NCBI GenBank assembly: GCA_017938695.1
Contig: JAGBBA010000075.1
Coordinates: 62,001 to 126,000 of the forward strand
Reading direction: 5' to 3'
DNA from: Clostridia bacterium
GTDB lineage: Bacteria; Bacillota; Clostridia; Christensenellales; Aristaeellaceae
Length of the DNA stretch: 64,000 nt
Part shown: one piece after another, positions 1 to 64,000 of the stretch
How the letters are laid out: each line of letters starts with the position of its first letter
Position numbering within the stretch: position 1 is the stretch's first letter
The notes under the pieces: model-generated
The model's input: only the letters and a program-made list of their open reading frames with translations
Told to the model about the DNA's origin: nothing
Databases searched by the model: none
Program-made: the position numbers and the translations under genes

Positions 1-703
1 CCGTGCCCACCGCGTGATGCTCACCTCCATCATCCGCGACGCCCTGGTGCAGCGGCCCGACGGCAAGATCGGCCGTATCAACTACATTGCCAAGAATTAT
101 TCCCCCGAGGATCTGTGCAAGGTCATTAGCCAGCACCTGAATGTGAAGGTGGAGGATTACATCCTGTTCGACTTCGGCCAGATCGCTCGCATTATCGACC
201 ACCTGGGCGGCGTGGACATCACCGTGGATGCCTCCGAGGCCAGCTATCTGCGCCGTTATCCCCTGGAGAATCACCAGACCAGCCCTGCGATGGGCGGCGC
301 AGGCACCTATAAGTTCTACGGCCGCGCAGCCGTGATCTACATGCGCATCCGCAAGGCTGGCGGCGGCGGCGACTTTATGCGCACCCAGCGCGTGCGTACC
401 GTGCTCTCCACCCTGGCCGACCAGTGCCGTGAGATCACCTACGAGCAGGCCAACGATCTGCTCAACGCCGTGATGGAGAACACCCTGCTCACCAACATGA
501 ACACCGAGCAGCTGGTGGCCGCCATGGACAAGGCTTACAGCCTGCGCGACTGCACCATCGAGGAGCTGCGCATCCCCCAGGATGACGCCGTGCACCCCAT
601 CACCTACGCCGCCATGTCCGTTCAGGAGCTTGACTGGGATATGTGCCGCGAGGACTTTGCCGACTATCTCACCAGCTCCTGGCTGGTCATGGACGAGGAC
701 TAA
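1..703 (+). CDS. LCP (LytR-CpsA-Psr) family protein, 5' end cut off
   Basis: The frame is open from base 2 to the TAA at 701-703, so this is the C-terminal ~233 residues of a gene that starts left of the window. The stretch DYILFDFGQIARIIDHLGG followed by VDITVD, and the later Y.GRAAVIYMRIRK...GDFMRTQRVRTVL segment with its Arg-rich lipid-phosphate-binding pattern, are typical of the LCP catalytic domain. LCP proteins are membrane-anchored, face outward, and transfer undecaprenyl-linked glycopolymers (teichoic acid or capsule) to peptidoglycan. The membrane anchor would lie in the missing part. The next gene encodes a membrane-anchored zinc-ribbon protein. A hairpin array begins 5 nt after the stop codon. 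Confidence 0.88.
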   Translation, partial: RAHRVMLTSIIRDALVQRPDGKIGRINYIAKNYSPEDLCKVISQHLNVKVEDYILFDFGQIARIIDHLGGVDITVDASEASYLRRYPLENHQTSPAMGGAGTYKFYGRAAVIYMRIRKAGGGGDFMRTQRVRTVLSTLADQCREITYEQANDLLNAVMENTLLTNMNTEQLVAAMDKAYSLRDCTIEELRIPQDDAVHPITYAAMSVQELDWDMCREDFADYLTSSWLVMDED

Positions 704-708
704 CGCCG

Positions 709-786
709 GTCAGGGCTCTGCCCTGACAACCCGGGAGGGGCACTGCCCCTCCACCCTGCGAAGGGTCTTCGACCCTTTCGAAACCC
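709..786 (+). repeat. Hairpin array A, locus 1 (three hairpins)
   Basis: Three consecutive palindromes: GTCAGGG-CTCTG-CCCTGAC, GGAGGGG-CACTG-CCCCTCC, and the terminal CGAAGGGTC-TTCG-ACCCTTTCG followed by AAACCC. Linkers are AACCCG and ACCCTG. The array starts 5 nt after the stop of the LCP gene. It is one of at least 13 related loci in this window. Confidence 0.85.
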
Positions 787-811
787 TTTCGGAGATGCCC
801 GGCGTTCACGC

Positions 812-850
812 TCAATTCCTAATTCATCATTCCTAATTCATCATTCATCT
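812..850 (+). repeat. AATTC-rich short tandem repeat
   Basis: The bases between hairpin array 1 and the next ribosome binding site are built from repeated AATTC(A/C)T-like units (AATTCCTAATTCATCATTCC, then AATTCATCATTCAT). A similar run of ATTCCGC units lies at 39098-39130. No gene or promoter is evident here. Confidence 0.6.
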
Positions 851-868
851 CTACAAAGGAGCTGTCCT

Positions 869-2644
869 ATGAAGTGTCCCAACTGCGGCCAATGGAACCG
901 CGCTTCCCTGCCACACTGCCAGAAATGCGGCACGCCCCTGGATGCTGCCGAAGGGCAGCTTCCTTCCTGGAAGACCACCCTGCGGGACGATCAGAAGGGC
1001 AAGGAGTATATCCGCGTGGATGAAGACGGCGAAGCCAGCGTGACCGCCGACAGCCGTGATGCACTGGCCCAGGAAATGGCCGAGCTGAAGAAGCGCAAGG
1101 CCGAGGGTACCCGTGTGCAGCGTCAGCTCCGCCGCGAGAGTGCTGAGCGCGGCTCTGCGCCGTCCTCCATGACCATCCGCACCCACGCCACCGTGGACAC
1201 CTTCTGGAATGTGGAGGACAATCCGCGCTCCACTGTGCGCATCCGCCGCAGCGGCGAGAAAGACCCGGAAGAAGGCCGCACGCACCGCATCAACAATGCC
1301 TGGCAGGACTCCCGCAGCTATGACCCCCTGTGGGAGGAGCAGGAGATGTACGGCACCTGGCAGCTGCCCCAGAACACCCAGTTCACCGGCAAGCTACCCA
1401 GCCGCTCCCGCGGCCTGCGCCACCTGGCACGCGTTCTTGTTGCCATCATCATGGCTGCGCTGCTGGGCCTGACCATTTTCTTCGGCTATAACTACTTCAA
1501 GGATCGCCAGGCCGAGCGCAACCTGGCCAACCAGGCCAGCGTTACTGCCTCCATCAAGGATGACCTGGCCGCCCATACCATCCTCATTCCCGGCGAGGAC
1601 GGCCAGCAGATCTACATCCGCGAGCTCCACACGTCCTACATCGTCACCGGCGGCTTTGCCACGGTGGAGATCGCCGACCACGTCTGGTATGACGAGCTGA
1701 CCGATTTCATCGGCGAAAGCATGGACGTGACCCTCACCCCCTTTGTGAAGACCTCCGGCGGCCAGCAAAAGCCCCTGGACCCCATCACCTACGAGATCTC
1801 CATCCCCCTCAGCCCCATCACGCTGAACACCCCTGACGGTCTGCGTACCGAGGTCGCAACTGCCATGTACAGCATGAACTTCACCGTGCGCCCCGGCTCC
1901 ACCGTGTACATTAACGATGAAGATGTGTCCGACACCGTTAATTCCGATGACGGCTCCTTCACCTACAACGCCACCGTGCAGCCCATTGGCGATAACAACT
2001 TTGTGGTGCGCGTCCGCAGCCAGTACTGCCGTGAGAACTCCATGACCGTCACCCTCTACCGCGAACCCCAGGAGATCCCCCTGGACCTTTCGGCGGACAC
2101 TTATTCATCCACCAGCAAGAAGGCCATTGAGATCCGCGCCACCACCCTGCCCGGCGCAAAGGTGGAGATCCTCTCCCCCCACAGCGACCTGAACATCACC
2201 GAGATCGACTCCACCGGCGCCTTCAGCTTCTACGCCGTGTTTGACAAGATCGGCTACAACACCGTGGTCATCACGGCATCCGACCCCGGCAAGAAGACCT
2301 CCCGCGTGGAGTACCAGGTCTACTACCTCCCCAACCCCGACGAATACACCATCAAGGCCTGGCCGCTGAATGCCGCCGAGTATTCCGAGCTGCTGGCCAA
2401 CAATAACGTCCGCACCGCCAATACTCAGGTGTATGTAGCCATTGGCACCATTGCCGAGATCATCAGCGACAAGCCGCAGATGGCCATCATGTACACCTCC
2501 GAGGACGGCAAGAGCCAGCCCGTGCTGCTGGAGAACTTCACCAAAACCACCTGGAAGGTAGGCGAATACTACCGCATCTACGGCGATGCCAACGGCACCT
2601 ATTCCAACATGCCGCGCCTGTCCGCCCGCTACACCTACTGGTAA
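869..2644 (+). CDS. Zinc-ribbon, single-pass membrane protein with extracellular Ig-like region
   Basis: 591 residues. The N terminus has a zinc ribbon with Cys 3, 6, 17 and 20 (CPNC...CQKC). A charged linker follows, then one transmembrane helix at about 188-208, and a long extracytoplasmic region of beta-rich repeats (about 320-490) resembling bacterial Ig-like modules. The C-terminal ~90 residues look OB-like, though I cannot name the fold. The start is supported by AAGGAGCTG 8 nt upstream. The gene at 39180-41060 has the same Cys spacing and the same ribbon-linker-helix plan but a different outer domain, so they form a small architectural family. Function is unknown; a sensor or envelope scaffold is possible. 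The flavoprotein gene starts 11 nt downstream and is probably co-transcribed. Confidence 0.7.
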   Translation: MKCPNCGQWNRASLPHCQKCGTPLDAAEGQLPSWKTTLRDDQKGKEYIRVDEDGEASVTADSRDALAQEMAELKKRKAEGTRVQRQLRRESAERGSAPSSMTIRTHATVDTFWNVEDNPRSTVRIRRSGEKDPEEGRTHRINNAWQDSRSYDPLWEEQEMYGTWQLPQNTQFTGKLPSRSRGLRHLARVLVAIIMAALLGLTIFFGYNYFKDRQAERNLANQASVTASIKDDLAAHTILIPGEDGQQIYIRELHTSYIVTGGFATVEIADHVWYDELTDFIGESMDVTLTPFVKTSGGQQKPLDPITYEISIPLSPITLNTPDGLRTEVATAMYSMNFTVRPGSTVYINDEDVSDTVNSDDGSFTYNATVQPIGDNNFVVRVRSQYCRENSMTVTLYREPQEIPLDLSADTYSSTSKKAIEIRATTLPGAKVEILSPHSDLNITEIDSTGAFSFYAVFDKIGYNTVVITASDPGKKTSRVEYQVYYLPNPDEYTIKAWPLNAAEYSELLANNNVRTANTQVYVAIGTIAEIISDKPQMAIMYTSEDGKSQPVLLENFTKTTWKVGEYYRIYGDANGTYSNMPRLSARYTYW

Positions 2645-2655
2645 GGAGGATCATC

Positions 2656-3501
2656 ATGAACTGCGATCTGCTGATCATCGGTTCCGGCCCTGCCGCCTGG
2701 AGCTGCGCCCTCACCGCCCGCCAGCGTGACCTGAGCGTTGTGGTGGCTGCGGCTGAATCCGCCACCGGCTGGCTGCAGAAGGCCGAGCGCATCGACAACT
2801 ATCCCGGCATGCCCGCCGTTTCCGGCAAGGACATGCTGCGGATCTTCCGCCAGCAGGCCGAGGAAGCCGGTGCTCAGGTCGTCAGCAGCCTGGCGCGCCA
2901 GGTGCAGCCCCTGGGCGATATCTACATGACCCTGTGCGGCAATGATATCATCGAATCCCGGGCCGTGGTGCTGGCCATGGGTGCTGCCCGGCCCAAGCTG
3001 CTCCCCGGCGAGGAGGAGCTCATCGGCCAGGGTGTCAGCTGGTGCGGCACCTGCGACGGCATGTTCTACCGCGGCAAGGATGTAGCCGTTCTCTCCGCCT
3101 GGCACGGCGGCATCGAAGAGGCCGAGTTCCTCTCCCGGCTGTGCGCCAAGGTGGACTATTACACCATGGCCGCCCACGACCTGCCTGACGAACGCCCCTA
3201 TGCCCTGCACGAAGGCAAGCCCGCCGAGCTCGTCCGCCAGGAGGACAAGATCATCGTCAAGACCGATGTTTCTGCCGATGCCTACGACGGCGTGTTCATC
3301 TTCCGCCCGGCGGTTTCCCCGGCCAAGCTGCTGCCCGGCCTGGAGCTGGAGGGCGCGTTCATCCCCGTTGACCGCCGCATGGCCACCAACCTGCCCCGCG
3401 TCTATGCCGCCGGCGACTGCACCGGTCAGCCCCTGCAAATTGCCAAGGCTGTCGGCGAGGGTAACATTGCCGCCATTTCTGCGGCTGAGGATTTGAAGTA
3501 A
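2656..3501 (+). CDS. Thioredoxin-reductase-like flavoprotein lacking NADPH motifs
   Basis: 281 residues of the low-molecular-weight thioredoxin reductase fold. FAD is bound through GSGPAA (9-14) and the GDC segment near 253. The redox pair is Cys130-x-x-Cys133 in WCGTCDG. The region that should bind NADPH has no GxGxxA/G (it reads VLSAWHGG at 145-152), and no HRRxxxR motif follows. That absence is the hallmark of ferredoxin-dependent flavin thioredoxin reductases (FFTR) and related pyridine-nucleotide-independent forms known in Clostridia, so electrons may come from ferredoxin, which would fit the hydrogenase-rich gene content. A standard NADPH enzyme with degenerate motifs is less likely. 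No thioredoxin gene is adjacent. The start has an AAGGAGG site 6 nt upstream. A hairpin array begins 2 nt after the stop. Confidence 0.8.
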   Translation: MNCDLLIIGSGPAAWSCALTARQRDLSVVVAAAESATGWLQKAERIDNYPGMPAVSGKDMLRIFRQQAEEAGAQVVSSLARQVQPLGDIYMTLCGNDIIESRAVVLAMGAARPKLLPGEEELIGQGVSWCGTCDGMFYRGKDVAVLSAWHGGIEEAEFLSRLCAKVDYYTMAAHDLPDERPYALHEGKPAELVRQEDKIIVKTDVSADAYDGVFIFRPAVSPAKLLPGLELEGAFIPVDRRMATNLPRVYAAGDCTGQPLQIAKAVGEGNIAAISAAEDLK

Positions 3502-3503
3502 CG

Positions 3504-3567
3504 CCAGAGGGGCTTTCAGCCCCTCTGGACTCCCTAACCAAAGGGCCCTTCGGCCCTCTGGACTCCC
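3504..3567 (+). repeat. Hairpin array A, locus 2 (two hairpins)
   Basis: CCAGAGGGGC-TTTCA-GCCCCTCTGG then ACTCCC, followed by CCAAAGGGCC-CTTC-GGCCCTCTGG then ACTCCC. The array starts 2 nt after the stop of the flavoprotein gene and runs almost to the ribosome binding site of the next gene. Confidence 0.85.
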
Positions 3568-3584
3568 ATTTTTTGAGGTGCTGC

Positions 3585-4337
3585 ATGAAGCGTTTTCTTG
3601 TTTGTTTGCTGATGGTGCTGCTCTGCGCGACGGCTGCGGCTGAGCCACTTAGTTACACCATGGATCTTGCCGGTACGTATTGCTATCCCGAGGGGTGCGA
3701 TGAGCCTGATGCAGCGTATATTTACCGGTATGCGTATCCGCTGATGGCCGGGGATGACCAGGTCAGCCTGATGATCAACGAGTTCTACACCTATATGGTG
3801 GATGATGCGCTGGCCTTTGCTGTGCCCATGGCTGCTGAGGAAGTCGCCATGGATGGCATTCAGTCCTACACCAATATCAGCAGCGAGGTCACCTGCAACA
3901 GCGACGATTTCTTCTCCGTGAAGATTAGCAATGAGTCCTTCATGGGGGCGGCTACGTCCAATGTGGTCAGCGGCCATGTGTTTGCCCGCAGCGGCGACAA
4001 GGCTGGCACCGTGGTCAGCCTGCCCTATCTGCTGGGGATTCTCAACGCTGACGAAACCGACTCCTGGCTGTTGGACCGCCAGACCGCCAAGGCCGACACC
4101 ATGGTGCGTACCCTGGTGTGGGATATCATTCAGGAGCAGCTGGCCGACGGGCTTATCGCCTATTACGACGATCTGACCTACGAGGTCTTCGAGGGGAATT
4201 TCTACCCGGAAGAGGATTTCTACCTGGATGAATCCGGCAGCCTGGTGTTCTTCCTGCAGGAAGGCACCGTTGCCCCGGTATCCGAAGGCGTGCTGTACTT
4301 CCCCTTCACCCTGGAAGAGCTGCTGGACGAGATTTGA
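3585..4337 (+). CDS. Secreted DUF3298-like protein
   Basis: 250 residues from the ATG at 3585, chosen because GAGG lies 6 nt upstream; a TTG at 3573 is in frame but overlaps that site. It opens with a signal peptide (MKRFLVCLLMVLLCATAAA). The body resembles the extracytoplasmic DUF4163/DUF3298 region of RsiV-like proteins: an N-terminal part with LMINEFY and an acidic C-terminal part ending in a strand (GVLYFPFTLEELLDEI). RsiV-type proteins are anti-sigma factors that bind lysozyme, but no transmembrane segment or cytoplasmic anti-sigma domain is present, so this is only the outer domain. It would act outside the membrane; the ligand is unknown. A bidirectional terminator follows. Confidence 0.65.
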   Translation: MKRFLVCLLMVLLCATAAAEPLSYTMDLAGTYCYPEGCDEPDAAYIYRYAYPLMAGDDQVSLMINEFYTYMVDDALAFAVPMAAEEVAMDGIQSYTNISSEVTCNSDDFFSVKISNESFMGAATSNVVSGHVFARSGDKAGTVVSLPYLLGILNADETDSWLLDRQTAKADTMVRTLVWDIIQEQLADGLIAYYDDLTYEVFEGNFYPEEDFYLDESGSLVFFLQEGTVAPVSEGVLYFPFTLEELLDEI

Positions 4338-4344
4338 CCCATGC

Positions 4345-4380
4345 AAAAAGGAGGAGCCGTTGCTCCTCCTTATTTCTTTT
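4345..4380. terminator. Bidirectional intrinsic terminator
   Basis: A 10-bp stem, AAGGAGGAGC / GCTCCTCCTT (4348-4357 and 4362-4371) with a CGTT loop, has a T-rich tract to the right and an A tract to the left. It can end transcripts of both converging genes and overlaps the 3' end of the leftward methyltransferase gene. Confidence 0.8.
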
Positions 4381-5161
4381 GGAACACATCCAGCATGTGG
4401 TGCGTCACGCCCACCATATCCGGCCGTTCGCAAATACAGAAGTGGTATTTCATATACAGGTCAAACATTTCGTCGTCCATGGCATCCACGGTGTCCTCCA
4501 TGAACTCCGTAGCCATGTCCGTGCCCACATAGTGCAGCCGCTGCACGGTGAAGCCATCCATCAGGCTGTCGATGTCCTCCCGGCGGTACAGCTGGAACAG
4601 CTCCTCCGGCGTGGAGGTCAGCTTGAAGGTTTCCGGGTCGGTCAGTGCCTTGTAGCGATCCAGCTTCAGCATGTTTTTCTTGAAGCAGAAGCTGACCACC
4701 GTGGCATCGTTGTTGCAGTAGGCAGCAAACACCACGCCGCCCTTTTTCGTCACGCGGATGGCCTCTGCCAGGGCCTGCCTTTGTTCCTCCACTGTGAACA
4801 GGTGATACATAGGGCCCAGCAGCAGGGTGATGTCATAGGTTTCGTCAGCAAAGGCGGACAGATCCAGCGCATTCCCCTGACGGATGGTGATGTTCTCGCC
4901 AGGCTGGGTGTTCTGTTCAAACACATCAATGTTGTGCTGGATCAACTCCACCGCGTCCACCTGGTAGCCCATGCGGGCCAGGGTGTGGCTGTACCGGCCC
5001 GTGCCCGCGCCGATCTCGATGATCCTCGCCCCTGGGTGCAGATACTTTTCCACATACCGCATGGTGGTCAGGTATTCCACCATGCCATGGCGGCTGCGCA
5101 GGCGGCTGTCTTCGTCGCAATGGTTGGTGTAGAATTGTGTCAGACTTTCCAGCGTGGTCAT
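4370..5161 (-). CDS. Class I SAM-dependent methyltransferase
   Basis: 263 residues. Motif I is EIGAGTGRYS at about 48-57, the acidic residue after strand 2 is in VDAVEL, motif II region is GNALDL, and DITLLLGPMYHL carries the fourth strand; this is a methyltransferase-11-type Rossmann fold using S-adenosylmethionine. The substrate cannot be read from the sequence. The start has GGGAGGTGCAGC immediately upstream, and a TTGACA-17-TAAGAT promoter lies just beyond. The gene is monocistronic, divergent from ilvE and convergent with the DUF3298-like gene. Confidence 0.82.
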   Translation of the reverse strand: MTTLESLTQFYTNHCDEDSRLRSRHGMVEYLTTMRYVEKYLHPGARIIEIGAGTGRYSHTLARMGYQVDAVELIQHNIDVFEQNTQPGENITIRQGNALDLSAFADETYDITLLLGPMYHLFTVEEQRQALAEAIRVTKKGGVVFAAYCNNDATVVSFCFKKNMLKLDRYKALTDPETFKLTSTPEELFQLYRREDIDSLMDGFTVQRLHYVGTDMATEFMEDTVDAMDDEMFDLYMKYHFCICERPDMVGVTHHMLDVFQKK

Positions 5162-5187
5162 GCTGCACCTCCCGAAAATGATGTGTT

Positions 5188-5216
5188 ATCTTACCACAAA
5201 TCGCGCCCCGTGTCAA
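5188..5216 (-). promoter_or_regulatory. Sigma-A type promoter of the methyltransferase gene
   Basis: On the minus strand TTGACA (5211-5216) is followed by a 17-bp spacer and TAAGAT (5188-5193), placing the transcript start about 20 nt ahead of the start codon. It lies back to back with the ilvE promoter. Confidence 0.75.
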
Positions 5217-5266
5217 AAAACAGTATAAGTACAAGAAATACCCCTGGAAGCCAGGTGGGGCAAGGC

Positions 5267-5294
5267 TTGACAAGCTGTTGATGAACGGTATAAT
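5267..5294 (+). promoter_or_regulatory. Consensus promoter of ilvE
   Basis: TTGACA (5267-5272), a 16-bp spacer, and TATAAT (5289-5294). Both hexamers match the housekeeping consensus exactly. The transcript would start near 5301, giving a leader of about 65 nt before the ATG at 5366. Confidence 0.85.
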
Positions 5295-5365
5295 AGAAGA
5301 ATACACGAGGAAAAAACGTGTTCCCTGTCGAAAGGTCGGCAGGTAAGAAGCGGAGGCGTTTTCAA

Positions 5366-6433
5366 ATGCAGGAGATCAAAGTTACTCTTTCCACGGCCCT
5401 TAAGCAAAAGCCCCAGGACGAATCCCAGCTGGGCTTTGGCCGCATCTTTACCGATCACATGTTCCTGATGAATTACGAAAAGGGCAAAGGCTGGTATGAT
5501 CCCCGCATCGTGCCCTATGGCGATTTCTCTATGGATCCTGCCAGCATGGTGCTGCATTACGGCCAGGCCATCTTCGAGGGCACCAAGGCCTATCGCCGTG
5601 CCGATGGCGGCATCCAGCTCTTCCGGCCTCAGGCTAATATGGCCCGCATGTCCTCCAGTGCCCAGCGTATGTGCATGCCCGCCCTGGACGAGGAAATGGC
5701 CCTGGAAGGTCTGAAGAAGCTGATCGAGGTGGAAAAGGACTGGGTTCCCCACCAGGAAGGCACCAGCCTGTACATCCGCCCCACCATGATCGCCCTGGAC
5801 GTGCAGCTGGGCGTGCACGCCTCCAACAAGTATCTGTTCTACATCATCCTCTCCCCCGTGGGTGCCTATTATAAAGAGGGCCTGAAGCCCGTTGGCATCT
5901 ACGTGGAGGATGCGTATGTCCGTGCCGTGCGCGGCGGCGTGGGCTTCACCAAGTGCGCCGGCAACTATGCCGCCTCCATCCTGGCTGGCGAAGTGGCCGC
6001 CACCAAGGGCTATGCTCAGGTGCTGTGGCTGGACGGCGTGGAGCAGCGTTACATCGAAGAAGTGGGTGCCATGAACATGATGTTCGCCTATGGCAACAAG
6101 ATCGTGACCCCCATGCTCAACGGCTCCATCCTGCCGGGCATCACCCGCAACAGCGTGCTGACCCTGGCGCAGCAGCTGGGCTACGAGGTGGAGGAAAAGC
6201 GCATCGCCATCGACGAGGTCTTTGCTGATATCAAGTCCGGCAAGTGCACCGAGGCCTTCGGCACCGGCACCGCCGCCGTCATCTCCCCCGTGGGCGAATT
6301 GTGCTGGAAGGACGAGAAGCTCACCGTGGGCGATGGCAACATCGGCCCTGTGGCCCAGAAGCTCTACGATACCCTCACCGGTATCCAGACGGGCAAGCTG
6401 GCCGACGAAAACAACTGGATCGTAAAACTGTGA
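5366..6433 (+). CDS. ilvE: Branched-chain amino acid aminotransferase
   Basis: 355 residues from the ATG at 5366, which has CGGAGG 9 nt upstream; an in-frame GTG at 5318 lacks a site and would add 16 non-conserved residues. This is a fold-type IV PLP enzyme of the larger (~355 aa) eukaryote-like BCAT group. The PLP lysine is K196 in GVGFTKCAGNYAAS, with YIRPT (136-140) and the later EEVGAMNMMF and GTGTAAVISP phosphate-binding loops. It interconverts leucine, isoleucine and valine with their 2-oxo acids in the cytoplasm. It may be co-transcribed with the unrecognised gene that starts 35 nt downstream. Confidence 0.95.
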   Translation: MQEIKVTLSTALKQKPQDESQLGFGRIFTDHMFLMNYEKGKGWYDPRIVPYGDFSMDPASMVLHYGQAIFEGTKAYRRADGGIQLFRPQANMARMSSSAQRMCMPALDEEMALEGLKKLIEVEKDWVPHQEGTSLYIRPTMIALDVQLGVHASNKYLFYIILSPVGAYYKEGLKPVGIYVEDAYVRAVRGGVGFTKCAGNYAASILAGEVAATKGYAQVLWLDGVEQRYIEEVGAMNMMFAYGNKIVTPMLNGSILPGITRNSVLTLAQQLGYEVEEKRIAIDEVFADIKSGKCTEAFGTGTAAVISPVGELCWKDEKLTVGDGNIGPVAQKLYDTLTGIQTGKLADENNWIVKL

Positions 6434-6468
6434 AAACCCGCTTACCCTATGGCGGGTGAGGAGGTTTC

Positions 6469-7512
6469 ATGCTACGGGAAACCAATGTGCAGACCCTGAA
6501 CTGGGCTGACAAAACCATGAGCGTGCTTAAAGCGCGGCAGCTGGAGGCCTGCGAATCCCGCCTGGCCGACCTGCCGGGCTTTGGCCTGTTTGACGGCTGC
6601 GACGCCGCCAATGTGGAAACGCTCTGGGCCTGCAGCTTTGAGGCGCAGGAGCAACCCATTCTCACCCATCTGCACGACCCCCGCAAACTGCAAGCCCAGG
6701 TGCTCACCACCCTTCCGGCAGAGGCGGCTCTCCTTTCCATGGAGGAGCATCACCTGCTGGACCGGATGCTGGCTCTGGGCGGCGAAGCGGAGCTGATGGA
6801 CTGGGAGGAATCCAGCGCAGCCGAAAGCCTGGTGCGCCGCCTGTGGTGCACCGTCCGCCGGGAAGAGGATCATATCTTCATCCATCTTCCCCAGGAGCTG
6901 GTGGTGCCGCTGCAATTGATCACATCCTCCAAGGCCCATGAGGATATCCGCGAAAAGCTGTTCCGCTACGATGCCACTATCCGCGGCCTGCTTTATATCG
7001 GCGGCCTGCTCCATATTTCCGAGCCCCTGCGCCACCTGATGGTGGATGTGCTCCAGGGCACCTACGCCGAGAATCAAACCCTGGCCATGCGCTACATCCG
7101 CACGTCCTACGACTATACCTATGATCCCCGGGGGCAGATGCTTCTGCTCCATCCCGGCCTGGCCGAGCCGGAGCATATGCTCGCCAAGCTGAACATCCGC
7201 CCCGACACCCGTCTGGAGCTGGACGAAACCACCATGCTGGGCGCCATGGGCGGCATTCTACCGGAGGAACGCCCCCTGTTTGAAATGATGTACGGCCTGC
7301 TGCTGGGTGCAGTCCGCCCGGAGATCTCCGTGGAAGAAGCCGTGGAGGACCTGCGCATGCTGGCCAAGCAGGGCGTTGACCTTGCTGAAATGAACGACGT
7401 GCTATCTTCCCTGCTCACCACCCAGCCCACACAGGCGATGCTCTCCGGTGTGCAGCAGCTTTATCTGATGACCCCGCGCTGGGGAACCATGCGGTCGGGA
7501 ACGGTGCAATAA
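6469..7512 (+). CDS. Unrecognised conserved-looking protein, 347 aa
   Basis: I do not recognise a family. It is a soluble, mostly helical, acidic protein with no signal peptide, membrane segment or Cys cluster. Notable segments are RRLWCTVRREEDHIFIHLPQ (about 124-143) and a C-terminal helical region (about 275-330). The start has GTGAGGAGG 5 nt upstream. It sits between ilvE (35 nt) and the pseudouridine synthase gene, whose ATG begins 1 nt after this stop, so it is very probably translationally linked to the latter. A role in RNA modification or ribosome function would be only a guess from position. Confidence 0.6.
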   Translation: MLRETNVQTLNWADKTMSVLKARQLEACESRLADLPGFGLFDGCDAANVETLWACSFEAQEQPILTHLHDPRKLQAQVLTTLPAEAALLSMEEHHLLDRMLALGGEAELMDWEESSAAESLVRRLWCTVRREEDHIFIHLPQELVVPLQLITSSKAHEDIREKLFRYDATIRGLLYIGGLLHISEPLRHLMVDVLQGTYAENQTLAMRYIRTSYDYTYDPRGQMLLLHPGLAEPEHMLAKLNIRPDTRLELDETTMLGAMGGILPEERPLFEMMYGLLLGAVRPEISVEEAVEDLRMLAKQGVDLAEMNDVLSSLLTTQPTQAMLSGVQQLYLMTPRWGTMRSGTVQ

Positions 7513-7513
7513 C

Positions 7514-8380
7514 ATGGCATGCTACGAATGGAAAGTAACCCAGGCGGCAGAGGGGCAGCGCATCGACGCCTGCCTCCGCCGCTTTTTACCTGAATTGCCG
7601 CCCCATGTGCTGCGCCAGAGCTTTCAGCGGCGCGACGTGAAGCTGGACGGCAAACGCGTCAAGCCCGACGTGCGCGTCAGCGAAGGGCAGCTGGTGCAGG
7701 TCTACTGCATGGAGCCCGCCGCCCCCACCGTGGACGTGGTGTATGAAGACAACGATGTGCTGCTGATCAACAAGCGCGCAGGCATCAGCGTGGAACCCGA
7801 CGAAAAGGGCGGTGCATCCCTGATCGAACTGGCGCATAAGCATCTTTTGTTGAAGGATGCAAGTGCCCTTCCTCCCCGCCCCTGCCACCGGCTGGATAAC
7901 CAGACCTGCGGCCTGACCCTGCTGGCCAAGAATGACCGGGCGGAGGAGATCCTTCTTCGGGCCTTCCGCGACCGCACCATGGACAAACGCTACATCTGCC
8001 TTGTCCGCGGCATGATGAAGCCCCCCGCCGCCACCTGCAAGGCCTATCTGCTCAAAGATGCCCAGGCTGCCCGGGTAACCATTCTGGATCATCCTGCGCC
8101 CGGGGCCAAGTCCATCGCCACCGCCTATGAAACGCTGGAATCCGGCCCCGTCAGCCGCTTGAAGGTGCATCTGCTCACCGGGCGCACCCATCAAATCCGC
8201 GCCCACCTGGCCGCGCTGGGCCATCCCCTGCTGGGCGATGATGTCTACGGCGACCGCGCCTTCAACCGTGCCCAGCATGCCCGTCGGCTGATGCTCTGCG
8301 CCGCGTCCCTCACCCTGGATACCGGCGGCGAGCTCCCCCAGCTGGACGGCAAGACCTTTACCATCGACTGTCCCTTTTAA
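7514..8380 (+). CDS. RluA-family RNA pseudouridine synthase
   Basis: 288 residues. An S4-like RNA-binding domain occupies about 1-65 (RRDVKLDGKRVKPDVRVSEGQLV), followed by the catalytic domain with HRLDNQTCGL, where Asp128 is the nucleophile, and the later GRTHQIRAHLAALGHPLLGDDVYG signature. RluC/RluD-type enzymes convert specific uridines of 23S rRNA or tRNA to pseudouridine; the target here is not determinable. The start codon follows the preceding stop by one base, and the HAD gene follows 12 nt after the stop, so the genes from ilvE or 6469 to 9927 look like one operon. Confidence 0.92.
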   Translation: MACYEWKVTQAAEGQRIDACLRRFLPELPPHVLRQSFQRRDVKLDGKRVKPDVRVSEGQLVQVYCMEPAAPTVDVVYEDNDVLLINKRAGISVEPDEKGGASLIELAHKHLLLKDASALPPRPCHRLDNQTCGLTLLAKNDRAEEILLRAFRDRTMDKRYICLVRGMMKPPAATCKAYLLKDAQAARVTILDHPAPGAKSIATAYETLESGPVSRLKVHLLTGRTHQIRAHLAALGHPLLGDDVYGDRAFNRAQHARRLMLCAASLTLDTGGELPQLDGKTFTIDCPF

Positions 8381-8392
8381 TTCGAGGTGTTT

Positions 8393-9259
8393 ATGGAACC
8401 AATCAAACTCATCGCCATGGATATGGACGGCACCCTGCTGGGCGACGGCGGCAATGGCATTCCCCAGGAAAATGTGGAAGCCCTGCACGCTGCCCACGCC
8501 GCCGGGATCAAGCTGGCCCTTTGCTCCGGCCGTATCCCGGACGATATGGGCTTTTATGCCCTGGATGTGGGCGTGCCCATGCACATCCTCGCGCTGAACG
8601 GCACCTGCTCGCTGGACCGCCCCCTGGGTGATATCATCCGCAGCCAGTACCTTGATCCTGCCGATGCCCGTGCCATCTTCAATATGGCGCAGGACTTCCC
8701 CGTGATCTACGGCATGTTCAGCGATCATGAGCTGGTGGTGAGCTCCAAGGAGCTGCCGCCGGAGTCTCTGGAGATGATTTTCGGCAAGAATATCCTGCGC
8801 AAAGGCACCCGTACCGTGGTGTACAGCAACGGCAAACAGGCCGAAAAGCTGCTGGCCCGGGGCGTGAACAAATACATGATTTTCTCTATCGACGATCCGG
8901 CTCCCCTCCAAGCCCTGCGCGCCCGCATGGAAAAGGAGCTGCCCCGGGTGGAGGTATCCACCAGCTGGGTGAACAACCTGGAGGTCAACCCCAAGGATGC
9001 CAACAAGGCCGTGGCCCTTACCGCCCTGGCCGACAGCCTGAACATCCCCATGAGCCAGGTGATGGCCATCGGCGATAACGACAACGATATTCCCATGCTG
9101 CAGGTGGCAGGCGTGGCCGTTGCCATGGGCAATGCCACCGCCAACGCCAAGGCAGCTGCTCATTATGAAACCCTGCCCAACAGCGACGGCGGCGTGGCTG
9201 CTGCCATCCGTGCGCTTGCCCTGGGCGAATCCATTCCGGGAGTTAGGAGGCTGCGATGA
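8393..9259 (+). CDS. Cof-type HAD-IIB phosphatase
   Basis: 288 residues from ATG 8393 (GAGG 5 nt upstream; an upstream GTG overlaps that site). Motif I is DMDGTL with Asp10 nucleophile and Asp12 acid/base; the C2 cap lies in the middle; motif III/IV appear as NPKDANKAVAL and IGDNDNDIPML, followed by AVAMGNA. These are cytoplasmic phosphatases of sugar phosphates, nucleotides or cofactors. The exact substrate is unknown. The last four bases overlap the start of the acyltransferase gene (ATGA), implying translational coupling. Confidence 0.92.
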   Translation: MEPIKLIAMDMDGTLLGDGGNGIPQENVEALHAAHAAGIKLALCSGRIPDDMGFYALDVGVPMHILALNGTCSLDRPLGDIIRSQYLDPADARAIFNMAQDFPVIYGMFSDHELVVSSKELPPESLEMIFGKNILRKGTRTVVYSNGKQAEKLLARGVNKYMIFSIDDPAPLQALRARMEKELPRVEVSTSWVNNLEVNPKDANKAVALTALADSLNIPMSQVMAIGDNDNDIPMLQVAGVAVAMGNATANAKAAAHYETLPNSDGGVAAAIRALALGESIPGVRRLR

Positions 9260-9927
9260 ACAAAGTAATGGCCGCGCTGCACGAAGGCTTCGGCTATGTC
9301 TTCCGCCCCGTGCTGAAGTTTCTGGTGCTCATCGCCTTCCGCCCTAAGCGCACCTATGCCTCTGAAAAGGCCAGGCAGGAAGCCTTCAAGGAGCCGATGA
9401 TCATCATCAGCAACCATGTGCATGGCATGGACGGCGCAGTGCTGCAGTCGCTGATGCCCTTCAGCCGTGTGTACAGCCTGACCGCCAAGGATCTGATCGA
9501 GCGCACCAAGCTCTACGGCTGGTTCCTCAGCCATCTGCGCACCATTCCCGTGGACCGCGAGAACGCCTCCCTGGGCTGGCTGCGCGAGGGCCGCAAGAAG
9601 CTGCGCGAGGGCTTCCACATCTACATTTGCCCCGAAGGCCGCTGCAACCGCGCCCGCATCGTGCTCCCCTTCAAGCCCGGGTTCGTTACCCTGGCCGCCG
9701 CTGCCGGCGTGAAGGTGGTGCCCATTTACCTCAATGGCGAGTACAACTACTTCTTCGGCAAGCGGTTCCGCTTTATCGTGGGCGAGCCCGTCACCATGAC
9801 GCCGCCTCCCGAGGGACTGTCCGAAGAAGAAATGACCCGGCAGGCCAACATGATGCGCGATAAGATCCTTGAGCTGGAAATGCAGCTGAACGGCACCGTG
9901 CGCACCGGCAATATCCTGACCATGTAA
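9256..9927 (+). CDS. plsC: 1-acyl-glycerol-3-phosphate acyltransferase (PlsC-like)
   Basis: 223 residues. The acyltransferase block I NHVHGMD gives His54 and Asp59 (NHx4D), block III is PEGRCNR (126-132), and a hydrophobic N-terminal stretch near 15-28 can associate with the membrane. PlsC acylates lysophosphatidic acid to phosphatidic acid in phospholipid synthesis. The start overlaps the HAD gene stop by 4 nt and has AGGAGG upstream. An intrinsic terminator follows immediately, so this is the last gene of the unit. Other lysophospholipid acyltransferases share these motifs, so the exact acceptor is inferred. Confidence 0.85.
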   Translation: MNKVMAALHEGFGYVFRPVLKFLVLIAFRPKRTYASEKARQEAFKEPMIIISNHVHGMDGAVLQSLMPFSRVYSLTAKDLIERTKLYGWFLSHLRTIPVDRENASLGWLREGRKKLREGFHIYICPEGRCNRARIVLPFKPGFVTLAAAAGVKVVPIYLNGEYNYFFGKRFRFIVGEPVTMTPPPEGLSEEEMTRQANMMRDKILELEMQLNGTVRTGNILTM

Positions 9928-9931
9928 AAGA

Positions 9932-9961
9932 GACGCGACTCATACGAGCCGCGCCTTTTTT
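9932..9961. terminator. Intrinsic terminator between plsC and the GNAT gene
   Basis: GACGCGACTC (9932-9941), loop ATAC, GAGCCGCGCC (9946-9955), with G-U pairs, then six T. It ends the plsC transcript and overlaps the 3' end of the converging acetyltransferase gene. Confidence 0.78.
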
Positions 9962-10902
9962 CATCTGTCGATCCGCCTCACCAGGCTGGCGGTATAGGGC
10001 CGGAAGTACTTCTCCCAGAAGCCTGCCGCCGTGGGATTCATGGTTTCGTAGTCCACGCCCAGGAACGCAACCTTTTCACTTTTCAGCGTGCATAGCACAT
10101 GGTCCAGCAGCATCTGGCTTATGCCCCTGTCCCGCCATGCCTCGCTGCAATACGCGCCGCAAATGTTCATCATGTCCGGGCTTTCGGTGAGAAAGTTCTC
10201 CCCGTCCGCGCACACTTCCATGAACGCGATGATTTCACCATCCGCCATGGCCGCAAACAGCCGGGAATCACGGTGCTTTACCGTGTCCAGCCACGCCCGG
10301 CGGCCTTCCTCCGTCCGTGCCATGAAGCACGGGCTTTGGCACAGGTGCTTGTCCAATGCTTCACGCAGTGAACGCACAAGCTCACCGCTGCCTGCTGGTA
10401 GCTCGCAGCAAGTCACACCAGCAACCTGCGATGCATGCAGCGGCTCCACCCTGCGGATGGCATCAGCGCACCGCTGCCCGAAGCTGTACCGGAACAGTTC
10501 ATGCTTGGCTGCGTCGTCATGCTCATACAGCGCAATCGAATGATACACCGCACCAGCTTTCGCCCACTTGTCGGCAGCTGCCTGGTACATCCGCTGCCAG
10601 GTACGCGCCGGGGCGTCCTCCGCCACGCCATGGGCTTGGACGGGCGAAAACACGCCCACAAACTGCTCCTGATACTTGGTACCCCATGTGCCGAACATCC
10701 CATGAAAGGGCCCGTAAGCTACCAGATAACCAATCACGCGGCCATTCTCCATGGCAGCCACGCCCATACCATTGGCCAGGCTGGACAGCTCCGGCACACC
10801 AACCGACGGCAATTCCACCGCCTCACGTTCCCGATCCAGTTGTTTCTGTGCAATGCAAACCGCCTCTGCCACATGGCAGAGCTGAAAATCCACAATATTC
10901 AT
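9961..10902 (-). CDS. GNAT N-acetyltransferase, probably translationally attenuated
   Basis: 313 residues, about twice a minimal GNAT. The C-terminal half carries the fold: GEIIAFMEV, then NICGAYCSEAWRDRGISQMLLD in the place of the acetyl-CoA loop (R/QxxGxG/A degenerates to RDRGIS), then VDYETMNPTAAGFWEKYFRPY. The N-terminal half resembles a second, degenerate GNAT repeat (GVAAMENGRVIGYLVAYGPF). The substrate is unknown. The ribosome binding site GGAGG (10910-10914) lies inside a perfect 8-bp hairpin preceded by a 15-codon leader ORF, the layout of antibiotic-inducible cat and erm genes. An inducible acetyltransferase acting on an inhibitor is therefore plausible but unproven. Confidence 0.8.
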   Translation of the reverse strand: MNIVDFQLCHVAEAVCIAQKQLDREREAVELPSVGVPELSSLANGMGVAAMENGRVIGYLVAYGPFHGMFGTWGTKYQEQFVGVFSPVQAHGVAEDAPARTWQRMYQAAADKWAKAGAVYHSIALYEHDDAAKHELFRYSFGQRCADAIRRVEPLHASQVAGVTCCELPAGSGELVRSLREALDKHLCQSPCFMARTEEGRRAWLDTVKHRDSRLFAAMADGEIIAFMEVCADGENFLTESPDMMNICGAYCSEAWRDRGISQMLLDHVLCTLKSEKVAFLGVDYETMNPTAAGFWEKYFRPYTASLVRRIDR

Positions 10903-10908
10903 TTTCTT

Positions 10909-10962
10909 TCCTCCAATTTTCTTTGGAGGATTTCTTTATCGTGTCTCCTCCTCAAACACGAT
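10909..10962 (-). promoter_or_regulatory. SD-sequestering hairpin and alternative stem (translational attenuator candidate)
   Basis: In the mRNA TCCTCCAA (10930-10923) pairs perfectly with TTGGAGGA (10916-10909) around an AGAAAA loop, burying the GGAGG of the GNAT gene, 7 nt from its ATG. Just upstream ATCGTGT / ACACGAT (10962-10956 and 10944-10938) form another stem whose loop contains GAGGAGGAG, which could pair with TCCTCC and free the ribosome binding site. The 5' arm begins 5 nt after the leader stop codon. Confidence 0.7.
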
Positions 10963-10983
10963 TTTCAAACAATAACGCCGCAT
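10936..10983 (-). CDS. 15-residue leader peptide upstream of the GNAT gene
   Basis: ATG at 10983-10981 opens MRRYCLKIVFEEETR and stops at TAA 10938-10936. An excellent ribosome binding site (AAAAGGAGG) lies 8 nt upstream, so translation is likely. The ORF overlaps the alternative stem and ends 5 nt before the hairpin that hides the acetyltransferase ribosome binding site. By analogy with cat and erm leaders, ribosome stalling in or at the end of this ORF would open the hairpin. No homologue is known to me. Confidence 0.65.
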   Translation of the reverse strand: MRRYCLKIVFEEETR

Positions 10984-11013
10984 GGCAATCGCCTCCTTTT
11001 CATATGATACCCC

Positions 11014-11042
11014 ATCCTACCATACATCGCATTTCCGCGCAA
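11014..11042 (-). promoter_or_regulatory. Probable promoter of the leader peptide and GNAT gene
   Basis: TTGCGC (11037-11042), a 17-bp spacer and TAGGAT (11014-11019) on the minus strand. Transcription would begin near 11007, about 24 nt ahead of the leader ATG. It lies directly after the terminator of the hydrogenase operon. Confidence 0.5.
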
Positions 11043-11043
11043 G

Positions 11044-11075
11044 CAAAAAGCAGCTTGATCACTCAAGCTGCTTAG
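11044..11075 (-). terminator. Terminator of the hydABC operon
   Basis: AAGCAGCTTGA and TCAAGCTGCTT form an 11-bp stem with a 4-nt loop. On the minus strand the stem is followed by TTTTTGC, so it ends leftward transcripts that pass hydA and hairpin array 3. Confidence 0.8.
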
Positions 11076-11102
11076 AAAAACCACCTCACAGGAAGCCCGA
11101 AT

Positions 11103-11195
11103 GGGTTTCGAAAGGGTCGAAGACCCTTCGTGGGGTTCCCCAAGGGGCAAAGCCCCTTGGGTGGGAGAGTCCAGAGAGGGCGAAGCCCTCTTTGG
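11103..11195 (-). repeat. Hairpin array A, locus 3 (three hairpins)
   Basis: Read leftward from the hydA stop codon: CCAAAGAGGGC-TTCG-CCCTCTCTGG then ACTCTCCC; CCCAAGGGGC-TTTG-CCCCTTGGGG then AACCC; then the terminal CGAAGGGTC-TTCG-ACCCTTTCG followed by AAACCC. It begins 2 nt after the hydA stop and is followed by a true terminator. Confidence 0.85.
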
Positions 11196-11197
11196 TT

Positions 11198-12946
11198 TTA
11201 CTTAGAGTACTTGGGACGAGCAGTGTAGGTGGTGTGCAGCAGCTCGTGAGCCTTGTGGCTGTTGGGCTGGCCCAGATACTCGTCATACAGCTTCTTGATG
11301 GAGGGATTCTCGTGGCTCTTGCGCAGGGCCTTGCCAGCATCTTCACGATACAGGGCAGCGGCACGCAGGGCCTTGGGATCGCATTCCATACGCTTGGCAG
11401 CAGACACGATGGGCTGGCCGCCGCCGGTCACGCAGCCGCCGGGGCAGCCCATGACCTCGATGAAGTGATAGGTCTTCTCGCCGGCCTTGATGGCGTCCAG
11501 CAGCTTGGCAGCGTTAGCGGTGCCATGAGCCACGGCCACGTTCAGGGTCACGTCGCCAACCTTCACAGAGGCTTCCTTCACGCCTTCCACGCCGCGGACA
11601 GCATCGAACTCGACCTTGTCCAGGGTGTCGCCGGTCACCAGCTCATAGGCGGTACGCAGGGCAGCTTCCATAACGCCGCCGGTGGTGCCGAAGATAACGG
11701 AAGCACCGGTGGACTCGCCCAGCATGTCGTCGAAGTCCTCGTCGGGCAGGTTCACGAAGTCGATACCGGCTTCCTTGATCATCTTGGCCAGCTCGCGGGT
11801 GGTGATGACGCAGTCAACGTCAGCCAGGCCGTTCACGCTCAGCTCAGGACGGGCAGCCTCGTACTTCTTGGCGGTGCAAGGCATCACAGACACAACGGCG
11901 ATGTCCTTGGGATCAATGCCAGCCTTCTCGGCATAGTAGCTCTTGATCATGGCACCTTCCATCTCGTGGGGAGACTTGCAGGAAGACAGGTTCGGGATGA
12001 ACTCGGGATAGTAGTGCTCGCAGAACTTGATCCAGCCGGGAGAGCAGGAGGTGATCATGGGCAGAACGCCGCCGTTGTTCAGACGGCCGATCAGCTCGGT
12101 GCCTTCTTCCATGATGGTCAGGTCAGCAGCCCAGTCGGTGTCGAACACCTTGTCAAAGCCCAGGCGGCGCAGGGCAGCGGCCATCTTGCCGGTGACCAGG
12201 GTGCCGATCTCCATGCCGAACTCTTCGCCCAGGGCGGCACGCACGGCGGGAGCAGGCTGCACGACCACATGCTTCTTGGGGTCGGCCAGCAGATCCCACA
12301 CCTGCTTGGTGCCATCCTTCTCGTACAGCGCGCCCACGGGGCAGGCAGCGATGCACTGGCCGCAGTTGATGCAGCTCATCTCAGCCAGCTTCAGGTTCCA
12401 GGGAGACTCGATGGAGGTCATGAAGCCACGGTTCACGGGGCCGATGACGCCCACAGCCTGGGTGTGGTTGCAAGCAGCCACGCAGCGGCGGCACAGCACG
12501 CACTTGTTGTTGTCGCGAACGATGGAGGGAGAAACGTCGTCGATCTCGTGCTTGGTCACAGCACCAGCGAAGCGGTCGCCGTCTTCCACGCCCAGCTCGT
12601 TGCACAGGGTCTGCAGCTCGCACTTCTGGTTGCGGGGGCAGGTCAGGCACTTCTTGTCGTGGTTGGAGAGCAGAAGCTCCAGGTTGGTCTTGCGGGCCTT
12701 GCGGATCGCGGGAGTGTTGGTCTTCACGACCATGTTGGGGGTAACGGGCAGCACGCAGGCAGCCTGCAGGGCGCGGGCACCGGTGTCCACCACGCACAGA
12801 CGGCAAGCGCCGATCTGGTTGATGTCCTTCAAATAGCACAGGGTGGGAATGTTGATGCCAGCCTTCTTCGCGGCTTCCAGAACCGTCGTGCCAGCGGGAA
12901 CTTCAACACTCACGCCGTCAATCGTCAGTTGAATCAGCTGTTCCAT
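11198..12946 (-). CDS. hydA: [FeFe] hydrogenase catalytic subunit HydA (trimeric, NADH-dependent type)
   Basis: 582 residues from ATG 12946 (AGGAGG 8 nt upstream; an in-frame extension to 13006 runs into the ribosome binding site and hydB end). Domains in order: [2Fe-2S] with Cys37, 48, 51, 64; His-ligated cluster H96, C100, C103, C109; a two-cluster ferredoxin domain (about 149-202); then the H-cluster domain with L1 TSCSPGW (299-305), L2 MPCTAKK (Cys357) and L3 MGCPGGC (Cys501, Cys505). With HydB and HydC it forms the cytoplasmic electron-bifurcating hydrogenase that uses NADH and reduced ferredoxin together to make H2. L1 has Ser where single-subunit enzymes have the second Cys. Last gene of a five-gene operon. 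Confidence 0.95.
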   Translation of the reverse strand: MEQLIQLTIDGVSVEVPAGTTVLEAAKKAGINIPTLCYLKDINQIGACRLCVVDTGARALQAACVLPVTPNMVVKTNTPAIRKARKTNLELLLSNHDKKCLTCPRNQKCELQTLCNELGVEDGDRFAGAVTKHEIDDVSPSIVRDNNKCVLCRRCVAACNHTQAVGVIGPVNRGFMTSIESPWNLKLAEMSCINCGQCIAACPVGALYEKDGTKQVWDLLADPKKHVVVQPAPAVRAALGEEFGMEIGTLVTGKMAAALRRLGFDKVFDTDWAADLTIMEEGTELIGRLNNGGVLPMITSCSPGWIKFCEHYYPEFIPNLSSCKSPHEMEGAMIKSYYAEKAGIDPKDIAVVSVMPCTAKKYEAARPELSVNGLADVDCVITTRELAKMIKEAGIDFVNLPDEDFDDMLGESTGASVIFGTTGGVMEAALRTAYELVTGDTLDKVEFDAVRGVEGVKEASVKVGDVTLNVAVAHGTANAAKLLDAIKAGEKTYHFIEVMGCPGGCVTGGGQPIVSAAKRMECDPKALRAAALYREDAGKALRKSHENPSIKKLYDEYLGQPNSHKAHELLHTTYTARPKYSK

Positions 12947-12968
12947 TGTTATGTCCTCCTTTGCACGA

Positions 12969-14765
12969 TTAGTTCTTGATGATCGCGCCGAAGCGGCACT
13001 TCTCAATGCAAGCGCCGCACTTGAGGCACTTGGTGGTGTCGATCACATGCTGCTCGCGCACGTTGCCGGAGATGGCACCGGCGGGGCAAACCTTGGAGCA
13101 CAGGGTGCAGCCGCGGCACTTGTCGGTGATGACATAGTTCAGCAGCTTCTGGCAGTGGTGAGCGGGGCAGCGCTTCTCCTTGATGTGAGCCTCGTACTCA
13201 TCACGGAAGTACTTCAGGGTGGACAGCACGGGGTTGGGAGCAGTCTGGCCCAGGCCGCACAGAGCGGTGGCCTTGATGTTCTCAGCCAGGGCTTCCAGCT
13301 TCTCGATGTCGCCTTCCTCGCCCTTGCCCTCGGTGATGCGCTCCAGGATCTCCAGCATGCGGCGGGTACCCACACGGCAGGGGGTGCACTTGCCGCAGCT
13401 CTCGTCCACGGTGAAGTCCAGGAAGAAACGGGCGATGTCAACCATGCAGTTGTCTTCGTCCATAACGATCATGCCGCCGGAGCCCATCATAGAGCCGATG
13501 GAGGTCAGGGAGTCATAGTCGATGGCGATGTCCAGGTGCTCGGCAGGGATGCAGCCGCCGGAGGGGCCACCAGTCTGCACAGCCTTGAACTTCTTGCCAT
13601 TGGGGATGCCGCCGCCGATATCATAGATCACGGTGCGCAGGGTGGTACCCATGGGAATCTCCACCAGACCGGTGTTGTTGATCTTGCCGCCCAGAGCGAA
13701 CACCTTGGTGCCGCTGTTGCCGGGGGTACCGATGCTCTTGAACCAGTCAGCGCCCTTGTTGATGATCAGGGGGATGTTGGCGTAGGTTTCAACGTTGTTG
13801 ATGTTGGAGGGCTTGTCGAACAGGCCACGCACAGCGGGGAACGGAGGCTTGGGGGTGGGCTCACCGCGCATGCCCTCGATGGAGTGCATCAGAGCGGTTT
13901 CCTCGCCGCAAACGAAAGCACCGGCACCCAGACGGATGTGCATGTCGAAGTCGAAGCCGCTGCCGAAGATGTTCTTGCCCAGCAGGCCGTATTCACGGGC
14001 CTGGTCGATGGCGGTCTGCAGACGGCCAACGGCGATGGGATACTCGGCACGGACGTACACATAGCCTTCGGTAGCACCGATGGCATAGCCGCCGATGGCC
14101 ATAGCCTCGATCACGGAGTGGGGATCGCCTTCCAGGATGGAACGATCCATGAACGCGCCGGGGTCGCCCTCGTCAGCGTTGCAGATGATGTACTTCTGGT
14201 CAGCCTTGCTGGCGGCGGCAAACTGCCACTTCTTGCCAGTGGGGAAGCCAGCACCGCCGCGGCCGCGCAGGCCGGAATCCAGCACAACCTTGATGACCTC
14301 TTCGGGGGTCATTTCGGTCAGCACCTTGCCCAGAGCCTTGTAGCCGTCGAAGGCGATGTACTCGTCGATGTTCTCGGGGTCGATCACACCGCAGTTACGC
14401 AGGGCAAGACGCTCCTGCTGCTTGTAGAAGCCCACTTCGTCCAGGGACTTCTGAACGGTGCTCTCCTTGGTGGCATGGTCAACATACACCAGGTGCTGCA
14501 CCTTGCGGCCCTTCAGCAGATGCTCGGAGACGATCTCATCCACGTCTTCGACCTTCACGCGGCTGTAGAAGGTGCCTTCGGGGTACACGATAACCACGGG
14601 GCCGGCCTCACACAGGCCGAAGCAGCCGGTGCGGACAACCTGGACTTCCTTCTCCAGGCCCTTTTCCTTCAGCTGCTGTTCAAAACGCTCGATCAGCTGA
14701 GCGGAACCGGACGAAGAACAGCCCGTACCACCGCAGACCAGCACGTGTGCGCGATAAAGATTCAT
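12969..14765 (-). CDS. hydB: HydB, NuoF-like flavin/NADH subunit of the bifurcating hydrogenase
   Basis: 598 residues. An N-terminal thioredoxin-like [2Fe-2S] domain (Cys11, 16, then CFGLC) is followed by the NuoF core with the FMN loop GRGGAGFPTG (about 170), NADH-binding GGYAIGATEGYVYVRAEYP, the SLBB region, and the N3 cluster ESCGKCTPCR (about 465). The C terminus adds two [4Fe-4S] motifs (CRGCTLCSKVC and CLKCGACIEKC). This composition is the one found in trimeric bifurcating hydrogenases, where flavin in HydB is the proposed branch point between NAD, ferredoxin and HydA. It lies 22 nt upstream of hydA, with AGGAGGAG before its start. Confidence 0.94.
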   Translation of the reverse strand: MNLYRAHVLVCGGTGCSSSGSAQLIERFEQQLKEKGLEKEVQVVRTGCFGLCEAGPVVIVYPEGTFYSRVKVEDVDEIVSEHLLKGRKVQHLVYVDHATKESTVQKSLDEVGFYKQQERLALRNCGVIDPENIDEYIAFDGYKALGKVLTEMTPEEVIKVVLDSGLRGRGGAGFPTGKKWQFAAASKADQKYIICNADEGDPGAFMDRSILEGDPHSVIEAMAIGGYAIGATEGYVYVRAEYPIAVGRLQTAIDQAREYGLLGKNIFGSGFDFDMHIRLGAGAFVCGEETALMHSIEGMRGEPTPKPPFPAVRGLFDKPSNINNVETYANIPLIINKGADWFKSIGTPGNSGTKVFALGGKINNTGLVEIPMGTTLRTVIYDIGGGIPNGKKFKAVQTGGPSGGCIPAEHLDIAIDYDSLTSIGSMMGSGGMIVMDEDNCMVDIARFFLDFTVDESCGKCTPCRVGTRRMLEILERITEGKGEEGDIEKLEALAENIKATALCGLGQTAPNPVLSTLKYFRDEYEAHIKEKRCPAHHCQKLLNYVITDKCRGCTLCSKVCPAGAISGNVREQHVIDTTKCLKCGACIEKCRFGAIIKN

Positions 14766-14793
14766 GGGTACTCCTCCTCATGTGTCGTAGAGA

Positions 14794-15162
14794 TTACTCA
14801 GCAGCGCCGATGGTGTACTCTTCCACGGGGCGGCCATTGACGATGTGCTCAGCAACGATGCGGGCCACCATCTCGGGCTTCACCTTCACGTAGGTCACCT
14901 TTTCCTGACCAGGCAGGATCACGTCGACCATGGGCTCCAGGCGGCACATGCCGATGCAGCCCGTCTGGGACACGTTCACGTGCTCCAGGTTGCGCTTCTT
15001 GATTTCTTCCACGAACTGCAGCATCACAGGACGGGCACCAGCAGCGATACCGCAGGTAGCCATGCCGACCACAACGCGGGCAGCGTCGTGATTATCCTTA
15101 CGCATGGCAATGTTCTCCAGCGTCTTGGCGCGGATTGCTTCCAGATCAGCCAGGGACTTCAT
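14794..15162 (-). CDS. Thioredoxin-like [2Fe-2S] ferredoxin
   Basis: 122 residues with Cys in VGMATCGIAAGAR and QTGCIGMCRLEP, the C-x4-C...C-x3-C-like pattern of NuoE/shethna-type [2Fe-2S] ferredoxins. The first group reads CG-I-A-A-G, so one of the usual four ligands appears to be missing (only Cys37, Cys69 and Cys73 are evident in these blocks), and cluster binding needs confirmation. It lies between the HATPase gene (3 nt) and hydB (28 nt). Such small proteins are common in clostridial hyd operons and may be an accessory electron carrier or assembly factor. Confidence 0.82.
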   Translation of the reverse strand: MKSLADLEAIRAKTLENIAMRKDNHDAARVVVGMATCGIAAGARPVMLQFVEEIKKRNLEHVNVSQTGCIGMCRLEPMVDVILPGQEKVTYVKVKPEMVARIVAEHIVNGRPVEEYTIGAAE

Positions 15163-15165
15163 AGC

Positions 15166-15714
15166 TCAAACACCTCCAAAGATTGGGTTGATGGTTTCTT
15201 CCAGTGCTTCTTTCATCCAGGCGGTCACAGCAGGCTCGTTCAAGGGAACGCCTGCCAGCACGGCCCGGACTTCCCGCGTGTCGAAGCTCCCCTCGCCCGC
15301 AGGCGACTTGCCTTCGAAAAGGAAGTCGGGCTTTTCGGGGTTGACGAGGATCAGGCTCAGGATGGTTCCGGCCAGATCCCCCATGGGAAGGCTGTCGATG
15401 TTGCGGGTATCGTAGGTAACGGTGAGGGTAGTGCCCTGCCCCACCTGGCTTTGGATGGTCAGGTCGCCGCCGGCGCGCTGGGCGTTCTCCATCATCATGG
15501 GGATACCCAGGCCCACCTTGCGCGTGGTGCGCGTGGTGGCAAAGGGGCTGGTCACCCGGGCCAGCAGCTCCGGGGACATGCCGCAGCCATCGTCGATCAA
15601 GGTGAAGGTCAGCCAGCCGTTTTCATCCACCGTCATGCGGATGGTCACCAGGCTTGCCCCGGCCTTGATGCTGTTCTGAGCCAGATCCAGCAGATGCAGC
15701 GAAAGATCTCGCAT
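15166..15714 (-). CDS. HATPase_c domain protein of the hydrogenase operon
   Basis: 182 residues from ATG 15714 (GGTGG 5 nt upstream; a GTG three codons earlier is possible). The N-terminal GHKL ATPase fold shows the N box (LLDLAQNSIKAGA), G1 box (IDDGCGM), a short F-like SPFATTRTTRKVGLGIPMM with G2, and GQGTTLTVTY. There is no phosphoacceptor His or sensor domain, so it is an isolated ATP-binding module like those of histidine kinases or anti-sigma factors. It lies between hydC and the small ferredoxin gene in one operon. It may be part of H2-linked regulation; the partner is not evident. Confidence 0.85.
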   Translation of the reverse strand: MRDLSLHLLDLAQNSIKAGASLVTIRMTVDENGWLTFTLIDDGCGMSPELLARVTSPFATTRTTRKVGLGIPMMMENAQRAGGDLTIQSQVGQGTTLTVTYDTRNIDSLPMGDLAGTILSLILVNPEKPDFLFEGKSPAGEGSFDTREVRAVLAGVPLNEPAVTAWMKEALEETINPIFGGV

Positions 15715-15742
15715 GCTTTCCACCTACCTCACATGGTTGACC

Positions 15743-16213
15743 TTAGGCGCGATACTTGGCAATGATGCCAGGGATATCTTCGGGCACCAGACGGCCGTAC
15801 ACTTCGTCGTTGATCATCATAACAGGGGCCAGACCGCAGGCACCCAGGCAGCGGGTGGCGTTCAGGGTGAACATGCCGTCAGCGGTGGTCTTGCCAACGG
15901 GAACCTCCAGTTCCTCAGCCAGCTTGTCCAGCACCTTCTGGCTGCCCTTAACGTAGCAGGCAGTGCCCAGGCACACACCCACAACGTACTGACCCTTGGG
16001 CTCCAGGGAGAACTGAGCATAGAACGTGGCAACGCCATACACCTCGGCCAGGGTGGTGCCCAGGCCGTCGGCGATGATCTGCTGCACATCCATGGGAACG
16101 TAGCCGAAAATGTTCTGAGCTTCCTGCAGCACGGGCATCAGCGCACCGGGGGTACCCTTGTGCTTGGCGATGACTTCGTCCAGCTGCACGTACTTTTCCT
16201 TCATTTCAGGCAT
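15743..16213 (-). CDS. hydC: HydC, NuoE-like [2Fe-2S] subunit of the bifurcating hydrogenase
   Basis: 156 residues from ATG 16213. A TTG at 16234 is also in frame but includes the ribosome binding site AAGGAGG. The [2Fe-2S] ligands are in VCLGTACYVKG and ATRCLGACGLAP, the standard NuoE C-x4-C...C-x3-C arrangement. HydC relays electrons between HydB and the rest of the complex. First gene of the operon hydC - HATPase - ferredoxin - hydB - hydA, read leftward. Confidence 0.93.
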   Translation of the reverse strand: MPEMKEKYVQLDEVIAKHKGTPGALMPVLQEAQNIFGYVPMDVQQIIADGLGTTLAEVYGVATFYAQFSLEPKGQYVVGVCLGTACYVKGSQKVLDKLAEELEVPVGKTTADGMFTLNATRCLGACGLAPVMMINDEVYGRLVPEDIPGIIAKYRA

Positions 16214-16280
16214 GGTACATGAAACCTCCTTCAATGGTTACAACTCCAAGGCGCAGAAAGATTCCGCGCACTTTGTCGAT

Positions 16281-16289
16281 ATTTTAACA
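16281..16289 (-). promoter_or_regulatory. Possible extended -10 promoter of the hydC-hydA operon
   Basis: TGTTAAAAT on the minus strand (16289-16281) fits an extended -10 (TG-n-TAAAAT), leaving a leader of about 60 nt. I see no convincing -35 hexamer at the normal distance. Confidence 0.4.
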
Positions 16290-16306
16290 TGAATTTCAAG
16301 GAAAAG

Positions 16307-16342
16307 AAAGCACCATTTTATTCAAAGAAGGTGCTTTTTTTT
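16307..16342. terminator. Terminator downstream of the PHP gene
   Basis: AAAGCACC (16307-16314) and GGTGCTTT (16330-16337) form an 8-bp stem with a 15-nt loop. T-rich flanks occur on both sides, so it can end the leftward PHP transcript ahead of the hydC promoter. Confidence 0.6.
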
Positions 16343-16415
16343 GCCTTTTCGACAAAACCGTAGTTTTGCACAGCATTTTGCGCCATTTCCTGTGAAAAAC
16401 CGCGATTTTAGTTAG

Positions 16416-17114
16416 TTACGCCATACCGCCTTTGATGGTGTCAAACAGGCCGCCCAAGGAAAATCTTTCCACCTGGAAATCAAACTCCGCCTCCATGATG
16501 TTCCCCAGCTGGTGCGCATCAGACGAATACAGCACGGTGCGGTTTTTCACGATGGACGGGTGGATATCCATGTGTCTGGCAACCTCCACCACCGGGAACA
16601 CCGGTTCCTCGGGCATCAGGCCCAGGTTGATCAGCAGTCCGTTGGAGCCCCGGTTGATGTGCGCCGGCACCGCCACCCCGCCCCGCTTGCGAATGATCTC
16701 CGTGCACTCGGTCAGATCCAAGTCCGTCGCGCCGATGAGCATGCGCATTTCCTCGCCCATGATCTCATCGTCCGTGTTCATAATGTACTGGTTGCCGAAG
16801 AACTTGGGCCGATTGGGCATCTTGGGCAAATGGGAGGAAAACACCTCCCCTGCCTCCAGCGCGTCATCCACCGTGGGAAAATACCCCAGCAGGTGCACTT
16901 CCTCGCGGGTAGTAACCTCCATTCCCGGCAGAAGGATCAGGTGGTAGTAATCCGCTGCTTCCTTCACATAGGGCAGGTTGCGGGCCGTGTTGTGATCGGT
17001 CACCGCAATGGCATCCAGCCCTTTGATGTGCGCCATGCCGCAGATATTCGCCGGGGTCATGTCGTCATCCGCGCAGGGCGACAGGCAGGAGTGAATGTGC
17101 AGATCCACGAACAT
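16416..17114 (-). CDS. PHP-domain metal-dependent phosphoesterase
   Basis: 232 residues. PHP motifs: DLHIHSCLSPC (His5, His7), VTDHN (about 39-43), the GMEVTT segment with a metal-binding Glu, AHINRG with His and YSSDAHQLG at the C terminus. PHP proteins hydrolyse phosphoesters such as pAp or histidinol phosphate; the substrate here is unknown. Together with two DRTGG proteins, a HATPase and the putative sensory hydrogenase it forms a conserved-looking clostridial group, so it may process or produce a signal linked to H2 sensing. It follows the DRTGG gene by 3 nt. Confidence 0.87.
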   Translation of the reverse strand: MFVDLHIHSCLSPCADDDMTPANICGMAHIKGLDAIAVTDHNTARNLPYVKEAADYYHLILLPGMEVTTREEVHLLGYFPTVDDALEAGEVFSSHLPKMPNRPKFFGNQYIMNTDDEIMGEEMRMLIGATDLDLTECTEIIRKRGGVAVPAHINRGSNGLLINLGLMPEEPVFPVVEVARHMDIHPSIVKNRTVLYSSDAHQLGNIMEAEFDFQVERFSLGGLFDTIKGGMA

Positions 17115-17117
17115 GGA

Positions 17118-17471
17118 TCATGCCTCCCTGGGCGAACCAGGCAGACCCTGGGCCGCCATCAGCGCGCACAGCTCATAGGCCGTCTTGTCGCTGGCCAGCA
17201 CGGTGATGCCCTCTTCCTTCGCCTTTTCCAAGGAAGCCTCTTCCATCTCGATGCCTTCCGGCACGATCACCGCCGCCATCTCCATCAGGGAAGCCACAGC
17301 AATCACGTTCATGTGCGTCTGCACGGTGATCCACGCCATGCCCGCCTGGCCATGGGCCATCACCCAGGAAAGCAGGTCGCAGGTATAGCCGCAGGAGATC
17401 ACCGCGCTCTTATCGGTGTTCGGCGTCAGATCCGTCGCGCCGGTGATCTCAATCAGTTCCTGAATCGTCAT
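17118..17471 (-). CDS. DRTGG-domain protein, copy 1
   Basis: 117 residues from ATG 17471 (AGGAG 8 nt upstream). Resembles the DRTGG domain found beside CBS domains and in phosphotransacetylase-like proteins: MTIQELIEITGATDLTP, VISCGYTCDLLSWVMAH, a central AWITVQTHMNVIAVASL strand-helix and ITVLASDKTAYELCALM at the end. A homologous protein is encoded at 19586-19942. The domain is thought to bind a nucleotide or other small ligand. It is followed directly by the PHP gene. Confidence 0.78.
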   Translation of the reverse strand: MTIQELIEITGATDLTPNTDKSAVISCGYTCDLLSWVMAHGQAGMAWITVQTHMNVIAVASLMEMAAVIVPEGIEMEEASLEKAKEEGITVLASDKTAYELCALMAAQGLPGSPREA

Positions 17472-17526
17472 AAGAACCACTCCTCTATCTTATTCATATG
17501 TAACATCCATTTCACGCACCATGTCC

Positions 17527-17690
17527 CGCGTCGCGGTGCGCCCTCCGCGCACCGTGACCCCTGCACAAATCCCACCCACTACGCCACCCTAAAGCGGGAG
17601 TCCAGAGGGCCGAACGGCCCTTTGGCAGGGTTTCCAAAGGGGCAGAGCCCCTTTGGCGGTGGAGTCCAGAGGAGGCAGAGCCTCCTCTGG
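17527..17690 (-). repeat. Hairpin array A plus module B, locus 4
   Basis: Read leftward from the stop of the putative sensory hydrogenase gene (0 nt gap): CCAGAGGAGGC-TCTG-CCTCCTCTGG then ACTCC; CCAAAGGGGC-TCTG-CCCCTTTGG then AAACCC; CCAAAGGGCC-GTTC-GGCCCTCTGG then ACTCCC. Array span is 17596-17690. Module B occupies 17561-17527 (GGGGTCACGG...CCGCGACGCG) with TGCGC/GCGCA arms. Confidence 0.85.
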
Positions 17691-18995
17691 TCACTCGCGG
17701 GTGGTCTGGGCAAGGTTGACCATTTGCTGGGCCATGATCTTGAGTTGCTCTTTCAGGCGGTGAATACAGTCCATGTCCCGGGCAAAGCCCTGGACGATAT
17801 CCTCGGCAAAGGTGCGGCAGGTGGGACTGCCGCAGGAGCCGCAGTCGTAGCCGGGCAGACGCTTGTAGATCTCCTCCATCTTTTCCAGCTTGCGCATGGC
17901 CTCGACGATGTCGTCGTCCAGCTTCATGGCGGTATTGGGCATGATGTCCTTCTGGTTGTAGAGGGGATACTTGGTCAGCATGCTCACGTCCACCTGCTGC
18001 TCGGGGTGCAGGTCGGAGGTCTTGTCCACCAGGCGGCGGATCATATTGCGGGCCACATAGTTGTTTTCGAAATTCAACGGGCCGCCCACGCAGCCGCCGG
18101 TGCAGGCGGAGCCCTCGAAGAAGGTCAGGTCGTGGAGCTTGTTGTTCTCGATCTCCTCCAGCACGCGGATCACGTTCTCGATGCCATCCACGGCCATGGA
18201 GTTTTCGGGGCACACCGCATTGGCCTCGCCGCCGCTGTTGGCCCAGCCCACGCCCCAGGACGTGGCCTGCACCAGGCTGTCGTCGGTTTCATGGGCTTTG
18301 GTGTGGCTGGACAGAAGGCCGTAGATTTCCAGCACGCTGATGGCACCGTCCACCGCGCTCTTTTCGTGGCCGATGGGATTGCGGATGGCCGTCACCTTAG
18401 CCGGGCAGGGCGTGATAAAGAAGCACCCAACCTCGCTCTCGTCCACCTGATGCTTGCGGGCAAACTCGCGCTTGGCAATGAGGGCCGCCACCTCCATGGG
18501 CTGGCGGATATCCACAATGTGGTCGATCAGGTCCGGGAAGCGCACCTGGATCAGCCGCACGATGGCCGGGCAGGCAGCGGAGATCAGCGGCTTGGGCAGA
18601 TCGGGCTGGCGCAGCTTTTCGCGGATAGCACGGGTCACCACATCGGCACCCCGGGCCACTTCGAACACCTCGTCGAAGCCCATGTGCTTCAGACCCGTGA
18701 GCACCTGGGCGATGCTGCGCAGGTTCTTGAACTGGCCGTACAGCGAGGGCGCAGGCAGCGCAATCTTATACTTGAACCGGCTGATGGAGGACAAGGGATC
18801 GGTCACGGCGATCTTCGCATGATATTCGCACACGCGGATGCACTCGCCGCAGTCGATGCAGCGTTCATCAATAATATGCGCCCTGCCGCCGCGCACACGG
18901 ATGGCCTCCGTGGGGCAACGCTTCAGGCAGTTGGTGCAGGCCTTGCACTTTTCCTTTTCCAGCCGCACCGAATGAAAAATGCGTTTTTCTTCCAT
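17691..18995 (-). CDS. Putative sensory [FeFe] hydrogenase homologue
   Basis: 434 residues. Two [4Fe-4S] motifs (CKACTNCLKRC and CIDCGECIRVC, 17-56) precede an H-cluster domain whose loops are SAACPAI (Cys142), TPCPAK (Cys197) and GSACTGGC (Cys298, Cys302). All four cubane/bridging Cys are kept, but the proton-transfer Cys of TSCCP is Ala141, the substitution described for HydS-type sensory enzymes. The C terminus has an extra cluster motif, YDCGSCGSPTC (383-393), followed by a coiled helix. It lacks a PAS domain. Likely an H2 or redox sensor working with the neighbouring HATPase, DRTGG and PHP proteins rather than a catalytic enzyme; this role is inferred. Confidence 0.85.
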   Translation of the reverse strand: MEEKRIFHSVRLEKEKCKACTNCLKRCPTEAIRVRGGRAHIIDERCIDCGECIRVCEYHAKIAVTDPLSSISRFKYKIALPAPSLYGQFKNLRSIAQVLTGLKHMGFDEVFEVARGADVVTRAIREKLRQPDLPKPLISAACPAIVRLIQVRFPDLIDHIVDIRQPMEVAALIAKREFARKHQVDESEVGCFFITPCPAKVTAIRNPIGHEKSAVDGAISVLEIYGLLSSHTKAHETDDSLVQATSWGVGWANSGGEANAVCPENSMAVDGIENVIRVLEEIENNKLHDLTFFEGSACTGGCVGGPLNFENNYVARNMIRRLVDKTSDLHPEQQVDVSMLTKYPLYNQKDIMPNTAMKLDDDIVEAMRKLEKMEEIYKRLPGYDCGSCGSPTCRTFAEDIVQGFARDMDCIHRLKEQLKIMAQQMVNLAQTTRE

Positions 18996-19016
18996 AAATG
19001 AACTCCTCAGGGGGTG

Positions 19017-19091
19017 CCAGAGGCGCTGCCTCTGGACTCCGCCAGGGCTCTGCCCTGGACCCGCGAAGGGCTTTCAGCCCTTTCGAAACCC
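19017..19091 (+). repeat. Hairpin array A, locus 5 (three hairpins)
   Basis: CCAGAGG-CGCTG-CCTCTGG then ACTCCG; CCAGGG-CTCTG-CCCTGG then ACCCG; terminal CGAAGGGC-TTTCA-GCCCTTTCG then AAACCC. It is oriented opposite to both flanking leftward genes, so it is not a 3'-end-linked copy. Confidence 0.85.
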
Positions 19092-19144
19092 TTTTTTGTG
19101 TCGTGTTGCTTGGCTGCGTGAGCGCAGCTGGGCGGTGGTACGAT

Positions 19145-19573
19145 TTAGCCCTTTAGGGCGAAGGACATCATGATGGTGGTGCCCACGCCCACCTGGCTCT
19201 GGATATCAAAGTCGGTGGCGTTGCGCTTCATGTTGGGAAGGCCCATGCCTGCGCCAAAGCCCAGGGTACGGGCTTCCTCGTTGGCGGTGGAGTAGCCTTC
19301 GGTCATGGCCTTGTCGATATCCGGGATGCCCGGGCCCACGTCCTTGGAGATCAGGGTGACCTTTTCCGGGTCCACCTGCAGGGTCAGGGTGCCGCCCATG
19401 GAGTGGATCACCAGGTTCAGCTCCACCTCGTAGCTGGCCACGGAAACCCGGCGCAGCACCGTTGCATCAATACCAAGCTGCTTGAGCTTGCGCTTTATGG
19501 TGGTGGACGCTTCGCCAGCGGTGGCATATGCGCCCGATTCGACAGGGAAAACCTGTTCCATCAAAATCGCCAT
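19145..19573 (-). CDS. Anti-sigma-factor-like serine kinase/ATPase (RsbT/SpoIIAB type)
   Basis: 142 residues of the HATPase_c_2 family: N box region RVSVASYEVELNLVIHS, G1 segment SKDVGPGIPDI, then STANEEARTLGFGAGMGLPNMKRN and VGVGTTIMMSF. RsbW, RsbT and SpoIIAB phosphorylate partner-switching proteins; no anti-sigma antagonist gene is adjacent. It stands between the DRTGG copy 2 gene (12 nt) and the putative sensory hydrogenase gene, so it may pass on the redox or H2 signal. Confidence 0.85.
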   Translation of the reverse strand: MAILMEQVFPVESGAYATAGEASTTIKRKLKQLGIDATVLRRVSVASYEVELNLVIHSMGGTLTLQVDPEKVTLISKDVGPGIPDIDKAMTEGYSTANEEARTLGFGAGMGLPNMKRNATDFDIQSQVGVGTTIMMSFALKG

Positions 19574-19585
19574 AGCAGGTTCTCC

Positions 19586-19942
19586 TTACTTCGTTTTTTC
19601 TTTGGTGCCCGGCAGGCCACGCATGTAAAGCTCGCCGCAGGCCGTGTAGGTGGTCATCTTGGTGGAGAGCACAGCAATGCCGGCTTCCTCTGCCATTTCC
19701 AGGATCTCCTCGCTGGGCTGCTTGCCCCGGGAGAACACGATGCAGGTGATATCCAGCATCTCGGCAGTGCGCACCACATGGGTGTTGATCAGGCCGGTGA
19801 TCAGCACGGTCTTGTCCTTCACAAAGGCCAGCACGTCGCTCATCAGGTCGGAGCCGCAGGCCGTGTCCACCGGGTCGTCCAGCTTGTCTTCACCATAGAG
19901 CACCTTGCCCTGCACGATGTTCATCACGTCACGGATCGTCAA
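19586..19942 (-). CDS. DRTGG-domain protein, copy 2 (TTG start)
   Basis: 118 residues. The start is taken as TTG 19942 because GAGGAGG lies 7 nt upstream and the reading LTIRDVMNIVQG aligns with the N terminus of copy 1 (MTIQELIEITGA); an upstream ATG in frame would run through that site. Sequence: TACGSDLMSDVLAFVKDKTVLITGLINTHVVRTAEML, then CIVFSRGKQPSEEI and GIAVLSTKMTTYTACGELY. About 30% of positions look shared with the protein at 17118-17471. Probably first in the sensory-hydrogenase unit; ligand unknown. Confidence 0.75.
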   Translation of the reverse strand: MTIRDVMNIVQGKVLYGEDKLDDPVDTACGSDLMSDVLAFVKDKTVLITGLINTHVVRTAEMLDITCIVFSRGKQPSEEILEMAEEAGIAVLSTKMTTYTACGELYMRGLPGTKEKTK

Positions 19943-19974
19943 GTGTATTCCTCCTCTATCTGCATCATGTGCAT

Positions 19975-20808
19975 TCATTCCATCAATTGTTGCCTTAGCT
20001 CGCAGCTCTGGTCGAACAGAGCCATGGCCTGCAGCTTCATTTCGGCCGAGAGTGCCGTTGCGCCCTCCGCCTTTTGCAGCAGCTTCTGCCGTGCTGCCCA
20101 GCCTTCGGCCTGCTGGATCTCCAATTGGATCAGTGCCGGATACGGCGCGGTGAACCTTGCCTTGGCGGTGTTCAGCCACAGGGCGACGGATTCCCCCAGG
20201 GCCGCAATGGCTTCCTGGGCCTCGCCTGCGGTCATTTCGCCGCCGTCCAGCTTCTGGGCATTATCACGCAGCACATTGGCTGCCTGATGCATCAGCATCA
20301 GCCCGGCCTCGGCCACATCCATCTGCCCTACCATACCAGTGAGCCGCAGGGTGATCTCCGGGCAGGCCCAGGTGTGCAGGTAGGTTTCCACGCTCTGGCT
20401 GGTGCTGAGCCGCTCCCGCACGGCTGCAGCGTCGTCCTTGTCGCCGTAGCAGGCAATGTAGACGCGCCACTTGTCGCCGTCCTGGTTCACATAGCCCGGT
20501 GCCCCTCTTTGGGCGTACAGATTCACTTTTTCCTCCGCCGCAGCCCGGGTGGAGTAGATCCCCGTCTGGATGGCATACCATGTATGGCTTTCCAGGGTGA
20601 TCTCCCTTGTTTCCACCGTTTCATCAAAGGAGGCGGTCACCGGCGTATTGGTGGGCTGGGGCACAGGCTCCATTTCCAGGCCGTTTTGCCCTTTCCACCT
20701 GAGCCACACCCCCAGGGCGATCAACGCCACTATGCACAAAAGCAGCACACGCCGCAGCCTTTTGCGTCCCCTGGCACGCTGGTACATCCGTCTTTCCACT
20801 CGGCCCAT
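19975..20808 (-). CDS. SPOR-domain membrane protein
   Basis: 277 residues. A basic cytoplasmic N terminus (RRMYQRARGRKRLRR) precedes one transmembrane helix at about 21-37. A SPOR domain follows at about 70-145 (WYAIQTGIYSTRAAAEEKVN ... YVNQDGDKWRVYIACYGDKDDAAAVRERL). The C-terminal ~130 residues are helical. SPOR domains bind peptidoglycan strands stripped of stem peptides, so the protein probably acts at division or spore septa. It has its own TATAAT promoter and lies 32 nt upstream of DRTGG copy 2, so it could be the head of that transcript. Confidence 0.83.
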   Translation of the reverse strand: MGRVERRMYQRARGRKRLRRVLLLCIVALIALGVWLRWKGQNGLEMEPVPQPTNTPVTASFDETVETREITLESHTWYAIQTGIYSTRAAAEEKVNLYAQRGAPGYVNQDGDKWRVYIACYGDKDDAAAVRERLSTSQSVETYLHTWACPEITLRLTGMVGQMDVAEAGLMLMHQAANVLRDNAQKLDGGEMTAGEAQEAIAALGESVALWLNTAKARFTAPYPALIQLEIQQAEGWAARQKLLQKAEGATALSAEMKLQAMALFDQSCELRQQLME

Positions 20809-20878
20809 ATCGCTCCCCTGCCTTTCAGGGAAGGTTATGCGTGTATATGCGTCTTCATGTCAATTTCGTGTATATTAT

Positions 20879-20907
20879 ATTATAAAGCATAACCCCATCC
20901 AAGGCAA
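20879..20907 (-). promoter_or_regulatory. Promoter of the SPOR gene
   Basis: TTGCCT (20902-20907), a 17-bp spacer and TATAAT (20879-20884) on the minus strand, within an AT-rich tract that also contains a second TATAAT 5 bp further on. Confidence 0.7.
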
Positions 20908-20943
20908 CCCCTATTTGCCGCCGCTTTTCTCCCCTGGAAAATG

Positions 20944-20972
20944 TTGCGTCCGCTGTAAATTCATCGTATAAT
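20944..20972 (+). promoter_or_regulatory. Promoter of the chromate-transporter pair
   Basis: TTGCGT (20944-20949), 17-bp spacer, TATAAT (20967-20972). The ribosome binding site CAGGAGGA follows and the start codon is at 21006. Confidence 0.7.
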
Positions 20973-21005
20973 AGGCAGGAATCAATATCTATCAGGAGGA
21001 TAGTC

Positions 21006-21545
21006 ATGAAAGTTCTGTTCGACCTGTTCCGCGCCTTTTTCACCATCGGCGCGCTGACCTTCGGCGGCGGCTATGCCATGCTGCCCATGCTGGAGCGGGA
21101 AATCGTCACCAAGCACAAGTGGGCCACCAGCGAAGAATTGCTGAACTACTTCGCCATCGGCCAATGCACCCCGGGCATCATTGCCGTGAATACCGCCACC
21201 TTTGTGGGCTATAAGGTCAAGGGCGTCATTGGCGGCATTGTCGCCACCCTGGGCGTGGTGGCTCCCTCTTTGGTGATCATCACCATCATCGCCATGGTGC
21301 TGGAAAACTTTATGGACATCGTTTGGGTGCAGAACGCCTTTGCGGGCATCCGCGTGGCCGTGTGCGCGCTGATCACCATCAGCGTGGTGAAGCTGTTCAA
21401 ATCCAACGTGAAGCAGCACTGGCACATCGCCCTGGCCATTATCGCCTTTGTAGTGGTGGCACTGTTCAAGCTTTCCCCGGTGTACGTGGTCGTCGCCTGC
21501 GCCGTACTGAGCTTTATTTTCGGAAAGAAGGTGCAAAAGGCATGA
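21006..21545 (+). CDS. chrA: Chromate transporter family protein, first half
   Basis: 179 residues with about five hydrophobic segments. The N-terminal signature FFTIGALTFGGGYAMLPMLEREIV and the FAIGQCTPGIIAVNTATFVGYKVKG segment define a CHR domain. Full-length ChrA has two such halves; here they are split into two genes overlapping by 4 nt (ATGA), the short-chain CHR pair found in many Firmicutes. The pair would form a heterodimer in the membrane. Chromate efflux is the family's known activity, but the physiological substrate in anaerobes is uncertain. Confidence 0.9.
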   Translation: MKVLFDLFRAFFTIGALTFGGGYAMLPMLEREIVTKHKWATSEELLNYFAIGQCTPGIIAVNTATFVGYKVKGVIGGIVATLGVVAPSLVIITIIAMVLENFMDIVWVQNAFAGIRVAVCALITISVVKLFKSNVKQHWHIALAIIAFVVVALFKLSPVYVVVACAVLSFIFGKKVQKA

Positions 21546-22102
21546 GCGAACTTTTGACCATGTGCATTGAGTTCTTCAAAACGGGCCTGTTCGCCGTGGG
21601 CGGCGGCCTGGCCACCCTGCCCTTTCTGACCCAGATGCAGGAGAAATACGGCTGGTTCACCGCTGAGGAATTGGGCAACATGATCGCCGTGGGCGAGTCC
21701 ACCCCCGGCCCTATCGGCGTGAACATGGCCACCTATGTGGGCTTCTCTTCCTTCGGCATTCTGGGCGGCGTGCTGGCCACCCTGAGTCTGGTATTGCCGT
21801 CCCTGATCATCATCCTGTTCATTGCCAAGGCCATGAACGCCTATCAGAACAATCCCCTGGTGCAGAACATGTTCTCCTTCATGCGTCCTGCCGTGGCCGG
21901 TCTCATCGCCGCCGCCGGATTCTCCGTGATGAAGATCGCCCTTCTCCACCAGGCCGATACCTTCCTGGCCTCCATCAACTGGATCGCCCTGATCCTCTAC
22001 GCCGTGCTGGTGGCACTGATGTACTGCAAGCCCCTGAAAAAGCTGCACCCCATCGTGTTCATTGCCATTGGTGCCGTTGCCGGCATCCTGCTGAAGATGT
22101 AA
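21542..22102 (+). CDS. Chromate transporter family protein, second half
   Basis: 186 residues starting at the ATG that overlaps the previous stop. It carries the second CHR signature: FFKTGLFAVGGGLATLPFLTQM, then IAVGESTPGPIGVNMATYVGF, followed by hydrophobic segments to VFIAIGAVAGILLKM. It partners the product of the upstream gene; the overlap implies coupled translation and equal amounts. Confidence 0.9.
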   Translation: MSELLTMCIEFFKTGLFAVGGGLATLPFLTQMQEKYGWFTAEELGNMIAVGESTPGPIGVNMATYVGFSSFGILGGVLATLSLVLPSLIIILFIAKAMNAYQNNPLVQNMFSFMRPAVAGLIAAAGFSVMKIALLHQADTFLASINWIALILYAVLVALMYCKPLKKLHPIVFIAIGAVAGILLKM

Positions 22103-22213
22103 TCCGGCTGCATTAACAAGGCTTCATTCGTTTCGGCACATCCCTGCACAAGAACAGCGGGTGTTGATCCCGGCGTGTCCCGATGATTACCGATAAAGGA
22201 AGTGTAAGTTGCC

Positions 22214-22990
22214 ATGCGCTATCATATCGACACCATTCCCGTCTGGGATGCCCTGAAATTAGAAGGCGAGTGCCTGCTCTGCGCCCTCCACCGCAAGAAC
22301 GAGCTTTCCGAAGCCGAGCGTTATCTGGGTGCCTCCGTCATGGAGCCGGACACCCGCATCCAGGTGAACGCCAAGGGCTTCTGCCCCCACCACCAGGCCA
22401 TGCTGTTCGGCATGAGCAACCGTCTGGGCCACGCGCTGATGCTGGAATCCCACCTGGCCGAAACCCGCGAGCGCACCGGCAAGACCTTTGCCGCGCTGAA
22501 GAAGGCCGCCAAGGCTTATTCCGATTCCTCCATGCTGGAGCGCATCAAAAAAGGCGCATCCGCCCGCAAGGACATGGACGCCCTGGCCGACGAGCTGGCC
22601 AGCCTCTCCCACAGCTGCATCATGTGCGACAGCATCCATGAAAACATGGACCGCTACCTGCACACCTTCTTCCACCTGTATCAGAACGATACCGAGTTCC
22701 GCAACAAGTTCAACGCCTCCAAGGGCCTGTGCCTGCCCCATATGGCTGATCTCATCCGCCTGGCCCCCGAGGAGCTTTCTGCCAAGCAGGTGGGCGAGTT
22801 CATCACCAAGCTGGCCGACATGCAGACCGCCAACCTGGACCGCATGCAGGAGGACATCAGCTGGTTCATCAAGAAGTTCGACTACCGTTTCGTCAACGAG
22901 CCCTGGCACAACAGCCAGGACGCCGTAGAGCGCACCGTGAACAAACTCCGCGGCTGGTGCGTGGGCCAGGAGCCGAACCCGAAGGAATAA
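22214..22990 (+). CDS. DUF6062-like protein with paired Cys/His motifs
   Basis: 258 residues, cytoplasmic. Two similar halves each carry a C-x-x-C followed by C-x-x-H: CLLC (about 20-23) with CPHH (about 57-60), and CIMC (about 136-139) with CLPHM (about 174-178). This looks like two zinc sites in a duplicated helical protein. It resembles the family named DUF6062 in clostridial genomes (I assign this from memory). Function unknown. The ribosome binding site AAAGGAAG lies rather far (about 13 nt) from the ATG. A hairpin array starts directly after the TAA. Confidence 0.7.
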   Translation: MRYHIDTIPVWDALKLEGECLLCALHRKNELSEAERYLGASVMEPDTRIQVNAKGFCPHHQAMLFGMSNRLGHALMLESHLAETRERTGKTFAALKKAAKAYSDSSMLERIKKGASARKDMDALADELASLSHSCIMCDSIHENMDRYLHTFFHLYQNDTEFRNKFNASKGLCLPHMADLIRLAPEELSAKQVGEFITKLADMQTANLDRMQEDISWFIKKFDYRFVNEPWHNSQDAVERTVNKLRGWCVGQEPNPKE

Positions 22991-23120
22991 CCAGAGAGGG
23001 CGTTGCCCTCTCTGGACTCTCCCACCAAAGGGCTTTCAGCCCTCTGGACTCCCTTTCGGGGATATCGGACGGGACGATCTCCGAGTGGGGTCACGGTGCG
23101 CAACAGGCGCACCGCGACGC
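22991..23120 (+). repeat. Hairpin array A plus module B, locus 6
   Basis: Starts at the base after the stop codon: CCAGAGAGGGC-GTT-GCCCTCTCTGG then ACTCTCCCA; CCAAAGGGC-TTTCA-GCCCTCTGG then ACTCCC; then a TTCGGGGATATCGG linker and module B at 23087-23120 (GGGGTCACGG-TGCGC-AACAG-GCGCA-CCGCGACGC). Confidence 0.85.
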
Positions 23121-23141
23121 ATAGTTATTGCTTGTTTGTAC

Positions 23142-23180
23142 ACAAAAACTCCGCGTGAGTTCTTTCACGCGGAGTTTTGT
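23142..23180. terminator. Bidirectional terminator before the dCMP deaminase gene end
   Basis: A 14-bp perfect stem AAAACTCCGCGTGA / TCACGCGGAGTTTT (23145-23158 and 23165-23178), loop GTTCTT, with a T tract on either strand. Confidence 0.85.
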
Positions 23181-23195
23181 GTTTTGGGGAAATGT

Positions 23196-23666
23196 TCAGT
23201 TCACGCTGGGCGCGGTTTCAGGATCAAACTTCTCCAGCAGGATGCCGGCTTCTTCAAAAATCTCCAGGGAGAAGGTGTCCGGGTAGCCTTCCTGGTACAC
23301 CACACGCTTGATGCCGGCGTTGATGATCATCTTCGCGCACACGCTGCAGGGCTGGTGGGTGCAGTACAGGGTCGCCCCGTCGATGGACACACCCAGCTTC
23401 GCCGCCTGAATGATGGCGTTCTGCTCGGCATGGATGGCATAGCACAGTTCCGCACGGGTGCCGCTCTGGATGCCCAGCTTGCGGCGCATGCACTCCTTGC
23501 GCTCCCGGCAGGTGCGCAGACCCGCAGGCGCACCGTTGTAGCCGGTGGTCATAATGCGCTTATCCTTCACGATCACGCAGCCGATGCTGCGGCCCTCCAC
23601 ATAGCAGCTCGTCCATCCAGCGATGACGTGCGCCATTTCCATAAATCTGCTGTCCCATTTATCCAT
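23196..23666 (-). CDS. dCMP deaminase-family cytidine deaminase (ComEB-like)
   Basis: 156 residues. Zinc ligands and catalytic Glu are in CYAIHAEQNAII (HAE) and QPCSVCAKMIINAGI (PCxxC); the N-terminal WDSRFMEMAHVIAGWTSC resembles dCMP deaminases and ComEB. It deaminates dCMP to dUMP as a route to dTMP, the usual role; regulation by dCTP cannot be judged. Single gene with its own consensus promoter and a terminator at its 3' end. Confidence 0.9.
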   Translation of the reverse strand: MDKWDSRFMEMAHVIAGWTSCYVEGRSIGCVIVKDKRIMTTGYNGAPAGLRTCRERKECMRRKLGIQSGTRAELCYAIHAEQNAIIQAAKLGVSIDGATLYCTHQPCSVCAKMIINAGIKRVVYQEGYPDTFSLEIFEEAGILLEKFDPETAPSVN

Positions 23667-23696
23667 ATGCTCTCGCCGCCTTCACAAGTTTTTTTC

Positions 23697-23725
23697 ATTA
23701 TACAAGCTCCGTGGGTGATTGTCAA
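23697..23725 (-). promoter_or_regulatory. Consensus promoter of the dCMP deaminase gene
   Basis: TTGACA (23720-23725), 17-bp spacer, TATAAT (23697-23702) on the minus strand; both hexamers are perfect. Confidence 0.85.
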
Positions 23726-23775
23726 TTTTTCCTTGTCAGGCGCATACGCTTCCCCGAATGGAGGCGATCTGCGCA

Positions 23776-25056
23776 ATGGCACTCACCCTGACCAAACAGG
23801 CGGCGATCCTCACCCTGGGCAACGTTCTGACCCGGGGGCTTGGATTCCTACTGCATCTGCTGCTGGCCCGCTGGATGGGTGCCGAGGCCCTGGGCGTGAT
23901 GGAAATGGCCAACTCCGTGGGCATGCTGGCATTGACCCCTGTCACCGCTGGCATCCCCTCCGCCATGAGCCGCATCACCGCCAAGCGCGATGCTGACCAG
24001 CAGCCAGCCGTGCTCCACGCAGGGCAGCGCATCGTGCTGCGCATGTCCCTGTGGCTGATCCCGGCCCTGCTGCTTCTCTCCCCTACGCTGGCCTGGCTGC
24101 TGGGGGATATGCGCACCCAGCCGGCCATCATGCTCAATGCGCCGGATATCCTGCTGCTGGGGTTATGCAGCGTCTACTGCGGCTATTGCTACGGCCAGGA
24201 GAACACGCTGCTCCCTGCCGCTGCTGAGGTGGTGGAGCAAACCGTCCGGTTCGTTTTGTCCGTGTCCCTGGTCTGGTGTCTGCGCCGCGCCAGTGTGGGT
24301 ACCCTGGCCGCCTTGCCCGGCCTGGCTGAGGCCGTTGCCGCCGTGGCTGTGGTGATCATCCTCCGCCGAGCCTTGCCGGTGGCTGCCCGTACATTGCCCC
24401 GTGACCGTCCGCTGGAAAAGCAGCTGTTTGCCCTCAGCACCCCTACCACGGTTTCCCGGCTGTGCCTGACAGGCATGCGCACCCTGAATGCCGTGCTGCT
24501 GCCGGTATGCCTGCGACGCTCCGGGCTCAGTGCGGCGGCGGCCACGGCGCAGTTCGGCCTGCTCAGCGGCATGGCCATGCCGTTAATGATGATCCCCGGC
24601 GTGGTCACCAGCGCGCTGTGCATGATCACCACGCCCGCCATTTCCCGCAGCGAAGGCAGCCCCCGGGCACTGCGCTGCACCATGCGGCGGTTGATGCTCC
24701 CCGCCCTGCTCATCGGCCTGTTATCAGCTGCCGGACTGTATTTTACCGCCGATTTCATCTGCATCCACCTGTATAATACCCCAGCTCTTGCGCCCCTGGT
24801 GCGCTTCATGTGCCCCATGACGCTGATCTTCGCCGTCCACCAGGTGCAGATGGGCATGATCACCGGCCTGGGCCTGCAAAAGCGATCCCTCACCGGCACC
24901 ATCCTCTCTATTGCCGTAACGCTGGTTCTCACTGCCCTGCTGGCACCCGTCCCGGGGCTGCGGCTTTTCGGCGCGGCCATGGCCTCCATGCTGGGGCACC
25001 TCACCGCCATGCTGTGGGATGCACTCTTGCTGCGCCGGGTGCGCTGCCAGGCATAA
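23776..25056 (+). CDS. MATE/MOP-superfamily flippase, SpoVB-like
   Basis: 426 residues from ATG 23776 (GGAGG 11 nt upstream; an ATG at 23758 has no site). About 12-14 hydrophobic helices. The opening TKQAAILTLGNVLTRGLGFLLHLLLARWMGAEALGVMEMANS matches the polysaccharide-biosynthesis/SpoVB N terminus. Such proteins flip lipid-linked precursors; SpoVB works in spore cortex synthesis, others in peptidoglycan (MurJ) or O-antigen export. Which applies here is not clear. The gene is followed by a promoter-terminator pair and then by phage-like genes. Confidence 0.85.
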   Translation: MALTLTKQAAILTLGNVLTRGLGFLLHLLLARWMGAEALGVMEMANSVGMLALTPVTAGIPSAMSRITAKRDADQQPAVLHAGQRIVLRMSLWLIPALLLLSPTLAWLLGDMRTQPAIMLNAPDILLLGLCSVYCGYCYGQENTLLPAAAEVVEQTVRFVLSVSLVWCLRRASVGTLAALPGLAEAVAAVAVVIILRRALPVAARTLPRDRPLEKQLFALSTPTTVSRLCLTGMRTLNAVLLPVCLRRSGLSAAAATAQFGLLSGMAMPLMMIPGVVTSALCMITTPAISRSEGSPRALRCTMRRLMLPALLIGLLSAAGLYFTADFICIHLYNTPALAPLVRFMCPMTLIFAVHQVQMGMITGLGLQKRSLTGTILSIAVTLVLTALLAPVPGLRLFGAAMASMLGHLTAMLWDALLLRRVRCQA

Positions 25057-25074
25057 AGGTGTCCACACATGTCG

Positions 25075-25103
25075 TTGTTCATCCATTCAATACCTGCTAT
25101 GAT
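25075..25103 (+). promoter_or_regulatory. Promoter immediately upstream of a terminator
   Basis: TTGTTC (25075-25080), 17-bp spacer, TATGAT (25098-25103). The expected transcript start near 25110 lies only about 6 nt before an intrinsic terminator hairpin. Confidence 0.55.
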
Positions 25104-25115
25104 GGTACTGGCGGA

Positions 25116-25143
25116 ACCGGGCTGCATGGCCCGGTGATTTTTT
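25116..25143 (+). terminator. Intrinsic terminator upstream of the BppU gene
   Basis: ACCGGGC (25116-25122), loop TGCATG, GCCCGGT (25129-25135), then GATTTTTT. It may end the flippase transcript, or act as an attenuator for the phage-like pair downstream. Confidence 0.8.
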
Positions 25144-25183
25144 GTGCACTGGCCCATGCACACGCCACGAAAGGAGTACCCTC

Positions 25184-27496
25184 ATGCCCATCGTAACCGA
25201 ACTGCATTTTACCGCTGACCTCCGGCGCGGCATCACCATGCAGCCCCTGAAAGCCGCCCTGGTTTCCGGTGACAGCGAAGCCCACCGCTTTGTGGTGGCC
25301 TGCCGCCGGGGTGATACCCCCGTTGACCTTACCGGTGCAGGGGTGCACGGCTATTTCATCCGCGCCAACGGCTCCACCGTCGTGGTGGACGGCGCAGTGG
25401 AAAACGGCCACGCCACCCTGACCCTGCCCACGCCCTGCTATGCCTACCCGGGCCGCTTCAGCCTGGTGATCAAGGCCAGCCTGAATGACAGCGTGAACAC
25501 CATTTTCTGGGCGGAAGGTGCCGTCGGCCGCTGCACCACCGATACCGTGGTGGACCCCGGCGAAGTACTGCCCACCCTGGATCAGCTGCTGGCGCAGATC
25601 GACGCCATGGAGGAAGCCACCGCCCAGGCCATTGCCGCCCGGGAGGACATGCAGCAGGAGCTCAGCGGCCTGGGTGTGATGCACCGCACCACCCACACCG
25701 GCTCCAAGACCATCGTCCTCAAGGATGTGATTCCCTCCGGCAGCAGCATCTACTTCCGGCCCGTTTCCTGCACCGACGCCGCCGTGACCGGCCTGACCAT
25801 CTACGGAATGTACGGCGCATCCGCCAGCGAGGGCTACGACACCCTCAAGGCCAACTGCCCCTACGGCACCACCCAGGTGTTCACCGCCAGCCGGGAATAT
25901 CACCATTTGCAGCTGGCTCCCTTCCCCTCCATGGCCTCGGCGGATGAAACCATCCTCTACGACCTGCTGGTCACGGAAGTGCCCGGCTTGCAGAAGGACG
26001 TCAGCACCCTCCAGAGCAATGTGACCTCCCTGCAGTCCGGCGTGACCAATCTGCAGAACGCCGTGCCCGGCAACGTCCGCGCCAGCAACAGCTACATTTC
26101 CCCCAGCAACGCCGCCTCGGCCCTGCCCGATGCCAACAACGCCGCCAACGGCCTGACCTACTTCATTTCCAACGAGGTCACCGTCGACCATGTCAAGAAC
26201 TTGCCCATGTACGGCCAGTTTGCCACCCTGACCACCATTCACTACCACAGCACCGTGGCCCACGGCAAATTCCAGCTTTACGCCGGAACCAAGTACATGT
26301 ACATGCGCACCGAGTCTGGCAGCGGCACCGCCTTCGTCACCTGGAGCGACTGGCAGGAGCTGACCAACCACGGCGCTGAAGGCAACCTGGCCATGACTGC
26401 CGAGCTGCTGCGCGCCACAGGCCTGGTGGCCGGTGCCCACTACTACAAGGAGGGCAACGGCGTCTGCATCGACTTCAAGGATTTCACCCCTGGCGAACGC
26501 TTCCGCATCGTTGTGTGGAACATCGAAAATCCCCTGAATGGCGACCAGCCCAACGTGTATGTCTTCAAGACCGACGGCACCTACACCGCCCACACCAAGC
26601 TGATCAAAACCGGCCAGGCCAACATCTATGAGGATATCGCCACCGACAGCGATACCGCCTACATCCGCCTGTACATGAACAAGCAGGGCGCAGCTGCCTA
26701 TGCCGCCTGCGACTATGCCATCTTCCGCCTGGACGGCAATCCCCTCCAGGCAATCGAAACCACCCTGCGCAGCGATATCACCGCCCTGGCCACCACCGCC
26801 CACCAGTTTCCCCGCACCACCTGCAAGATTTTCCGCCGGGTGGTTTGCTGCGGCGACAGCTACACCTCCGGCCATATCGCGGTGGAAGGCGCAGCCTCCG
26901 TCACCAACGAGGCCTTCGCCTGGCCTGCCTATATGTCGCTGCTCACCGGCAGCCCCTGGGAGAACTGCGGCTGCAGCGGCTGCAACGTGCTCACCTGGCA
27001 AACTCACGAGCGCGGCCTGCCCAAAGCCCAGGCACTGGGCCAGGCCCAGGCCTATGTCATCGGCCTGATGATCAACGACGCCTCCGCCACCGACCGCGCC
27101 GTGCCCCTGGGCACCGCCGCTGATATCGGCACCGATGCCCAGACCTACTACGGCGGCATGTCGGCCATCATCCGCGCGCTGAACGCCATCAGTCCCCAGG
27201 CGAAGATCTTCGCCAACACCTGCCCCAAGACGGATAGCACCTTCACCGCCTACAACCAGGCCGTGCGTGAGATCGTCGCCGCCTATCAGGACACCTACCC
27301 CGTGCACTGCATCGACCTGGCGGCCCACGCCGATCTCTACGCCCTGAGCCCCCTGAAGGACGATGCTGTGGGCGGCCACTACACCGCCGTCGGCTACCAG
27401 CAGTTTGCGGAGATCTACGGCCTGATCCTCAGCGACTACATCAACAGCCACCTGTCCGCCTTCCAGAACGTCCACGCCATCAGCTACGACAGCTGA
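25184..27496 (+). CDS. Phage-type baseplate upper protein (BppU) with SGNH hydrolase domain
   Basis: 770 residues from ATG 25184 (AAAGGAG upstream). N-terminal ~100 residues match the BppU Ig-like domain (ITMQPLKAALVSGD ... VHGYFIRANG ... YPGRFSLVIKAS). A heptad-rich coiled coil follows (LQKDVSTLQSNVTSLQSG), then a pyocin-knob-like segment (about 305-380, ending TWSDWQEL), a carbohydrate-module-like region, and a C-terminal SGNH hydrolase with GDSYTSG (Ser nucleophile), MINDA and DAVGGHYT (Asp/His). This is the plan of a trimeric tail-tip or receptor-binding protein with esterase activity. No other tail gene is nearby, so it is an orphan phage-derived protein, perhaps domesticated. Confidence 0.85.
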   Translation: MPIVTELHFTADLRRGITMQPLKAALVSGDSEAHRFVVACRRGDTPVDLTGAGVHGYFIRANGSTVVVDGAVENGHATLTLPTPCYAYPGRFSLVIKASLNDSVNTIFWAEGAVGRCTTDTVVDPGEVLPTLDQLLAQIDAMEEATAQAIAAREDMQQELSGLGVMHRTTHTGSKTIVLKDVIPSGSSIYFRPVSCTDAAVTGLTIYGMYGASASEGYDTLKANCPYGTTQVFTASREYHHLQLAPFPSMASADETILYDLLVTEVPGLQKDVSTLQSNVTSLQSGVTNLQNAVPGNVRASNSYISPSNAASALPDANNAANGLTYFISNEVTVDHVKNLPMYGQFATLTTIHYHSTVAHGKFQLYAGTKYMYMRTESGSGTAFVTWSDWQELTNHGAEGNLAMTAELLRATGLVAGAHYYKEGNGVCIDFKDFTPGERFRIVVWNIENPLNGDQPNVYVFKTDGTYTAHTKLIKTGQANIYEDIATDSDTAYIRLYMNKQGAAAYAACDYAIFRLDGNPLQAIETTLRSDITALATTAHQFPRTTCKIFRRVVCCGDSYTSGHIAVEGAASVTNEAFAWPAYMSLLTGSPWENCGCSGCNVLTWQTHERGLPKAQALGQAQAYVIGLMINDASATDRAVPLGTAADIGTDAQTYYGGMSAIIRALNAISPQAKIFANTCPKTDSTFTAYNQAVREIVAAYQDTYPVHCIDLAAHADLYALSPLKDDAVGGHYTAVGYQQFAEIYGLILSDYINSHLSAFQNVHAISYDS

Positions 27497-27753
27497 TGCA
27501 CCCCACGCCCATGAACGATACCATCATTGTTGCCCTTTTGTCTCTGCTGGGCACCCTGGCCGGGACCTTCGGCGGCATCATTACCGCCAACAAGCTGACC
27601 ACCTACCGCCTGGAACGCCTGGAAGCCACCGTGAACAAGCACAACGGCATGATCGAGCGGCTCTACACCGCCGAGGGTGCCATCACAGAGCTTCAGCACG
27701 ACGTCCGCGACCTGAAGCAGTACCACCACCCTACCCAAACGATAGCGCAATAA
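27496..27753 (+). CDS. XhlA-like small membrane protein (holin accessory)
   Basis: 85 residues. The ATG overlaps the previous stop (TGATG); a second ATG at 27511 is possible. A transmembrane helix occupies about 9-30 (VALLSLLGTLAGTFGGIITA), followed by a coiled-coil RLERLEATVNKHNGMIERLY and ITELQHDVRDLKQY. This resembles XhlA/BhlA-type holin-associated proteins of Firmicute phages, which sit after tail genes and before the endolysin. No endolysin follows; instead there is a strong terminator. Confidence 0.7.
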   Translation: MHPTPMNDTIIVALLSLLGTLAGTFGGIITANKLTTYRLERLEATVNKHNGMIERLYTAEGAITELQHDVRDLKQYHHPTQTIAQ

Positions 27754-27759
27754 ACACTT

Positions 27760-27797
27760 GGCCGCACACCCAGCAATGAGTGTGCGGCCATTTTTTA
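27760..27797. terminator. Bidirectional terminator, phage-like pair / ABC transporter
   Basis: GGCCGCACAC (27760-27769) and GTGTGCGGCC (27780-27789) form a perfect 10-bp stem with a 10-nt loop, followed by ATTTTTT on the right and a weaker tract on the left. Confidence 0.85.
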
Positions 27798-28364
27798 TTT
27801 CAGCGGAAATTCATAGATCTGGCAGCCCAGCTTTTCTGCCTGGCTGCGGTCGTGGGTCACCAGCACCAGCAGCCTGTCGCCGATGCTTTCGCGGATCAGC
27901 TCCAGCATCTTCTCGCTGGTCGCTTCGTCCAGTTCGCGCACCGGCTCGTCCAGGATCAGCACGTCGCTGTCGTGGGCCAGTGCCCGGGCCAGGGATACCC
28001 TGCGCCGCATGCCGCCCGAAAGCTCGTCGGGATACAGCTTGGCTGCATCAGGCAATTGCACCTTGTCCAGCCAGGGCTGCACATCCTCGCTGCCGATGGC
28101 CAGGCGCAGGTTTTCCTCGGTGGTGTACCAGGGCAGCAGCCGGTTCTCCTGAAAGTGACAGGAGAACCGCGTGCCTTCCGGGATATCCACCCGGCCGCCG
28201 TCAGGGTCATCCAGGCCGCAGAGCAGGCGCAGCACCGTGGTTTTGCCGCAGCCGGAGGGGCCGAAAAAGCATACTGCGCCGCGCTCGGGCAGGGCGAAGG
28301 ATACATCATGCAGCACTTCCCTGCCGTCAAAGGCGCGGCTCACATGGTCAAATGTGATGGACAC
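27795..28364 (-). CDS. ABC transporter ATPase, NitT/TauT type
   Basis: 189 residues, shorter than the usual ~250 of SsuB/TauB. Walker A GPSGCGKTTVLRLL, Q-loop FQENRLLPW, signature LSGGMRRRVSLARAL, Walker B DVLILDEP with D-loop RELD and H-loop LVTHD are all present, so it is complete as a motor domain but lacks the C-terminal extension. The start is GTG 28364 with AGGGGATT upstream and overlaps the permease gene by 17 nt. Last gene of a four-gene operon. Confidence 0.9.
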   Translation of the reverse strand: MSITFDHVSRAFDGREVLHDVSFALPERGAVCFFGPSGCGKTTVLRLLCGLDDPDGGRVDIPEGTRFSCHFQENRLLPWYTTEENLRLAIGSEDVQPWLDKVQLPDAAKLYPDELSGGMRRRVSLARALAHDSDVLILDEPVRELDEATSEKMLELIRESIGDRLLVLVTHDRSQAEKLGCQIYEFPLK

Positions 28365-29103
28365 GTTTTAATCCCCTTTCAAATGCGGCTTTCAGCAACC
28401 GTTCGAGCACCATGCTCAGGATGATCACCACCAGCGTCCAGGCCAGCAGCGCATCTGTTTCCAGATAGATCTTGGCATTGTACAGCTGGGTACCGATGGC
28501 ATTCTTCGGCACACCGATGACCTCGGCAGCGATGGTGGCCTTGAAGCACAGGCCCACACATGCCTGGCATGCCGCCACAAAGGTGGGCAGCACCGTGGGG
28601 ATCACGATCCGCCGCCAGGTTTTCCAGCGGCTCCAGCCAAAGACCTGCGCCATTTCCAGCAGCTGGCGGTCAGTCGACTGGATGCCCTCGCGCACGTTGG
28701 CGAAGACCACCGGCACCACCATCAGTACACCGGCCAGCACCGGCACATTGGAGGAGGACAGCCACACCAGGGCCAGAATGATAAAGCTGGCCACGGGCGT
28801 GGCGCGCACCACCAGCAAGGCGGGGCTGATGACCTCATCCAGCAGCTTGGACGCATGGCAGACGACCGCCAGGCCGCAGGCGATGATCACGCCCAGGCCA
28901 TAGGCCGCCGCCGTGCGCCACAGGGACATGCCAACGCAACGCCAAAAGGACGCCTCCGCCACAAAGGCGAACCGCCTGAAAACCTGCACCGGCGAGGCCA
29001 GGAGCAAGTCCTGGCCCACCGCCCGGTAGCACGCTGCCCATACCAGCAGCCAGAATACCAGGGGAAATGCTTTGCGCAGCATCCCTTTGACTTTTGCGTT
29101 CAT
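28348..29103 (-). CDS. ABC transporter permease, NitT/TauT type
   Basis: 251 residues with about six transmembrane helices. The EAA-like cytoplasmic loop is ANVREGIQSTDRQLLEMAQVFG...WRRIVIPTVLPTFVAACQACVG, typical of SsuC/TauC/ThiX permeases. Works with the ATPase (overlapping gene) and the lipoprotein encoded 7 nt upstream. The substrate is unknown; this class carries nitrate, sulfonates, taurine or thiamine-precursor pyrimidines. Confidence 0.92.
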   Translation of the reverse strand: MNAKVKGMLRKAFPLVFWLLVWAACYRAVGQDLLLASPVQVFRRFAFVAEASFWRCVGMSLWRTAAAYGLGVIIACGLAVVCHASKLLDEVISPALLVVRATPVASFIILALVWLSSSNVPVLAGVLMVVPVVFANVREGIQSTDRQLLEMAQVFGWSRWKTWRRIVIPTVLPTFVAACQACVGLCFKATIAAEVIGVPKNAIGTQLYNAKIYLETDALLAWTLVVIILSMVLERLLKAAFERGLKRVHHI

Positions 29104-29110
29104 AAGCCTC

Positions 29111-30067
29111 TTACTTCACGATGTAGTAGAAGTCCTCGCCGGGCAGCTGGCCGCCCACGGACTTGGGATTCGCATTGAACAGCACCTGGAAGAAGGGAGC
29201 GATTTGAGCCTTCATTTCTTCACCGGCGATGAAAACGATGTGGCAGTTGGGGATCGCCTTCTTGGCCACGGCAGCCTTGGGGATAATGCCCTGGGCCTCC
29301 ACCATCTGGCTGGCGGCGTCCACTTCGGTGTTCACAAATTCCACGCTGGCAGCATAGGCGTCCATGAAGGCAGCCAGCTTGTCGGGATTTCGCTCGGCCC
29401 AGGCCTTGTTCACGATCACGCTGCCCATGCTCAGCACGGCGTTCTCACCCTTTTCGGCGGAGTACTGGTTGAACAGCTCGGTCACGTCCAGGGCAATGCG
29501 GAAGTCCTTGTTCTGGTTCAGCACGCTGGTCACATGGGGTTCGGGCAGCAGAGCCACGTCCACGCTGCCGGCAGCGGCCAGGGTGGCCAGCTCGGCATGC
29601 TCAGCCTTGTATTCCACGGTCACTTCATCCGCCAGACCAGCAGCCTCCAGGATGTAGTTGATCACATACTCAGGGGTGGAACCCTGGCCGGTAGCCCACA
29701 GGGTCTTGCCCTTCAGGTCATCCAGGGAGTCAAACTCGGGATCGCTGGTCACAATGTGCAGCACGCCCAGGGTGTTCAGGGCCACCAGCTGCACGCCGCC
29801 GTTGGTCTTGTTGTACAGGGTAGCAGCCAGGTTGGTGGGCACGGCAGCGATCTGCGCGTTGCCGCTGACCACAGCAGCCACCACTTCGTCGGGCGCACCA
29901 GCCAGGGTAAAGGCATAGGTGCCGTCGTTGTCGTTCATCACCTTCACCAGGCCGATGCCGGTGGGGCCCTTCAGGGCATAGACGTTGATGGCGTCCTCCG
30001 CCACAGCGCAGGCAGCCAGGCTCAGGGCCAGGCACAGGGTCATCATCAGAGCAATAAACTTTTTCAT
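29111..30067 (-). CDS. ABC transporter substrate-binding lipoprotein, NitT/TauT type
   Basis: 318 residues. A lipoprotein signal ends in LSLAAC with Cys20. The mature part is a periplasmic-binding fold: INVYALKGPTGIGLVKVMND, VSGNAQIAAVPTNLAATLYNK, LDDLKGKTLWATGQGSTPEY and VDVALLPEPHVT. It would be tethered outside the membrane and feed the permease. The opening LKGPTGIGLVK defines a subgroup I have seen beside TM1266-like genes in Clostridia; its ligand is not known to me. Confidence 0.9.
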   Translation of the reverse strand: MKKFIALMMTLCLALSLAACAVAEDAINVYALKGPTGIGLVKVMNDNDGTYAFTLAGAPDEVVAAVVSGNAQIAAVPTNLAATLYNKTNGGVQLVALNTLGVLHIVTSDPEFDSLDDLKGKTLWATGQGSTPEYVINYILEAAGLADEVTVEYKAEHAELATLAAAGSVDVALLPEPHVTSVLNQNKDFRIALDVTELFNQYSAEKGENAVLSMGSVIVNKAWAERNPDKLAAFMDAYAASVEFVNTEVDAASQMVEAQGIIPKAAVAKKAIPNCHIVFIAGEEMKAQIAPFFQVLFNANPKSVGGQLPGEDFYYIVK

Positions 30068-30071
30068 ATTG

Positions 30072-30338
30072 TTATACTTCCTTTCCGATCTTTTTGCTGG
30101 TCAGCGCACTCTTCACCGTTACGCCGGAGAGGTTCCCCAGCTTGCCGGTCATGGCACCCACCTGCTCGTTGGTTCCTTCCACGATCAGCCCGATCACCGC
30201 CAGGCCCGTGTCCTGGTCAGGAATACCGATGCGGCCCCTGATCATCCCGCCGAATTGGGACAGAATGCGGTTCACATCTTCAGCGCGGGAGCGTTCCTCC
30301 ACCACCACGCCCACAAAACCCAGTCGAATGTCACTCAT
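30072..30338 (-). CDS. TM1266-family iron-only hydrogenase system regulator (putative)
   Basis: 88 residues from ATG 30338 (AGGAGG 7 nt upstream). A small ACT-like ferredoxin-fold protein: MSDIRLGFVGVVVEE, ILSQFGGMIRGRIGIPD, AVIGLIVEGTNEQVGAMTGKLGNLSGVTVKSAL. The family is named from its occurrence with hydrogenase maturation genes and is presumed regulatory. Here it heads a transporter operon about 14 kb from the hydrogenase genes, 4 nt ahead of the binding-protein gene. Its ribosome binding site lies 5 nt after a terminator U-run, so read-through controls the operon. Confidence 0.82.
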   Translation of the reverse strand: MSDIRLGFVGVVVEERSRAEDVNRILSQFGGMIRGRIGIPDQDTGLAVIGLIVEGTNEQVGAMTGKLGNLSGVTVKSALTSKKIGKEV

Positions 30339-30526
30339 GGCTGATCCTCCTGCATAAAAAACATGGCGACCCATTCCAGCGCAAACACGCCTACGGATCG
30401 CCAAGCATAGCAAACATATTCGTATCCCCCTTTCCCATCTCCCGCCAGGGCGCACCCGGGCAGTCAATCAGGAGTCATTCACCGCGCCTCCCCCGCACGT
30501 TTCCGCTAAGGTTTGGCTGTTCGGTC
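30339..30526 (-). promoter_or_regulatory. Long structured leader with terminator; unidentified riboswitch or attenuator candidate
   Basis: The transcript from the TATAAT at 30538-30533 has a leader of about 188 nt. A hairpin pairs CTGCC...GGCGG around GGG-TGCG-CCC near 30471-30445. The 3' part is a complete intrinsic terminator: stem TGGCGATCC / GGGTCGCCA (30403-30395 and 30372-30364) followed by T6 (30361-30356), ending 5 nt before the ribosome binding site. I compared it by eye with TPP, SAM, cobalamin, guanidine-I, THF, glycine, c-di-GMP and T-box consensus elements and found no match. Confidence 0.6.
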
Positions 30527-30532
30527 ACAGGT

Positions 30533-30561
30533 ATTATACCCACTTTTTCTCTGTTTGAAAA
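30533..30561 (-). promoter_or_regulatory. Promoter of the TM1266-ABC operon
   Basis: A perfect TATAAT (30533-30538 on the minus strand) with only a weak -35 candidate (TTTCAA or TTTTCA) 16-17 bp upstream. Confidence 0.55.
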
Positions 30562-30582
30562 GGCTTTTGATATTTTTGTGAC

Positions 30583-30620
30583 AAAAAAATTTGGAGATGC
30601 ATAAAGCTGCATCTCCAAAT
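30583..30620 (-). terminator. Terminator of the S41 protease gene
   Basis: ATTTGGAGATGCA / TGCATCTCCAAAT, a 13-bp perfect stem (30589-30601 and 30608-30620), followed leftward by seven T residues. Confidence 0.88.
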
Positions 30621-30624
30621 GATT

Positions 30625-31869
30625 TTACTTGGCCATTTTTTCCTTCATCACTTCCAGCGCACGGCTGAGCTGGGGATCGCTCAGGTCGCCGAATTCATAC
30701 ATGCCGATGTCGCCCTCGGGCAGCTCGCACACCACGTCCGGCGTGATGCCGATCTTGTGCACCTTGTTGCCGTTGGGGGTGTAGTACTGAGCGATGGTCA
30801 GCTGCATGCCGGAGCCGTCGCTGCTGATGGGGATCACGCTCTGCACGATGCCCTTGCCGTAGCTCTGCACACCCACGATGGTGGCGTCGGCACGGTCCTT
30901 CAGGCAGCCTGCGGTGATCTCGGAGGAGGACGCGCTGTGCTCGTTGAGCATCAGCACCAGCTGCATCTCCGTTTTGCCGTCCTTGGTACGGTAATACTCA
31001 CGGGTGCCGTCCCTGTATTCCAGATAGCACACCGTGCCTGCATCCAGGAAAACGTCGCAGATGGTTTCCGCGTCGTCCACCCAGCCGCCGGGGTTGTCGC
31101 GCAGGTCGATGATCAGGCCCTTGGCTCCCTTGGCCGCCAGGTCCTTCACCGCCGCCTCGAACTTCTCGGCACAGTCGCCAGCGAACTCGTACAGCGCAAT
31201 GTAGCCGATGCCGTCCTCCAGCATCGTGGCGTCGATGCGGTTCACGGTGATCTGCGCACGGGTCAGCACATAGTCCATTTCCTCACCGTTGCGCAGGAAG
31301 GTCACGTTCACGTCCATGCCGGGCACGCCGCGCATGATATCCACCGCATCCTGCAGGTTGAAGGCGTCCACATACAGGTCTTCCACCTTGTAGAGAATGT
31401 CGCCCTTCAACACGCCAGCCTCGCGGGCGGGGCCATTGTCGAACACGCGGCTGATGGTGCAGATGCCCGTGGCGTAGTTGCCGGAGATCTGGATACCCAC
31501 ACCGGCGTACTCGCCCTCGTCGTCCTCCCACAGCTCGGCGTAATCCTCGGGAGAATAGTAGAAGCTGTACGGATCGTCCAGCCCGGAGAGCAGGCCCATG
31601 GCCGCACCGTCCAGCATGGACTCGGTGTCAACGTCCTCAAAGAAGTAATACTCGGCGATCTCCTGGATCTCGATCAGCTTGTCGAACTGCTTATACTTTT
31701 CGTACAGCTCCTTGGAGATGGTCACCGTTTCGCCGTTGTCCGCCACCTGGGCAGGCATTTCGCTGATGCCCAGCATGCTGGTCAGGTTGCTCAGCGGCAG
31801 ATAGGCGCAGCTGCTCAAAAGGCAGGCTGCCAGCACCAGGCACAGCGCAAGCGTGATTTTCTTTTTCAT
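30625..31869 (-). CDS. S41 family C-terminal-processing peptidase (CtpA-like)
   Basis: 414 residues from ATG 31869 (AGGGGTG upstream). A lipoprotein signal with LLSSC (lipobox) anchors it outside. A PDZ domain (about 110-200; YAGVGIQISG ... GPAREAGVLKGDILYKVEDL) precedes the protease core with nucleophile in NEHSASSSEITAG and the catalytic Lys in GVQSYGKGIVQ. Such proteases trim exported or membrane proteins and, in spore formers, can cleave SpoIVFA-like regulators. It lies 17 nt downstream of the PucR-type regulator gene and is probably co-transcribed. Confidence 0.92.
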   Translation of the reverse strand: MKKKITLALCLVLAACLLSSCAYLPLSNLTSMLGISEMPAQVADNGETVTISKELYEKYKQFDKLIEIQEIAEYYFFEDVDTESMLDGAAMGLLSGLDDPYSFYYSPEDYAELWEDDEGEYAGVGIQISGNYATGICTISRVFDNGPAREAGVLKGDILYKVEDLYVDAFNLQDAVDIMRGVPGMDVNVTFLRNGEEMDYVLTRAQITVNRIDATMLEDGIGYIALYEFAGDCAEKFEAAVKDLAAKGAKGLIIDLRDNPGGWVDDAETICDVFLDAGTVCYLEYRDGTREYYRTKDGKTEMQLVLMLNEHSASSSEITAGCLKDRADATIVGVQSYGKGIVQSVIPISSDGSGMQLTIAQYYTPNGNKVHKIGITPDVVCELPEGDIGMYEFGDLSDPQLSRALEVMKEKMAK

Positions 31870-31886
31870 TCTCAACACCCCTGTCA

Positions 31887-32939
31887 TCACTTGCGGTTCA
31901 GCTTTTCGCCGCCGCACTTTTTCAGCTCCATCAGAATCTTGAAGGTCACTGCATCCTCAAAGGAGCGCAGGTCGAGCCCGGTCTGCCGCTGCACCTTGTC
32001 CAGGCGGTACACCAGCGTATTGCGGTGGATATACAGCTGCCGCGCCGTATCCGACAGGTTCAGATCCTTCTTGAAGAACATGTCGATGGTGTAGAGCATT
32101 TCCTCGTTGAACAGCCGCGCGGTTTTGCGGTTGAACAACAGGCTGTGGTAATACGCGCTGATGTCCTGGGGCAGTTCCATCAAAAAGCGTTCCAGGATCA
32201 GGCGGCTGAACACATAAATGCTGTCTTCCGGCTGGAAGATGCGGCCCACCTCGATGGCGCGCTTCGCCTCGTCATAGCTTTCCCGCAGTTCATCAATGGT
32301 ATGACGGCTGCGGCCGATGCCCACGGTCATCTGGTGCGCAGTTTCGCCCATCAGCGTTTCCTGCAGGGCCTGGGCGTACTGGGTCAGCTCTTCCAGGGTT
32401 TCGGTGTCGGTCATGTCCTTCACCAGGGCCACGGTGTGCCGGTCCATGTCGATCAGCACGTCCTTGTCCTGCATGGGGGTAATGTCCTGCAACAGCTCGA
32501 AGGCCCGCGCCTCCCCCGTCTGCACCATGTGAAACACCATCACGCAACGTTCCATGTTGCGGGGCAGCTGGTGCTCGTTGCTCAGTGCCTCCAGCTCCGC
32601 ACCCACCAGTTCGCCCCGCAGGGCACGGCGGTACACGTCAAAGCAGTTTTCGCTGTGATGCTCGCTGCTGCCCATGCTGGCCACCAGCGCACCGCCCAGG
32701 ATCAGCACATCCTTCGCCCCGGGCAGCTTGTCCGGGCACGAGAGGATCACCGCAGGCTGCTTCACCGGCAGGTACAGCATGCCGCCGATGGCCTGGGGCA
32801 CGCCCTCCGCCAGGTCACGCAGCGAAGCGCGCACCTCCTCGGGCAGATTGCCCCCGTGATCCTTATCAATCACACTGACCGGAATCGACAGCCGCGACAA
32901 CACCGCTTCCATCTGATCCAGCAAATGCTTGTCAACCAT
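31887..32939 (-). CDS. PucR/CdaR-family transcriptional regulator
   Basis: 350 residues. The C terminus has the PucR HTH (HTH_30): LNLSDTARQLYIHRNTLVYRLDKVQRQTGLDLRS. The central part is a GGDEF-like degenerate segment typical of CdaR (TVGIGRSRHTIDELRESYDEAKRAIEVG). The N-terminal ~150 residues look like a sensory region. Family members respond to purine degradation products, sugar diacids or nitrogen status; the inducer is unknown. It has its own TATAAT promoter and precedes the S41 protease gene, whose expression it may affect. Confidence 0.87.
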   Translation of the reverse strand: MVDKHLLDQMEAVLSRLSIPVSVIDKDHGGNLPEEVRASLRDLAEGVPQAIGGMLYLPVKQPAVILSCPDKLPGAKDVLILGGALVASMGSSEHHSENCFDVYRRALRGELVGAELEALSNEHQLPRNMERCVMVFHMVQTGEARAFELLQDITPMQDKDVLIDMDRHTVALVKDMTDTETLEELTQYAQALQETLMGETAHQMTVGIGRSRHTIDELRESYDEAKRAIEVGRIFQPEDSIYVFSRLILERFLMELPQDISAYYHSLLFNRKTARLFNEEMLYTIDMFFKKDLNLSDTARQLYIHRNTLVYRLDKVQRQTGLDLRSFEDAVTFKILMELKKCGGEKLNRK

Positions 32940-32983
32940 TCATACCGCTCCTTCCCAGAAGCCAAGCTTCATCATTATCACCC

Positions 32984-33011
32984 ATTATACCACACCCATC
33001 CCCACATTCAA
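32984..33011 (-). promoter_or_regulatory. Promoter of the PucR-type gene
   Basis: TTGAAT (33006-33011), 16-bp spacer, TATAAT (32984-32989) on the minus strand. Confidence 0.65.
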
Positions 33012-33059
33012 AGCGAAAACTTTCCGAAAATATTGAACATTTTGTGAAATCTGCCCAAA

Positions 33060-33151
33060 CCAGGGCCCTTCGGCCCTGGACCCATTCGGGGATAGCCATG
33101 GTACGCCAGCCAAGCCGGGGTCACGGCGCATAACGGATGCGCCGCGACGCG
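33060..33151 (+). repeat. Hairpin plus module B composite, locus 7
   Basis: CCAGGGCC-CTTC-GGCCCTGG, then ACCCATTCGGGGATAGCC..., then module B at 33117-33151 with CGCAT/ATGCG arms. The segment is nearly identical to 57581-57672 (about four substitutions in the 70-bp linker and module B). It lies ahead of a leftward gene, not after a stop codon. Confidence 0.85.
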
Positions 33152-33165
33152 AGAAAAGTAACGAA

Positions 33166-33210
33166 GGCTCCTTCCCCGAGGGAGCTGTCGCCGCAAGGCG
33201 ACTAAGGGAG
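33166..33210 (+). repeat. Module C: CTCCCT-type palindromic repeat
   Basis: GGCTCCTTCCCCGAGGGAGC followed by GTCGCC-GCAA-GGCGAC and TAAGGGAG. I have seen similar CTCCCTC / GTCGCC palindromic units in many gut Firmicutes genomes. The rest of the 32940-33302 gap holds the PucR promoter, locus 7 and a terminator; I see no gene in it. Confidence 0.7.
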
Positions 33211-33263
33211 TGTTTCTGCCGATTCCTTCAACTTGCCGCTTTTCTCGCACGTCCTCCACACCA

Positions 33264-33301
33264 AAACACGCAGCACCCCACGTCCGGAGTGCTGCGTGTT
33301 T
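33264..33301. terminator. Terminator of the metH-metAA operon
   Basis: AACACGCAGCAC / GTGCTGCGTGTT (33265-33276 and 33289-33300), a 12-bp stem; on the minus strand it is followed by TTTTGG directly after the metAA stop. Confidence 0.78.
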
Positions 33302-33302
33302 C

Positions 33303-34235
33303 TTAGTCTTTCCTGACCGTACCGATCTGCTTGAGGTCGTAGGGGGTGTCCTGGTAGACGAAGTAGTTCAGCCAGTTGCAGTACAGAAGGTTGGCACTGC
33401 TGCGCCAGGTGCACAGCGGCGACTGGGTATCATCGTCGTTAGGGAAATAGTTCACCGGGATATCCGGGGCGATACCGGCGTTTTTGTCGCGCAGGTATTC
33501 GCCCAACAGTGTCTCGGCGTCATACTCGCTGTGGCCGGTGATGAACACCTGGCTGCCACCCTTGTTGGACACGGCGTATACCCCGGCTTCCTCGCTTTCT
33601 GCCAGGATCTTCAAACCGGGAATGGCCAGGATATCCTCGCGGTCCACGGTGGTGTAGCGAGAGTGGGGTACCATGAAGGTATCGTCAAAGCCGCGGAACA
33701 GGATGGATCCCTTGTGGGTCACCCGGTGACGGTACACGCCGGAGAGCTTCTTGGGCAGGGGCTTCTTTTCGATGCCGTAGTGGTAATACAGTCCGGCCTG
33801 CGCGCCCCAGCAGATGTGGAAGGTGGAGAACACGTGGGTTTTCGACCACTCGAAGATCTCGCACAGCTCGTCCCAGTAGTCCACCTCTTCAAAGGGCATG
33901 CGCTCCACCGGCGCGCCGGTGATCACCATGCCGTCGAAGGTCTGATCCTTCACGCTGTCAAACGTCTGGTAGAAGTTGATCATGTGCTCTTCCGCCACGT
34001 TTTTCGATACATGGCTTTCCACCTTCAAAAGCACCAGCTCCACCTGCAGAGGCGTGTTGCCCAGCAGACGGGCCAGCTGGGTCTCCGTGGCGATCTTGGT
34101 GGGCATCAGGTTCAAAAGCAGAATGCGCAGCGGACGGATATCCTGCGTGGTGGCGCGCTTTTCTGTCATCACAAAGATGTTTTCGCTTTGCAGCGTTGCG
34201 GCGGCTGGCAGGTCGTTGGAGATCATAATAGGCAT
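33303..34235 (-). CDS. metAA: Homoserine O-acetyltransferase (MetA/HTS family)
   Basis: 310 residues, the usual length of the MetA family. Catalytic Cys is in HICWGAQAG (about 142), the His in TGHSEYD, and the Glu in [10 protein letters not shown] nearby. Residue 111 is Glu (GAPVE), the position reported to select acetyl-CoA (Glu) over succinyl-CoA (Gly); the product is therefore predicted to be O-acetylhomoserine. That agrees with the O-acetylhomoserine sulfhydrylase gene in the same cluster. It starts 2 nt after metH, last gene of the leftward methionine operon. Confidence 0.92.
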
Positions 34236-34237
34236 GA

Positions 34238-36592
34238 TCAGTTACCTCCTAACAGGCGTCGGGCAGCCTCCACAGCGGCCCGGGCGTCTTTGGCATAGGC
34301 GTCCGCGCCCATGCGTGCGGCGTATTCCTCGGTCACCACGGCACCGCCCACCATGATAGACGGCGGATTCTCCAGTGCTTTCAGCTGGCGCACGGTTTCC
34401 TCCATGGCCGGGAGGGTGGTGGTCATCAGGGCGGACAGGCCCACCAGGCGGATGTTCTGTTCCTTCACCGCAGCCACGATGGTTTCCGGCGGCACGTCGC
34501 GCCCCAGGTCAATCACATCATAGCCGTAGTTCTCCATCACCGTTTTCACGATATTCTTGCCGATATCGTGGATGTCCCCCTGCACGGTGGCGATCACCAC
34601 GCGGTCCTTTTTCACCGGTGCACCGCCCTTTTCCGCCAGCGAGGTCTTGATCACCTCAAACACGCTCTGGGCCGCCTGAGCCGCACCCAGCAGCTGGGGC
34701 AGGAAGGCCTTGCCCTGCTCGTAGTCGATGCCCACCTTGTCCAGCGCAGGGATCAGGTGCCCCTCCACCAGCTGCAATTCGGTTTCCGCTTGCAGGGCCT
34801 CCTTGGCCAGCCTGGCGGCATCGCTGCGCAGGCCGCGGATGATGGCTTCATCCAGCGTGATGGTGCTGGCAACTGCCGCAGGCTTGGGAGCCGTGTCGCC
34901 TGCAAAGCGGTCTACATAGGCACGGCACTCGCCGTCCTGACCGGAAAGCACCCGGCAGGCTGCGATAGCGTCCATGATCTCCGTCTGATTGGGGTTCACA
35001 ATGGGCAGGGACAGGCCGCACTGAATGGCCCGGATCAGGAAGGTCTGGGTCATCAGCATGCGGTTGGGCAGGCCGAAGGAGATGTTGCTCACGCCCAGCA
35101 CGGTTTTCAGCTTCATCACGTCGGTCACGTACTGCACAGCCTTCAGGGTCTCCACCGCCTGATCCTGCTGGGCAGATACCGTCAGCGTCAGGCAGTCGAT
35201 CCACACATCGCTGGCCGGAATACCCATGCTCACCGCCCTGTCCAGGATGCGCTGCGCAATGGCGATGCGCTGCTCCGCGGTTTTGGGCAGACCGTTCTCG
35301 TCCAGGGTCAGGCCAACCACCGCCGCACCATATTTCTTCACGATGGGCAGGATGGCCGCCATGGACTTTTCCTCGCCGTTGACGGAGTTCACCGCCGCCT
35401 TGCCGTTGTACACGCGAAGGCCCGCTTCCAGCGCAGCCGGGTTGGTGGAATCCAGCTGCAGGGGCAGATCCACCGCGGCTTGCAGTTTCTTCACCACCCG
35501 GGGCAGCATGGTCACCTCGTCCACGCCGGGATAGCCCACGTTCACATCCAGGATGCTGGCACCCGCGTCCATCTGGGCGATGGCCACATCCACGATATAG
35601 TCCAGGTCGTTTTCCAGCAGGGCCTGCTGGAAACGCTTCTTGCCCGTGGGGTTGATACGCTCGCCGATCACATGCAGCCCGTCCAGTGTCAGGGCGTTGG
35701 TGGGCGTGCAGACAAAGCTCTTTTCTTCATAGGTGCGTGCGCCAGGCTGCATGTCCTTCACGGCCTCGTAAAGCGCGGCAATGTACTCGGGGTTCGTGCC
35801 GCAGCAGCCGCCCACGATGCTCACACCGGCGGCCACAGCATCCTTCATGGCCTGAGCAAACTCCGCCGGGGTCAGGTCGTAGTGGCCGTCCACCGGATCG
35901 GGCAGGCCCGCATTGGGCTTGGCGATCACTGGCAACCTGGTCTGGCTGCACAGCTCCTGCAAAATGGGCAAAAGCTGCTTGGGCCCCAGAGAGCAGTTCA
36001 GGCCGATGGCATCCGCGCCCAGGCCTTCCAGCGTCCGGGCCATGGAGGCCACGGTGCAGCCCGTGAAGGTACGGCCGTTCTCGTCAAAGGTCATGGTGAC
36101 GAACACCGGCAGCTTGGTTTGCTCCTTCACCGCCAGCAGCGCAGCCTTAGCCTCGTAGAGGTCGGTCATGGTCTCGATCACCGCCAGGTCGGCCCCGGCG
36201 GCTTCGCCAGCCTCCGCCACCTCGGTAAACAGGTCATACGCATCTTCAAAGGTCAGCGTGCCCATGGGCTCCAGCAATTCGCCCAGGGGGCCCATGTCCA
36301 CTGCCACCATGGCTTTGCTGCCCACGGCTTCCCGGGCGTTGCGCACAGCGGCAGCCACTACCTCCTGCACGGTGTGGCCGGTGCCTTCCAGCTTGCGGCG
36401 GTTCGCGCCGAAGGTGTTGGCATACACCACCTGGCTGCCAGCTGCCGCATAGGCCCCGTGGATGTCCCGTATCCATTCCGGGTGCTCCAGGTTCATCAGC
36501 TCCGGGTTTTCGCCCGGCTGCAGACCCTTGCGCTGCAGCATGGTGCCCATGGCACCATCAAGGAATATCAGTTTCTGGCGGTCAATCGTCAC
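34238..36592 (-). CDS. metH: Cobalamin-dependent methionine synthase without reactivation domain
   Basis: 784 residues. GTG 36592 is chosen as start (AAAAGGAGG upstream, reading [16 protein letters not shown]). Domains: homocysteine-binding barrel (about 1-300) with zinc Cys in LNCSLGP and GGCCGTNP; pterin/methyltetrahydrofolate domain (about 320-580; [26 protein letters not shown]); B12 cap and Rossmann domain with DIHDIGKN (His ligand to cobalt). E. coli MetH is ~1227 residues; the C-terminal SAM-binding reactivation domain is absent here and is supplied by the preceding gene, which overlaps by 11 nt. Confidence 0.94.
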
Positions 36593-37235
36593 AGGAATGG
36601 CCTCCTTTTCGCAATTCGCATTTCTCCCGCAGCGCGCAGTAGGCGCAGCCGCGGATTCTGGCCCGCTGGGGCTCATCGGCCAAACCAATGATGGCCGTCA
36701 CACTTTTTTGTGGATTCATCAGCAGGCTCGGCGTCACATGCACTCCCAGCCTGCGCTGGGCGTCGGTCAGGCGGCAGATCACCGGCTGGATCTCCAGCGG
36801 CAGGTCGCCATATCCCGGGCTGAACCGGTCCGTCAGGTACATGCCGGGAAACCGCGCGGCGATCTCCTCCTGGGCCTGGTCGCAGCCTGCTTCCACCAGC
36901 GCACTGCCACACACATCCAGCATCACCGCCCGGGACATATCCCGAGCCTGCTCCATGCGCATGGCACTGTCAAAGGCACTGCCCAGCGTGCATACCAGCA
37001 GCACCGCACGATGGCACTGCGCCAGCATTTTCCCGGCGGATTTCCCCGGCAGAAGCAGCTGCACGTCGCTGAGCCACTCGCCCTCGCCTCTGTGCTCCAC
37101 CGCCGATACCCGGTAGATGTACCGTGGCCGGAAGCGTGCTTCAGCGTCCCGGGCCACCTGCTGCATGCGCTCGCGCAGCACATCGTCTGCGCCGGATGCG
37201 CCCAGGTAGCGCAACGCTTCGTTTACGTCGATCAT
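36582..37235 (-). CDS. Stand-alone methionine synthase reactivation-domain protein
   Basis: 217 residues from ATG 37235 (GGGGGGAGG 8 nt upstream). It resembles the MetH activation domain: RFSPGYGDLPLEIQP (the R-x3-GYgD SAM-binding motif), SLLMNPQKSVTAIIGLADEPQ, and a C-terminal GCAYCALREKCELRK Cys cluster typical of the clostridial stand-alone form. It would reductively methylate oxidised cob(II)alamin on MetH with S-adenosylmethionine. Its stop overlaps the start of metH. Confidence 0.88.
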   Translation of the reverse strand: MIDVNEALRYLGASGADDVLRERMQQVARDAEARFRPRYIYRVSAVEHRGEGEWLSDVQLLLPGKSAGKMLAQCHRAVLLVCTLGSAFDSAMRMEQARDMSRAVMLDVCGSALVEAGCDQAQEEIAARFPGMYLTDRFSPGYGDLPLEIQPVICRLTDAQRRLGVHVTPSLLMNPQKSVTAIIGLADEPQRARIRGCAYCALREKCELRKGGHSCDD

Positions 37236-37269
37236 CCCAGATGCCTCCCCCCCAGCGCAAATTACAACC

Positions 37270-37298
37270 ATTATACAGGACAGGGCCGCAAATGTACA
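37270..37298 (-). promoter_or_regulatory. Promoter of the leftward methionine operon
   Basis: TGTACA (37293-37298), 17-bp spacer, TATAAT (37270-37275) on the minus strand; transcript start near 37263. No S-box, T-box or other methionine leader is visible in the 160-bp divergent spacer. Confidence 0.65.
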
Positions 37299-37330
37299 GT
37301 TTCCCCGTTGTATTTCCTCTGTCCCCGGCG

Positions 37331-37359
37331 TTGACACCCCCTCCCGGCAATGGTATGAT
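37331..37359 (+). promoter_or_regulatory. Promoter of metY
   Basis: TTGACA (37331-37336), 17-bp spacer, TATGAT (37354-37359); start near 37366, 30 nt before the ATG. Confidence 0.8.
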
Positions 37360-37395
37360 GAATTCACCACTTCTCAAGGAAAGAAGGCGTTTTTC

Positions 37396-38679
37396 ATGCC
37401 CTACAAGTTTGAGACCCTGCAGCTGCACGCTGGCCAGGAGAATCCCGATCCTTCCACCGGTGCCCGTGCGGTGCCGATCTATGCCACCACTTCTTATGTG
37501 TTTCCCTCCGCCGCCAGTGCCACTGCGCGCTTTGATATGACGGAGCCCGGCAATATTTACTCCCGTATGGATAACCCCACCCAGTCCGTGTTTGAGGAGC
37601 GCATTGCTGCCCTGGAGGGCGGCGTGGCAGCCCTGGCTGTGGCCAGCGGCGCAGCGGCCATCGCCTATGTGATCCAGGCCCTGTGCCAAATGGGCGACCA
37701 TGTGGTGGCGCAGACCACCATCTACGGCGGCACCCATAACTTTCTGGCCCACACCATGCCCATGAGTGGCGTGACCACCACCTTTGTGGACACCCGCGAC
37801 CTGGCCGCGGTGGAGGCCGCCATCCAGCCCAATACCAAGTGCGTGTATCTTGAAACCCTGGGCAACCCTAATGCCGACGTGCCGGACATCGACGCAATTG
37901 CCGCCATTGCCCACAAGCACGGCCTGCCCCTGGTGATCGACAACACCTTCGGCACGCCCTACCTGCTGCGCCCCGTGGAGCACGGCGCGGATGTGATCAT
38001 CCATTCCGCCACCAAGTTCATTGGCGGCCACGGCACCACCCTGGGCGGCGTGATCGTGGACGGCGGCACCTACGACTGGAAGGCCACCGACCGCTTCCCC
38101 AACCTGTCCAAGCCCAACGACAGCTATCACGGCGTGTGCTTCGCCGATACCTTCGGCAAGGCTGCCCTGACGGCCTATATCCGCTCGGTGATCCTCCGCG
38201 ACACCGGCGCATGCATCAGCCCCTTTGCGGCCTGGCTCCTGCTTCTGGGCACCGAGACCCTTTCCCTGCGCATTGAGCGGCACATGTATAACGCCCAGCG
38301 CGTGGTGGATTTTCTCGCCGCCCATCCCAAGGTGGAGCACGTTAACCATCCCTCCCTGCCCGATCACCCCGACCACGCCCTGTTCCAGAAGTATTTCCCC
38401 AACGGCGGCGCGTCCATCTTCACCTTTGAGATCAAGGGCGGCGTCAAGGGTGCCCAGCAGTTTATCGACCACCTTCAGGTCTTCTCCCACCTGGCCAACG
38501 TGGCTGACGCCAAGTCCCTGGTCATCCACCCCGCCACCACCACCCACGGCCAGCTTAACGAGGCCGAAATGGCCGCCTGCGGCATCAAGCCCAGCACCAT
38601 CCGCCTCTCCATCGGCATCGAGCACATCGACGACATCCTCGCCGACATGGCCCAAGCATTCGAGTACGTGGAAGCGTGA
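37396..38679 (+). CDS. metY: O-acetylhomoserine sulfhydrylase
   Basis: 427 residues, the longer length typical of MetY rather than cystathionine gamma-synthase (~380). PLP lysine lies in HSATKFIGGHGTTLGG; other signatures are YSRMDNPTQSVFEERIAALEGG, ASGAAAIAY and DNTFGTPYLLRP. It makes homocysteine from O-acetylhomoserine and sulfide, feeding MetH. Divergent from the metH operon. A hairpin array begins at the base after its TGA. Confidence 0.93.
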   Translation: MPYKFETLQLHAGQENPDPSTGARAVPIYATTSYVFPSAASATARFDMTEPGNIYSRMDNPTQSVFEERIAALEGGVAALAVASGAAAIAYVIQALCQMGDHVVAQTTIYGGTHNFLAHTMPMSGVTTTFVDTRDLAAVEAAIQPNTKCVYLETLGNPNADVPDIDAIAAIAHKHGLPLVIDNTFGTPYLLRPVEHGADVIIHSATKFIGGHGTTLGGVIVDGGTYDWKATDRFPNLSKPNDSYHGVCFADTFGKAALTAYIRSVILRDTGACISPFAAWLLLLGTETLSLRIERHMYNAQRVVDFLAAHPKVEHVNHPSLPDHPDHALFQKYFPNGGASIFTFEIKGGVKGAQQFIDHLQVFSHLANVADAKSLVIHPATTTHGQLNEAEMAACGIKPSTIRLSIGIEHIDDILADMAQAFEYVEA

Positions 38680-38850
38680 CCAAAGGGCTCTGCCCTTTGG
38701 AAACCCGCTTAAGGGCTCTGCCCTTAAGAATCCCGCGAAGGGCCGTTCGGCCCTTTCGAAACCCACTTTGCGAAAGCAGAGTGGGTTTTCTCTTTGTTGG
38801 GGTCACGGCGCAGGGTCTTCGACCCGTTTCATTCGGATGCGCCGCGACGC
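38680..38850 (+). repeat. Hairpin array A plus interrupted module B, locus 8
   Basis: Begins at the base after the metY stop: CCAAAGGG-CTCTG-CCCTTTGG then AAACCCG; CTTAAGGG-CTCTG-CCCTTAAG then AATCCCG; terminal CGAAGGGCC-GTTC-GGCCCTTTCG then AAACCC (to 38763). Module B spans 38799-38850 but its loop carries about 17 extra bases (GGGTCTTCGACCC, another small hairpin). Confidence 0.88.
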
Positions 38851-39140
38851 AGTGCAAGCAGCGTCTTGGCTCCCCTTGGGGGTGAGCGATGCGAGCGTCG
38901 CCAGTGGCGACAAAGAGCGAGCTGAGCGAATCAACCGAAACGAGCAATCGAGCGTCAGCGAGAGTGCGATGATTGAGGTTGCGGATAGCGGTCGCCACAG
39001 GCGGCTGAGAGGGGCAGCCTCCCTTGTGCAAAGGGAGGTGGCAGACACTTGCGGCTGCCGGAGGGATTGCCTGCCGTTTGCCCCGGCCCACACTCTCAAT
39101 TCCGAATTCCGCATTCCGCATTCCGCATTTTTCTGCAGGC
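38851..39140 (+). repeat. Non-coding spacer with module C and ATTCCGC tandem repeat
   Basis: After locus 8 there are about 330 nt without a supported gene. 39010-39070 is a module C element (CCTCCCTT-GTGC-AAAGGGAGG, a GGCAG/CTGCC arm pair, GGAGGGATT). 39098-39130 repeats ATTCCG/ATTCCGC units. 38870-39000 is rich in GAGCGA-type words but shows no ORF with a ribosome binding site. Confidence 0.6.
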
Positions 39141-39141
39141 A

Positions 39142-39169
39142 AAAAAGCGACGGCTTCCCGTCGCTTTTT
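39142..39169. terminator. Bidirectional terminator
   Basis: AAAAAGCGACGG, CTTC loop, CCGTCGCTTTTT: 12-bp perfect stem with A/T ends that serve both strands. Ends the leftward zinc-ribbon/TPR gene. Confidence 0.88.
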
Positions 39170-39179
39170 GCTTGCATTC

Positions 39180-41060
39180 TTACGGAATGTACAGCATTCT
39201 GATCGCGCTCACCACGCCGCTGGTGTTCAGTATGTAGTCCAGCTGCCAGGTGTGGCTGTCCGCCGTTTCTGTGATGTAGCGGATGATCTTCGTGCCGTCC
39301 TCCTGCTTGTAGATCTTGCCCTTGTTGCCGTCGTCCTCATACAGGCCACGGTTGCCGGAGGGGCTCTCCAGCTGGTTCATGTCGCAGAACTTGTCCACCA
39401 CAGCCGATTCGGTGTCGCCGATGCCCGTGGAGCGCGGCCCGGCAAACTGCGAGGTGAAGTACAGGTCGATCAGCAGCCAGCCGTTCTTGCTCTTGCCCAT
39501 GGTGGCATAGCCCCAGCTGTAAGTGTACTTCTGGCAGGCTTCGTTGAAGCCCTCCATCCATACTTCTTCCATCTTTTCGCCCTTGCCGTAGGCGGCCTGG
39601 AAGTCCTCGCGAGTGGTGGTGTACAGCTTCAGGCCGTTGGCTGTGTCTGCCACGGTGTACTGGTCTTTGGGCCAGGGCCGGGCGGTGATCTTGTAGCCCA
39701 CCTGCAAGGTATTGCTGGCCTTGCCGCGGCCATTGACGGCCACTGCTTGCAGCGTCACGCGGCCATTGGGCAGGTAGAAGGGTTCGCCCGTCCACACGGG
39801 GCTGTCTGCATCCGGGGTGGAGCCGTCGATGGTGTAATAGATGGTGATATCGTCGTCGTTCTCGTTTTCCTTGCCGGGGCGCAGCCAGATGCGCTGCTTG
39901 CGCTCGTAGGTGCCAGGCTGCAGGCTGTAGCCGGGCGTCTGGGGCGAAGGCAGGTACACCTTGTAGGAGGCCTTCAGCGGATCGCTCACCAGTTCGTCGC
40001 TCACCGCCACGGCCCGCAGGTTCCAGGTGCCTTCGCCCAGGTCGATCTTGTCCGTGGCTAAGGTACCTTCATCCGGCAGGATAGCCTCGTCGTCGAAGGT
40101 GTAATACACATCATACCCCTGGGGCGAAGCCAGAGTGATGCTCTTGAACTCGGTATAATAGCCGCCGGTCAGGTTGACGGTGGGTGCCTGGGGCAAAAGC
40201 TCCGTGCGCTGCTGGCGGAAGGTGTTCACGCCCGTCTGCTGGTAGGCGGTCTGCATCAGCTCGCCCGCCTCCACGCGGCGGTCGGTGGCCAGCAGAATGC
40301 GGATCACATTGCGGTAGGCCTCCGGCGCACTGGGCACGATGTCGGTGTAGATTTCCCGGTACAGGGCCTCCGCCTCGTCGATGCGGCCCGCCGCCTCATA
40401 GGCACTGCCCAGCGTCAGCAGATTGCTGACGTTGATGTTCTCCTCCCCGTCCTTTTCTCGGGCGGTTTCGAACATCGTGATGGCCCGGTCGATATCGCCG
40501 GTATCCATCACCTCCTGGCCTACCTCCCACATGGCGGCTGCGGTGGCATCCTGGCCAAAGCGGGCCAGCACCTTCTGGCCATCGTCGGTCTTGTCCAGGA
40601 AAAGATACACGCCCACCACCAGCAGGATCACCACGAACACCATGGCAATGGCCACGTGGGTCCAGTTCACCAGCCGCTTGCTCAGGGGATGCTTCCCCCG
40701 GCGTTGGCTGGGCATCATGGTCTGCTGACGGGTGGTATCGCCGTAGGTATTGCGCACAGGCCGGTCGTAGCCTGTCACCAGGGGAGTGCCGTCGGCATTG
40801 AACACCTGGGGATCGGCATACAGAGGGATCTCCTTGGTATCCTGCTTGGACACCGGATCCACATAAATGCGGCTGGCACCTGCCTTGCCAGTGGGGGCTG
40901 CCTTGGGTGCCACGGCCGCAGCTGCCTCCCGGGCACGCTTGCCCTGGCGGATGGCCCGCACGCCTTCTTCGCGGTTTTCGCCGTGGTTCAAAAGAGCACC
41001 ACAGCCGGGACAGAGGATGTCATTCTCCCCTGCATAACTGCCGCAGTGAGGACAAAGCAT
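39180..41060 (-). CDS. Zinc-ribbon, TPR and chitobiase-C-like membrane protein
   Basis: 626 residues. N-terminal zinc ribbon with Cys3, 6, 17, 20 (CPHC...CPGC), basic linker, transmembrane helix at about 134-155, then two or three TPR-like helix pairs (about 170-270), two beta modules like the chitobiase/beta-hexosaminidase C-terminal domain (GYDVYYTFDDEAILPDEGT and DITIYYTIDGSTPDADSP), and a C-terminal globular region (about 465-626). The outer part would be extracellular. Same ribbon spacing and topology as the protein at 869-2644. Function unknown; a carbohydrate- or wall-facing sensor is possible. Confidence 0.75.
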   Translation of the reverse strand: MLCPHCGSYAGENDILCPGCGALLNHGENREEGVRAIRQGKRAREAAAAVAPKAAPTGKAGASRIYVDPVSKQDTKEIPLYADPQVFNADGTPLVTGYDRPVRNTYGDTTRQQTMMPSQRRGKHPLSKRLVNWTHVAIAMVFVVILLVVGVYLFLDKTDDGQKVLARFGQDATAAAMWEVGQEVMDTGDIDRAITMFETAREKDGEENINVSNLLTLGSAYEAAGRIDEAEALYREIYTDIVPSAPEAYRNVIRILLATDRRVEAGELMQTAYQQTGVNTFRQQRTELLPQAPTVNLTGGYYTEFKSITLASPQGYDVYYTFDDEAILPDEGTLATDKIDLGEGTWNLRAVAVSDELVSDPLKASYKVYLPSPQTPGYSLQPGTYERKQRIWLRPGKENENDDDITIYYTIDGSTPDADSPVWTGEPFYLPNGRVTLQAVAVNGRGKASNTLQVGYKITARPWPKDQYTVADTANGLKLYTTTREDFQAAYGKGEKMEEVWMEGFNEACQKYTYSWGYATMGKSKNGWLLIDLYFTSQFAGPRSTGIGDTESAVVDKFCDMNQLESPSGNRGLYEDDGNKGKIYKQEDGTKIIRYITETADSHTWQLDYILNTSGVVSAIRMLYIP

Positions 41061-41084
41061 CGCCTCACCCCTTTCTTTTGTCGG

Positions 41085-41759
41085 TCACTGCTCCTTGGGC
41101 CGGTTGTTCACCGGCTGACCGTTGATCACCAGGTCAAAGGAGCACTTCAAAAATGCTGCCGCCTGCTCGCACATCACGATGCGGCTCATGTAGATCTGCA
41201 AATACTCCATCACGGAGGACGAATCGTCCATCACCAGCTCGTGGCGGATTACCCGGTTCTTGCGGTCCACCGTCACCTGGTTTTCCTGAATGGAGAAGTT
41301 CACCCGGTCGTGCACATCCGTCACGTCAGGCTTGCCGTGGCGCACACGGGTCTTGTGAGCATCGCTCTTGTCGCCCAGGGCCAGTGCCGCGCTCACCGCG
41401 CTGGAAATAAAGCCGCTCTGCTCCTCATGGTTACCCACGGCGGTGATGATCTCCATCACGTCGTTCATGTCCATGCCGGTTTCCCGCAGGATGGGCAGCA
41501 GTATCACCGCACCATTGGGCCCGTGGTCATGCCGGTTCACGGAGTTGCCCACATCGTGCACCCAGCCGGCAATGGCTGCCAGCTCGATCTCCCTGGGCGA
41601 ATACCCCAGTGCCTTGAGAATACCCGAGGCCGTCTTGCTCACATAGCTCACATGGCGTGGCCCGTGATCGGTATACCCACAAGCCTCCAGATAGTTATTC
41701 CCAGCCCGAATAAGTGCCTTAATGGCCTCATTCTGCTTGATATCCTGTAATGTAACCAT
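41085..41759 (-). CDS. HD-domain phosphohydrolase
   Basis: 224 residues from ATG 41759 (AAGGAG upstream; the frame stays open to 42047 but that extension translates a hairpin array). Metal ligands of the HD fold: GPRHVSYV (His), GWVHDVGN (His-Asp) and RHDHGPNGA, with a later Asp in ALGDKSDAH. Such proteins hydrolyse nucleotides or cyclic dinucleotides; this one lacks the HD-GYP signature. Substrate unknown. It precedes (by 24 nt) the zinc-ribbon/TPR protein gene and they are probably co-transcribed. Confidence 0.83.
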   Translation of the reverse strand: MVTLQDIKQNEAIKALIRAGNNYLEACGYTDHGPRHVSYVSKTASGILKALGYSPREIELAAIAGWVHDVGNSVNRHDHGPNGAVILLPILRETGMDMNDVMEIITAVGNHEEQSGFISSAVSAALALGDKSDAHKTRVRHGKPDVTDVHDRVNFSIQENQVTVDRKNRVIRHELVMDDSSSVMEYLQIYMSRIVMCEQAAAFLKCSFDLVINGQPVNNRPKEQ

Positions 41760-41821
41760 TCGTATCTCCTTTGCTCCACGCGCATGCAGAAGGCTATTCC
41801 ACTCCTGCCTCATCGCGGAAC

Positions 41822-41961
41822 GGGTTTCGAAAGGGCCGAAGGCCCTTCGCAGGATTCTTAAGGGCAGCGCCCTTAAGCGGGTTGTCAGGGCAGAGCCCTG
41901 ACCGGGATCCCCAAGGGCAGAGCCCTTGGGCGGGGTTTCCAAAGGGGCAGAGCCCCTTTGG
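41822..41961 (-). repeat. Hairpin array A, locus 9 (five hairpins)
   Basis: The longest array. Read leftward from the stop codon with no gap: CCAAAGGGGC-TCTG-CCCCTTTGG / CCCAAGGGC-TCTG-CCCTTGGGG / GTCAGGGC-TCTG-CCCTGAC / CTTAAGGGC-GCTG-CCCTTAAG / terminal CGAAGGGCC-TTC-GGCCCTTTCG then AAACCC. Linkers are AAACCCC, ATCCC, AACCC and AATCCT. Each arm pair differs but stays self-complementary. Confidence 0.9.
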
Positions 41962-42789
41962 TCACTGCATGCCGTTGAGGGCATTGTACTCGGGATCGTC
42001 GTCGAAATCGCGCTCGGGGGCAACGCCGTCCAGCATTTCGATGGCATTGCGGATCTCGATGAAGTCGATGTAGCCCACGCGGTCGTCGTTGGCGGCCTTG
42101 ATCAGGTCAGGCAGGGCGCGGTCATCGCCCAGCTTGCCCAGATAGCTGGCAAACAGGGCCCGGCGGGAGGGGTTTTCACGGAATAAACGCAGGGCAAGCT
42201 GAAAAACCTGCTCGTTGCCCGGATAATTTGCAAGAATGTCCAGCATGGCTTCCTGGCCGGCATCGTTGGCCTTGGGCAGTGCCTCCAGCAGGGGCTGCAC
42301 CACCACACGGCCCATTTCGGCCAGGCTTTCCAGGGCGTTGTCGCACAGGTCGTCCTTCTGGGGACGGTCCATCTGCCAGGAGATGTACAGCATCTTGGGT
42401 GCGGTGCTTTCCATTTCGCGCAGAAGGCCGATGGCGGTCATCTTGGCTTCTTCGGGAGCTTCCTCGTCCTTCAGGAGGGCCACCAGCCGCTTCTCGCAGG
42501 GCTTGCCCACCGCCTGGATTTGATCCAGCAGCAGGTCGGGCACGGGCACATCCTTGTCGCAGTACTCGCACAGCCAGTCCACCAGATCCTTGGGATCCTC
42601 AAACTGGGTGAAGTACGCGCCGGGGGTCACGCCGTCCAGCCAGCGGGCCGGGGTGTTCAGAAAGGTCATGTACACCCGGGGCATATCCGCCTCCATGGCG
42701 TCGAAATTGCGGTACTCCTTCTGATGCTCCTGCATCCACTTGGAGGTATAGTCCGCAAAATGCTGGTCAAAATCAATGCACTTTCTCAT
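41962..42789 (-). CDS. HEAT-like repeat protein, unrecognised family
   Basis: 275 residues from ATG 42789 (AAGGAG 8 nt upstream; an overlapping GTG at 42798 has no room for a site). Acidic and helical. Residues about 95-235 contain four helix pairs with the spacing of HEAT repeats (KRLVALLKDEEAPEEAKMTAIGLLREM, AEMGRVVVQPLLEALPKAND, DDRALPDLIKAANDDRVG). The N-terminal DFDQHFADYTSKWMQEHQ segment resembles SEC-C/plant-style proteins only vaguely. Probably a protein-binding scaffold. It follows the TPR gene by 5 nt. Confidence 0.65.
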   Translation of the reverse strand: MRKCIDFDQHFADYTSKWMQEHQKEYRNFDAMEADMPRVYMTFLNTPARWLDGVTPGAYFTQFEDPKDLVDWLCEYCDKDVPVPDLLLDQIQAVGKPCEKRLVALLKDEEAPEEAKMTAIGLLREMESTAPKMLYISWQMDRPQKDDLCDNALESLAEMGRVVVQPLLEALPKANDAGQEAMLDILANYPGNEQVFQLALRLFRENPSRRALFASYLGKLGDDRALPDLIKAANDDRVGYIDFIEIRNAIEMLDGVAPERDFDDDPEYNALNGMQ

Positions 42790-42794
42790 TGATG

Positions 42795-44447
42795 TCACTC
42801 CTTATCATCGGGTTCGATGTCCATCTGTCTTGCTATTTTTCTGAGCACGCGGCTCACCTTTCGCATGGAAACCGGCATATCCTTCACCGCTTTGGCGGCG
42901 TCCTCGTCCTGTTCTGTCAGGCGCAGGTAGAGAACCTCCACCGCCTTCACCCACAGGTAGCTGTCCATGCCGGCGGTGTCGTGCCGGTGCCTGTTCGAAA
43001 GCATGGGCCATAATTCAGCCGCAAATGCCACGATCGCCTCGCTCTGGCGGTGGCGGCGCGTTTCTTCCAGCAGGCGCGGCAGGAATGTCTTCCACAAATG
43101 CTGCTTACCCTGGGGCATGGGCGTGCACTCCGCTGTGGATACCCTTTGCCCCATCAGCACATGCATGGGGCCGGTTTCGCCCTGCTGCGCCAGGTGCAGC
43201 ATCACCTTCTGCCGCACACTGTGGAGCACCGTGGGGCTCACCAGCAATTCGCGCAGATACTGGCGGATGGCCGGTGTGTCCTGGCTGGCCAGCAGCTCCA
43301 TGCCGGTTTGCTGAATGCCCTCGCTGCTCACTGTAAAGCACCAGTCGATGGCAATGCGGCTGTCGCTGCCGGGGCGCAGCATGGTTTCCGGCGAAAGTTT
43401 CTGCGCGTCGGCTTCCATCAGGCTTTGCAGCATGATCTTCGCCTCTGCCTGGGGCAGCGTGCCCGCCGGGGGAAGCTGCTCCTGGGGCATGCTGCTCCAG
43501 CGCAGCATAGCACGGGCGCGCACGTCGTCCGGGTCAAGCCGCAGGATGCGGTGCCACCAGGCCACGGCCTGGTCATTGTCGTTTTGCGTCCAGCACAGAT
43601 CCGCCAGGTGGTGCATCAGTACGATGCGGCAGGGCTGCTGCCGGTGCCGCGCCAGCAGGAATGCCTTGCGGGTTTCGTGGGCAGACAGCGTCCATGCGGT
43701 GGTCAGGAACAAATCCTCGCCTTCCGCGGTGTCACACAGCTTTTCCGCCTGTTTGAGCAGACCCAGCGCCATGCGCCGCTGCCCCCGGGCATTCAGCGCA
43801 ACGCACCGCATGCATGCCGCCCGGGCATTGCCGGGTTCGCAGCGCAGCGCGGCACTGAGCACATGTACCGCCTGGTCAAACTCGCCCTCCGCCATGTACA
43901 GAAGGGCCAGGGTGATATACAGCCGGGCAGGCTTTCGCGCCATGCGCACAGCGCGCATCAGCCTGCGCTGGCCCAGCTCACGGCGGCCGTTGCGCCAGGC
44001 CGTCAGGCCACGGCGAATCAGCGGCGGCAGCCGGAAGGCATCCTGGGTTTCTTCCTCGTCCAGGGTGGAAAGCATGCCCCGGGCCTCGTCGGCGATATCG
44101 CTGTAAGGGTCTTCGTGCAGGTAGTGGTACAGGCTGTCCACCGCTGCATCCTGCTTGCCCAGGGCCGCCTGGCACCGGGCAAGCTCCATCCACACCTGGA
44201 TGGGCACATCCGCCCTGGCCAGCAGCCGGTAAAGCAGCGTGGCCGCCTGCTCATAGCAGCCCAGGCGGCGCAGTTCCTCCGCCAGGTGCAGCCAACCGGC
44301 AGGGGTGTCCTCCTGCAGGGCGGCGCGGCGCAGCAGCTCCACCGCCTCCACGGGACGCCCCCGGCGGCGGTGCTCATAGGCACTCTTGCGCAACTTGCTT
44401 GCACTGAGGCAGAAGGGCACCACCTGGCCCATGTTTCTTTCGATCAT
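42795..44447 (-). CDS. TPR-repeat protein
   Basis: 550 residues, soluble. Repeats: AYEHRRRGRPVEAVELLRRAA, LHLAEELRRLGCYEQAATLLYRLL, ARCQAALGKQDAAVDSLYHYLHEDP, ALLYMAEGEFDQAVHVLSAALRCEPGNARA, ALNARGQRRMALGLLKQA and LCWTQNDNDQAVAWWHRILRLDPDDVRA are TPR-like helix pairs over the first ~340 residues. The last ~200 residues are unrecognised. Likely a protein-interaction scaffold. It lies 15 nt after hslO and 5 nt before the HEAT-like gene in a leftward operon. Confidence 0.78.
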   Translation of the reverse strand: MIERNMGQVVPFCLSASKLRKSAYEHRRRGRPVEAVELLRRAALQEDTPAGWLHLAEELRRLGCYEQAATLLYRLLARADVPIQVWMELARCQAALGKQDAAVDSLYHYLHEDPYSDIADEARGMLSTLDEEETQDAFRLPPLIRRGLTAWRNGRRELGQRRLMRAVRMARKPARLYITLALLYMAEGEFDQAVHVLSAALRCEPGNARAACMRCVALNARGQRRMALGLLKQAEKLCDTAEGEDLFLTTAWTLSAHETRKAFLLARHRQQPCRIVLMHHLADLCWTQNDNDQAVAWWHRILRLDPDDVRARAMLRWSSMPQEQLPPAGTLPQAEAKIMLQSLMEADAQKLSPETMLRPGSDSRIAIDWCFTVSSEGIQQTGMELLASQDTPAIRQYLRELLVSPTVLHSVRQKVMLHLAQQGETGPMHVLMGQRVSTAECTPMPQGKQHLWKTFLPRLLEETRRHRQSEAIVAFAAELWPMLSNRHRHDTAGMDSYLWVKAVEVLYLRLTEQDEDAAKAVKDMPVSMRKVSRVLRKIARQMDIEPDDKE

Positions 44448-44462
44448 GCATGCTCCTGACGT

Positions 44463-45356
44463 TTAATCCCGACTGGCCTTGTGGAGCAGCTCCTTCAGCT
44501 CGTCGGTGGTGAAGGCGTAGTAGCTGTGGCAGAAATGGCAGCCCAGCTCCGCGCCCTTGTCTTCTTCAATGAGGTTTTCCAGCTCCTTGCGGCCCAGGGA
44601 GATCAGGGCCTTCTCCATGCGGTAGCGGGAGCAGGAGCAGTGGTAGCGCAGGGGCTCGCGCTCCAGCACCACAGGATCCATGCCGCGGAACCAGTCCTCC
44701 AGCAGTTCCTCCTTGGGGGCGAAGGTCATTTCGCGGCTGATATCGGCGAACATGGGGCTGCGCAGCTCCAGCTGGTCGATGGTGGAATCCTCGCACCCGG
44801 GCAGGGGCTGGATCAGAAGGCCGCCAGCCTTCAGCACCGCATCGCCGCTGGTCAGCACGCCCAGTGCCACCAGGGAGGGCGACTGTTCGCTCACGGTGAA
44901 ATAGTTGGCAAAGTCGATGGCCAGCTCGCCGCTGACCAGCTCAATCTGCCCCACATAGGGCTCGCGCAGGCCCAGATCCTTCACCACACTCATGCGGCCG
45001 TCCTTGCCCACGGCGGTGCCCACGTCCAGCTTGCCGTCGGCGCGCAGGGGCAGCTCCACCTGAGCATTGTCGGCGTACACCTTCAGGTCGCCGTGGTTGG
45101 CCACCGCGCACAGCGTGCCCATGGGGCCGCCGCCCTTGATGGTCACCGTTACGGATTCATTGTCGCCCTTCATCATCACGCCCATCATGGAGGTGGCGGT
45201 CATCAGGCGGCCCATGGCGGCGGTGCACACCGGCGTGGCATGGTGGATGTCCGCGGCGCGCTGGCACATGGCGGTGGTTTCACACATCATCACGCGCACC
45301 TGGCCGTCCATCAGGCTCAGGCGGATCAGCTCGTCGCCCTGTCTTCTCTCTATCAT
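44463..45356 (-). CDS. hslO: Redox-regulated chaperone Hsp33
   Basis: 297 residues. The C-terminal redox switch has HCSCSR (CxC) and GCHFCHSYY (CxxC), which bind zinc when reduced and form disulfides under oxidation, unfolding the linker and activating the holdase. N-terminal Hsp33 fold includes GDNESVTVTIKGGGPMGTL and VGTAVGKDGRMSVVKDLGLREPYVGQ. It protects unfolded proteins during oxidative stress, relevant for an anaerobe exposed to oxygen. Overlaps the upstream methyltransferase gene by 4 nt (ATGA). Confidence 0.95.
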   Translation of the reverse strand: MIERRQGDELIRLSLMDGQVRVMMCETTAMCQRAADIHHATPVCTAAMGRLMTATSMMGVMMKGDNESVTVTIKGGGPMGTLCAVANHGDLKVYADNAQVELPLRADGKLDVGTAVGKDGRMSVVKDLGLREPYVGQIELVSGELAIDFANYFTVSEQSPSLVALGVLTSGDAVLKAGGLLIQPLPGCEDSTIDQLELRSPMFADISREMTFAPKEELLEDWFRGMDPVVLEREPLRYHCSCSRYRMEKALISLGRKELENLIEEDKGAELGCHFCHSYYAFTTDELKELLHKASRD

Positions 45357-46129
45357 ATGTTCTTCTCCTTTTCCAATGCCCCGTCATCCACACGCTTGAT
45401 GGCCGCAAAGTGCCAGCGGTGTTCGGTTTCCTTGGGGGCTTCCATGCGGCCGTTGCCAAACACCATCGCCCGGTCGAACCCGGCCTGCTGCAGCAGCTTG
45501 CTCAGCCCCTGAATGGTATGGGCCCGCTGCTTCTGCTCCTCGTCGATGCGCTTGTAGCTGCCGTCCTTTTGCTTCACAAAAATGCACAGATGCATGTCCA
45601 GCAGGCCCGTCTTTTCAGAAAAGCGGTTCTGCCAGAGGTACGTTACGTCCTCCCGGTCCTCGCAGATCATCTGGTTACCCAAGGCGTTTTTCAGCTTATA
45701 GGGCGTGGACACGTCGAAGAACAGGCCGCCGCCGGGGCGCAGGGCTGCATAGGCCGACTGGAAGAAGGCCAGCACATCCTTGTCCTCCAGCAGATAATTC
45801 AGGCCGTCGCAGGTGGCCAGCACCGCATCCATGGGGCGGTGGAGGCGCAGCTGCCGCATGTCCTGCCGGACAAAGGGGATGGCCACACCGGCCTGCCGGG
45901 CCTTCTGGGCGGCGATCCACAGCATGTCCTGGCTCAGATCCACGCCCGTCACATGAAAACCGCGGCGGTACAGGGGCAGCGTCAGCCCGCCGGTACCGCA
46001 GGCGCACTCGCAAATCTTGCCCTCGCGGATGCCAAAGGCGTTCATGATCTGCACATAATAGTCCGCCCAGTCCTTGTAGTTGACGTCGTTCATCAGTTGG
46101 TCGTAAACTTCTGCAAAGCCTGTGTACAT
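45353..46129 (-). CDS. Class I SAM-dependent methyltransferase
   Basis: 258 residues. Motif I ECACGTGGLTLPLYRRG with the usual E/DxGxGxG degenerated to ECACGTG, acidic GVDLSQDM after strand 2, QDMRQL, and VLATCDGLNYL for strand 4. This is the methyltransferase-25/YqeM-like group found near hslO in Firmicutes. Substrate unknown. The start has GGAGATATACGA upstream and lies 14 nt after the small spore protein gene. Confidence 0.85.
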   Translation of the reverse strand: MYTGFAEVYDQLMNDVNYKDWADYYVQIMNAFGIREGKICECACGTGGLTLPLYRRGFHVTGVDLSQDMLWIAAQKARQAGVAIPFVRQDMRQLRLHRPMDAVLATCDGLNYLLEDKDVLAFFQSAYAALRPGGGLFFDVSTPYKLKNALGNQMICEDREDVTYLWQNRFSEKTGLLDMHLCIFVKQKDGSYKRIDEEQKQRAHTIQGLSKLLQQAGFDRAMVFGNGRMEAPKETEHRWHFAAIKRVDDGALEKEKNI

Positions 46130-46143
46130 TCGTATATCTCCGT

Positions 46144-46296
46144 TTAGGTTTTTCGTTTGCTTTTCAGGCTGCCGCCGATGCGTCCGGAGTCCTTGGCACT
46201 CAGCCCGGCCCAGCCCACACGGCGCAGCTCTTCCGTCAGGCCGAAGCGTTCTGCCGCCGCGTATTTGCGTTTTGCCTTTTCATCAAGCCGCCACAT
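46144..46296 (-). CDS. Small acid-soluble spore protein, alpha/beta-type-like
   Basis: 50 residues, ATG 46296 with AAGGAGG 6 nt upstream. The sequence AERFGLTEELRRVGWAGLSAKDSGRIGG is the conserved core of short alpha/beta-type SASPs (GLxxKVxxxGWxxLxAxESGRIGG), with basic ends (KAKRKYAA and KSKRKT). These proteins coat and protect DNA in spores. If correct, the organism sporulates. It is short and easily missed by automated callers. It lies just upstream of the methyltransferase-hslO genes; whether it shares their transcript or has a forespore promoter cannot be seen. Confidence 0.75.
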   Translation of the reverse strand: MWRLDEKAKRKYAAAERFGLTEELRRVGWAGLSAKDSGRIGGSLKSKRKT

Positions 46297-46349
46297 GCGC
46301 GACCTCCTTCCCTATTGCTGTGGATAGGTTGCACATGCGGCGGTGGATT

Positions 46350-47288
46350 TTATTCTTGCTCGGCTTCCTCTTCCTCGTAGTCGTCGTCATCGTCGGGATC
46401 GGTGTTCAGGCCGCGGTTGACCGTCGCGCCCTCGATGCGGCTGTTGATGTACTTGTCAAACACGCCGTTGGTATAGCTGGCGGTGATGAAGCGGCTCAGG
46501 CTGAAGCCGATCATCAGATAATACAGGAACAGGCCCAGCACGCAGTACATGGGGTTGACCACCAGGGCCAGTCCCACGGCGATCACCACAGGCACGCAGT
46601 GCAGCAGGCGGATGCCCACGCTGAAGGGCAGGCGCGCAATAGCCAGCAGGAGGCTGTTGCGCATCACGCCGCTGAACTTCAGCTTGTAGCTCACGATCAG
46701 CGGATGCATATAGGTCACAGAGATGCTCCAGATCAGGCCGATCATCAGCACCAGCACCTGGGGAATGGTCATCAGGGCGTTTTCCAGGGCCAGCTGGCCG
46801 TAGAAATCCCAGCACATATAGACCACGATGGGCATCAGGGAGGTCAGGAAGGACACCAGCAGGCTCTGCTTCCAGTTTTCCTTGATGGCGTCCTTGAAGT
46901 CAGACCAGATGAAGGCATGCTCGTCGCGGCTCCAGTTGCGGGTCACATAGGCCACGCCAGGAGTCACCACGCCGGTGATGGTGATGCAGGGGATCAGCAG
47001 CAGCAGGGTGCTGTTGATCAGGGACATCAGCAGCTCCGCCGCGTTGGCAACGATCTCGCCGTTCTCGTCGACCAGGCCGGTAAAGATGCTCAGAACGCCC
47101 ATCATCAGCACGATCATCGTGGGCAGCCAGGCCACCACATACATCAGGTTCAGGCGCACCAGGCCGGAGAAACGCACGCGGAGCATTTCCCAAAACAGCT
47201 GCCAGCGGTTGGTGGGCAGGTCTTCTTTTTTATAATCGCCCTTGCCGCTTTTGCCGTAATAATAGTTGTTCATAAACTTACCAAACAT
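46350..47288 (-). CDS. YesL/DUF624-like membrane protein with acidic tail
   Basis: 312 residues with six probable transmembrane helices. The central segments GVVTPGVAYVTRNWSRDEHAFIWSDFKDAIKENWKQSL and the helices after it match the DUF624 (YesL) plan. The C terminus is a long acidic tail (TDPDDDDDYEEEEAEQE). DUF624 proteins often lie beside carbohydrate uptake genes; no such genes are here. Starts with AGGAGG upstream and a TTGCAA-16-TATAAT promoter. Confidence 0.75.
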   Translation of the reverse strand: MFGKFMNNYYYGKSGKGDYKKEDLPTNRWQLFWEMLRVRFSGLVRLNLMYVVAWLPTMIVLMMGVLSIFTGLVDENGEIVANAAELLMSLINSTLLLLIPCITITGVVTPGVAYVTRNWSRDEHAFIWSDFKDAIKENWKQSLLVSFLTSLMPIVVYMCWDFYGQLALENALMTIPQVLVLMIGLIWSISVTYMHPLIVSYKLKFSGVMRNSLLLAIARLPFSVGIRLLHCVPVVIAVGLALVVNPMYCVLGLFLYYLMIGFSLSRFITASYTNGVFDKYINSRIEGATVNRGLNTDPDDDDDYEEEEAEQE

Positions 47289-47321
47289 CGTTGTTCCTCC
47301 TCATGCATAGGCATTCATCCT

Positions 47322-47349
47322 ATTATAGCATAAGACCGGCGATTTGCAA
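47322..47349 (-). promoter_or_regulatory. Promoter of the YesL-like gene
   Basis: TTGCAA (47344-47349), 16-bp spacer, TATAAT (47322-47327) on the minus strand. Confidence 0.7.
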
Positions 47350-47388
47350 AGACAGACATGCCCCGCAAACCGCCGGAATTCGTTCAAT

Positions 47389-47952
47389 TCACAGATTGTT
47401 CACCAGAAAATGCTCCATTTTCAGCCGGGCTACCTCTTCCTCCACCGTCAATCCGGTGTTGTCGAACAGGTGCCCCTGATTTTCCGGCATATGATCCAGC
47501 TTGTTTTTCAGAAACAACGCCCGCTGGATCAAGTCCACATCGCCGCGCCGGGTGATCCGCTGGCGGATCGTTTCTTCCTCCGCCGTCAGCACCACATAAT
47601 ACAGTTTGGCCTGATGCTGCCGCGCCAGCTGCTGCACCAAGGGCAGCTCCTCCTCGATCACATAGTCGATCACCACGTCCAGCCCCCGGGCCAGGGCCTT
47701 GTCCGCCACGTCGATGATGCACTCCCAGTTGAACTGCAGGATGCTCTCCCAGGCCAACATATCCGAAGCCTGGCCATCCGCAAAGAAGGTTTCCGGCTGG
47801 TATGCTTCCACAAAGCCGGCGTGGAAGTCATCCCCGTGGATCAGGTAAACTTGCCGCTTTCCACACCCGTTCACCAGATGCTTGGCCCAGGCGTCCGCCA
47901 GGGTGGATTTTCCGCAGCCGCAGGGCCCGGAAAAAAAATAGATACTCGCCAT
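47389..47952 (-). CDS. P-loop kinase-like AAA ATPase
   Basis: 187 residues from ATG 47952 (AGGAGA upstream). Walker A is FSGPCGCGKSTLADAW (about 7-22), an Asp pair DDFHAGF follows strand 2, DVVIDYVIEEELPLV may be the Walker B strand, and RQRITRRGDVD supplies lid arginines. Resembles small-molecule kinases of the zeta-toxin/AAA_33 type, perhaps a sugar or antibiotic phosphotransferase. Gene neighbours do not identify the substrate. Confidence 0.72.
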   Translation of the reverse strand: MASIYFFSGPCGCGKSTLADAWAKHLVNGCGKRQVYLIHGDDFHAGFVEAYQPETFFADGQASDMLAWESILQFNWECIIDVADKALARGLDVVIDYVIEEELPLVQQLARQHQAKLYYVVLTAEEETIRQRITRRGDVDLIQRALFLKNKLDHMPENQGHLFDNTGLTVEEEVARLKMEHFLVNNL

Positions 47953-47971
47953 GGTTCTCTCCTTGCGCGTT

Positions 47972-48006
47972 AAAAAGCGTCCGTCCCGCATGTGAGGAAC
48001 GGACGC
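47972..48006 (-). terminator. Terminator of the M42 peptidase gene
   Basis: GCGTCCGT (47977-47984) pairs with ACGGACGC (47999-48006); leftward it is followed by TTTTTA. Confidence 0.75.
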
Positions 48007-48011
48007 AGCGT

Positions 48012-49040
48012 TTACACTTTTTCAGCCACGCTGGTCACCAGAGCCAGCGTCGCCAGCATACCCTTGACGTGGGTACGCTCATAGGCATGGGAGGCAAACA
48101 CGCCCTGGCCGCACAGGGCAAAGCGGGCATCCATACCGGCGCGCAGGGCCGTGGCGGTATCGGAGGAATAGCGGGGATAAATGTCCACCGCATAGTCGAT
48201 GCCGTTTTCCTTCGCCCGGGCAATCAGCTCGTTGGTGAAGTCAAAGTCGAAGGGGCCTGCGCTGTCCTTGGCGCAGATGGACACCTGGGTCTCCTTGCAG
48301 GTCAGGTCGCCGCCCACGCAGCCCATGTCCACCGCCAGCAGGTCTTCGATCTCCATCTTGTACAAAGGCGATGCACCGTGGCCCACTTCCTCATACACGG
48401 TGAACAACAGCGTCACCTTGCGGCCCAGCGTCACGCGGCCCTCGGCCACCTCGCGGGCCAGGGTGAGCAGCACAGCGGAGGATGCCTTGTCATCCAGGTG
48501 GCGGCTCTTGATATAGCCGCTCTCGGTGATCACCGTGCGGGGATCAAAGGAGATAAAGTCCCCCACCCCGATGCCCAGCTTTTCCACATCGGCCTTGCTG
48601 TACACTTCCTCGTCGATCACGACCTCCAGAAACTGGTCGTTGCGGGCATCAGCAGCGGTGCTGCCCCACACATGGCGGCTCGCCTTCACAGACTGCACCG
48701 TGCCGGAGTACACCTTGCCGCCCCGGGTATGGATCAGCACATTCTCGTTTTCGATCGCGTTGTCGTTATAGCCGCCCAGCTGGGTATAGCGCAGGGTGCC
48801 GTTGCCCTTGATAGAGCGCACCATGGCACCCAGGGTATCCACATGGGCAGAGAGCACCAGCGGATGGCCCTCGCCGCCCAGGCAGCACAAAACCGCGCCC
48901 TTGGGGGTACGCTCCGGCCGGAAGCCCAGCCGGGTCAGTTCGGCCAGGAGATAATCCGTGGCGGCACGGGTCATGCCCGTGGGGCTGGGTATGCCGGTCA
49001 TCACCTTGACCTGCTCCAGCATGTATGCCTGCTTATCCAT
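48012..49040 (-). CDS. M42 family metallopeptidase
   Basis: 342 residues. Metal and catalytic residues: LSAHVDTLG (His-Asp), DDKASSAVLL (bridging Asp), YEEVGHGAS (Glu-Glu), AVDMGCVGGD (Asp), and the last His in SHAYERTHVKG. M42 enzymes are large cytoplasmic dodecameric aminopeptidases (PepA, TET, FrvX) that finish peptide breakdown. The start lies 27 nt after the secreted-protein gene, so it may be in the same transcript. Confidence 0.9.
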   Translation of the reverse strand: MDKQAYMLEQVKVMTGIPSPTGMTRAATDYLLAELTRLGFRPERTPKGAVLCCLGGEGHPLVLSAHVDTLGAMVRSIKGNGTLRYTQLGGYNDNAIENENVLIHTRGGKVYSGTVQSVKASRHVWGSTAADARNDQFLEVVIDEEVYSKADVEKLGIGVGDFISFDPRTVITESGYIKSRHLDDKASSAVLLTLAREVAEGRVTLGRKVTLLFTVYEEVGHGASPLYKMEIEDLLAVDMGCVGGDLTCKETQVSICAKDSAGPFDFDFTNELIARAKENGIDYAVDIYPRYSSDTATALRAGMDARFALCGQGVFASHAYERTHVKGMLATLALVTSVAEKV

Positions 49041-49067
49041 ATCGTCAGCCTTCTTTCGATCGTCGTT

Positions 49068-50474
49068 TTACTTGCGCAGCGCCACATGGAACTCCGCTTC
49101 GGTCATGTCCTGCACCGGGAGATTGCCGCCCACGTCCTCCATGTGGATCATGGCCTTGCTGCCCTTCTCCACCGTCAGGTCGAAAACGCCGTAATAGGCG
49201 TCCCTGCCGCAGAAATACTTTTCGCCGAACCATTCCGGGCCGATGCTGCAATACACCTTGTATTCGCCGGGGTTCAGCCGGATCAGCAGCCGCACGCCGT
49301 TGTGCACAAAGCCTTCCAGCACGATGGTGTCCCCTTGCATGATGCAGATGTAGCCATGGTTCACCTGGTTGTCGCCCATATCAAAGCTGACGGAGGTGCC
49401 GCCCTCGTGCTCCGCACCGGCGAGGATGCAGGTGTCGATCAGCTCCACCCGGGGGTAGTACTCCAGCGTGGAGGCATACAGCCCCAGCGTGGCCGTGAGG
49501 CGGTCCACTTCGTTGTTGTAGGCCCTGAAGTAATCCATCAGTCCGTCTGCCGCCTGAACGCCATCCTCCACCGCAGCGGCCAGGTCTACCGTCAGCTTTT
49601 CGGTGGTCTTGCCCTTCTGGCTGTAATACACATCCACCAAGGCCTGGGGCAGATAGCTGCACAGGATGCCCTCGATCTCCAGGCGGCTCATCTTGGGCAC
49701 ACCCACCATGCCAGCCATAGCGTCCTTGGCATAGTTGGCTGCGTTTTGCAGCATGGTCTTCCAGTCCTTTACCGTCATGGTGACCACGCCAGCGTCCAGG
49801 GTGTCATTGGCGGTAAAGCTGGTGATGTTCATCAGCATCATCAGGGCGGGCAGACGCTGGGCAGCCTGCTCGGGAGAAAGCCCCAGCTCCGCCGCCACGG
49901 CAGAAGTATACTCCGGCAGCGTACCGATGGCCGGGAAGTTCTCCTTCGGCTTGCTCTTGGGCATTTCCACCGCCTCGGGCAGCAGATACTTGTCCAGGGC
50001 GATACGCACGTTATTGGTGGTGTAGCTCTGCTTGGCGGCGTTAGCCAGGTTCTTCACCCGGTTCAGCAGGTTTTGGGGCTTATCGTTCACCCACGTCACG
50101 GTCTTTGCGCCGTCTGCCTCCTTCACCAGGGCGGTCAGCGTCAGCTCCTTGGTGGGCTCACAGGTCAGATAAGGCGCAAACGCCCGCTGCAGATATTCAT
50201 ACACGCCGTCGCTCCAGCTGCCGGAAGCACCGCTTTTCAGCGTGGGCACCTCCACCGTCACCTTGTAATACTTCTGCTGAAGGGCCACGTCCGTGATCTT
50301 CGCGTTGGCCAAAATCAGCTGGGACCAGCCGCCGATGTCCTCCTGCAGCAGTTCCGCCAGGGCGGTTTCCGCAGCAGCACGCACCAGGGCAGCATCCTCG
50401 CCCTCGTCAGCCTGGGCAGGCACAAGGCCGGTCATCATGGTCAGCAACAACAGCAGTGCAATGATCTTCCGCAT
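49068..50474 (-). CDS. Secreted protein of unknown family
   Basis: 468 residues with a clear signal peptide (MRKIIALLLLLTMMTGLVPAQA) and no membrane anchor afterwards. The middle (about 150-330) is helical with short repeats of acidic residues. The C-terminal ~110 residues (VSFDMGDNQVNHGYICIMQGDTIVLEGFVHNG...RLNPGEYKVYCSIGPEWFGEKYFCG) look like a beta-sandwich that contains two Cys (likely a disulfide). I do not recognise the family. Confidence 0.65.
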   Translation of the reverse strand: MRKIIALLLLLTMMTGLVPAQADEGEDAALVRAAAETALAELLQEDIGGWSQLILANAKITDVALQQKYYKVTVEVPTLKSGASGSWSDGVYEYLQRAFAPYLTCEPTKELTLTALVKEADGAKTVTWVNDKPQNLLNRVKNLANAAKQSYTTNNVRIALDKYLLPEAVEMPKSKPKENFPAIGTLPEYTSAVAAELGLSPEQAAQRLPALMMLMNITSFTANDTLDAGVVTMTVKDWKTMLQNAANYAKDAMAGMVGVPKMSRLEIEGILCSYLPQALVDVYYSQKGKTTEKLTVDLAAAVEDGVQAADGLMDYFRAYNNEVDRLTATLGLYASTLEYYPRVELIDTCILAGAEHEGGTSVSFDMGDNQVNHGYICIMQGDTIVLEGFVHNGVRLLIRLNPGEYKVYCSIGPEWFGEKYFCGRDAYYGVFDLTVEKGSKAMIHMEDVGGNLPVQDMTEAEFHVALRK

Positions 50475-50507
50475 CGGTTGATAACTCCCTTACAATAAAC
50501 GTGAAAT

Positions 50508-50534
50508 GCAGGCATGGCGACGTGCCATGCCTGC
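50508..50534 (-). terminator. Hairpin downstream of the phosphohexomutase gene
   Basis: GCAGGCATGGC / GCCATGCCTGC, an 11-bp perfect stem with a 5-nt loop. The leftward tail (TGCATTTCACG) is only weakly T-rich, so terminator function is uncertain. Confidence 0.5.
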
Positions 50535-50553
50535 CAATAAAACCCGTTGGTGA

Positions 50554-52272
50554 TTATGCCATCAGCTTTTCGCTGGCTTCGCGCAGGGCAGCGTTGAGGT
50601 TCATAGTCTCGTCCTTGTCCATGGCGTTGGAGTTGATGTACAGCTTGATCTTCGGCTCGGTGCCGGAGGGGCGCACGCACACCCAGTTGCCGCCTTCCAG
50701 CTCGAAGTACAGCACGTCGGAGGTGGGCAAGCCGGTGGGTTCTTCCTTGCAGCCTTCCACGCGGATGCCCTTGAGGTAGTCGCGCACAGCGGTGACCTTC
50801 AGGCCGGCCAGCTCGGCGGGATGGTTCTCGCGCAGGCCCTTCATGATTTCCTTCATGCGGCCCAGGCCTTCCTTACCGGGCAGGGTGACGGAAACCACCT
50901 TCTCCACAAAGTAGCCGTACTCAGCGAAGATGGACTGCACATAGTCGTACAGGGTGATGCCCTGGGCGGCGCAGGCGCAGGCCACTTCGGCGATCAGCAG
51001 GGAGGCGTTCACGCCGTCCTTGTCGCGCACGAAGGTGGAGGACAGGAAGCCGTAGCTCTCTTCGAAGCCGAACAGGAAGGTGTGGCTGCCGGTATCCTGG
51101 AACTGCTGGATCTTCTCGCCGATGAACTTGAAGCCCGTCAGGGTCTCGAACATCTCCACGCCGAAGGAAGCAGCGATCTTGTTGGCCAGGGAGGTGGACA
51201 CGATGGACTTCACCGCCGCGCCGTTCTCGGGCAGAACGCCCTGCTTCTTCTTGGCAGAGAGGATATAGTGCAGCAGCACGCAGCCGATTTGGTTGCCGGT
51301 CAGCAGCTGCCAGTCGCCGGCGGAGGTCTTTACAGCCACGCCCAGGCGGTCGCAGTCGGGGTCGGTGGCGAAGATCACCTTCGCGCCCTTCTCGTCGGCC
51401 AGCTTGATGGCCAGCTTGAAGGTATCGGGCTCTTCGGGGTTGGGCACCTTCACGGTAGAGAAGGCGGGATCAGGCAGTTCCTGTTCCTTCACCACAGACA
51501 CGTTGCTGATGCCCACTTCCTTCAGGATGCGGCGCACCGGCACGTTGCCGGAGCCGTGCACGGGGGTGTACACGATGGACAGCTCGCTGCCCATCTTTTC
51601 CAGCATTTCGGGCTGCACGCACAGGGTCTTGACCTCGGCGATGTAGTCGTCGTCCACTTCCTTGTCGCCGATGTACTTGAGCAGGCCCTTCTCAATGGCC
51701 TCCTGTTCGTCCATCAGGGTGCAATCGGTATAAGCGGTGGCGCGGATGATCTTGGTGATGCCTTCAGCCGCCTCGGGGCCGACCTGGGCACCGTCCTCGC
51801 CGTACACCTTATAGCCGTTGTACTGCGGCGGATTGTGGCTGGCGGTGATCACGATACCAGCGATGGCGTTCAGATGGCGCACCGCATAGGACAGGATCGG
51901 CACGGGACGCAGGGCGTCGAACAGGTAGGCAGGCACGCCTTCCTGGGCCAGCACCAGCGCGGTGTCATGGGCAAACTCCGCAGAGAAGCGGCGGCTGTCA
52001 TAAGCGATCACCACGCCGCGGGCAGCCTCTTCAGGCTTCTGCAGCAGATACTTCGCCAGGCCCTTGGTGGCACGGCGCACATTGTAACGGTTCATACGGT
52101 TCATGCCAGCACCCAGCACGCCGCGCATGCCAGCAGTGCCAAAGCTCAGCTCGGTATAGAAACGATCCTCGATCTCCTTGTCATCATTGGCAATCGCCTG
52201 CAGATCCTTCACAGTATCCTCATCCTGAGCAAAATCCTTCAGCCACTGCTCATACAGCTGACGAACGTCCAT
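50554..52272 (-). CDS. Phospho-sugar mutase (phosphoglucomutase/phosphomannomutase)
   Basis: 572 residues from ATG 52272 (AAAGGATG upstream). Phosphoserine loop GIVITASHNPPQYNGYKVYG, metal loop ATDPDCDRLGVAV, sugar-binding GFEESYGFL and the C-terminal phosphate-binding RPSGTEPKIKLYI are all present. The length and N-terminal YEQWLKDFAQDEDT match the PgcA-like alpha-phosphoglucomutases of Firmicutes. It interconverts glucose-1-P and glucose-6-P for cell wall or storage polysaccharides; mannose or glucosamine phosphates are alternatives. Own TATAAT promoter. Confidence 0.93.
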   Translation of the reverse strand: MDVRQLYEQWLKDFAQDEDTVKDLQAIANDDKEIEDRFYTELSFGTAGMRGVLGAGMNRMNRYNVRRATKGLAKYLLQKPEEAARGVVIAYDSRRFSAEFAHDTALVLAQEGVPAYLFDALRPVPILSYAVRHLNAIAGIVITASHNPPQYNGYKVYGEDGAQVGPEAAEGITKIIRATAYTDCTLMDEQEAIEKGLLKYIGDKEVDDDYIAEVKTLCVQPEMLEKMGSELSIVYTPVHGSGNVPVRRILKEVGISNVSVVKEQELPDPAFSTVKVPNPEEPDTFKLAIKLADEKGAKVIFATDPDCDRLGVAVKTSAGDWQLLTGNQIGCVLLHYILSAKKKQGVLPENGAAVKSIVSTSLANKIAASFGVEMFETLTGFKFIGEKIQQFQDTGSHTFLFGFEESYGFLSSTFVRDKDGVNASLLIAEVACACAAQGITLYDYVQSIFAEYGYFVEKVVSVTLPGKEGLGRMKEIMKGLRENHPAELAGLKVTAVRDYLKGIRVEGCKEEPTGLPTSDVLYFELEGGNWVCVRPSGTEPKIKLYINSNAMDKDETMNLNAALREASEKLMA

Positions 52273-52313
52273 ATAACCCATCCTTTCAATTTTCACTGGA
52301 ACCATTTACACAT

Positions 52314-52342
52314 ATTATAATTCTTTTTTCCTTATTTTGCAA
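52314..52342 (-). promoter_or_regulatory. Promoter of the phosphohexomutase gene
   Basis: TTGCAA (52337-52342), 17-bp spacer, TATAAT (52314-52319) on the minus strand. Confidence 0.75.
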
Positions 52343-52361
52343 CCCCCCAAAGGCTGTGCCG

Positions 52362-52506
52362 CCAGGGCTCTGCCCTGGACCCGGCAGGGGCTCTGCCCCT
52401 GCACCCCGCGAAGGGCCCTTCGGCCCTTTCGAAACCCTTTGTGCGGGGTTGGGCTTGGTTGTTTTCTTCAAGGGGTCACGGTGCGCAACGGGCGCACCGC
52501 GACGCG
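52362..52506 (+). repeat. Hairpin array A plus module B, locus 10
   Basis: CCAGGG-CTCTG-CCCTGG then ACCCG; GCAGGGG-CTCTG-CCCCTGC then ACCCCG; terminal CGAAGGGCC-CTTC-GGCCCTTTCG then AAACCC (to 52437); a GTGCGGGGTTGGGC linker; module B at 52472-52506 with TGCGC/GCGCA arms. It sits between divergent genes, not after a stop codon. Confidence 0.88.
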
Positions 52507-52560
52507 GTTCTTGCAGCGGCGGTGGCTGCATATGGTGGGTAACAAGAAGGGGTGTGCGTG

Positions 52561-53628
52561 ATGAAACATCGCCGTTTGATTGTTCTGGCAGCACTGCTAT
52601 TGTCTGGCATTGTTGTTTGGTTTGGCTTGCATGCAAAGCCTGCAAGGGAGCATCTTCCCGGGGCGGAGCAGGCGCAGCGGCAGCTATTGCGGATTTGGGT
52701 GGTGGATGCCATTGGCGGCAGTGAGAGCTGGTTGCGGGACTGCCTTAAGGATTGGGAGAAGGCGAATCCCGGGGCGATGACTTTTCTGCGCAGGGTTTCC
52801 GCTGACGAGTTGGTTCGGGAGGATGCGGTGCTGCCGGACATTCTGCTGTATACGCCGGGGAGCATTGCCGAGCCTGACAAGTTGTTTTTGCCGCTTTCCG
52901 GGGAAACCGGGGTGAAGGAGGAATTGCTCCGGGCAGGGCGGTGGAAGGGGCAGCAATATGGGTTGCCGCTGTGTTTTGGAGGGTATGCCCTGGCCATTGA
53001 CAGCAGCATTGAGCCCCACCTGGCCGTTACGCCTGCGCCCACCACGCTGCTGGGCAAACCAAGGGTTACGGCTGATCCGGCGGCAACGCCCACGCCTGGA
53101 TTCCCGGCCAGTGCGACGCTGCTGGCGCCCAAGGGATGCGGACTGTTCACCCTGGGGCTGATATTGGATGAACGTCCTGCCCTGCCCGAAGGTTTTGCCA
53201 CTACGGACGCCGCTGATGTCTTCCTCCGGTTTCAGGCAAAGCAGGCTTCCTCGGCCCTGCTGACCACCGGGCAGGTCACCGCACTGGGCAGCACCGTGCC
53301 GCTGCGCATCATGACGCCCGGACAGGTCATCACCGACCAGGTTTTCTTCGCCAGTGTTTTTCCGGGGGCAAGCAATTCCGCCGCCCAGCTGTTGACTTAT
53401 CTCACCTCGGCAGAGGCGCAGCGCAAGCTATCCGGCCAGGGGCTACACACCGTCCGGGATGATCTGCGCCTGTATGTTTCCGGCACGGAGGCACTCATCG
53501 AAACTGCAGCCAGCCACAGCCTGGCGGCCATCAACGCCTATGGGAACGCTGCCGACACCGAGGCGGCGGCCTGGCAGTTTTTCCATGGCCGCATCACCCT
53601 GGATGACGCTCTGCTCCCCCTTTTGTGA
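52561..53628 (+). CDS. Extracellular solute-binding-like protein with membrane anchor
   Basis: 355 residues from ATG 52561. The N terminus (HRRLIVLAALLLSGIVVWFGL) is an uncleaved anchor or signal. The rest has the type II periplasmic-binding-protein layout: LLRIWVVDAIGGSESWLRDCLKDWEKANPG, LPDILLYTPG, GQQYGLPLCFGGYALAIDSS and LTSAEAQRKLSGQGLHTV. A Thr/Pro-rich insertion lies at about 155-185. No transporter genes are adjacent, so it may act alone as a sensor or in another process. Codon use is less C-rich at third positions than its neighbours. Confidence 0.7.
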   Translation: MKHRRLIVLAALLLSGIVVWFGLHAKPAREHLPGAEQAQRQLLRIWVVDAIGGSESWLRDCLKDWEKANPGAMTFLRRVSADELVREDAVLPDILLYTPGSIAEPDKLFLPLSGETGVKEELLRAGRWKGQQYGLPLCFGGYALAIDSSIEPHLAVTPAPTTLLGKPRVTADPAATPTPGFPASATLLAPKGCGLFTLGLILDERPALPEGFATTDAADVFLRFQAKQASSALLTTGQVTALGSTVPLRIMTPGQVITDQVFFASVFPGASNSAAQLLTYLTSAEAQRKLSGQGLHTVRDDLRLYVSGTEALIETAASHSLAAINAYGNAADTEAAAWQFFHGRITLDDALLPLL

Positions 53629-53694
53629 CGGTATAGTTTCCATCCCCCGGGGCAAGATAGACACGACAAACAAGTGCGAAGGGAGACCTGAACC

Positions 53695-54522
53695 ATGATG
53701 CAAGCCCAAGTGAAAAGCCGCACCCGTGCCGGTTGGCAGGAGGATGAAACCAACCGCCTTTTCGATGCCGTGAAGCAAGCCTCCGAAACCGGGCTGCCGC
53801 TGCGCAGCGTGTTTGAATCCCTTTCGGATGACCTGGGCCGCAAGCCCAACAGCATCCGCAATTATTATTACGCCTGCCTGCGCCAGAAGCCCGACGCCGC
53901 CTACCTGCGCGCCGCCCCCTTTGCCACCTTCACCCCCGAGGAGACCCATCATCTGCTCCGCCAGGTGCTGATGGCCCGCGGCCAAGGCATCTCCGTGCGT
54001 GCCTGTGTGATGGATCTGGCCCAGGGCGATCACAGCCGCATGCTACGCTACCAGAACAAGTACCGCACCGTGCTCAAGCACCGGCCGGAACTGATTGACG
54101 CCGTCCGCGAGGAGCTGCGCCAGGAAGGTCTGCCCTACCCCAAAGAGCCCGCCCTGGACCGGGCCGACAGTGCCTTCTGCGACCCCGAGGATACCGCCGC
54201 CGCGCGCCTCATGGCTGAGCCCTGCGTTTCCGCCATGCTGGAGGGCATCAAGGAGCTGCTGCGCCGGGCTGCCCGTGCCGAAGAGAATCAGGATAAGCAG
54301 CGCACCATCGACCGTCTGCAGGTGCAGCACGACCTCCACCGCCTGGCCTGGGAGAAGGACTTCGACGAAGCCACCGCTCAGCTGGAGGGCATCCTGTGCC
54401 TCCTGCGGGACTTCCTCGCCCTGCCCCGTGAATCCCAAGTGCCCCAGCTGGACACCTTCCGCGACGCCGCCCTGGAGAGCCTGTCCCAGGCGGAATCTTT
54501 CCTCACCCGCTGCCACGGGTAA
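53695..54522 (+). CDS. Myb/SANT-like DNA-binding protein (RsfA-like)
   Basis: 275 residues. Two SANT-like helical units: RAGWQEDETNRLFDAVKQA...LGRKPNSIRNYYYACLRQ (about 10-65) and FATFTPEETHHLLRQVLMA...RMLRYQNKYRTVLKHRP (about 76-135). The rest is a coiled coil (about 195-235; KQRTIDRLQVQHDLHRLAWEKD). Similar two-part Myb-like proteins regulate prespore genes (RsfA) in Bacilli. Target genes unknown. AAGGGAG lies upstream. Confidence 0.7.
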   Translation: MMQAQVKSRTRAGWQEDETNRLFDAVKQASETGLPLRSVFESLSDDLGRKPNSIRNYYYACLRQKPDAAYLRAAPFATFTPEETHHLLRQVLMARGQGISVRACVMDLAQGDHSRMLRYQNKYRTVLKHRPELIDAVREELRQEGLPYPKEPALDRADSAFCDPEDTAAARLMAEPCVSAMLEGIKELLRRAARAEENQDKQRTIDRLQVQHDLHRLAWEKDFDEATAQLEGILCLLRDFLALPRESQVPQLDTFRDAALESLSQAESFLTRCHG

Positions 54523-54525
54523 TTC

Positions 54526-54554
54526 TTGCCAAACCTTCCTCCCTGCGGTATACT
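54526..54554 (+). promoter_or_regulatory. Promoter of the sugar isomerase/epimerase gene
   Basis: TTGCCA (54526-54531), 17-bp spacer, TATACT (54549-54554); the ATG is at 54586 after AGAGGAGG. Confidence 0.72.
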
Positions 54555-54585
54555 GTTGCTAACGACAACAGAGGAGGCACCACCA

Positions 54586-55428
54586 ATGAACATTGGCATC
54601 CGCCTGCACGATACCATCGGCACCAACCTTGAAGAACATCTGCGCAGTGCCCATGAGCAGGGCTTCTCCTGCGCCCATATCGCCCTGAGCAAAACCATCC
54701 CCGGCTTTTCCATGATGGACGCCCCCGCCCTGATGACCGACGAGCTGGCTGCACAAGTCCGCAGCCTTCTGGACAAATACGGCATCCAGTGCGCCGTGCT
54801 GGGCTGCTACCTGAACCTGGCCACCACCGATGAGGAGGAGCTGGCCAAGACCGTTGCCTGCTACAAGGCGCATCTGCGCTTTGCCAAGGCTATCGGTGCC
54901 ACCGTGGTGGGTACTGAAACCGGCGCACCCAATGCCGGCTACAAAACCTGCCCCGAGTGCTTCACCGAGGAAAGCCTGCAGCTCTTTATCAACCGGCTGC
55001 GCCCCGTGGTGGAGTATGCCGAGGAGATCGGCGCGGTTATCGCCATTGAGCCCGTATGCCGCCACATCGTTTCCACCCCTGCCCGGGCCCGGAAGGTGCT
55101 GGACGCCATCGACTCCCCCAGCCTGCAGATCATCCTGGACACGGTGAACCTGCTCAACATGGAAAACCACACCCGTATGGATGAACTGGTGGCCGAGTCC
55201 ATCGACCTGTTCGGCGACCGCATCCGCATCCTCCACATGAAGGACTACCGGCCCGTGGAAGGTGCTGCCGACGTGGCCTCCATGGCCTGCGGCACCGGCG
55301 TGATGGACTACACCCGGCTGATCGCCTTTGCCAAGGCGAACCCCGGCATCCCCATGACCCTGGAGGACACCGTGCCCACCAACGCCGTGGCAGCCCGGGA
55401 TCATCTGGAAAACGTGGGCAAGCAGTAA
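54586..55428 (+). CDS. Sugar phosphate isomerase/epimerase (xylose isomerase-like TIM barrel)
   Basis: 280 residues from ATG 54586. AP-endonuclease-2-type barrel: NIGIRLHDTIGTNLEEHL, VLGCYLNLATTDEEEL, AKAIGATVVGTETGAPN, IAIEPVCRHIVSTP (metal Glu and His), IILDTVNLLN (Asp), IRILHMKDY (His) and MTLEDTVP (Glu) supply a metal site. These enzymes isomerise or epimerise sugars or inositol compounds; the substrate is not evident and no sugar operon surrounds it. Confidence 0.85.
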   Translation: MNIGIRLHDTIGTNLEEHLRSAHEQGFSCAHIALSKTIPGFSMMDAPALMTDELAAQVRSLLDKYGIQCAVLGCYLNLATTDEEELAKTVACYKAHLRFAKAIGATVVGTETGAPNAGYKTCPECFTEESLQLFINRLRPVVEYAEEIGAVIAIEPVCRHIVSTPARARKVLDAIDSPSLQIILDTVNLLNMENHTRMDELVAESIDLFGDRIRILHMKDYRPVEGAADVASMACGTGVMDYTRLIAFAKANPGIPMTLEDTVPTNAVAARDHLENVGKQ

Positions 55429-55434
55429 TTTTAC

Positions 55435-55480
55435 AAAACAAAACCGGGGCGGCCTTTCAGCCGTCCCGGTTTTTGTTTTG
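55435..55480. terminator. Bidirectional terminator, isomerase / thrS
   Basis: AAACCGGGGCGGC (55441-55453) and GCCGTCCCGGTTT (55460-55472) form a 13-bp stem with one G-U pair and a CTTTCA loop, with T-rich tracts on both sides. Confidence 0.85.
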
Positions 55481-55484
55481 CGAT

Positions 55485-57248
55485 TTAGATGCGCTCGCTG
55501 ATTTCCTTACCCAGCTTGGCCAGGAACTCGTCCATGGTCATCACCGTGGTCTGGTCGGTGTCGCGGTCGCGCACGGAGATGGTGCCGTCCTGCACTTCCT
55601 TCTCACCGATGATCAGCATATAAGGCACGCGGTCCACCTGACGAGCATAGCGGATCTTGTAGCCGATCTTCTCATTGCGGTCATCCAGCTCAGCACGGAT
55701 CTTCGCGCCGCGCAGGGCCTCGTAGACCTTCTCGGCATAGGCCATGCTCTTGTCGCTGACGGGCAGCACCTTCACCTGGGTGGGAGCCAGCCAGGTGGGG
55801 AACTTGCCGGCGAAGTGCTCGGTGATGATACCGATGAAGCGCTCGATAGAGCCGTACACCACGCGGTGGATCATGATGGGACGCTTCTTGGAGCCGTCCT
55901 CAGCCACATACTCCAGCTCGAAATTTTGGGGCATCTGGAAGTCCAGCTGGATGGTGCCGCACTGCCAGGTACGGCCCAGGCAGTCGCGCAGGTGGAAGTC
56001 GATCTTCGGGCCGTAGAACGCGCCGTCGCCCTCGTTGATGATATAGGGCATGTTCAGCTTTTCCAGGGCGGCCTTCAGGCCGTTGGTTGCATCCTCCCAG
56101 TCCTCGTCAGAGCCCATGGAGTCCTCAGGACGGGTGGACAGCTCCACAAAGTATTCGAAGCCGAACTTGGTGTACACCTGGTTGATCAGGGACACAACAC
56201 CGGCGATCTCGTCGGGGATCTGCTCACGGGTCATGAAGATGTGGGCGTCGTCCTGGGTGAAGCAGCGCACGCGGAACAGGCCGTGGAGCGCACCCTTCAG
56301 CTCATGGCGGTGCACCAGACCCAGCTCGCCGCAGCGGATAGGCAGCTCGCGGTAGGAGTGGGGCTGATTGCGGTACACCATCACGCCGCCGGGGCAGTTC
56401 ATGGGCTTGATGCAGAAATCTTCCTCGTCGATCTTGGTGGCGTACATGTTATCCTTGTAGTGATCCCAGTGGCCGCTGGTTTCCCACAGGTGACGGTTCA
56501 TCATCATGGGGGTGGACACTTCCACGTAGTCGGCGGCGTAGTGGATGTCGCGCCAGTAGTCGATCAGGGCGTTCTTCACCAGCATGCCCTTGGGCAGGAA
56601 GAAGGGGAAGCCGGGGCCTTCATCAGCAAACATGAACAGGCCCATTTCCTTGCCGATCTTGCGGTGATCGCGCTTTTCGGCTTCTTCCAGCAGCTTCAGG
56701 TAATCCTGCAGCTCGTCATTGTTGCGGAAGGCAATGCCGTTGATGCGGGTCAGCATCTTGTTGTTCTTGTCGTTCTTCCAGTAAGCACCGGACAGGGTCA
56801 TCAGCTTGAAGGCCTTCAGTGCCTTGGTGTAGCACAGGTGGGGGCCCACGCACATGTCGATGTAGTCACCCTGCTGGTAGAAGGTCAGCACCGCGTCCTC
56901 GCTCAGGTCGCCGATGTGCTCCACCTTGTAGATCTCGCCGCGCTCTTCCATCAGCTTGATGGCCTCGTCACGGCTCAGGGAGAAGGGCTTGATGGGCAGG
57001 TTCTTCTTCACGATGGCCTGCATTTCCTTTTCGATGGCAGGCAGGTCTTCCTCGCTGATCTTCACGTCGCCCAGGTCGATATCGTAGTGGAATCCCTTTT
57101 CGGTGGCAGGGCCATAGGCGAAGTGCGCCTGGGGATACAGGTTCTTCACAGCCTGCGCCAGGATGTGGGCCGCGCTGTGACGGATGACCTGCAGTTCGTC
57201 CTCAACGGGACATTCGGCAACCGTACCATTGTTGTAGATGATCTTCAT
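55485..57248 (-). CDS. thrS: Threonyl-tRNA synthetase lacking the TGS domain
   Basis: 587 residues from ATG 57248 (AGGAGG 8 nt upstream). After about 14 residues it goes straight into the editing-domain N2 region (HSAAHILAQAV), so the ~60-residue N-terminal TGS domain of standard ThrRS is missing. The HxxxH / SAD region, class II motifs (GLFRVRCFTQDDAHIFMT for motif 2; IGIITEHFAGKFPTWLAP for motif 3), zinc Cys (NCPGG) and the anticodon-binding domain (VLPVSDKSMAYAEKVYEAL) are present. It charges tRNA-Thr. Controlled by a T-box leader with a Thr specifier. Confidence 0.95.
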   Translation of the reverse strand: MKIIYNNGTVAECPVEDELQVIRHSAAHILAQAVKNLYPQAHFAYGPATEKGFHYDIDLGDVKISEEDLPAIEKEMQAIVKKNLPIKPFSLSRDEAIKLMEERGEIYKVEHIGDLSEDAVLTFYQQGDYIDMCVGPHLCYTKALKAFKLMTLSGAYWKNDKNNKMLTRINGIAFRNNDELQDYLKLLEEAEKRDHRKIGKEMGLFMFADEGPGFPFFLPKGMLVKNALIDYWRDIHYAADYVEVSTPMMMNRHLWETSGHWDHYKDNMYATKIDEEDFCIKPMNCPGGVMVYRNQPHSYRELPIRCGELGLVHRHELKGALHGLFRVRCFTQDDAHIFMTREQIPDEIAGVVSLINQVYTKFGFEYFVELSTRPEDSMGSDEDWEDATNGLKAALEKLNMPYIINEGDGAFYGPKIDFHLRDCLGRTWQCGTIQLDFQMPQNFELEYVAEDGSKKRPIMIHRVVYGSIERFIGIITEHFAGKFPTWLAPTQVKVLPVSDKSMAYAEKVYEALRGAKIRAELDDRNEKIGYKIRYARQVDRVPYMLIIGEKEVQDGTISVRDRDTDQTTVMTMDEFLAKLGKEISERI

Positions 57249-57283
57249 ACCGCGTTCCTCCTGATATTTTTTCTTCGGAGCGG

Positions 57284-57512
57284 TAAACAAAAAGCACCCG
57301 CCCCATCGCTGGGACGAATGCTGTTATCACGCATCCGCGGTTCCACCCGGCTTGTTATCACAACCACTCTTCATGCTCTATCGGGCATGACGCGCTCAAC
57401 GTCGGAGGATGGTATCCCGCAAGCACCTACGGCGCAAGCTTTCAGCCGATGGCTCGCGCTCTCTTTGCGTGGCTTCCCTGCGGACATGTTCCCCGTCATC
57501 CATCAAGATTGC
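57284..57512 (-). promoter_or_regulatory. T-box leader (tRNA-Thr) of thrS
   Basis: The leader starts near 57510. Stem I closes with ATGACG/CGTCAT, and ATACCA (57415-57410) supplies a probable ACC (Thr) specifier about 97 nt from the transcript start. The T-box GGGTGGAACCGCGG is at 57348-57335. A 12-bp terminator stem, AGCATTCGTCCC / GGGGCGGGTGCT (57322-57293), is followed by TTTTTGTTT. Uncharged tRNA-Thr would stabilise the antiterminator and allow thrS transcription. Confidence 0.92.
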
Positions 57513-57516
57513 ATCA

Positions 57517-57545
57517 AGTATAATCCACTTCTTCACAAAAGTCAA
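57517..57545 (-). promoter_or_regulatory. Promoter of the T-box/thrS transcript
   Basis: TTGACT (57540-57545), 17-bp spacer, TATACT (57517-57522) on the minus strand. Confidence 0.82.
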
Positions 57546-57549
57546 GCCC

Positions 57550-57672
57550 CCAAAGGGGCTTTGCCCCTTTGGAAACCCCACCAGGGGCATTCGCCCCTGG
57601 ACCCATTCGGGGATGGCCGTGGGACGCCAGCCAAGCAGGGGTCACGGCGCATAACGGATGCGCCGCGACGCG
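57550..57672 (+). repeat. Hairpin array A plus module B, locus 11
   Basis: CCAAAGGGGC-TTT-GCCCCTTTGG then AAACCCCA; CCAGGGGC-ATTC-GCCCCTGG then ACCCATTCGGGGATGGCC; module B at 57638-57672 with CGCAT/ATGCG arms. From 57581 on it is nearly identical to locus 7 (33060-33151), the hairpin arms differing by paired substitutions. It begins 5 bp beyond the -35 box of the thrS promoter. Confidence 0.88.
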
Positions 57673-57742
57673 GGAGAAGGGGCGTTTCATCTCCTCCGGC
57701 CTTACGGTTATCGGCCTTAGCCCCTTCGGGTTCACTCCCTTT

Positions 57743-58915
57743 TCATCGCAACGCAGCATCCAGCATTTCTGCCATCCGCGAGTGCGCGTCCTGGTTCCAG
57801 CACCATACCGCGCAGCCCAGCAAGCCGTTTTCGCGCAGCCAGGCCACCTTTTCATCAATGCTGCGCTGACTTTCGCCGCTGACAAAGGTATCGCCGTTGA
57901 ACCAGTATGCCGCGCAGGCTTCTTCGTCATAATGGGCGGTGTACCCCTGACTTTCCAGCGCAAGAATCTCGTCAAAGCTGATGGTCTTGTTGCCGCTGGT
58001 GGCTGCGCGCTGGCCCAGGCCGTTGCCGCCGCCGGTGACCTGCCGCCACACCCGGGCATAGGCCGGGAAGCCCAGCAGCATTTTGCCTTCGCTCAGTCCG
58101 GATTCAGCGAGCGTCTTCACTGCATGGTAGCCGCTGTTAGCCTTGTCCAGACCCGGGTACAGCCCGGAATGGTGCCCGGTGGTCTTGTCAAAGCCGCTCA
58201 AGTCGTAGGTCATCAGCACAGCCTGATCCACCAGCTTGTTCAGCTTGGCCCCGTCGACGGCCTCCAGCTGCTCGTTGCCGCAGCCGATGGCCACGCTCAG
58301 CAGATGATCCCGTCCCGTGGCAGCCTGACGTTCGTCCAGCCCGGCGCGGAGCAGGGCCAGCAGCTCGTACCAGTTTGCCTCATCCTCGGGGCGGCTCTTG
58401 ATGCCTGCCGAAGAAGAACCAGGGTACTCCCAGTCGATATCCACGCCCACAAAGCCGTGCTTGTCTATCAGGGCCAGGATGCTGTCCGCCAGCTTCTGCC
58501 GTCCTTCCGGCGTGGCGCATGCATCGGAAAATCCGTCTGCACCCCAGCCGCCCACGCTCACCACACCGTCGATGTGGGGATTCCGCTTCAAGAATTTCTC
58601 CACGTCCTTCACGCTGCGCCAGTGGTCGCCCGTGGCTTCACCGTTTTCAATCAGCGCAAAGGAGTAATTCAGCTGATCGATCAGGTGCGCGTGTTCGTCC
58701 TGCAAGGCCAGTCCCCCATCGTCGAAGGCGTACATCACCACGCGGCCATGCCGCCCGTCGTGCAGCTGCACCAGTTCTGCCGCATGCACCGGGTAAGGGT
58801 TCATCCCGGAATACACCGTCGTTCCCACTATCGTCATCACAACGACCCCCATCATCCACCGGCGAAGGCGATGCTTCACCGTTTTATCCTTTGTGCGCGG
58901 CTGAGTGTTCTTCAC
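57743..58915 (-). CDS. Glycoside hydrolase family 18 protein (chitinase-like)
   Basis: 390 residues. Start taken as GTG 58915 because GGAGG lies 8 nt upstream; in-frame ATGs at 58948 and 58960 have no site. A signal or anchor (MMGVVVMTIVGTTVY) precedes a GH18 barrel with GVVSVGGWGADGF and the catalytic DIDWEYP (DxxDxDxE-type; Glu is the acid), then LMTYDLSG and GFPAYARVW. It lacks carbohydrate-binding and LysM modules. It probably cleaves chitin or peptidoglycan-like beta-1,4-GlcNAc polymers outside the cell, consistent with the nearby nagA. Confidence 0.88.
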   Translation of the reverse strand: MKNTQPRTKDKTVKHRLRRWMMGVVVMTIVGTTVYSGMNPYPVHAAELVQLHDGRHGRVVMYAFDDGGLALQDEHAHLIDQLNYSFALIENGEATGDHWRSVKDVEKFLKRNPHIDGVVSVGGWGADGFSDACATPEGRQKLADSILALIDKHGFVGVDIDWEYPGSSSAGIKSRPEDEANWYELLALLRAGLDERQAATGRDHLLSVAIGCGNEQLEAVDGAKLNKLVDQAVLMTYDLSGFDKTTGHHSGLYPGLDKANSGYHAVKTLAESGLSEGKMLLGFPAYARVWRQVTGGGNGLGQRAATSGNKTISFDEILALESQGYTAHYDEEACAAYWFNGDTFVSGESQRSIDEKVAWLRENGLLGCAVWCWNQDAHSRMAEMLDAALR

Positions 58916-58946
58916 CGCGCTCACCTCCGAACAAGTTTTCGCATGC

Positions 58947-58976
58947 ATGATAGCACACACTTGCCCGGTTTGTCAC
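58947..58976 (-). promoter_or_regulatory. Probable promoter of the GH18 gene
   Basis: GTGACA (58971-58976), 18-bp spacer, TATCAT (58947-58952) on the minus strand. The upstream TTGACA is too far from this -10. Confidence 0.5.
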
Positions 58977-59009
58977 TGTCAATTGCCGCCACGCCTGTCG
59001 AAATTTGAC

Positions 59010-59038
59010 TTGACATGCACCGCATTGTGGCGTATCTT
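59010..59038 (+). promoter_or_regulatory. Promoter of udk
   Basis: TTGACA (59010-59015), 17-bp spacer, TATCTT (59033-59038). Confidence 0.72.
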
Positions 59039-59069
59039 TACCATAGACCATATGCAGGAGGTACACACC

Positions 59070-59690
59070 ATGCTGTTCATCGGCATTTGCGGAGCCAGCG
59101 GTAGCGGCAAATCCACCCTGGCGGATAGCTTGCAGGCCCGTTTGGGCGACCGCTGCTTTGTTTTGCAGCAGGACGCATACTACTACGACCACCCGGATCT
59201 GACCTTCCAGGAGCGCACGCTGCTGAATTATGACGAACCAGCCATTTTCGACCACGACCTGCTTTTGCAGGACGTAAAAACCCTGATGGCCGGTCAGCCC
59301 ATCGCCCGTAAATGCTATGATTATTCCGAGCACCGCCGCGCTGATTCCGGCGAGATCATTTACCCCCGGGACGTGCTGATCCTGGAAGGCATCCACACCT
59401 TCCACGACCCCCGGCTGTGCGAATTGATGTACCTGAAGCTGTACATGAACGTGGAAACGGACATCTGCCTCCTGCGGCGCATCCAGCGCGATATCAAGGA
59501 GCGTGCCCGGGACATCGACGGCATCTCCGCCCAGTACCTGAACACCGTAAAGCCCATGTATGACAAGTACATCAAGAATTACATCAACGAGGCGGACGTG
59601 ATCGTCGCCCGGGGCGGCAAGAATGCCCGCATCGTGGATATCCTCACCGGGTATGTAGAGGATCAATTAGCCAAGAACAACAGCCTGTAA
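59070..59690 (+). CDS. udk: Uridine kinase
   Basis: 206 residues from ATG 59070 (CAGGAGG 8 nt upstream). Walker A GICGASGSGKSTLAD (5-19), the QQDAYYYD substrate loop, YDEPAIFDHDLLLQDV, LILEGIHTF and RRIQRDIKERARDI are standard for uridine kinase. It phosphorylates uridine and cytidine to UMP/CMP in pyrimidine salvage. Monocistronic, with its own promoter and terminator. Confidence 0.92.
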   Translation: MLFIGICGASGSGKSTLADSLQARLGDRCFVLQQDAYYYDHPDLTFQERTLLNYDEPAIFDHDLLLQDVKTLMAGQPIARKCYDYSEHRRADSGEIIYPRDVLILEGIHTFHDPRLCELMYLKLYMNVETDICLLRRIQRDIKERARDIDGISAQYLNTVKPMYDKYIKNYINEADVIVARGGKNARIVDILTGYVEDQLAKNNSL

Positions 59691-59712
59691 GCAGCCAAGC
59701 GGCTGCTTTTTT
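59691..59712 (+). terminator. Terminator of udk
   Basis: GCAGCC (59691-59696), AAGC loop, GGCTGC (59701-59706), then six T. Confidence 0.88.
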
Positions 59713-59716
59713 ATTG

Positions 59717-60835
59717 TCAGGCCAGGATCCCCTTCCACTGCCAATCCCTGGACCAGCGCGTCAGCGGCGCAGGCGCACCGGCCGCCAGCCGACCGGCCAG
59801 CTTCTCCCCAATGGCATCCGCCGGGGTGGAGGTACACATCGCCGCCGCATCCTCGGGCCTGATGCCCCAGCGCAGCAGGTTTTCAAAAGCCTTGCGCATC
59901 GTCAGCACCGAACCGGCCAGCGTACCGTCCGCAAGCCGGGCCTCGCCGCCCTGCACATACACCGCCTGACCGCCCAGGCTGTACTGCCCGTCCGGCATAC
60001 CGGCAGCCTCCATGGCATCGGTGATAGCCACAGCCCTGCCGACACCCTTGGCACGCACCATCAGCCGCACCACGTCCGGGTGCAGATGAATGCCATCGCA
60101 GATCATTTCCGTAAACAGCCGGTCATCCACCAGCGCGGCCCCCGGCACGCCGGGCTCCCGGTGATGCAGCGGCGTCTGCGCATTGAAGGTGTGGGTCACA
60201 TGGGTCGCGCCCCAGTCCGCCGCCCGATGCACCTGCTCTGCCGTGGCCGCCGTGTGCCCGATGGACACATGCACCCCCAGCTTCGTCACCGCTCGGATAA
60301 ATGCTTCACTCCCGGCCCGTTCCGGTGCCAGGGTGATCAGCCGCACAGCCTCCGGCCTGCCGCCGCACATCTGCAAAAAAGCATCCATATCCGGATCCAT
60401 AAAATGCGCCTTCACCTGCGCACCGCACTTGCTTTCCGCCAGAAAAGGAGCCTCCATATGCGCGCCCAGCACCCGTGCACCGTTGTGCTCCGGCTGCTCC
60501 ATCACCCGGCGGATGCCATCCACCGCCGCTGCTGTATCCTGCACTGATGCACTCATGGTCGTGGGCAGAAACGCCGCCACACCCTCCCGGAACAATTCCC
60601 GGCTCATGCTGCGCACAGCCACCTCGCCCTGCATGGCATCCTTCCCCTTGAAGGCATGAATGTGTACATCCACAAACCCGGGCAGCAGAAAATCCCCACC
60701 CAGGTCGATGGCATCCTCATACAGCCCGTTGGCAAGCCCCTGACCCACCTCATGCACGCGCCCGTGATGCACACGCACCTCCACACCCTGGTGAAAACGC
60801 CCACCAATGAACGCCGTCGCATTACGAATCAACAT
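59717..60835 (-). CDS. nagA: N-acetylglucosamine-6-phosphate deacetylase
   Basis: 372 residues from ATG 60835, 17 nt after the predicted transcript start. Amidohydrolase fold: PGFVDVHIHAFKG (HxH), GAHMEAPFLAESKCGAQ (metal Glu), VSIGHTAAT (His), THVTHTFNA (His), GIHLHPDVV and the catalytic Asp in AITDAMEAAG. It deacetylates GlcNAc-6-P in aminosugar use and wall recycling. The usual HxHG reads HIHA, a mild change. nagB is not adjacent. With the GH18 protein 0.8 kb away it could belong to chitin or wall-sugar use. Confidence 0.92.
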   Translation of the reverse strand: MLIRNATAFIGGRFHQGVEVRVHHGRVHEVGQGLANGLYEDAIDLGGDFLLPGFVDVHIHAFKGKDAMQGEVAVRSMSRELFREGVAAFLPTTMSASVQDTAAAVDGIRRVMEQPEHNGARVLGAHMEAPFLAESKCGAQVKAHFMDPDMDAFLQMCGGRPEAVRLITLAPERAGSEAFIRAVTKLGVHVSIGHTAATAEQVHRAADWGATHVTHTFNAQTPLHHREPGVPGAALVDDRLFTEMICDGIHLHPDVVRLMVRAKGVGRAVAITDAMEAAGMPDGQYSLGGQAVYVQGGEARLADGTLAGSVLTMRKAFENLLRWGIRPEDAAAMCTSTPADAIGEKLAGRLAAGAPAPLTRWSRDWQWKGILA

Positions 60836-60858
60836 ATGCAGCACCCCAATCTGACACC

Positions 60859-60888
60859 AGTATACCCTGCCTTGAATGCACCTGTCAA
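60859..60888 (-). promoter_or_regulatory. Promoter of nagA
   Basis: TTGACA (60883-60888), 18-bp spacer, TATACT (60859-60864) on the minus strand. Confidence 0.75.
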
Positions 60889-60916
60889 TGTCTTCTCTTG
60901 TCCAATCCCCATCCCC

Positions 60917-61074
60917 CGCGTCGCGGAGCGCCCTTTGCGCTCCGTGACCCCAACAAAAGAAAAACCCACCCGGCCATCGCCGAATGGGTTTCGAAAGGGC
61001 CGAACGGCCCTTCGCAGGGTGCAGGGACAGAGTCCCTGCGGAAGGGAGTCCAGAGGGAGGGAACCTCCCTCTGG
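60917..61074 (-). repeat. Hairpin array A plus module B, locus 12
   Basis: Read leftward from the tpiA stop with no gap: CCAGAGGGAGG-TT-CCCTCCCTCTGG then ACTCCC; CCGCAGGGAC-TCTG-TCCCTGC then ACCC; terminal CGAAGGGCC-GTTC-GGCCCTTTCG then AAACCC (60986). A T-rich linker follows, then module B at 60951-60917 with AGCGC/GCGCT arms, a compensatory change relative to the TGCGC/GCGCA copies. Confidence 0.88.
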
Positions 61075-61827
61075 TTACTTGTCGTAGTTCACAACCAGGG
61101 AGAAGTCGGGAGCCTTCAGGGATGCACCGCCGATCAGGCCGCCGTCGATCTCGGGCTGAGCCATCAGGCCCTTGACGTTCTTTGGGTTCATGGAACCGCC
61201 GTACTGGATGCGTACCTTGTCGGCGATCTCCTGGCCATACTTGCGGGCCAGGGCCTTGCGGATCACGCCGATGGTCTCGTTGGCCTGCTCGTCGGTGGCG
61301 GTCAGGCCGGTGCCGATGGCCCACACGGGCTCGTAAGCCACGACCACATCGGCGACCTGCTCGTTGGTCAGGCCGGTCAGGGCGATCAGGGTCTGGTACT
61401 CCACCAGGGCATCGGTGTAGCCAGCCTCGCGCTCTTCCTTCAGCTCGCCCACGCACAGGATGACCTTCAGGCCAGCAGCCACGGCAGCCTGCACGCGCTT
61501 GTTCACGGTCGCGTCGGTCTCGCCGAAGTACTGACGGCGCTCGCTGTGGCCGATCACCACATACTCAACACCGGCAGCCACCAGCATGTCGGCACTCAGC
61601 TCGCCGGTGAAAGCACCGGAGGCAGCCCAATGCACGTTCTGGGCACCCAGGTGGATGTTGCTGCCAGCGGCAGCTTCCTTCACAGCAGCGAAGTCCACAG
61701 CAGGCACACACACAACCACGTCGCAGTTAGCGTCAGCCACCAGGGGCTTCAGCTCGTTCACCAGGGCAGCAGCCTCGGCAGGGGTCTTGTTCATCTTCCA
61801 GTTGCCAGCAATAATAGCCTTACGCAT
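61075..61827 (-). CDS. tpiA: Triosephosphate isomerase
   Basis: 250 residues. Active site: GNWKMNKT (Asn, Lys), IGHSERR (electrophilic His), [11 protein letters not shown] (catalytic Glu and loop 6), GGSMNPKN and GLIGGASLK phosphate-binding loops. It interconverts dihydroxyacetone phosphate and glyceraldehyde-3-P in glycolysis. Ribosome binding site AAAGAGG; a hairpin TTGAAACC-GCA-GGTTTCAA (61861-61843) lies just upstream of it. Separated from pgk by 468 nt of hairpin-rich sequence. Confidence 0.96.
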
Positions 61828-61886
61828 CTTTTACCTCTTTCTTTGAAACCTGCGGTTTCAAGCTTCCCTTATTTCGCCTCCGGCGA

Positions 61887-62039
61887 CCAAAGGGGCTTTG
61901 CCCCTTTGGATACCCCACCAGAGGCTCTGCCTCTGGACTCCGCGAAGGGCTTTCAGCCCTTTCGAAACCCATCGGCGGATGTGTTGCTATTGGATTTCCT
62001 TGTTGGGGTCACGGCGCATGACGGATGCGCCGCGACGCG
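61887..62039 (+). repeat. Hairpin array A plus module B, locus 13
   Basis: CCAAAGGGG-CTTTG-CCCCTTTGG; CCAGAGG-CTCTG-CCTCTGG then ACTCCG; terminal CGAAGGGC-TTTCA-GCCCTTTCG then AAACCC; linker ending TTGTT; module B at 62005-62039 with CGCAT/ATGCG arms. It is opposite to the direction of pgk and tpiA. Confidence 0.88.
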
Positions 62040-62295
62040 GATGAGTTACATTGCCTCCCGTTACGGGAAAACGTCCCTGCGGATAGTTGCCGCAGGGACA
62101 ATGGGTAACAGTAACTCGCCGTCGGCAGACTGTAATCGTATCCGCCGGGTTTCCCGGCGGGGCGGGGTGTTTCCCGTAAGGGAAACATTCCTTACAGCTT
62201 CGAACGGCCGGGAGTGACCTTCAGGTCACGACCAGTGAGAAGCTGCAACTCTCGATGAAATGGCTCTGCCATTTCATCGAAAGCCGAAGGCGTCA
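62040..62295. repeat. Cluster of six or more perfect hairpins in the pgk-tpiA spacer
   Basis: TCCCG-TTA-CGGGA (62056-62068); GTCCCTGCGG / CCGCAGGGAC (62073-62099); CCGCCGGG-TTT-CCCGGCGG (62142-62160); TGTTTCCC-GTAA-GGGAAACA (62168-62187); CAGCTTC / GAAGCTG (62195-62201, 62239-62245) enclosing GTGACCT-TC-AGGTCAC (62214-62229); TCGATGAAATGG-CTCTG-CCATTTCATCGA (62252-62280). No ORF with a ribosome binding site. Possibly a structured mRNA segment between pgk and tpiA. Confidence 0.7.
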
Positions 62296-63492
<1,197 letters not shown>

Positions 63493-63558
63493 GATACACA
63501 CTCCTTACAATCGTTTGCGTATATTGCTTTATTGCAAAAGCCTTTTTCAGGCGTGCAA

Positions 63559-64000
63559 TCAACCTTGTTGCGTCAGGGCCAGCATGGCCTTGGCTGCGCC
63601 CTCGTCGGTGATGAGGGCCGCGTGGGGATACTTTCGCATGATGGCTGCGATGGCCTGGGCTTTTCTGCTGCCTGCCGCCACAGCGATCATCTGGCAGGAG
63701 GGCATGAGCCTATTCAGGTCAACACCCACGCTGGATGCTGCCAGCAGCACTTCGCCGTCCTTGTCGAAATAATAGCCGAAGGCCTCGGCCACTGCGCCGC
63801 CTTCTTCCAGCTTGCGCATCTGCGGCACCGAGAGCCTGCGCTCCTGGGCACTTTCATCCGCCCGGCCAATGCCGTGGAGGATCACATCGGCGCGCTGCAG
63901 GCGGTCGATCACCTCGCGTACCTCGGGCACCTTGAGCATCTCCTGCATGGCCGCAGCGTCCATCCTGTCCGGCAGGTGGATCAGCCGGTGGTGGCCGCCC
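63559..64000 (-). CDS. cggR: CggR-like sugar-binding transcriptional regulator, 5' end cut off
   Basis: The frame is open to the right edge of the window, so only the C-terminal ~146 residues are present. They belong to the SorC/DeoR-type sugar-binding domain: HRLIHLPD..., LQRADVILHGIGRADESAQER, GAVAEAFGYYFDKDGEV, and MIAVAAGSRKAQAIAAIMRKYPHAALITDEGAAKAML. The position ahead of pgk and tpiA points to CggR, the repressor of central glycolytic genes that responds to fructose-1,6-bisphosphate. The HTH domain lies outside the window. Confidence 0.85.
   Translation of the reverse strand, partial: GGHHRLIHLPDRMDAAAMQEMLKVPEVREVIDRLQRADVILHGIGRADESAQERRLSVPQMRKLEEGGAVAEAFGYYFDKDGEVLLAASSVGVDLNRLMPSCQMIAVAAGSRKAQAIAAIMRKYPHAALITDEGAAKAMLALTQQG

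Follow-up and report, generated by a model that had tools for sequence, protein, structure and literature searches.

Tandem hairpin arrays at gene ends of a Clostridia bacterium, with linkers matched to their stems as in potential intrastrand DNA triplexes

The stretch of DNA analyzed here (the window, 64,000 nucleotides from the genome of a gut-dwelling Clostridia bacterium) is punctuated by arrays of GC-rich hairpins, separated by short linkers. All 13 coordinates named in a preliminary description do bear such arrays, each with one to five hairpins. In the list below the units of an array are joined by hyphens, and the strand given is the C-rich one; the triplex proposed below would fold on the opposite, G-rich strand.

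709..786, plus strand: array GTCAGGG - GGAGGGG - CGAAGGG, 5 nt past a co-oriented stop codon
3504..3567, plus strand: array CCAGAGGGG - CCAAAGGG/CCCTCTGG hybrid, 2 nt past a stop codon
11103..11195, minus strand: array CCAAAGAGGG - CCCAAGGGG - CGAAGGG, 2 nt past a stop codon
17530..17558, minus strand: tail hairpin (GTCACGG...CCGCGAC) belonging to the 17596 array
17596..17690, minus strand: array CCAGAGGAGG - CCAAAGGGG - CCAAAGGG hybrid, abutting a TGA
19017..19091, plus strand: array CCAGAGG - CCAGGG - CGAAGGG, both neighbouring genes oppositely oriented
22991..23053, plus strand: array CCAGAGAGGG (linker ACTCTCCC) - CCAAAGGG hybrid, abutting a TAA
23090..23118, plus strand: tail hairpin
33060..33083, plus strand: single unit CCAGGG, linker ACCC
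33120..33148, plus strand: tail hairpin
38680..38764, plus strand: array CCAAAGGG - CTTAAGGG - CGAAGGG, abutting a TGA
38759..38788, plus strand: intrinsic-terminator-like stem AAACCCACTTTGC...GCAGAGTGGGTTT
38802..38848, plus strand: tail hairpin with an inner hairpin inserted
41822..41961, minus strand: five-unit array CCAAAGGGG - CCCAAGGG - GTCAGGG - CTTAAGGG - CGAAGGG, abutting a TGA
52362..52437, plus strand: array CCAGGG - GCAGGGG - CGAAGGG, in a divergent region
52475..52503, plus strand: tail hairpin
57550..57604, plus strand: array CCAAAGGGG - CCAGGGG
57641..57669, plus strand: tail hairpin
60920..60948, minus strand: tail hairpin
60986..61074, minus strand: array CCAGAGGGAGG - GCAGGGAC (linker ACCCTG) - CGAAGGG, following the TAA of a gene that we take from its sequence to encode triosephosphate isomerase, terminator present
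61887..61970, plus strand: array CCAAAGGGG - CCAGAGG - CGAAGGG, upstream of the presumed triosephosphate isomerase gene
62008..62036, plus strand: tail hairpin

Four arrays lie on the minus strand (11103, 17596, 41822 and 60986). The ending CGAAGGG...CCCTTTCGAAACCC, previously ascribed to most arrays, is indeed found in 8 of the 13; the remainder end in CCAAAGGG...CCCTCTGGACTCCC (3 of 13) or CCAGGG(G)...ACCC (2 of 13). In 8 of the 13 the array is followed, in unchanged orientation, by the further hairpin GTCACGG...CCGCGAC (the tail hairpin). The common units directly precede AAACCC, ACTCCC and similar sequences with no U tract, and so fall outside the definition of an intrinsic terminator. No Rfam family matched within the window at its gathering score.

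Pairing in the 13 arrays is far above chance, and the arrays recur across the genome. A scan for hairpins with loops of 3 to 8 and stems either perfect over at least 8 positions or, over 12 or more, carrying a single mismatch found 53 in the window; three Markov shuffles had 7, 9 and 8. The 41822 array (144 nt) gave fold z-scores of -7.6 on one strand and -8.5 on the other, with none of 200 shuffles equally stable. The own-genome sample of 433 kb, made up of the window and 20 further stretches that were mostly picked for containing CCCTTTCGAAACCC, held 61 distinct 19-nt hairpin cores after filters, at least two of which are not array-like. Because the hairpins were detected by their pairing, the variety of the cores, rather than their pairing rate, counts as the result. 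In this sample all eight stem positions vary with the arms remaining matched, which upholds the earlier statement that one arm changes to suit the other; the variation is not free, however, but draws on a limited alphabet of about 8 to 10 common types in which the linker is tied to the arm. The last unit of an array has a bulged stem in all 38 own-genome copies.

The main pattern, overlooked in the preliminary description, is that the linker of each hairpin is determined by its stem. A unit read along the G-rich strand consists of third strand, spacer, purine arm, loop and pyrimidine arm, in that order, and the third strand can be laid antiparallel to the purine arm with G over G and either A or T over A. 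Examples are GGGTTT over AAAGGG, GGGAGT over AGAGGG and GGGGT over AGGGG, and asymmetric pairs are found as well (CCCTCTCT with ACTCTCCC in three cases, CCTCCTCT with ACTCCTCC in two). Seemingly unrelated linkers are thereby explained by a single rule. As judged from the letters, the linker code is that of a predicted purine-motif intrastrand triplex of class I, and the units have the segment order, the GGC, AAT and TAT triplets and the loops of 1-6 nt by which that class is defined (PMC4666352). The AAAGGG and AGAGGG types provide at least six triplets, and the AGGG, AGGGG and AAGGG types provide four or five, below the published 6-nt threshold. The 5' arm of the terminator-like stem at 38759..38788 is the third-strand segment of the last unit of the 38680 array. 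Three window units violate the rule: the middle unit of the 709 array (734-752, linker ACCCTG), which does not fully obey it, the CTTAAGGG unit of the 41822 array (41857-41877, linker AATCCT), and the second unit of the 57550 array (57581-57600), whose linker ACCCA lacks one C.

The rule was evaluated in the own-genome sample with orientation taken from the pyrimidine loop alone, a pyrimidine run of at least 5 containing T, and exclusion of the units matched by the selecting pattern. A full class I match was found in 76 of 108 units, whereas permuted linkers gave a mean of 20.4 and a maximum of 30 in 500 permutations; since the units are copies of one another, such permutation overstates their independence. 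Distinct unit types obeyed the rule in 18 of 55 cases (permuted maximum 12 in 500 permutations), and the reverse orientation gave only 4 of 156. Within the window, with the linker allowed on either side, 22 of 29 units matched (permuted maximum 16 of 500). Counting only runs with every C aligned to C, the third strand placed A or T over an A in 168 of 172 cells of the own genome and in 134 of 142 foreign ones. A zero-mismatch scan of the 433 kb, following the published kind of rules (stem 6-15, loops 1-6), returned 41 motifs of class I, 5 of class II, 11 of class III and 3 of class IV, and none in two Markov shuffles. Two other relations between linker and stem were rejected. A pyrimidine-motif (class III) fold of the C-rich strand, or of its RNA, was matched strictly by 0 of 108 own units, and the third base found over A on that strand is mostly A. 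The linker was a direct repeat of the arm in 1 of 108.

The same match extends to other bacteria. Among 116 foreign stretches, 52 of 149 units matched (permuted maximum 23), as did 17 of 107 distinct types (permuted maximum 10). For runs of at least 4, the counts were 30 of 69 in Alphaproteobacteria (permuted maximum 20 of 300) and 22 of 57 in other Clostridia (permuted maximum 12), these groups being sorted by hand from 80 locus titles, with 36 further loci and nine of the titled ones left out; Desulfovibrio and relatives matched in only 1 of 6. An unselected 400-kb stretch of Gluconacetobacter matched weakly, with 16 of 38 (permuted mean 13.5, maximum 18) and, for shorter runs, 33 of 67 (mean 24.3, maximum 33), and an unselected 400 kb of the congener G064, in which arrays are nearly lacking, gave 0 of 10 and 1 of 15.

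Stem mismatches are unevenly divided between the strands. The 26 in own units include 13 A.C on the C-rich strand, equivalent to G.T on the G-rich strand, with 1 C.A and 2 G.T; ten of the 13 represent one hybrid type, which the eleventh resembles. Distinct cores gave 7 A.C versus 1 G.T, and of 36 own matches to a loose pattern for the tail hairpin, 31 show A opposite C. The 37 foreign mismatches comprise 15 A.C versus 6 G.T or T.G (p 0.08) and 16 others. Of the structural selection suspected earlier, a constraint on DNA structure is supported, but one that spans three segments rather than two and concerns the G-rich strand more than the sense RNA.

Array position was analyzed in clusters detected by the triplet rule (one mismatch allowed) or by the CGAAGGG ending. 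There were 52 with at least two units, of which five were excluded, three because they were called within genes and two because they lay at the edge of a stretch; the counts also leave out 33060 (a single unit) and 57550 (one of its two units recognized). Genes were called with a finder seeded with ten hand-picked window ORFs, which misses at least ORF 52552-53628. The preceding gene is co-oriented with 36 of the 47 placed arrays, with no nucleotide between stop codon and array in 18 of those 36, and is opposite to the other 11; altogether 27 of the 47 start no more than 7 nt from a stop codon. A separate clear terminator follows 12 of the 36 co-oriented arrays versus 0 of the 11 opposite ones (Fisher p 0.04).

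Comparison between congeners revealed considerable turnover. The 41822 and 52362 arrays are both missing in G184, where both flanks align, and in G184, G064, G131 and G089 the orthologous gene is not followed by the 38680 array. No array precedes the matching downstream flank of 33060 in G131, G064 or G089, the upstream flank being unaligned, and at the place of the 57550 array G184 and G064 carry different arrays and G089 none. Both arms and the linker of the CCAGAGG unit of the 61887 array are jointly changed in G184 and G089, and one orthologous place has CCAGAGGC/GCCTCTGG/ACTCC in the own genome, G064 and G131, and CCAGAGAGGC/GCCTCTCTGG/ACTCTCC in G184 and G089. Arm variation is thus in part whole-unit exchange, not stepwise compensation. 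The inner sequences of arrays are genome-specific, and G184 carries six GTCAGGG-type units consecutively. A clean empty site with target duplication was not found among the aligned flanks, which are roughly 3-30% diverged, with intergenic DNA unalignable.

Given the matching rule, gene-end placement and turnover demonstrated above, each unit is probably a potential purine-motif class I intrastrand DNA triplex that would fold when its strand is single and arrest polymerases. On the G-rich strand, the short G/A/T segment that precedes the GC-rich hairpin would turn back and lie antiparallel to the purine arm as a third strand, forming G.GC, A.AT and T.AT triplets. Folding could occur while this strand is single during replication, repair or transcription, and the resulting arrest could lead to slippage and template switching, by which units would be duplicated, swapped and deleted. 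Insertions near stop codons may simply be tolerated, or they may be retained as hard gene boundaries, sometimes in addition to an ordinary terminator. We think that the arrays act as DNA, through polymerase arrest and slippage turnover, and the linker-stem match suggests natural DNA triple helices maintained by evolution. The A.C bias of the stem mismatches, the joint change of arms and linker between congeners and the polymerase hard stop at gap 2 of Desulfovibrio desulfuricans ND132, described below, also favour this reading. Counting against it are the many units with only four or five triplets, the bulged stem of the last unit, the three aberrant window units, the weak or lacking match in the unselected Gluconacetobacter and G064 samples and in Desulfovibrio and relatives, and the E. 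coli footprinting result and the explanation of the 7-deaza-dGTP effect by Hurt et al., both given below.

Several other explanations need to be weighed. Plain repeat families, i.e. about ten unit types with arm and linker co-inherited and spread by recombination or slippage, would leave the third strand unconstrained; the discrete types with their own linkers, the genome-specific inner sequences, the run of like units in G184 and the weak Gluconacetobacter result are all consistent with such families. They are nonetheless an unlikely explanation: the distinct types top every permutation, linkers track run lengths and asymmetric purine patterns, and Alphaproteobacteria and Clostridia each exceed permutation. 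The prevalent co-orientation with the preceding gene, often directly at the stop codon, and the restriction of clear terminators to co-oriented arrays would suit a role of the hairpins and their C-rich linkers in the 3' UTR, either stabilizing mRNA or loading Rho. Such sense-RNA elements are distinctly improbable, however, since 11 arrays face the other way, the mismatches are A.C and not G.U in the sense RNA (although few types are independent), the tracking of stem by linker is superfluous for Rho loading, and purine-motif triplexes reportedly do not form in RNA (PMC4666352).

A G-quadruplex on the G-rich strand, built from the GGG tracts that the third strand and the purine arm contain, is compatible with polymerase arrest and its relief by 7-deaza-dGTP (PMC3409199), and most units do have two such tracts; this structure would need neither the pyrimidine arm nor the match of A or T to A, and is very unlikely to explain the arrays. 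The palindrome-specific enzyme proposed earlier would make the arrays REP/BIME elements moved by a RAYT (Y1) transposase, as their intergenic palindromes and variable presence among congeners might suggest. We give this almost no credence. In the own genome, which is 87.5% complete, PF01797 (Y1) is matched solely by a 172-aa ORF without flanking arrays, IS200-like by size. Among the 18 genus genomes searched, a set that includes the own genome, 12 have no PF01797 match, array-rich ones among them (all drafts, incomplete). One of the 12, G024, is 94% complete, has 47 pattern copies and lacks PF01797, and a RAYT thus seems unnecessary for the arrays.

For the question whether single strands fold into triplexes in cells, the unit alphabet offers both evolutionary evidence and natural variants; because the third strand tracks the stem across this alphabet, compensatory mutation can test the question. 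A bolder reading, which we hold to be possible but doubtful, is that the three-way covariation reflects triplexes that arise within living bacterial cells and are preserved across several phyla. They would constitute a template-strand-biased boundary code at gene ends, stopping polymerases there, and the arrays would serve as exchangeable structural modules. If the triplex interpretation is right, such units might account for broken assemblies and for hard stops in sequencing at the ends of genes across several phyla, and the hairpin-only view of these repeats would be superseded.

REP/BIME elements are palindromic intergenic repeats in modular clusters. The arrays resemble them in all three respects and differ in having no RAYT found, third-strand matching and many arm types. 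H-DNA mirror repeats have a similar mirror-type purine/pyrimidine symmetry, but H-DNA forms inside a duplex mirror tract, whereas here a single strand is proposed to fold twice and T can substitute for A. A further counterpart is found in the six gaps of the Desulfovibrio desulfuricans ND132 genome, which lie at coding-region junctions and were all amplified by 7-deaza-dGTP protocols (PMC3409199). The "intractable" gap 2, a polymerase hard stop, terminates in CCCCCTCTGGACTCCC (Hurt et al. 2012, PMC3409199), which matches a CCAGAGGG/ACTCCC-kind unit of the arrays in its 3' arm and linker. Hurt et al. interpreted the gaps as hairpin structures and possible terminators, not as triplexes or a repeat family, and attributed the 7-deaza-dGTP effect to weaker Watson-Crick pairing and stacking rather than Hoogsteen loss (PMC3409199).

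A known system of this kind is TM(ECO)/BoxC/PIT of E. coli and other Proteobacteria (Holder et al. 2015, PMC4666352), which shares with the arrays GC-rich intergenic repeats, a purine-motif triplet code, a one-strand triplex, association with variable loci and a copy number that varies among close relatives. In E. coli the class II motif showed no DMS protection in vivo, leaving stable formation unsupported, and earlier work had not seen promoter or terminator activity (PMC4666352). The TM consensus CCCTCNCCCN3-6GGGNGAGGGN3GGGNGAGGG had no match in the window and one in 309 fetched loci (L122, Methylobacterium), and no description of class I arrays was found in the open-licence literature searched. 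TM(ECO) belongs to class II, with the pyrimidine arm first and the third strand 3', whereas the arrays are of class I; it has nine triplets in one near-fixed sequence, single or in inverted pairs, compared to four to eight triplets in tandem units of many arm types; and its distance to genes is unspecific, whereas the arrays often abut stop codons and are joined to a terminator or tail. Intrastrand triplex repeats were therefore already known, and what is new is the predicted class I, the modular arrays with three-way matching, the gene-end placement and the occurrence in several phyla.

All 13 loci at which the preliminary description had placed arrays were present on re-reading of the window, which spans 62001-126000 of contig C56 in a 2.53 Mb draft genome (87.5% complete) and holds 53 hairpins versus 7, 9 and 8 in shuffles. 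The sequence CCCTTTCGAAACCC occurs 67 times in this genome and never in the backwards reading, and a wider pattern, AAGGGN{3,8}CCCTTTSGAAACCC (below, the pattern), has 90 copies. Five of these 90 lie in the first 400 bases of a contig (C10, C12, C52, C53 and C71), where about one is expected for 76 contigs and 2.53 Mb, and the arrays therefore seem to break the assembly. The start of the window's own contig (L010, G000:C56:1-20000) has a GC content of 47.6%, versus about 60% in the window, and 0 pattern copies; it is perhaps an integrated element.

With the G-rich arm placed 5' in every array, units run arm, loop, arm, linker, with loops mainly TCT, TTT, TTC or GCT, and the linker goes with the arm type.

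Arm types and their linkers, tabulated from units
arm CCAAAGGG, linker AAACCC
arm CCAGAGGG, linker ACTCCC
arm CTTAAGGG, linker AATCCC
arm GTCAGGG, linker AACCC
arm GCAGGGG, linker ACCCC
arm CCAGGG, linker ACCC
arm CCCAAGGG, linker AATCCC or GATCCC

The common ending in CGAAGGG that had been claimed for most arrays holds for 8 of the 13 in the window, whose last unit is CGAAGGG...CCCTTTCG AAACCC; the other five end otherwise. This last unit has one additional T in its 3' arm in 38/38 own copies, and is followed by a terminator built on the final AAACCC or by a segment often starting TTCGGGGATG. A tail hairpin, GTCACGG...CCGCGAC, stands behind 8 of the 13 window arrays and matches its pattern 27 times in 433 kb of the genome, with array units preceding each in the bases displayed. 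In some tail hairpins a second hairpin, for example GGGTCTTCGACCC, is inserted inside the first.

Examples of tail hairpins
window 33120-33148
window 38802-38848

Read on the G-rich strand, the linker takes the place of a third strand and the arms those of purine and pyrimidine arm, the third strand lying antiparallel to the purine arm, each G of which faces a G and each A an A or a T. This arm-linker rule is the class I purine-motif code as defined in PMC4666352. It was tested on hairpins picked by pairing and a pyrimidine run adjoining the loop, oriented by the pyrimidine loop only, leaving out units matched by the pattern that retrieved the foreign loci. In the own genome 76/108 obeyed the rule in full, versus a mean of 20.4 and a maximum of 30 with permuted linkers (500 permutations, a test that is generous because the units have common ancestry); in the reverse orientation, with purine loops, 4/156 did. 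Among the matches listed, foreign stretches gave 52/149 (permuted maximum 23) and 5/172 in reverse. By group, for runs of 4 or more and again among the matches listed, the rule was obeyed by 30/69 hairpins in Alphaproteobacteria (permuted maximum 20, 300 permutations), 22/57 in other Clostridia (maximum 12), 17/26 in congener-like MAGs (maximum 12) and 1/6 in Desulfovibrio and relatives (maximum 1). A scan of the published type at zero mismatches found 41 class I, 5 class II, 11 class III and 3 class IV sites in the own 433 kb and 0 in two shuffles of it; in 855 kb of foreign loci, pattern-biased and drawn from the matches listed, the counts were 122, 27, 9 and 8, versus 2, 3, 0 and 1 in one shuffle.

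The rule is weaker in a Gluconacetobacter sample, 400 kb of one contig known to hold pattern copies and not centred on them. Mixed pyrimidine runs gave 16/38 (permuted mean 13.5, maximum 18), with 15 of the 16 matching hairpins of one type, and shorter runs 33/67 (mean 24.3, maximum 33). A 400 kb sample of congener G064, almost without units, gave 0/10 and 1/15, respectively, and three window units (734-752, 41857-41877 and 57581-57600) break the rule.

Pairing could be selected in the DNA or in a sense RNA. Array 41822 folds with a z near -8 on either strand, so that simple folding cannot distinguish the strands. On the C-rich strand, the 26 mismatched stems among 131 own array-like units comprise 13 A.C, 1 C.A, 2 G.T and 10 others; among the foreign matches listed, pattern-selected units included, 37/256 are mismatched (A.C 15, C.A 2, G.T 4, T.G 2, others 14). 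An A.C on this strand is a G.T on the G-rich one. Ten of the 13 own A.C cases are a single hybrid, CCAAAGGG(G)...CCCTCTGG ACTCCC, whose linker follows the G-rich strand's purine arm; by distinct core the own count is A.C 7 versus G.T 1. The tail hairpin likewise has A opposite C in 31/36 own loose-pattern matches (A-T in 3 more) and 11/12 in congeners. Pairing thus seems better preserved on the G-rich strand (for a co-oriented array, the preceding gene's template strand), arguing, from few independent types, for constraint on DNA rather than sense RNA.

Of the 47 multi-unit arrays whose upstream neighbour is known, our own gene calls place 36 behind a co-oriented gene (binomial p 0.0003); five further clusters fall within a called gene or at the edge of a stretch. 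Among the 36, the array starts directly at the stop codon (distance 0) in 18 and between -5 and +7 in 27, and a clear terminator (by regular expression) follows 12, versus 0 of the 11 arrays in the other context.

Turnover is evident at the triosephosphate isomerase gene, where the own genome, G064, G184 and G089 carry four different arrays behind the same TAA at 98 to 100% protein identity. The more distant G203 has another array there; none was found behind the TAA in G024 (94%), and none was seen by eye at this locus in the remaining distant genomes, several of which have a terminator-like stem and T run. The G131 contig stops within the gene. On its other side, the own genome, G064 and G131 share a CCAGAGGC/GCCTCTGG/ACTCC unit, for which G184 and G089 have CCAGAGAGGC/GCCTCTCTGG/ACTCTCC; the three parts differ together, which may reflect unit exchange rather than stepwise change. 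G184 also has six consecutive GTCAGGG-type units at this gene, as slippage would predict. Arrays 41822 and 52362 are absent from G184 with flanks aligned on both sides, array 38680 is absent in four congeners, and none was seen near the place of array 33060 in three. In G064, positions 1-449724 of contig C39 hold 0 of 81 pattern copies, against about 13 predicted from the genome mean (p about 2e-6, for a region picked after seeing the gap); GC and tetranucleotides there (first 400 kb, L241-L260) mostly resemble the rest. Three array copies on JAGBEX010000004.1 (L134) have the same spacings, 3591 and 1467 nt, as copies on G064 contig C4.

The pattern is present in 29/200 genomes and 12/50 genera of the family sample and in at least 116 foreign stretches. 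Bearers among the matches listed include Methylobacterium, Gluconacetobacter, Acidomonas, Roseomonas, Desulfovibrio, and Chloroflexi and Spirochaetaceae MAGs, and 96 of 122 distinct matches among those listed have a further stem-extending A that the pattern does not require. Seven genomes reached through these loci (six alphaproteobacterial, one Desulfovibrio) hold 6 to 51 copies each, with inner sequences largely genome-specific in five of the seven (those with copies listed). In the Gluconacetobacter stretch 13 of 14 copies come directly after a further hairpin unit, in most cases CAAGGG or GTCAGGG. A near-identical block, taacacactacactttgcaagcaaagtcgtgtgcc and then a single CCAAGGG or CCAAAGGG unit, is found again in Gemmiger, Clostridium porci, a Phascolarctobacterium MAG and others (L061, L066, L073, L077, L097, L115, L116, L132, L165) and resembles an element that has moved widely with a single unit on board.

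The computed results are the rule, the strand bias, the array placement and the turnover, and the arrays are most likely DNA-level units of the class I intrastrand-triplex type, a membership that rests on the code, with the structure itself putative. In the organism such triplexes, if formed, would arrest polymerases on the G-rich strand; the arrays would turn over via slippage and be tolerated at gene ends, or perhaps used there as boundaries to some benefit.

Spread by an array-associated transposase, a check proposed in the preliminary description, finds no counterpart here: the one PF01797 (Y1) match in the own genome, a 172-aa ORF (L009, G000:C44:52313-52669), is IS200-like by size and lacks flanking arrays. 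The arrays fall outside the E. coli TM family as TM is defined; a Methylobacterium contig (L122:3116-3149) has one exact TM(ECO) class II consensus match together with a class I unit. One of six array 14-mers was found in open papers, once, in PMC3409199, within gap 2 of Desulfovibrio desulfuricans ND132. According to that paper, gap 2 is one of six regions that halted polymerases in genome finishing, all at coding-region junctions. Taq alone with standard cycling amplified only gap 4, and all six were amplified by 7-deaza-dGTP with ramped protocols and also by strand-displacing Pfu with ramped cycling and no 7-deaza-dGTP. Its authors explain the benefit of 7-deaza-dGTP by a weakening of Watson-Crick pairing and of stacking; we infer that the loss of N7 would abolish reverse-Hoogsteen pairing as well.
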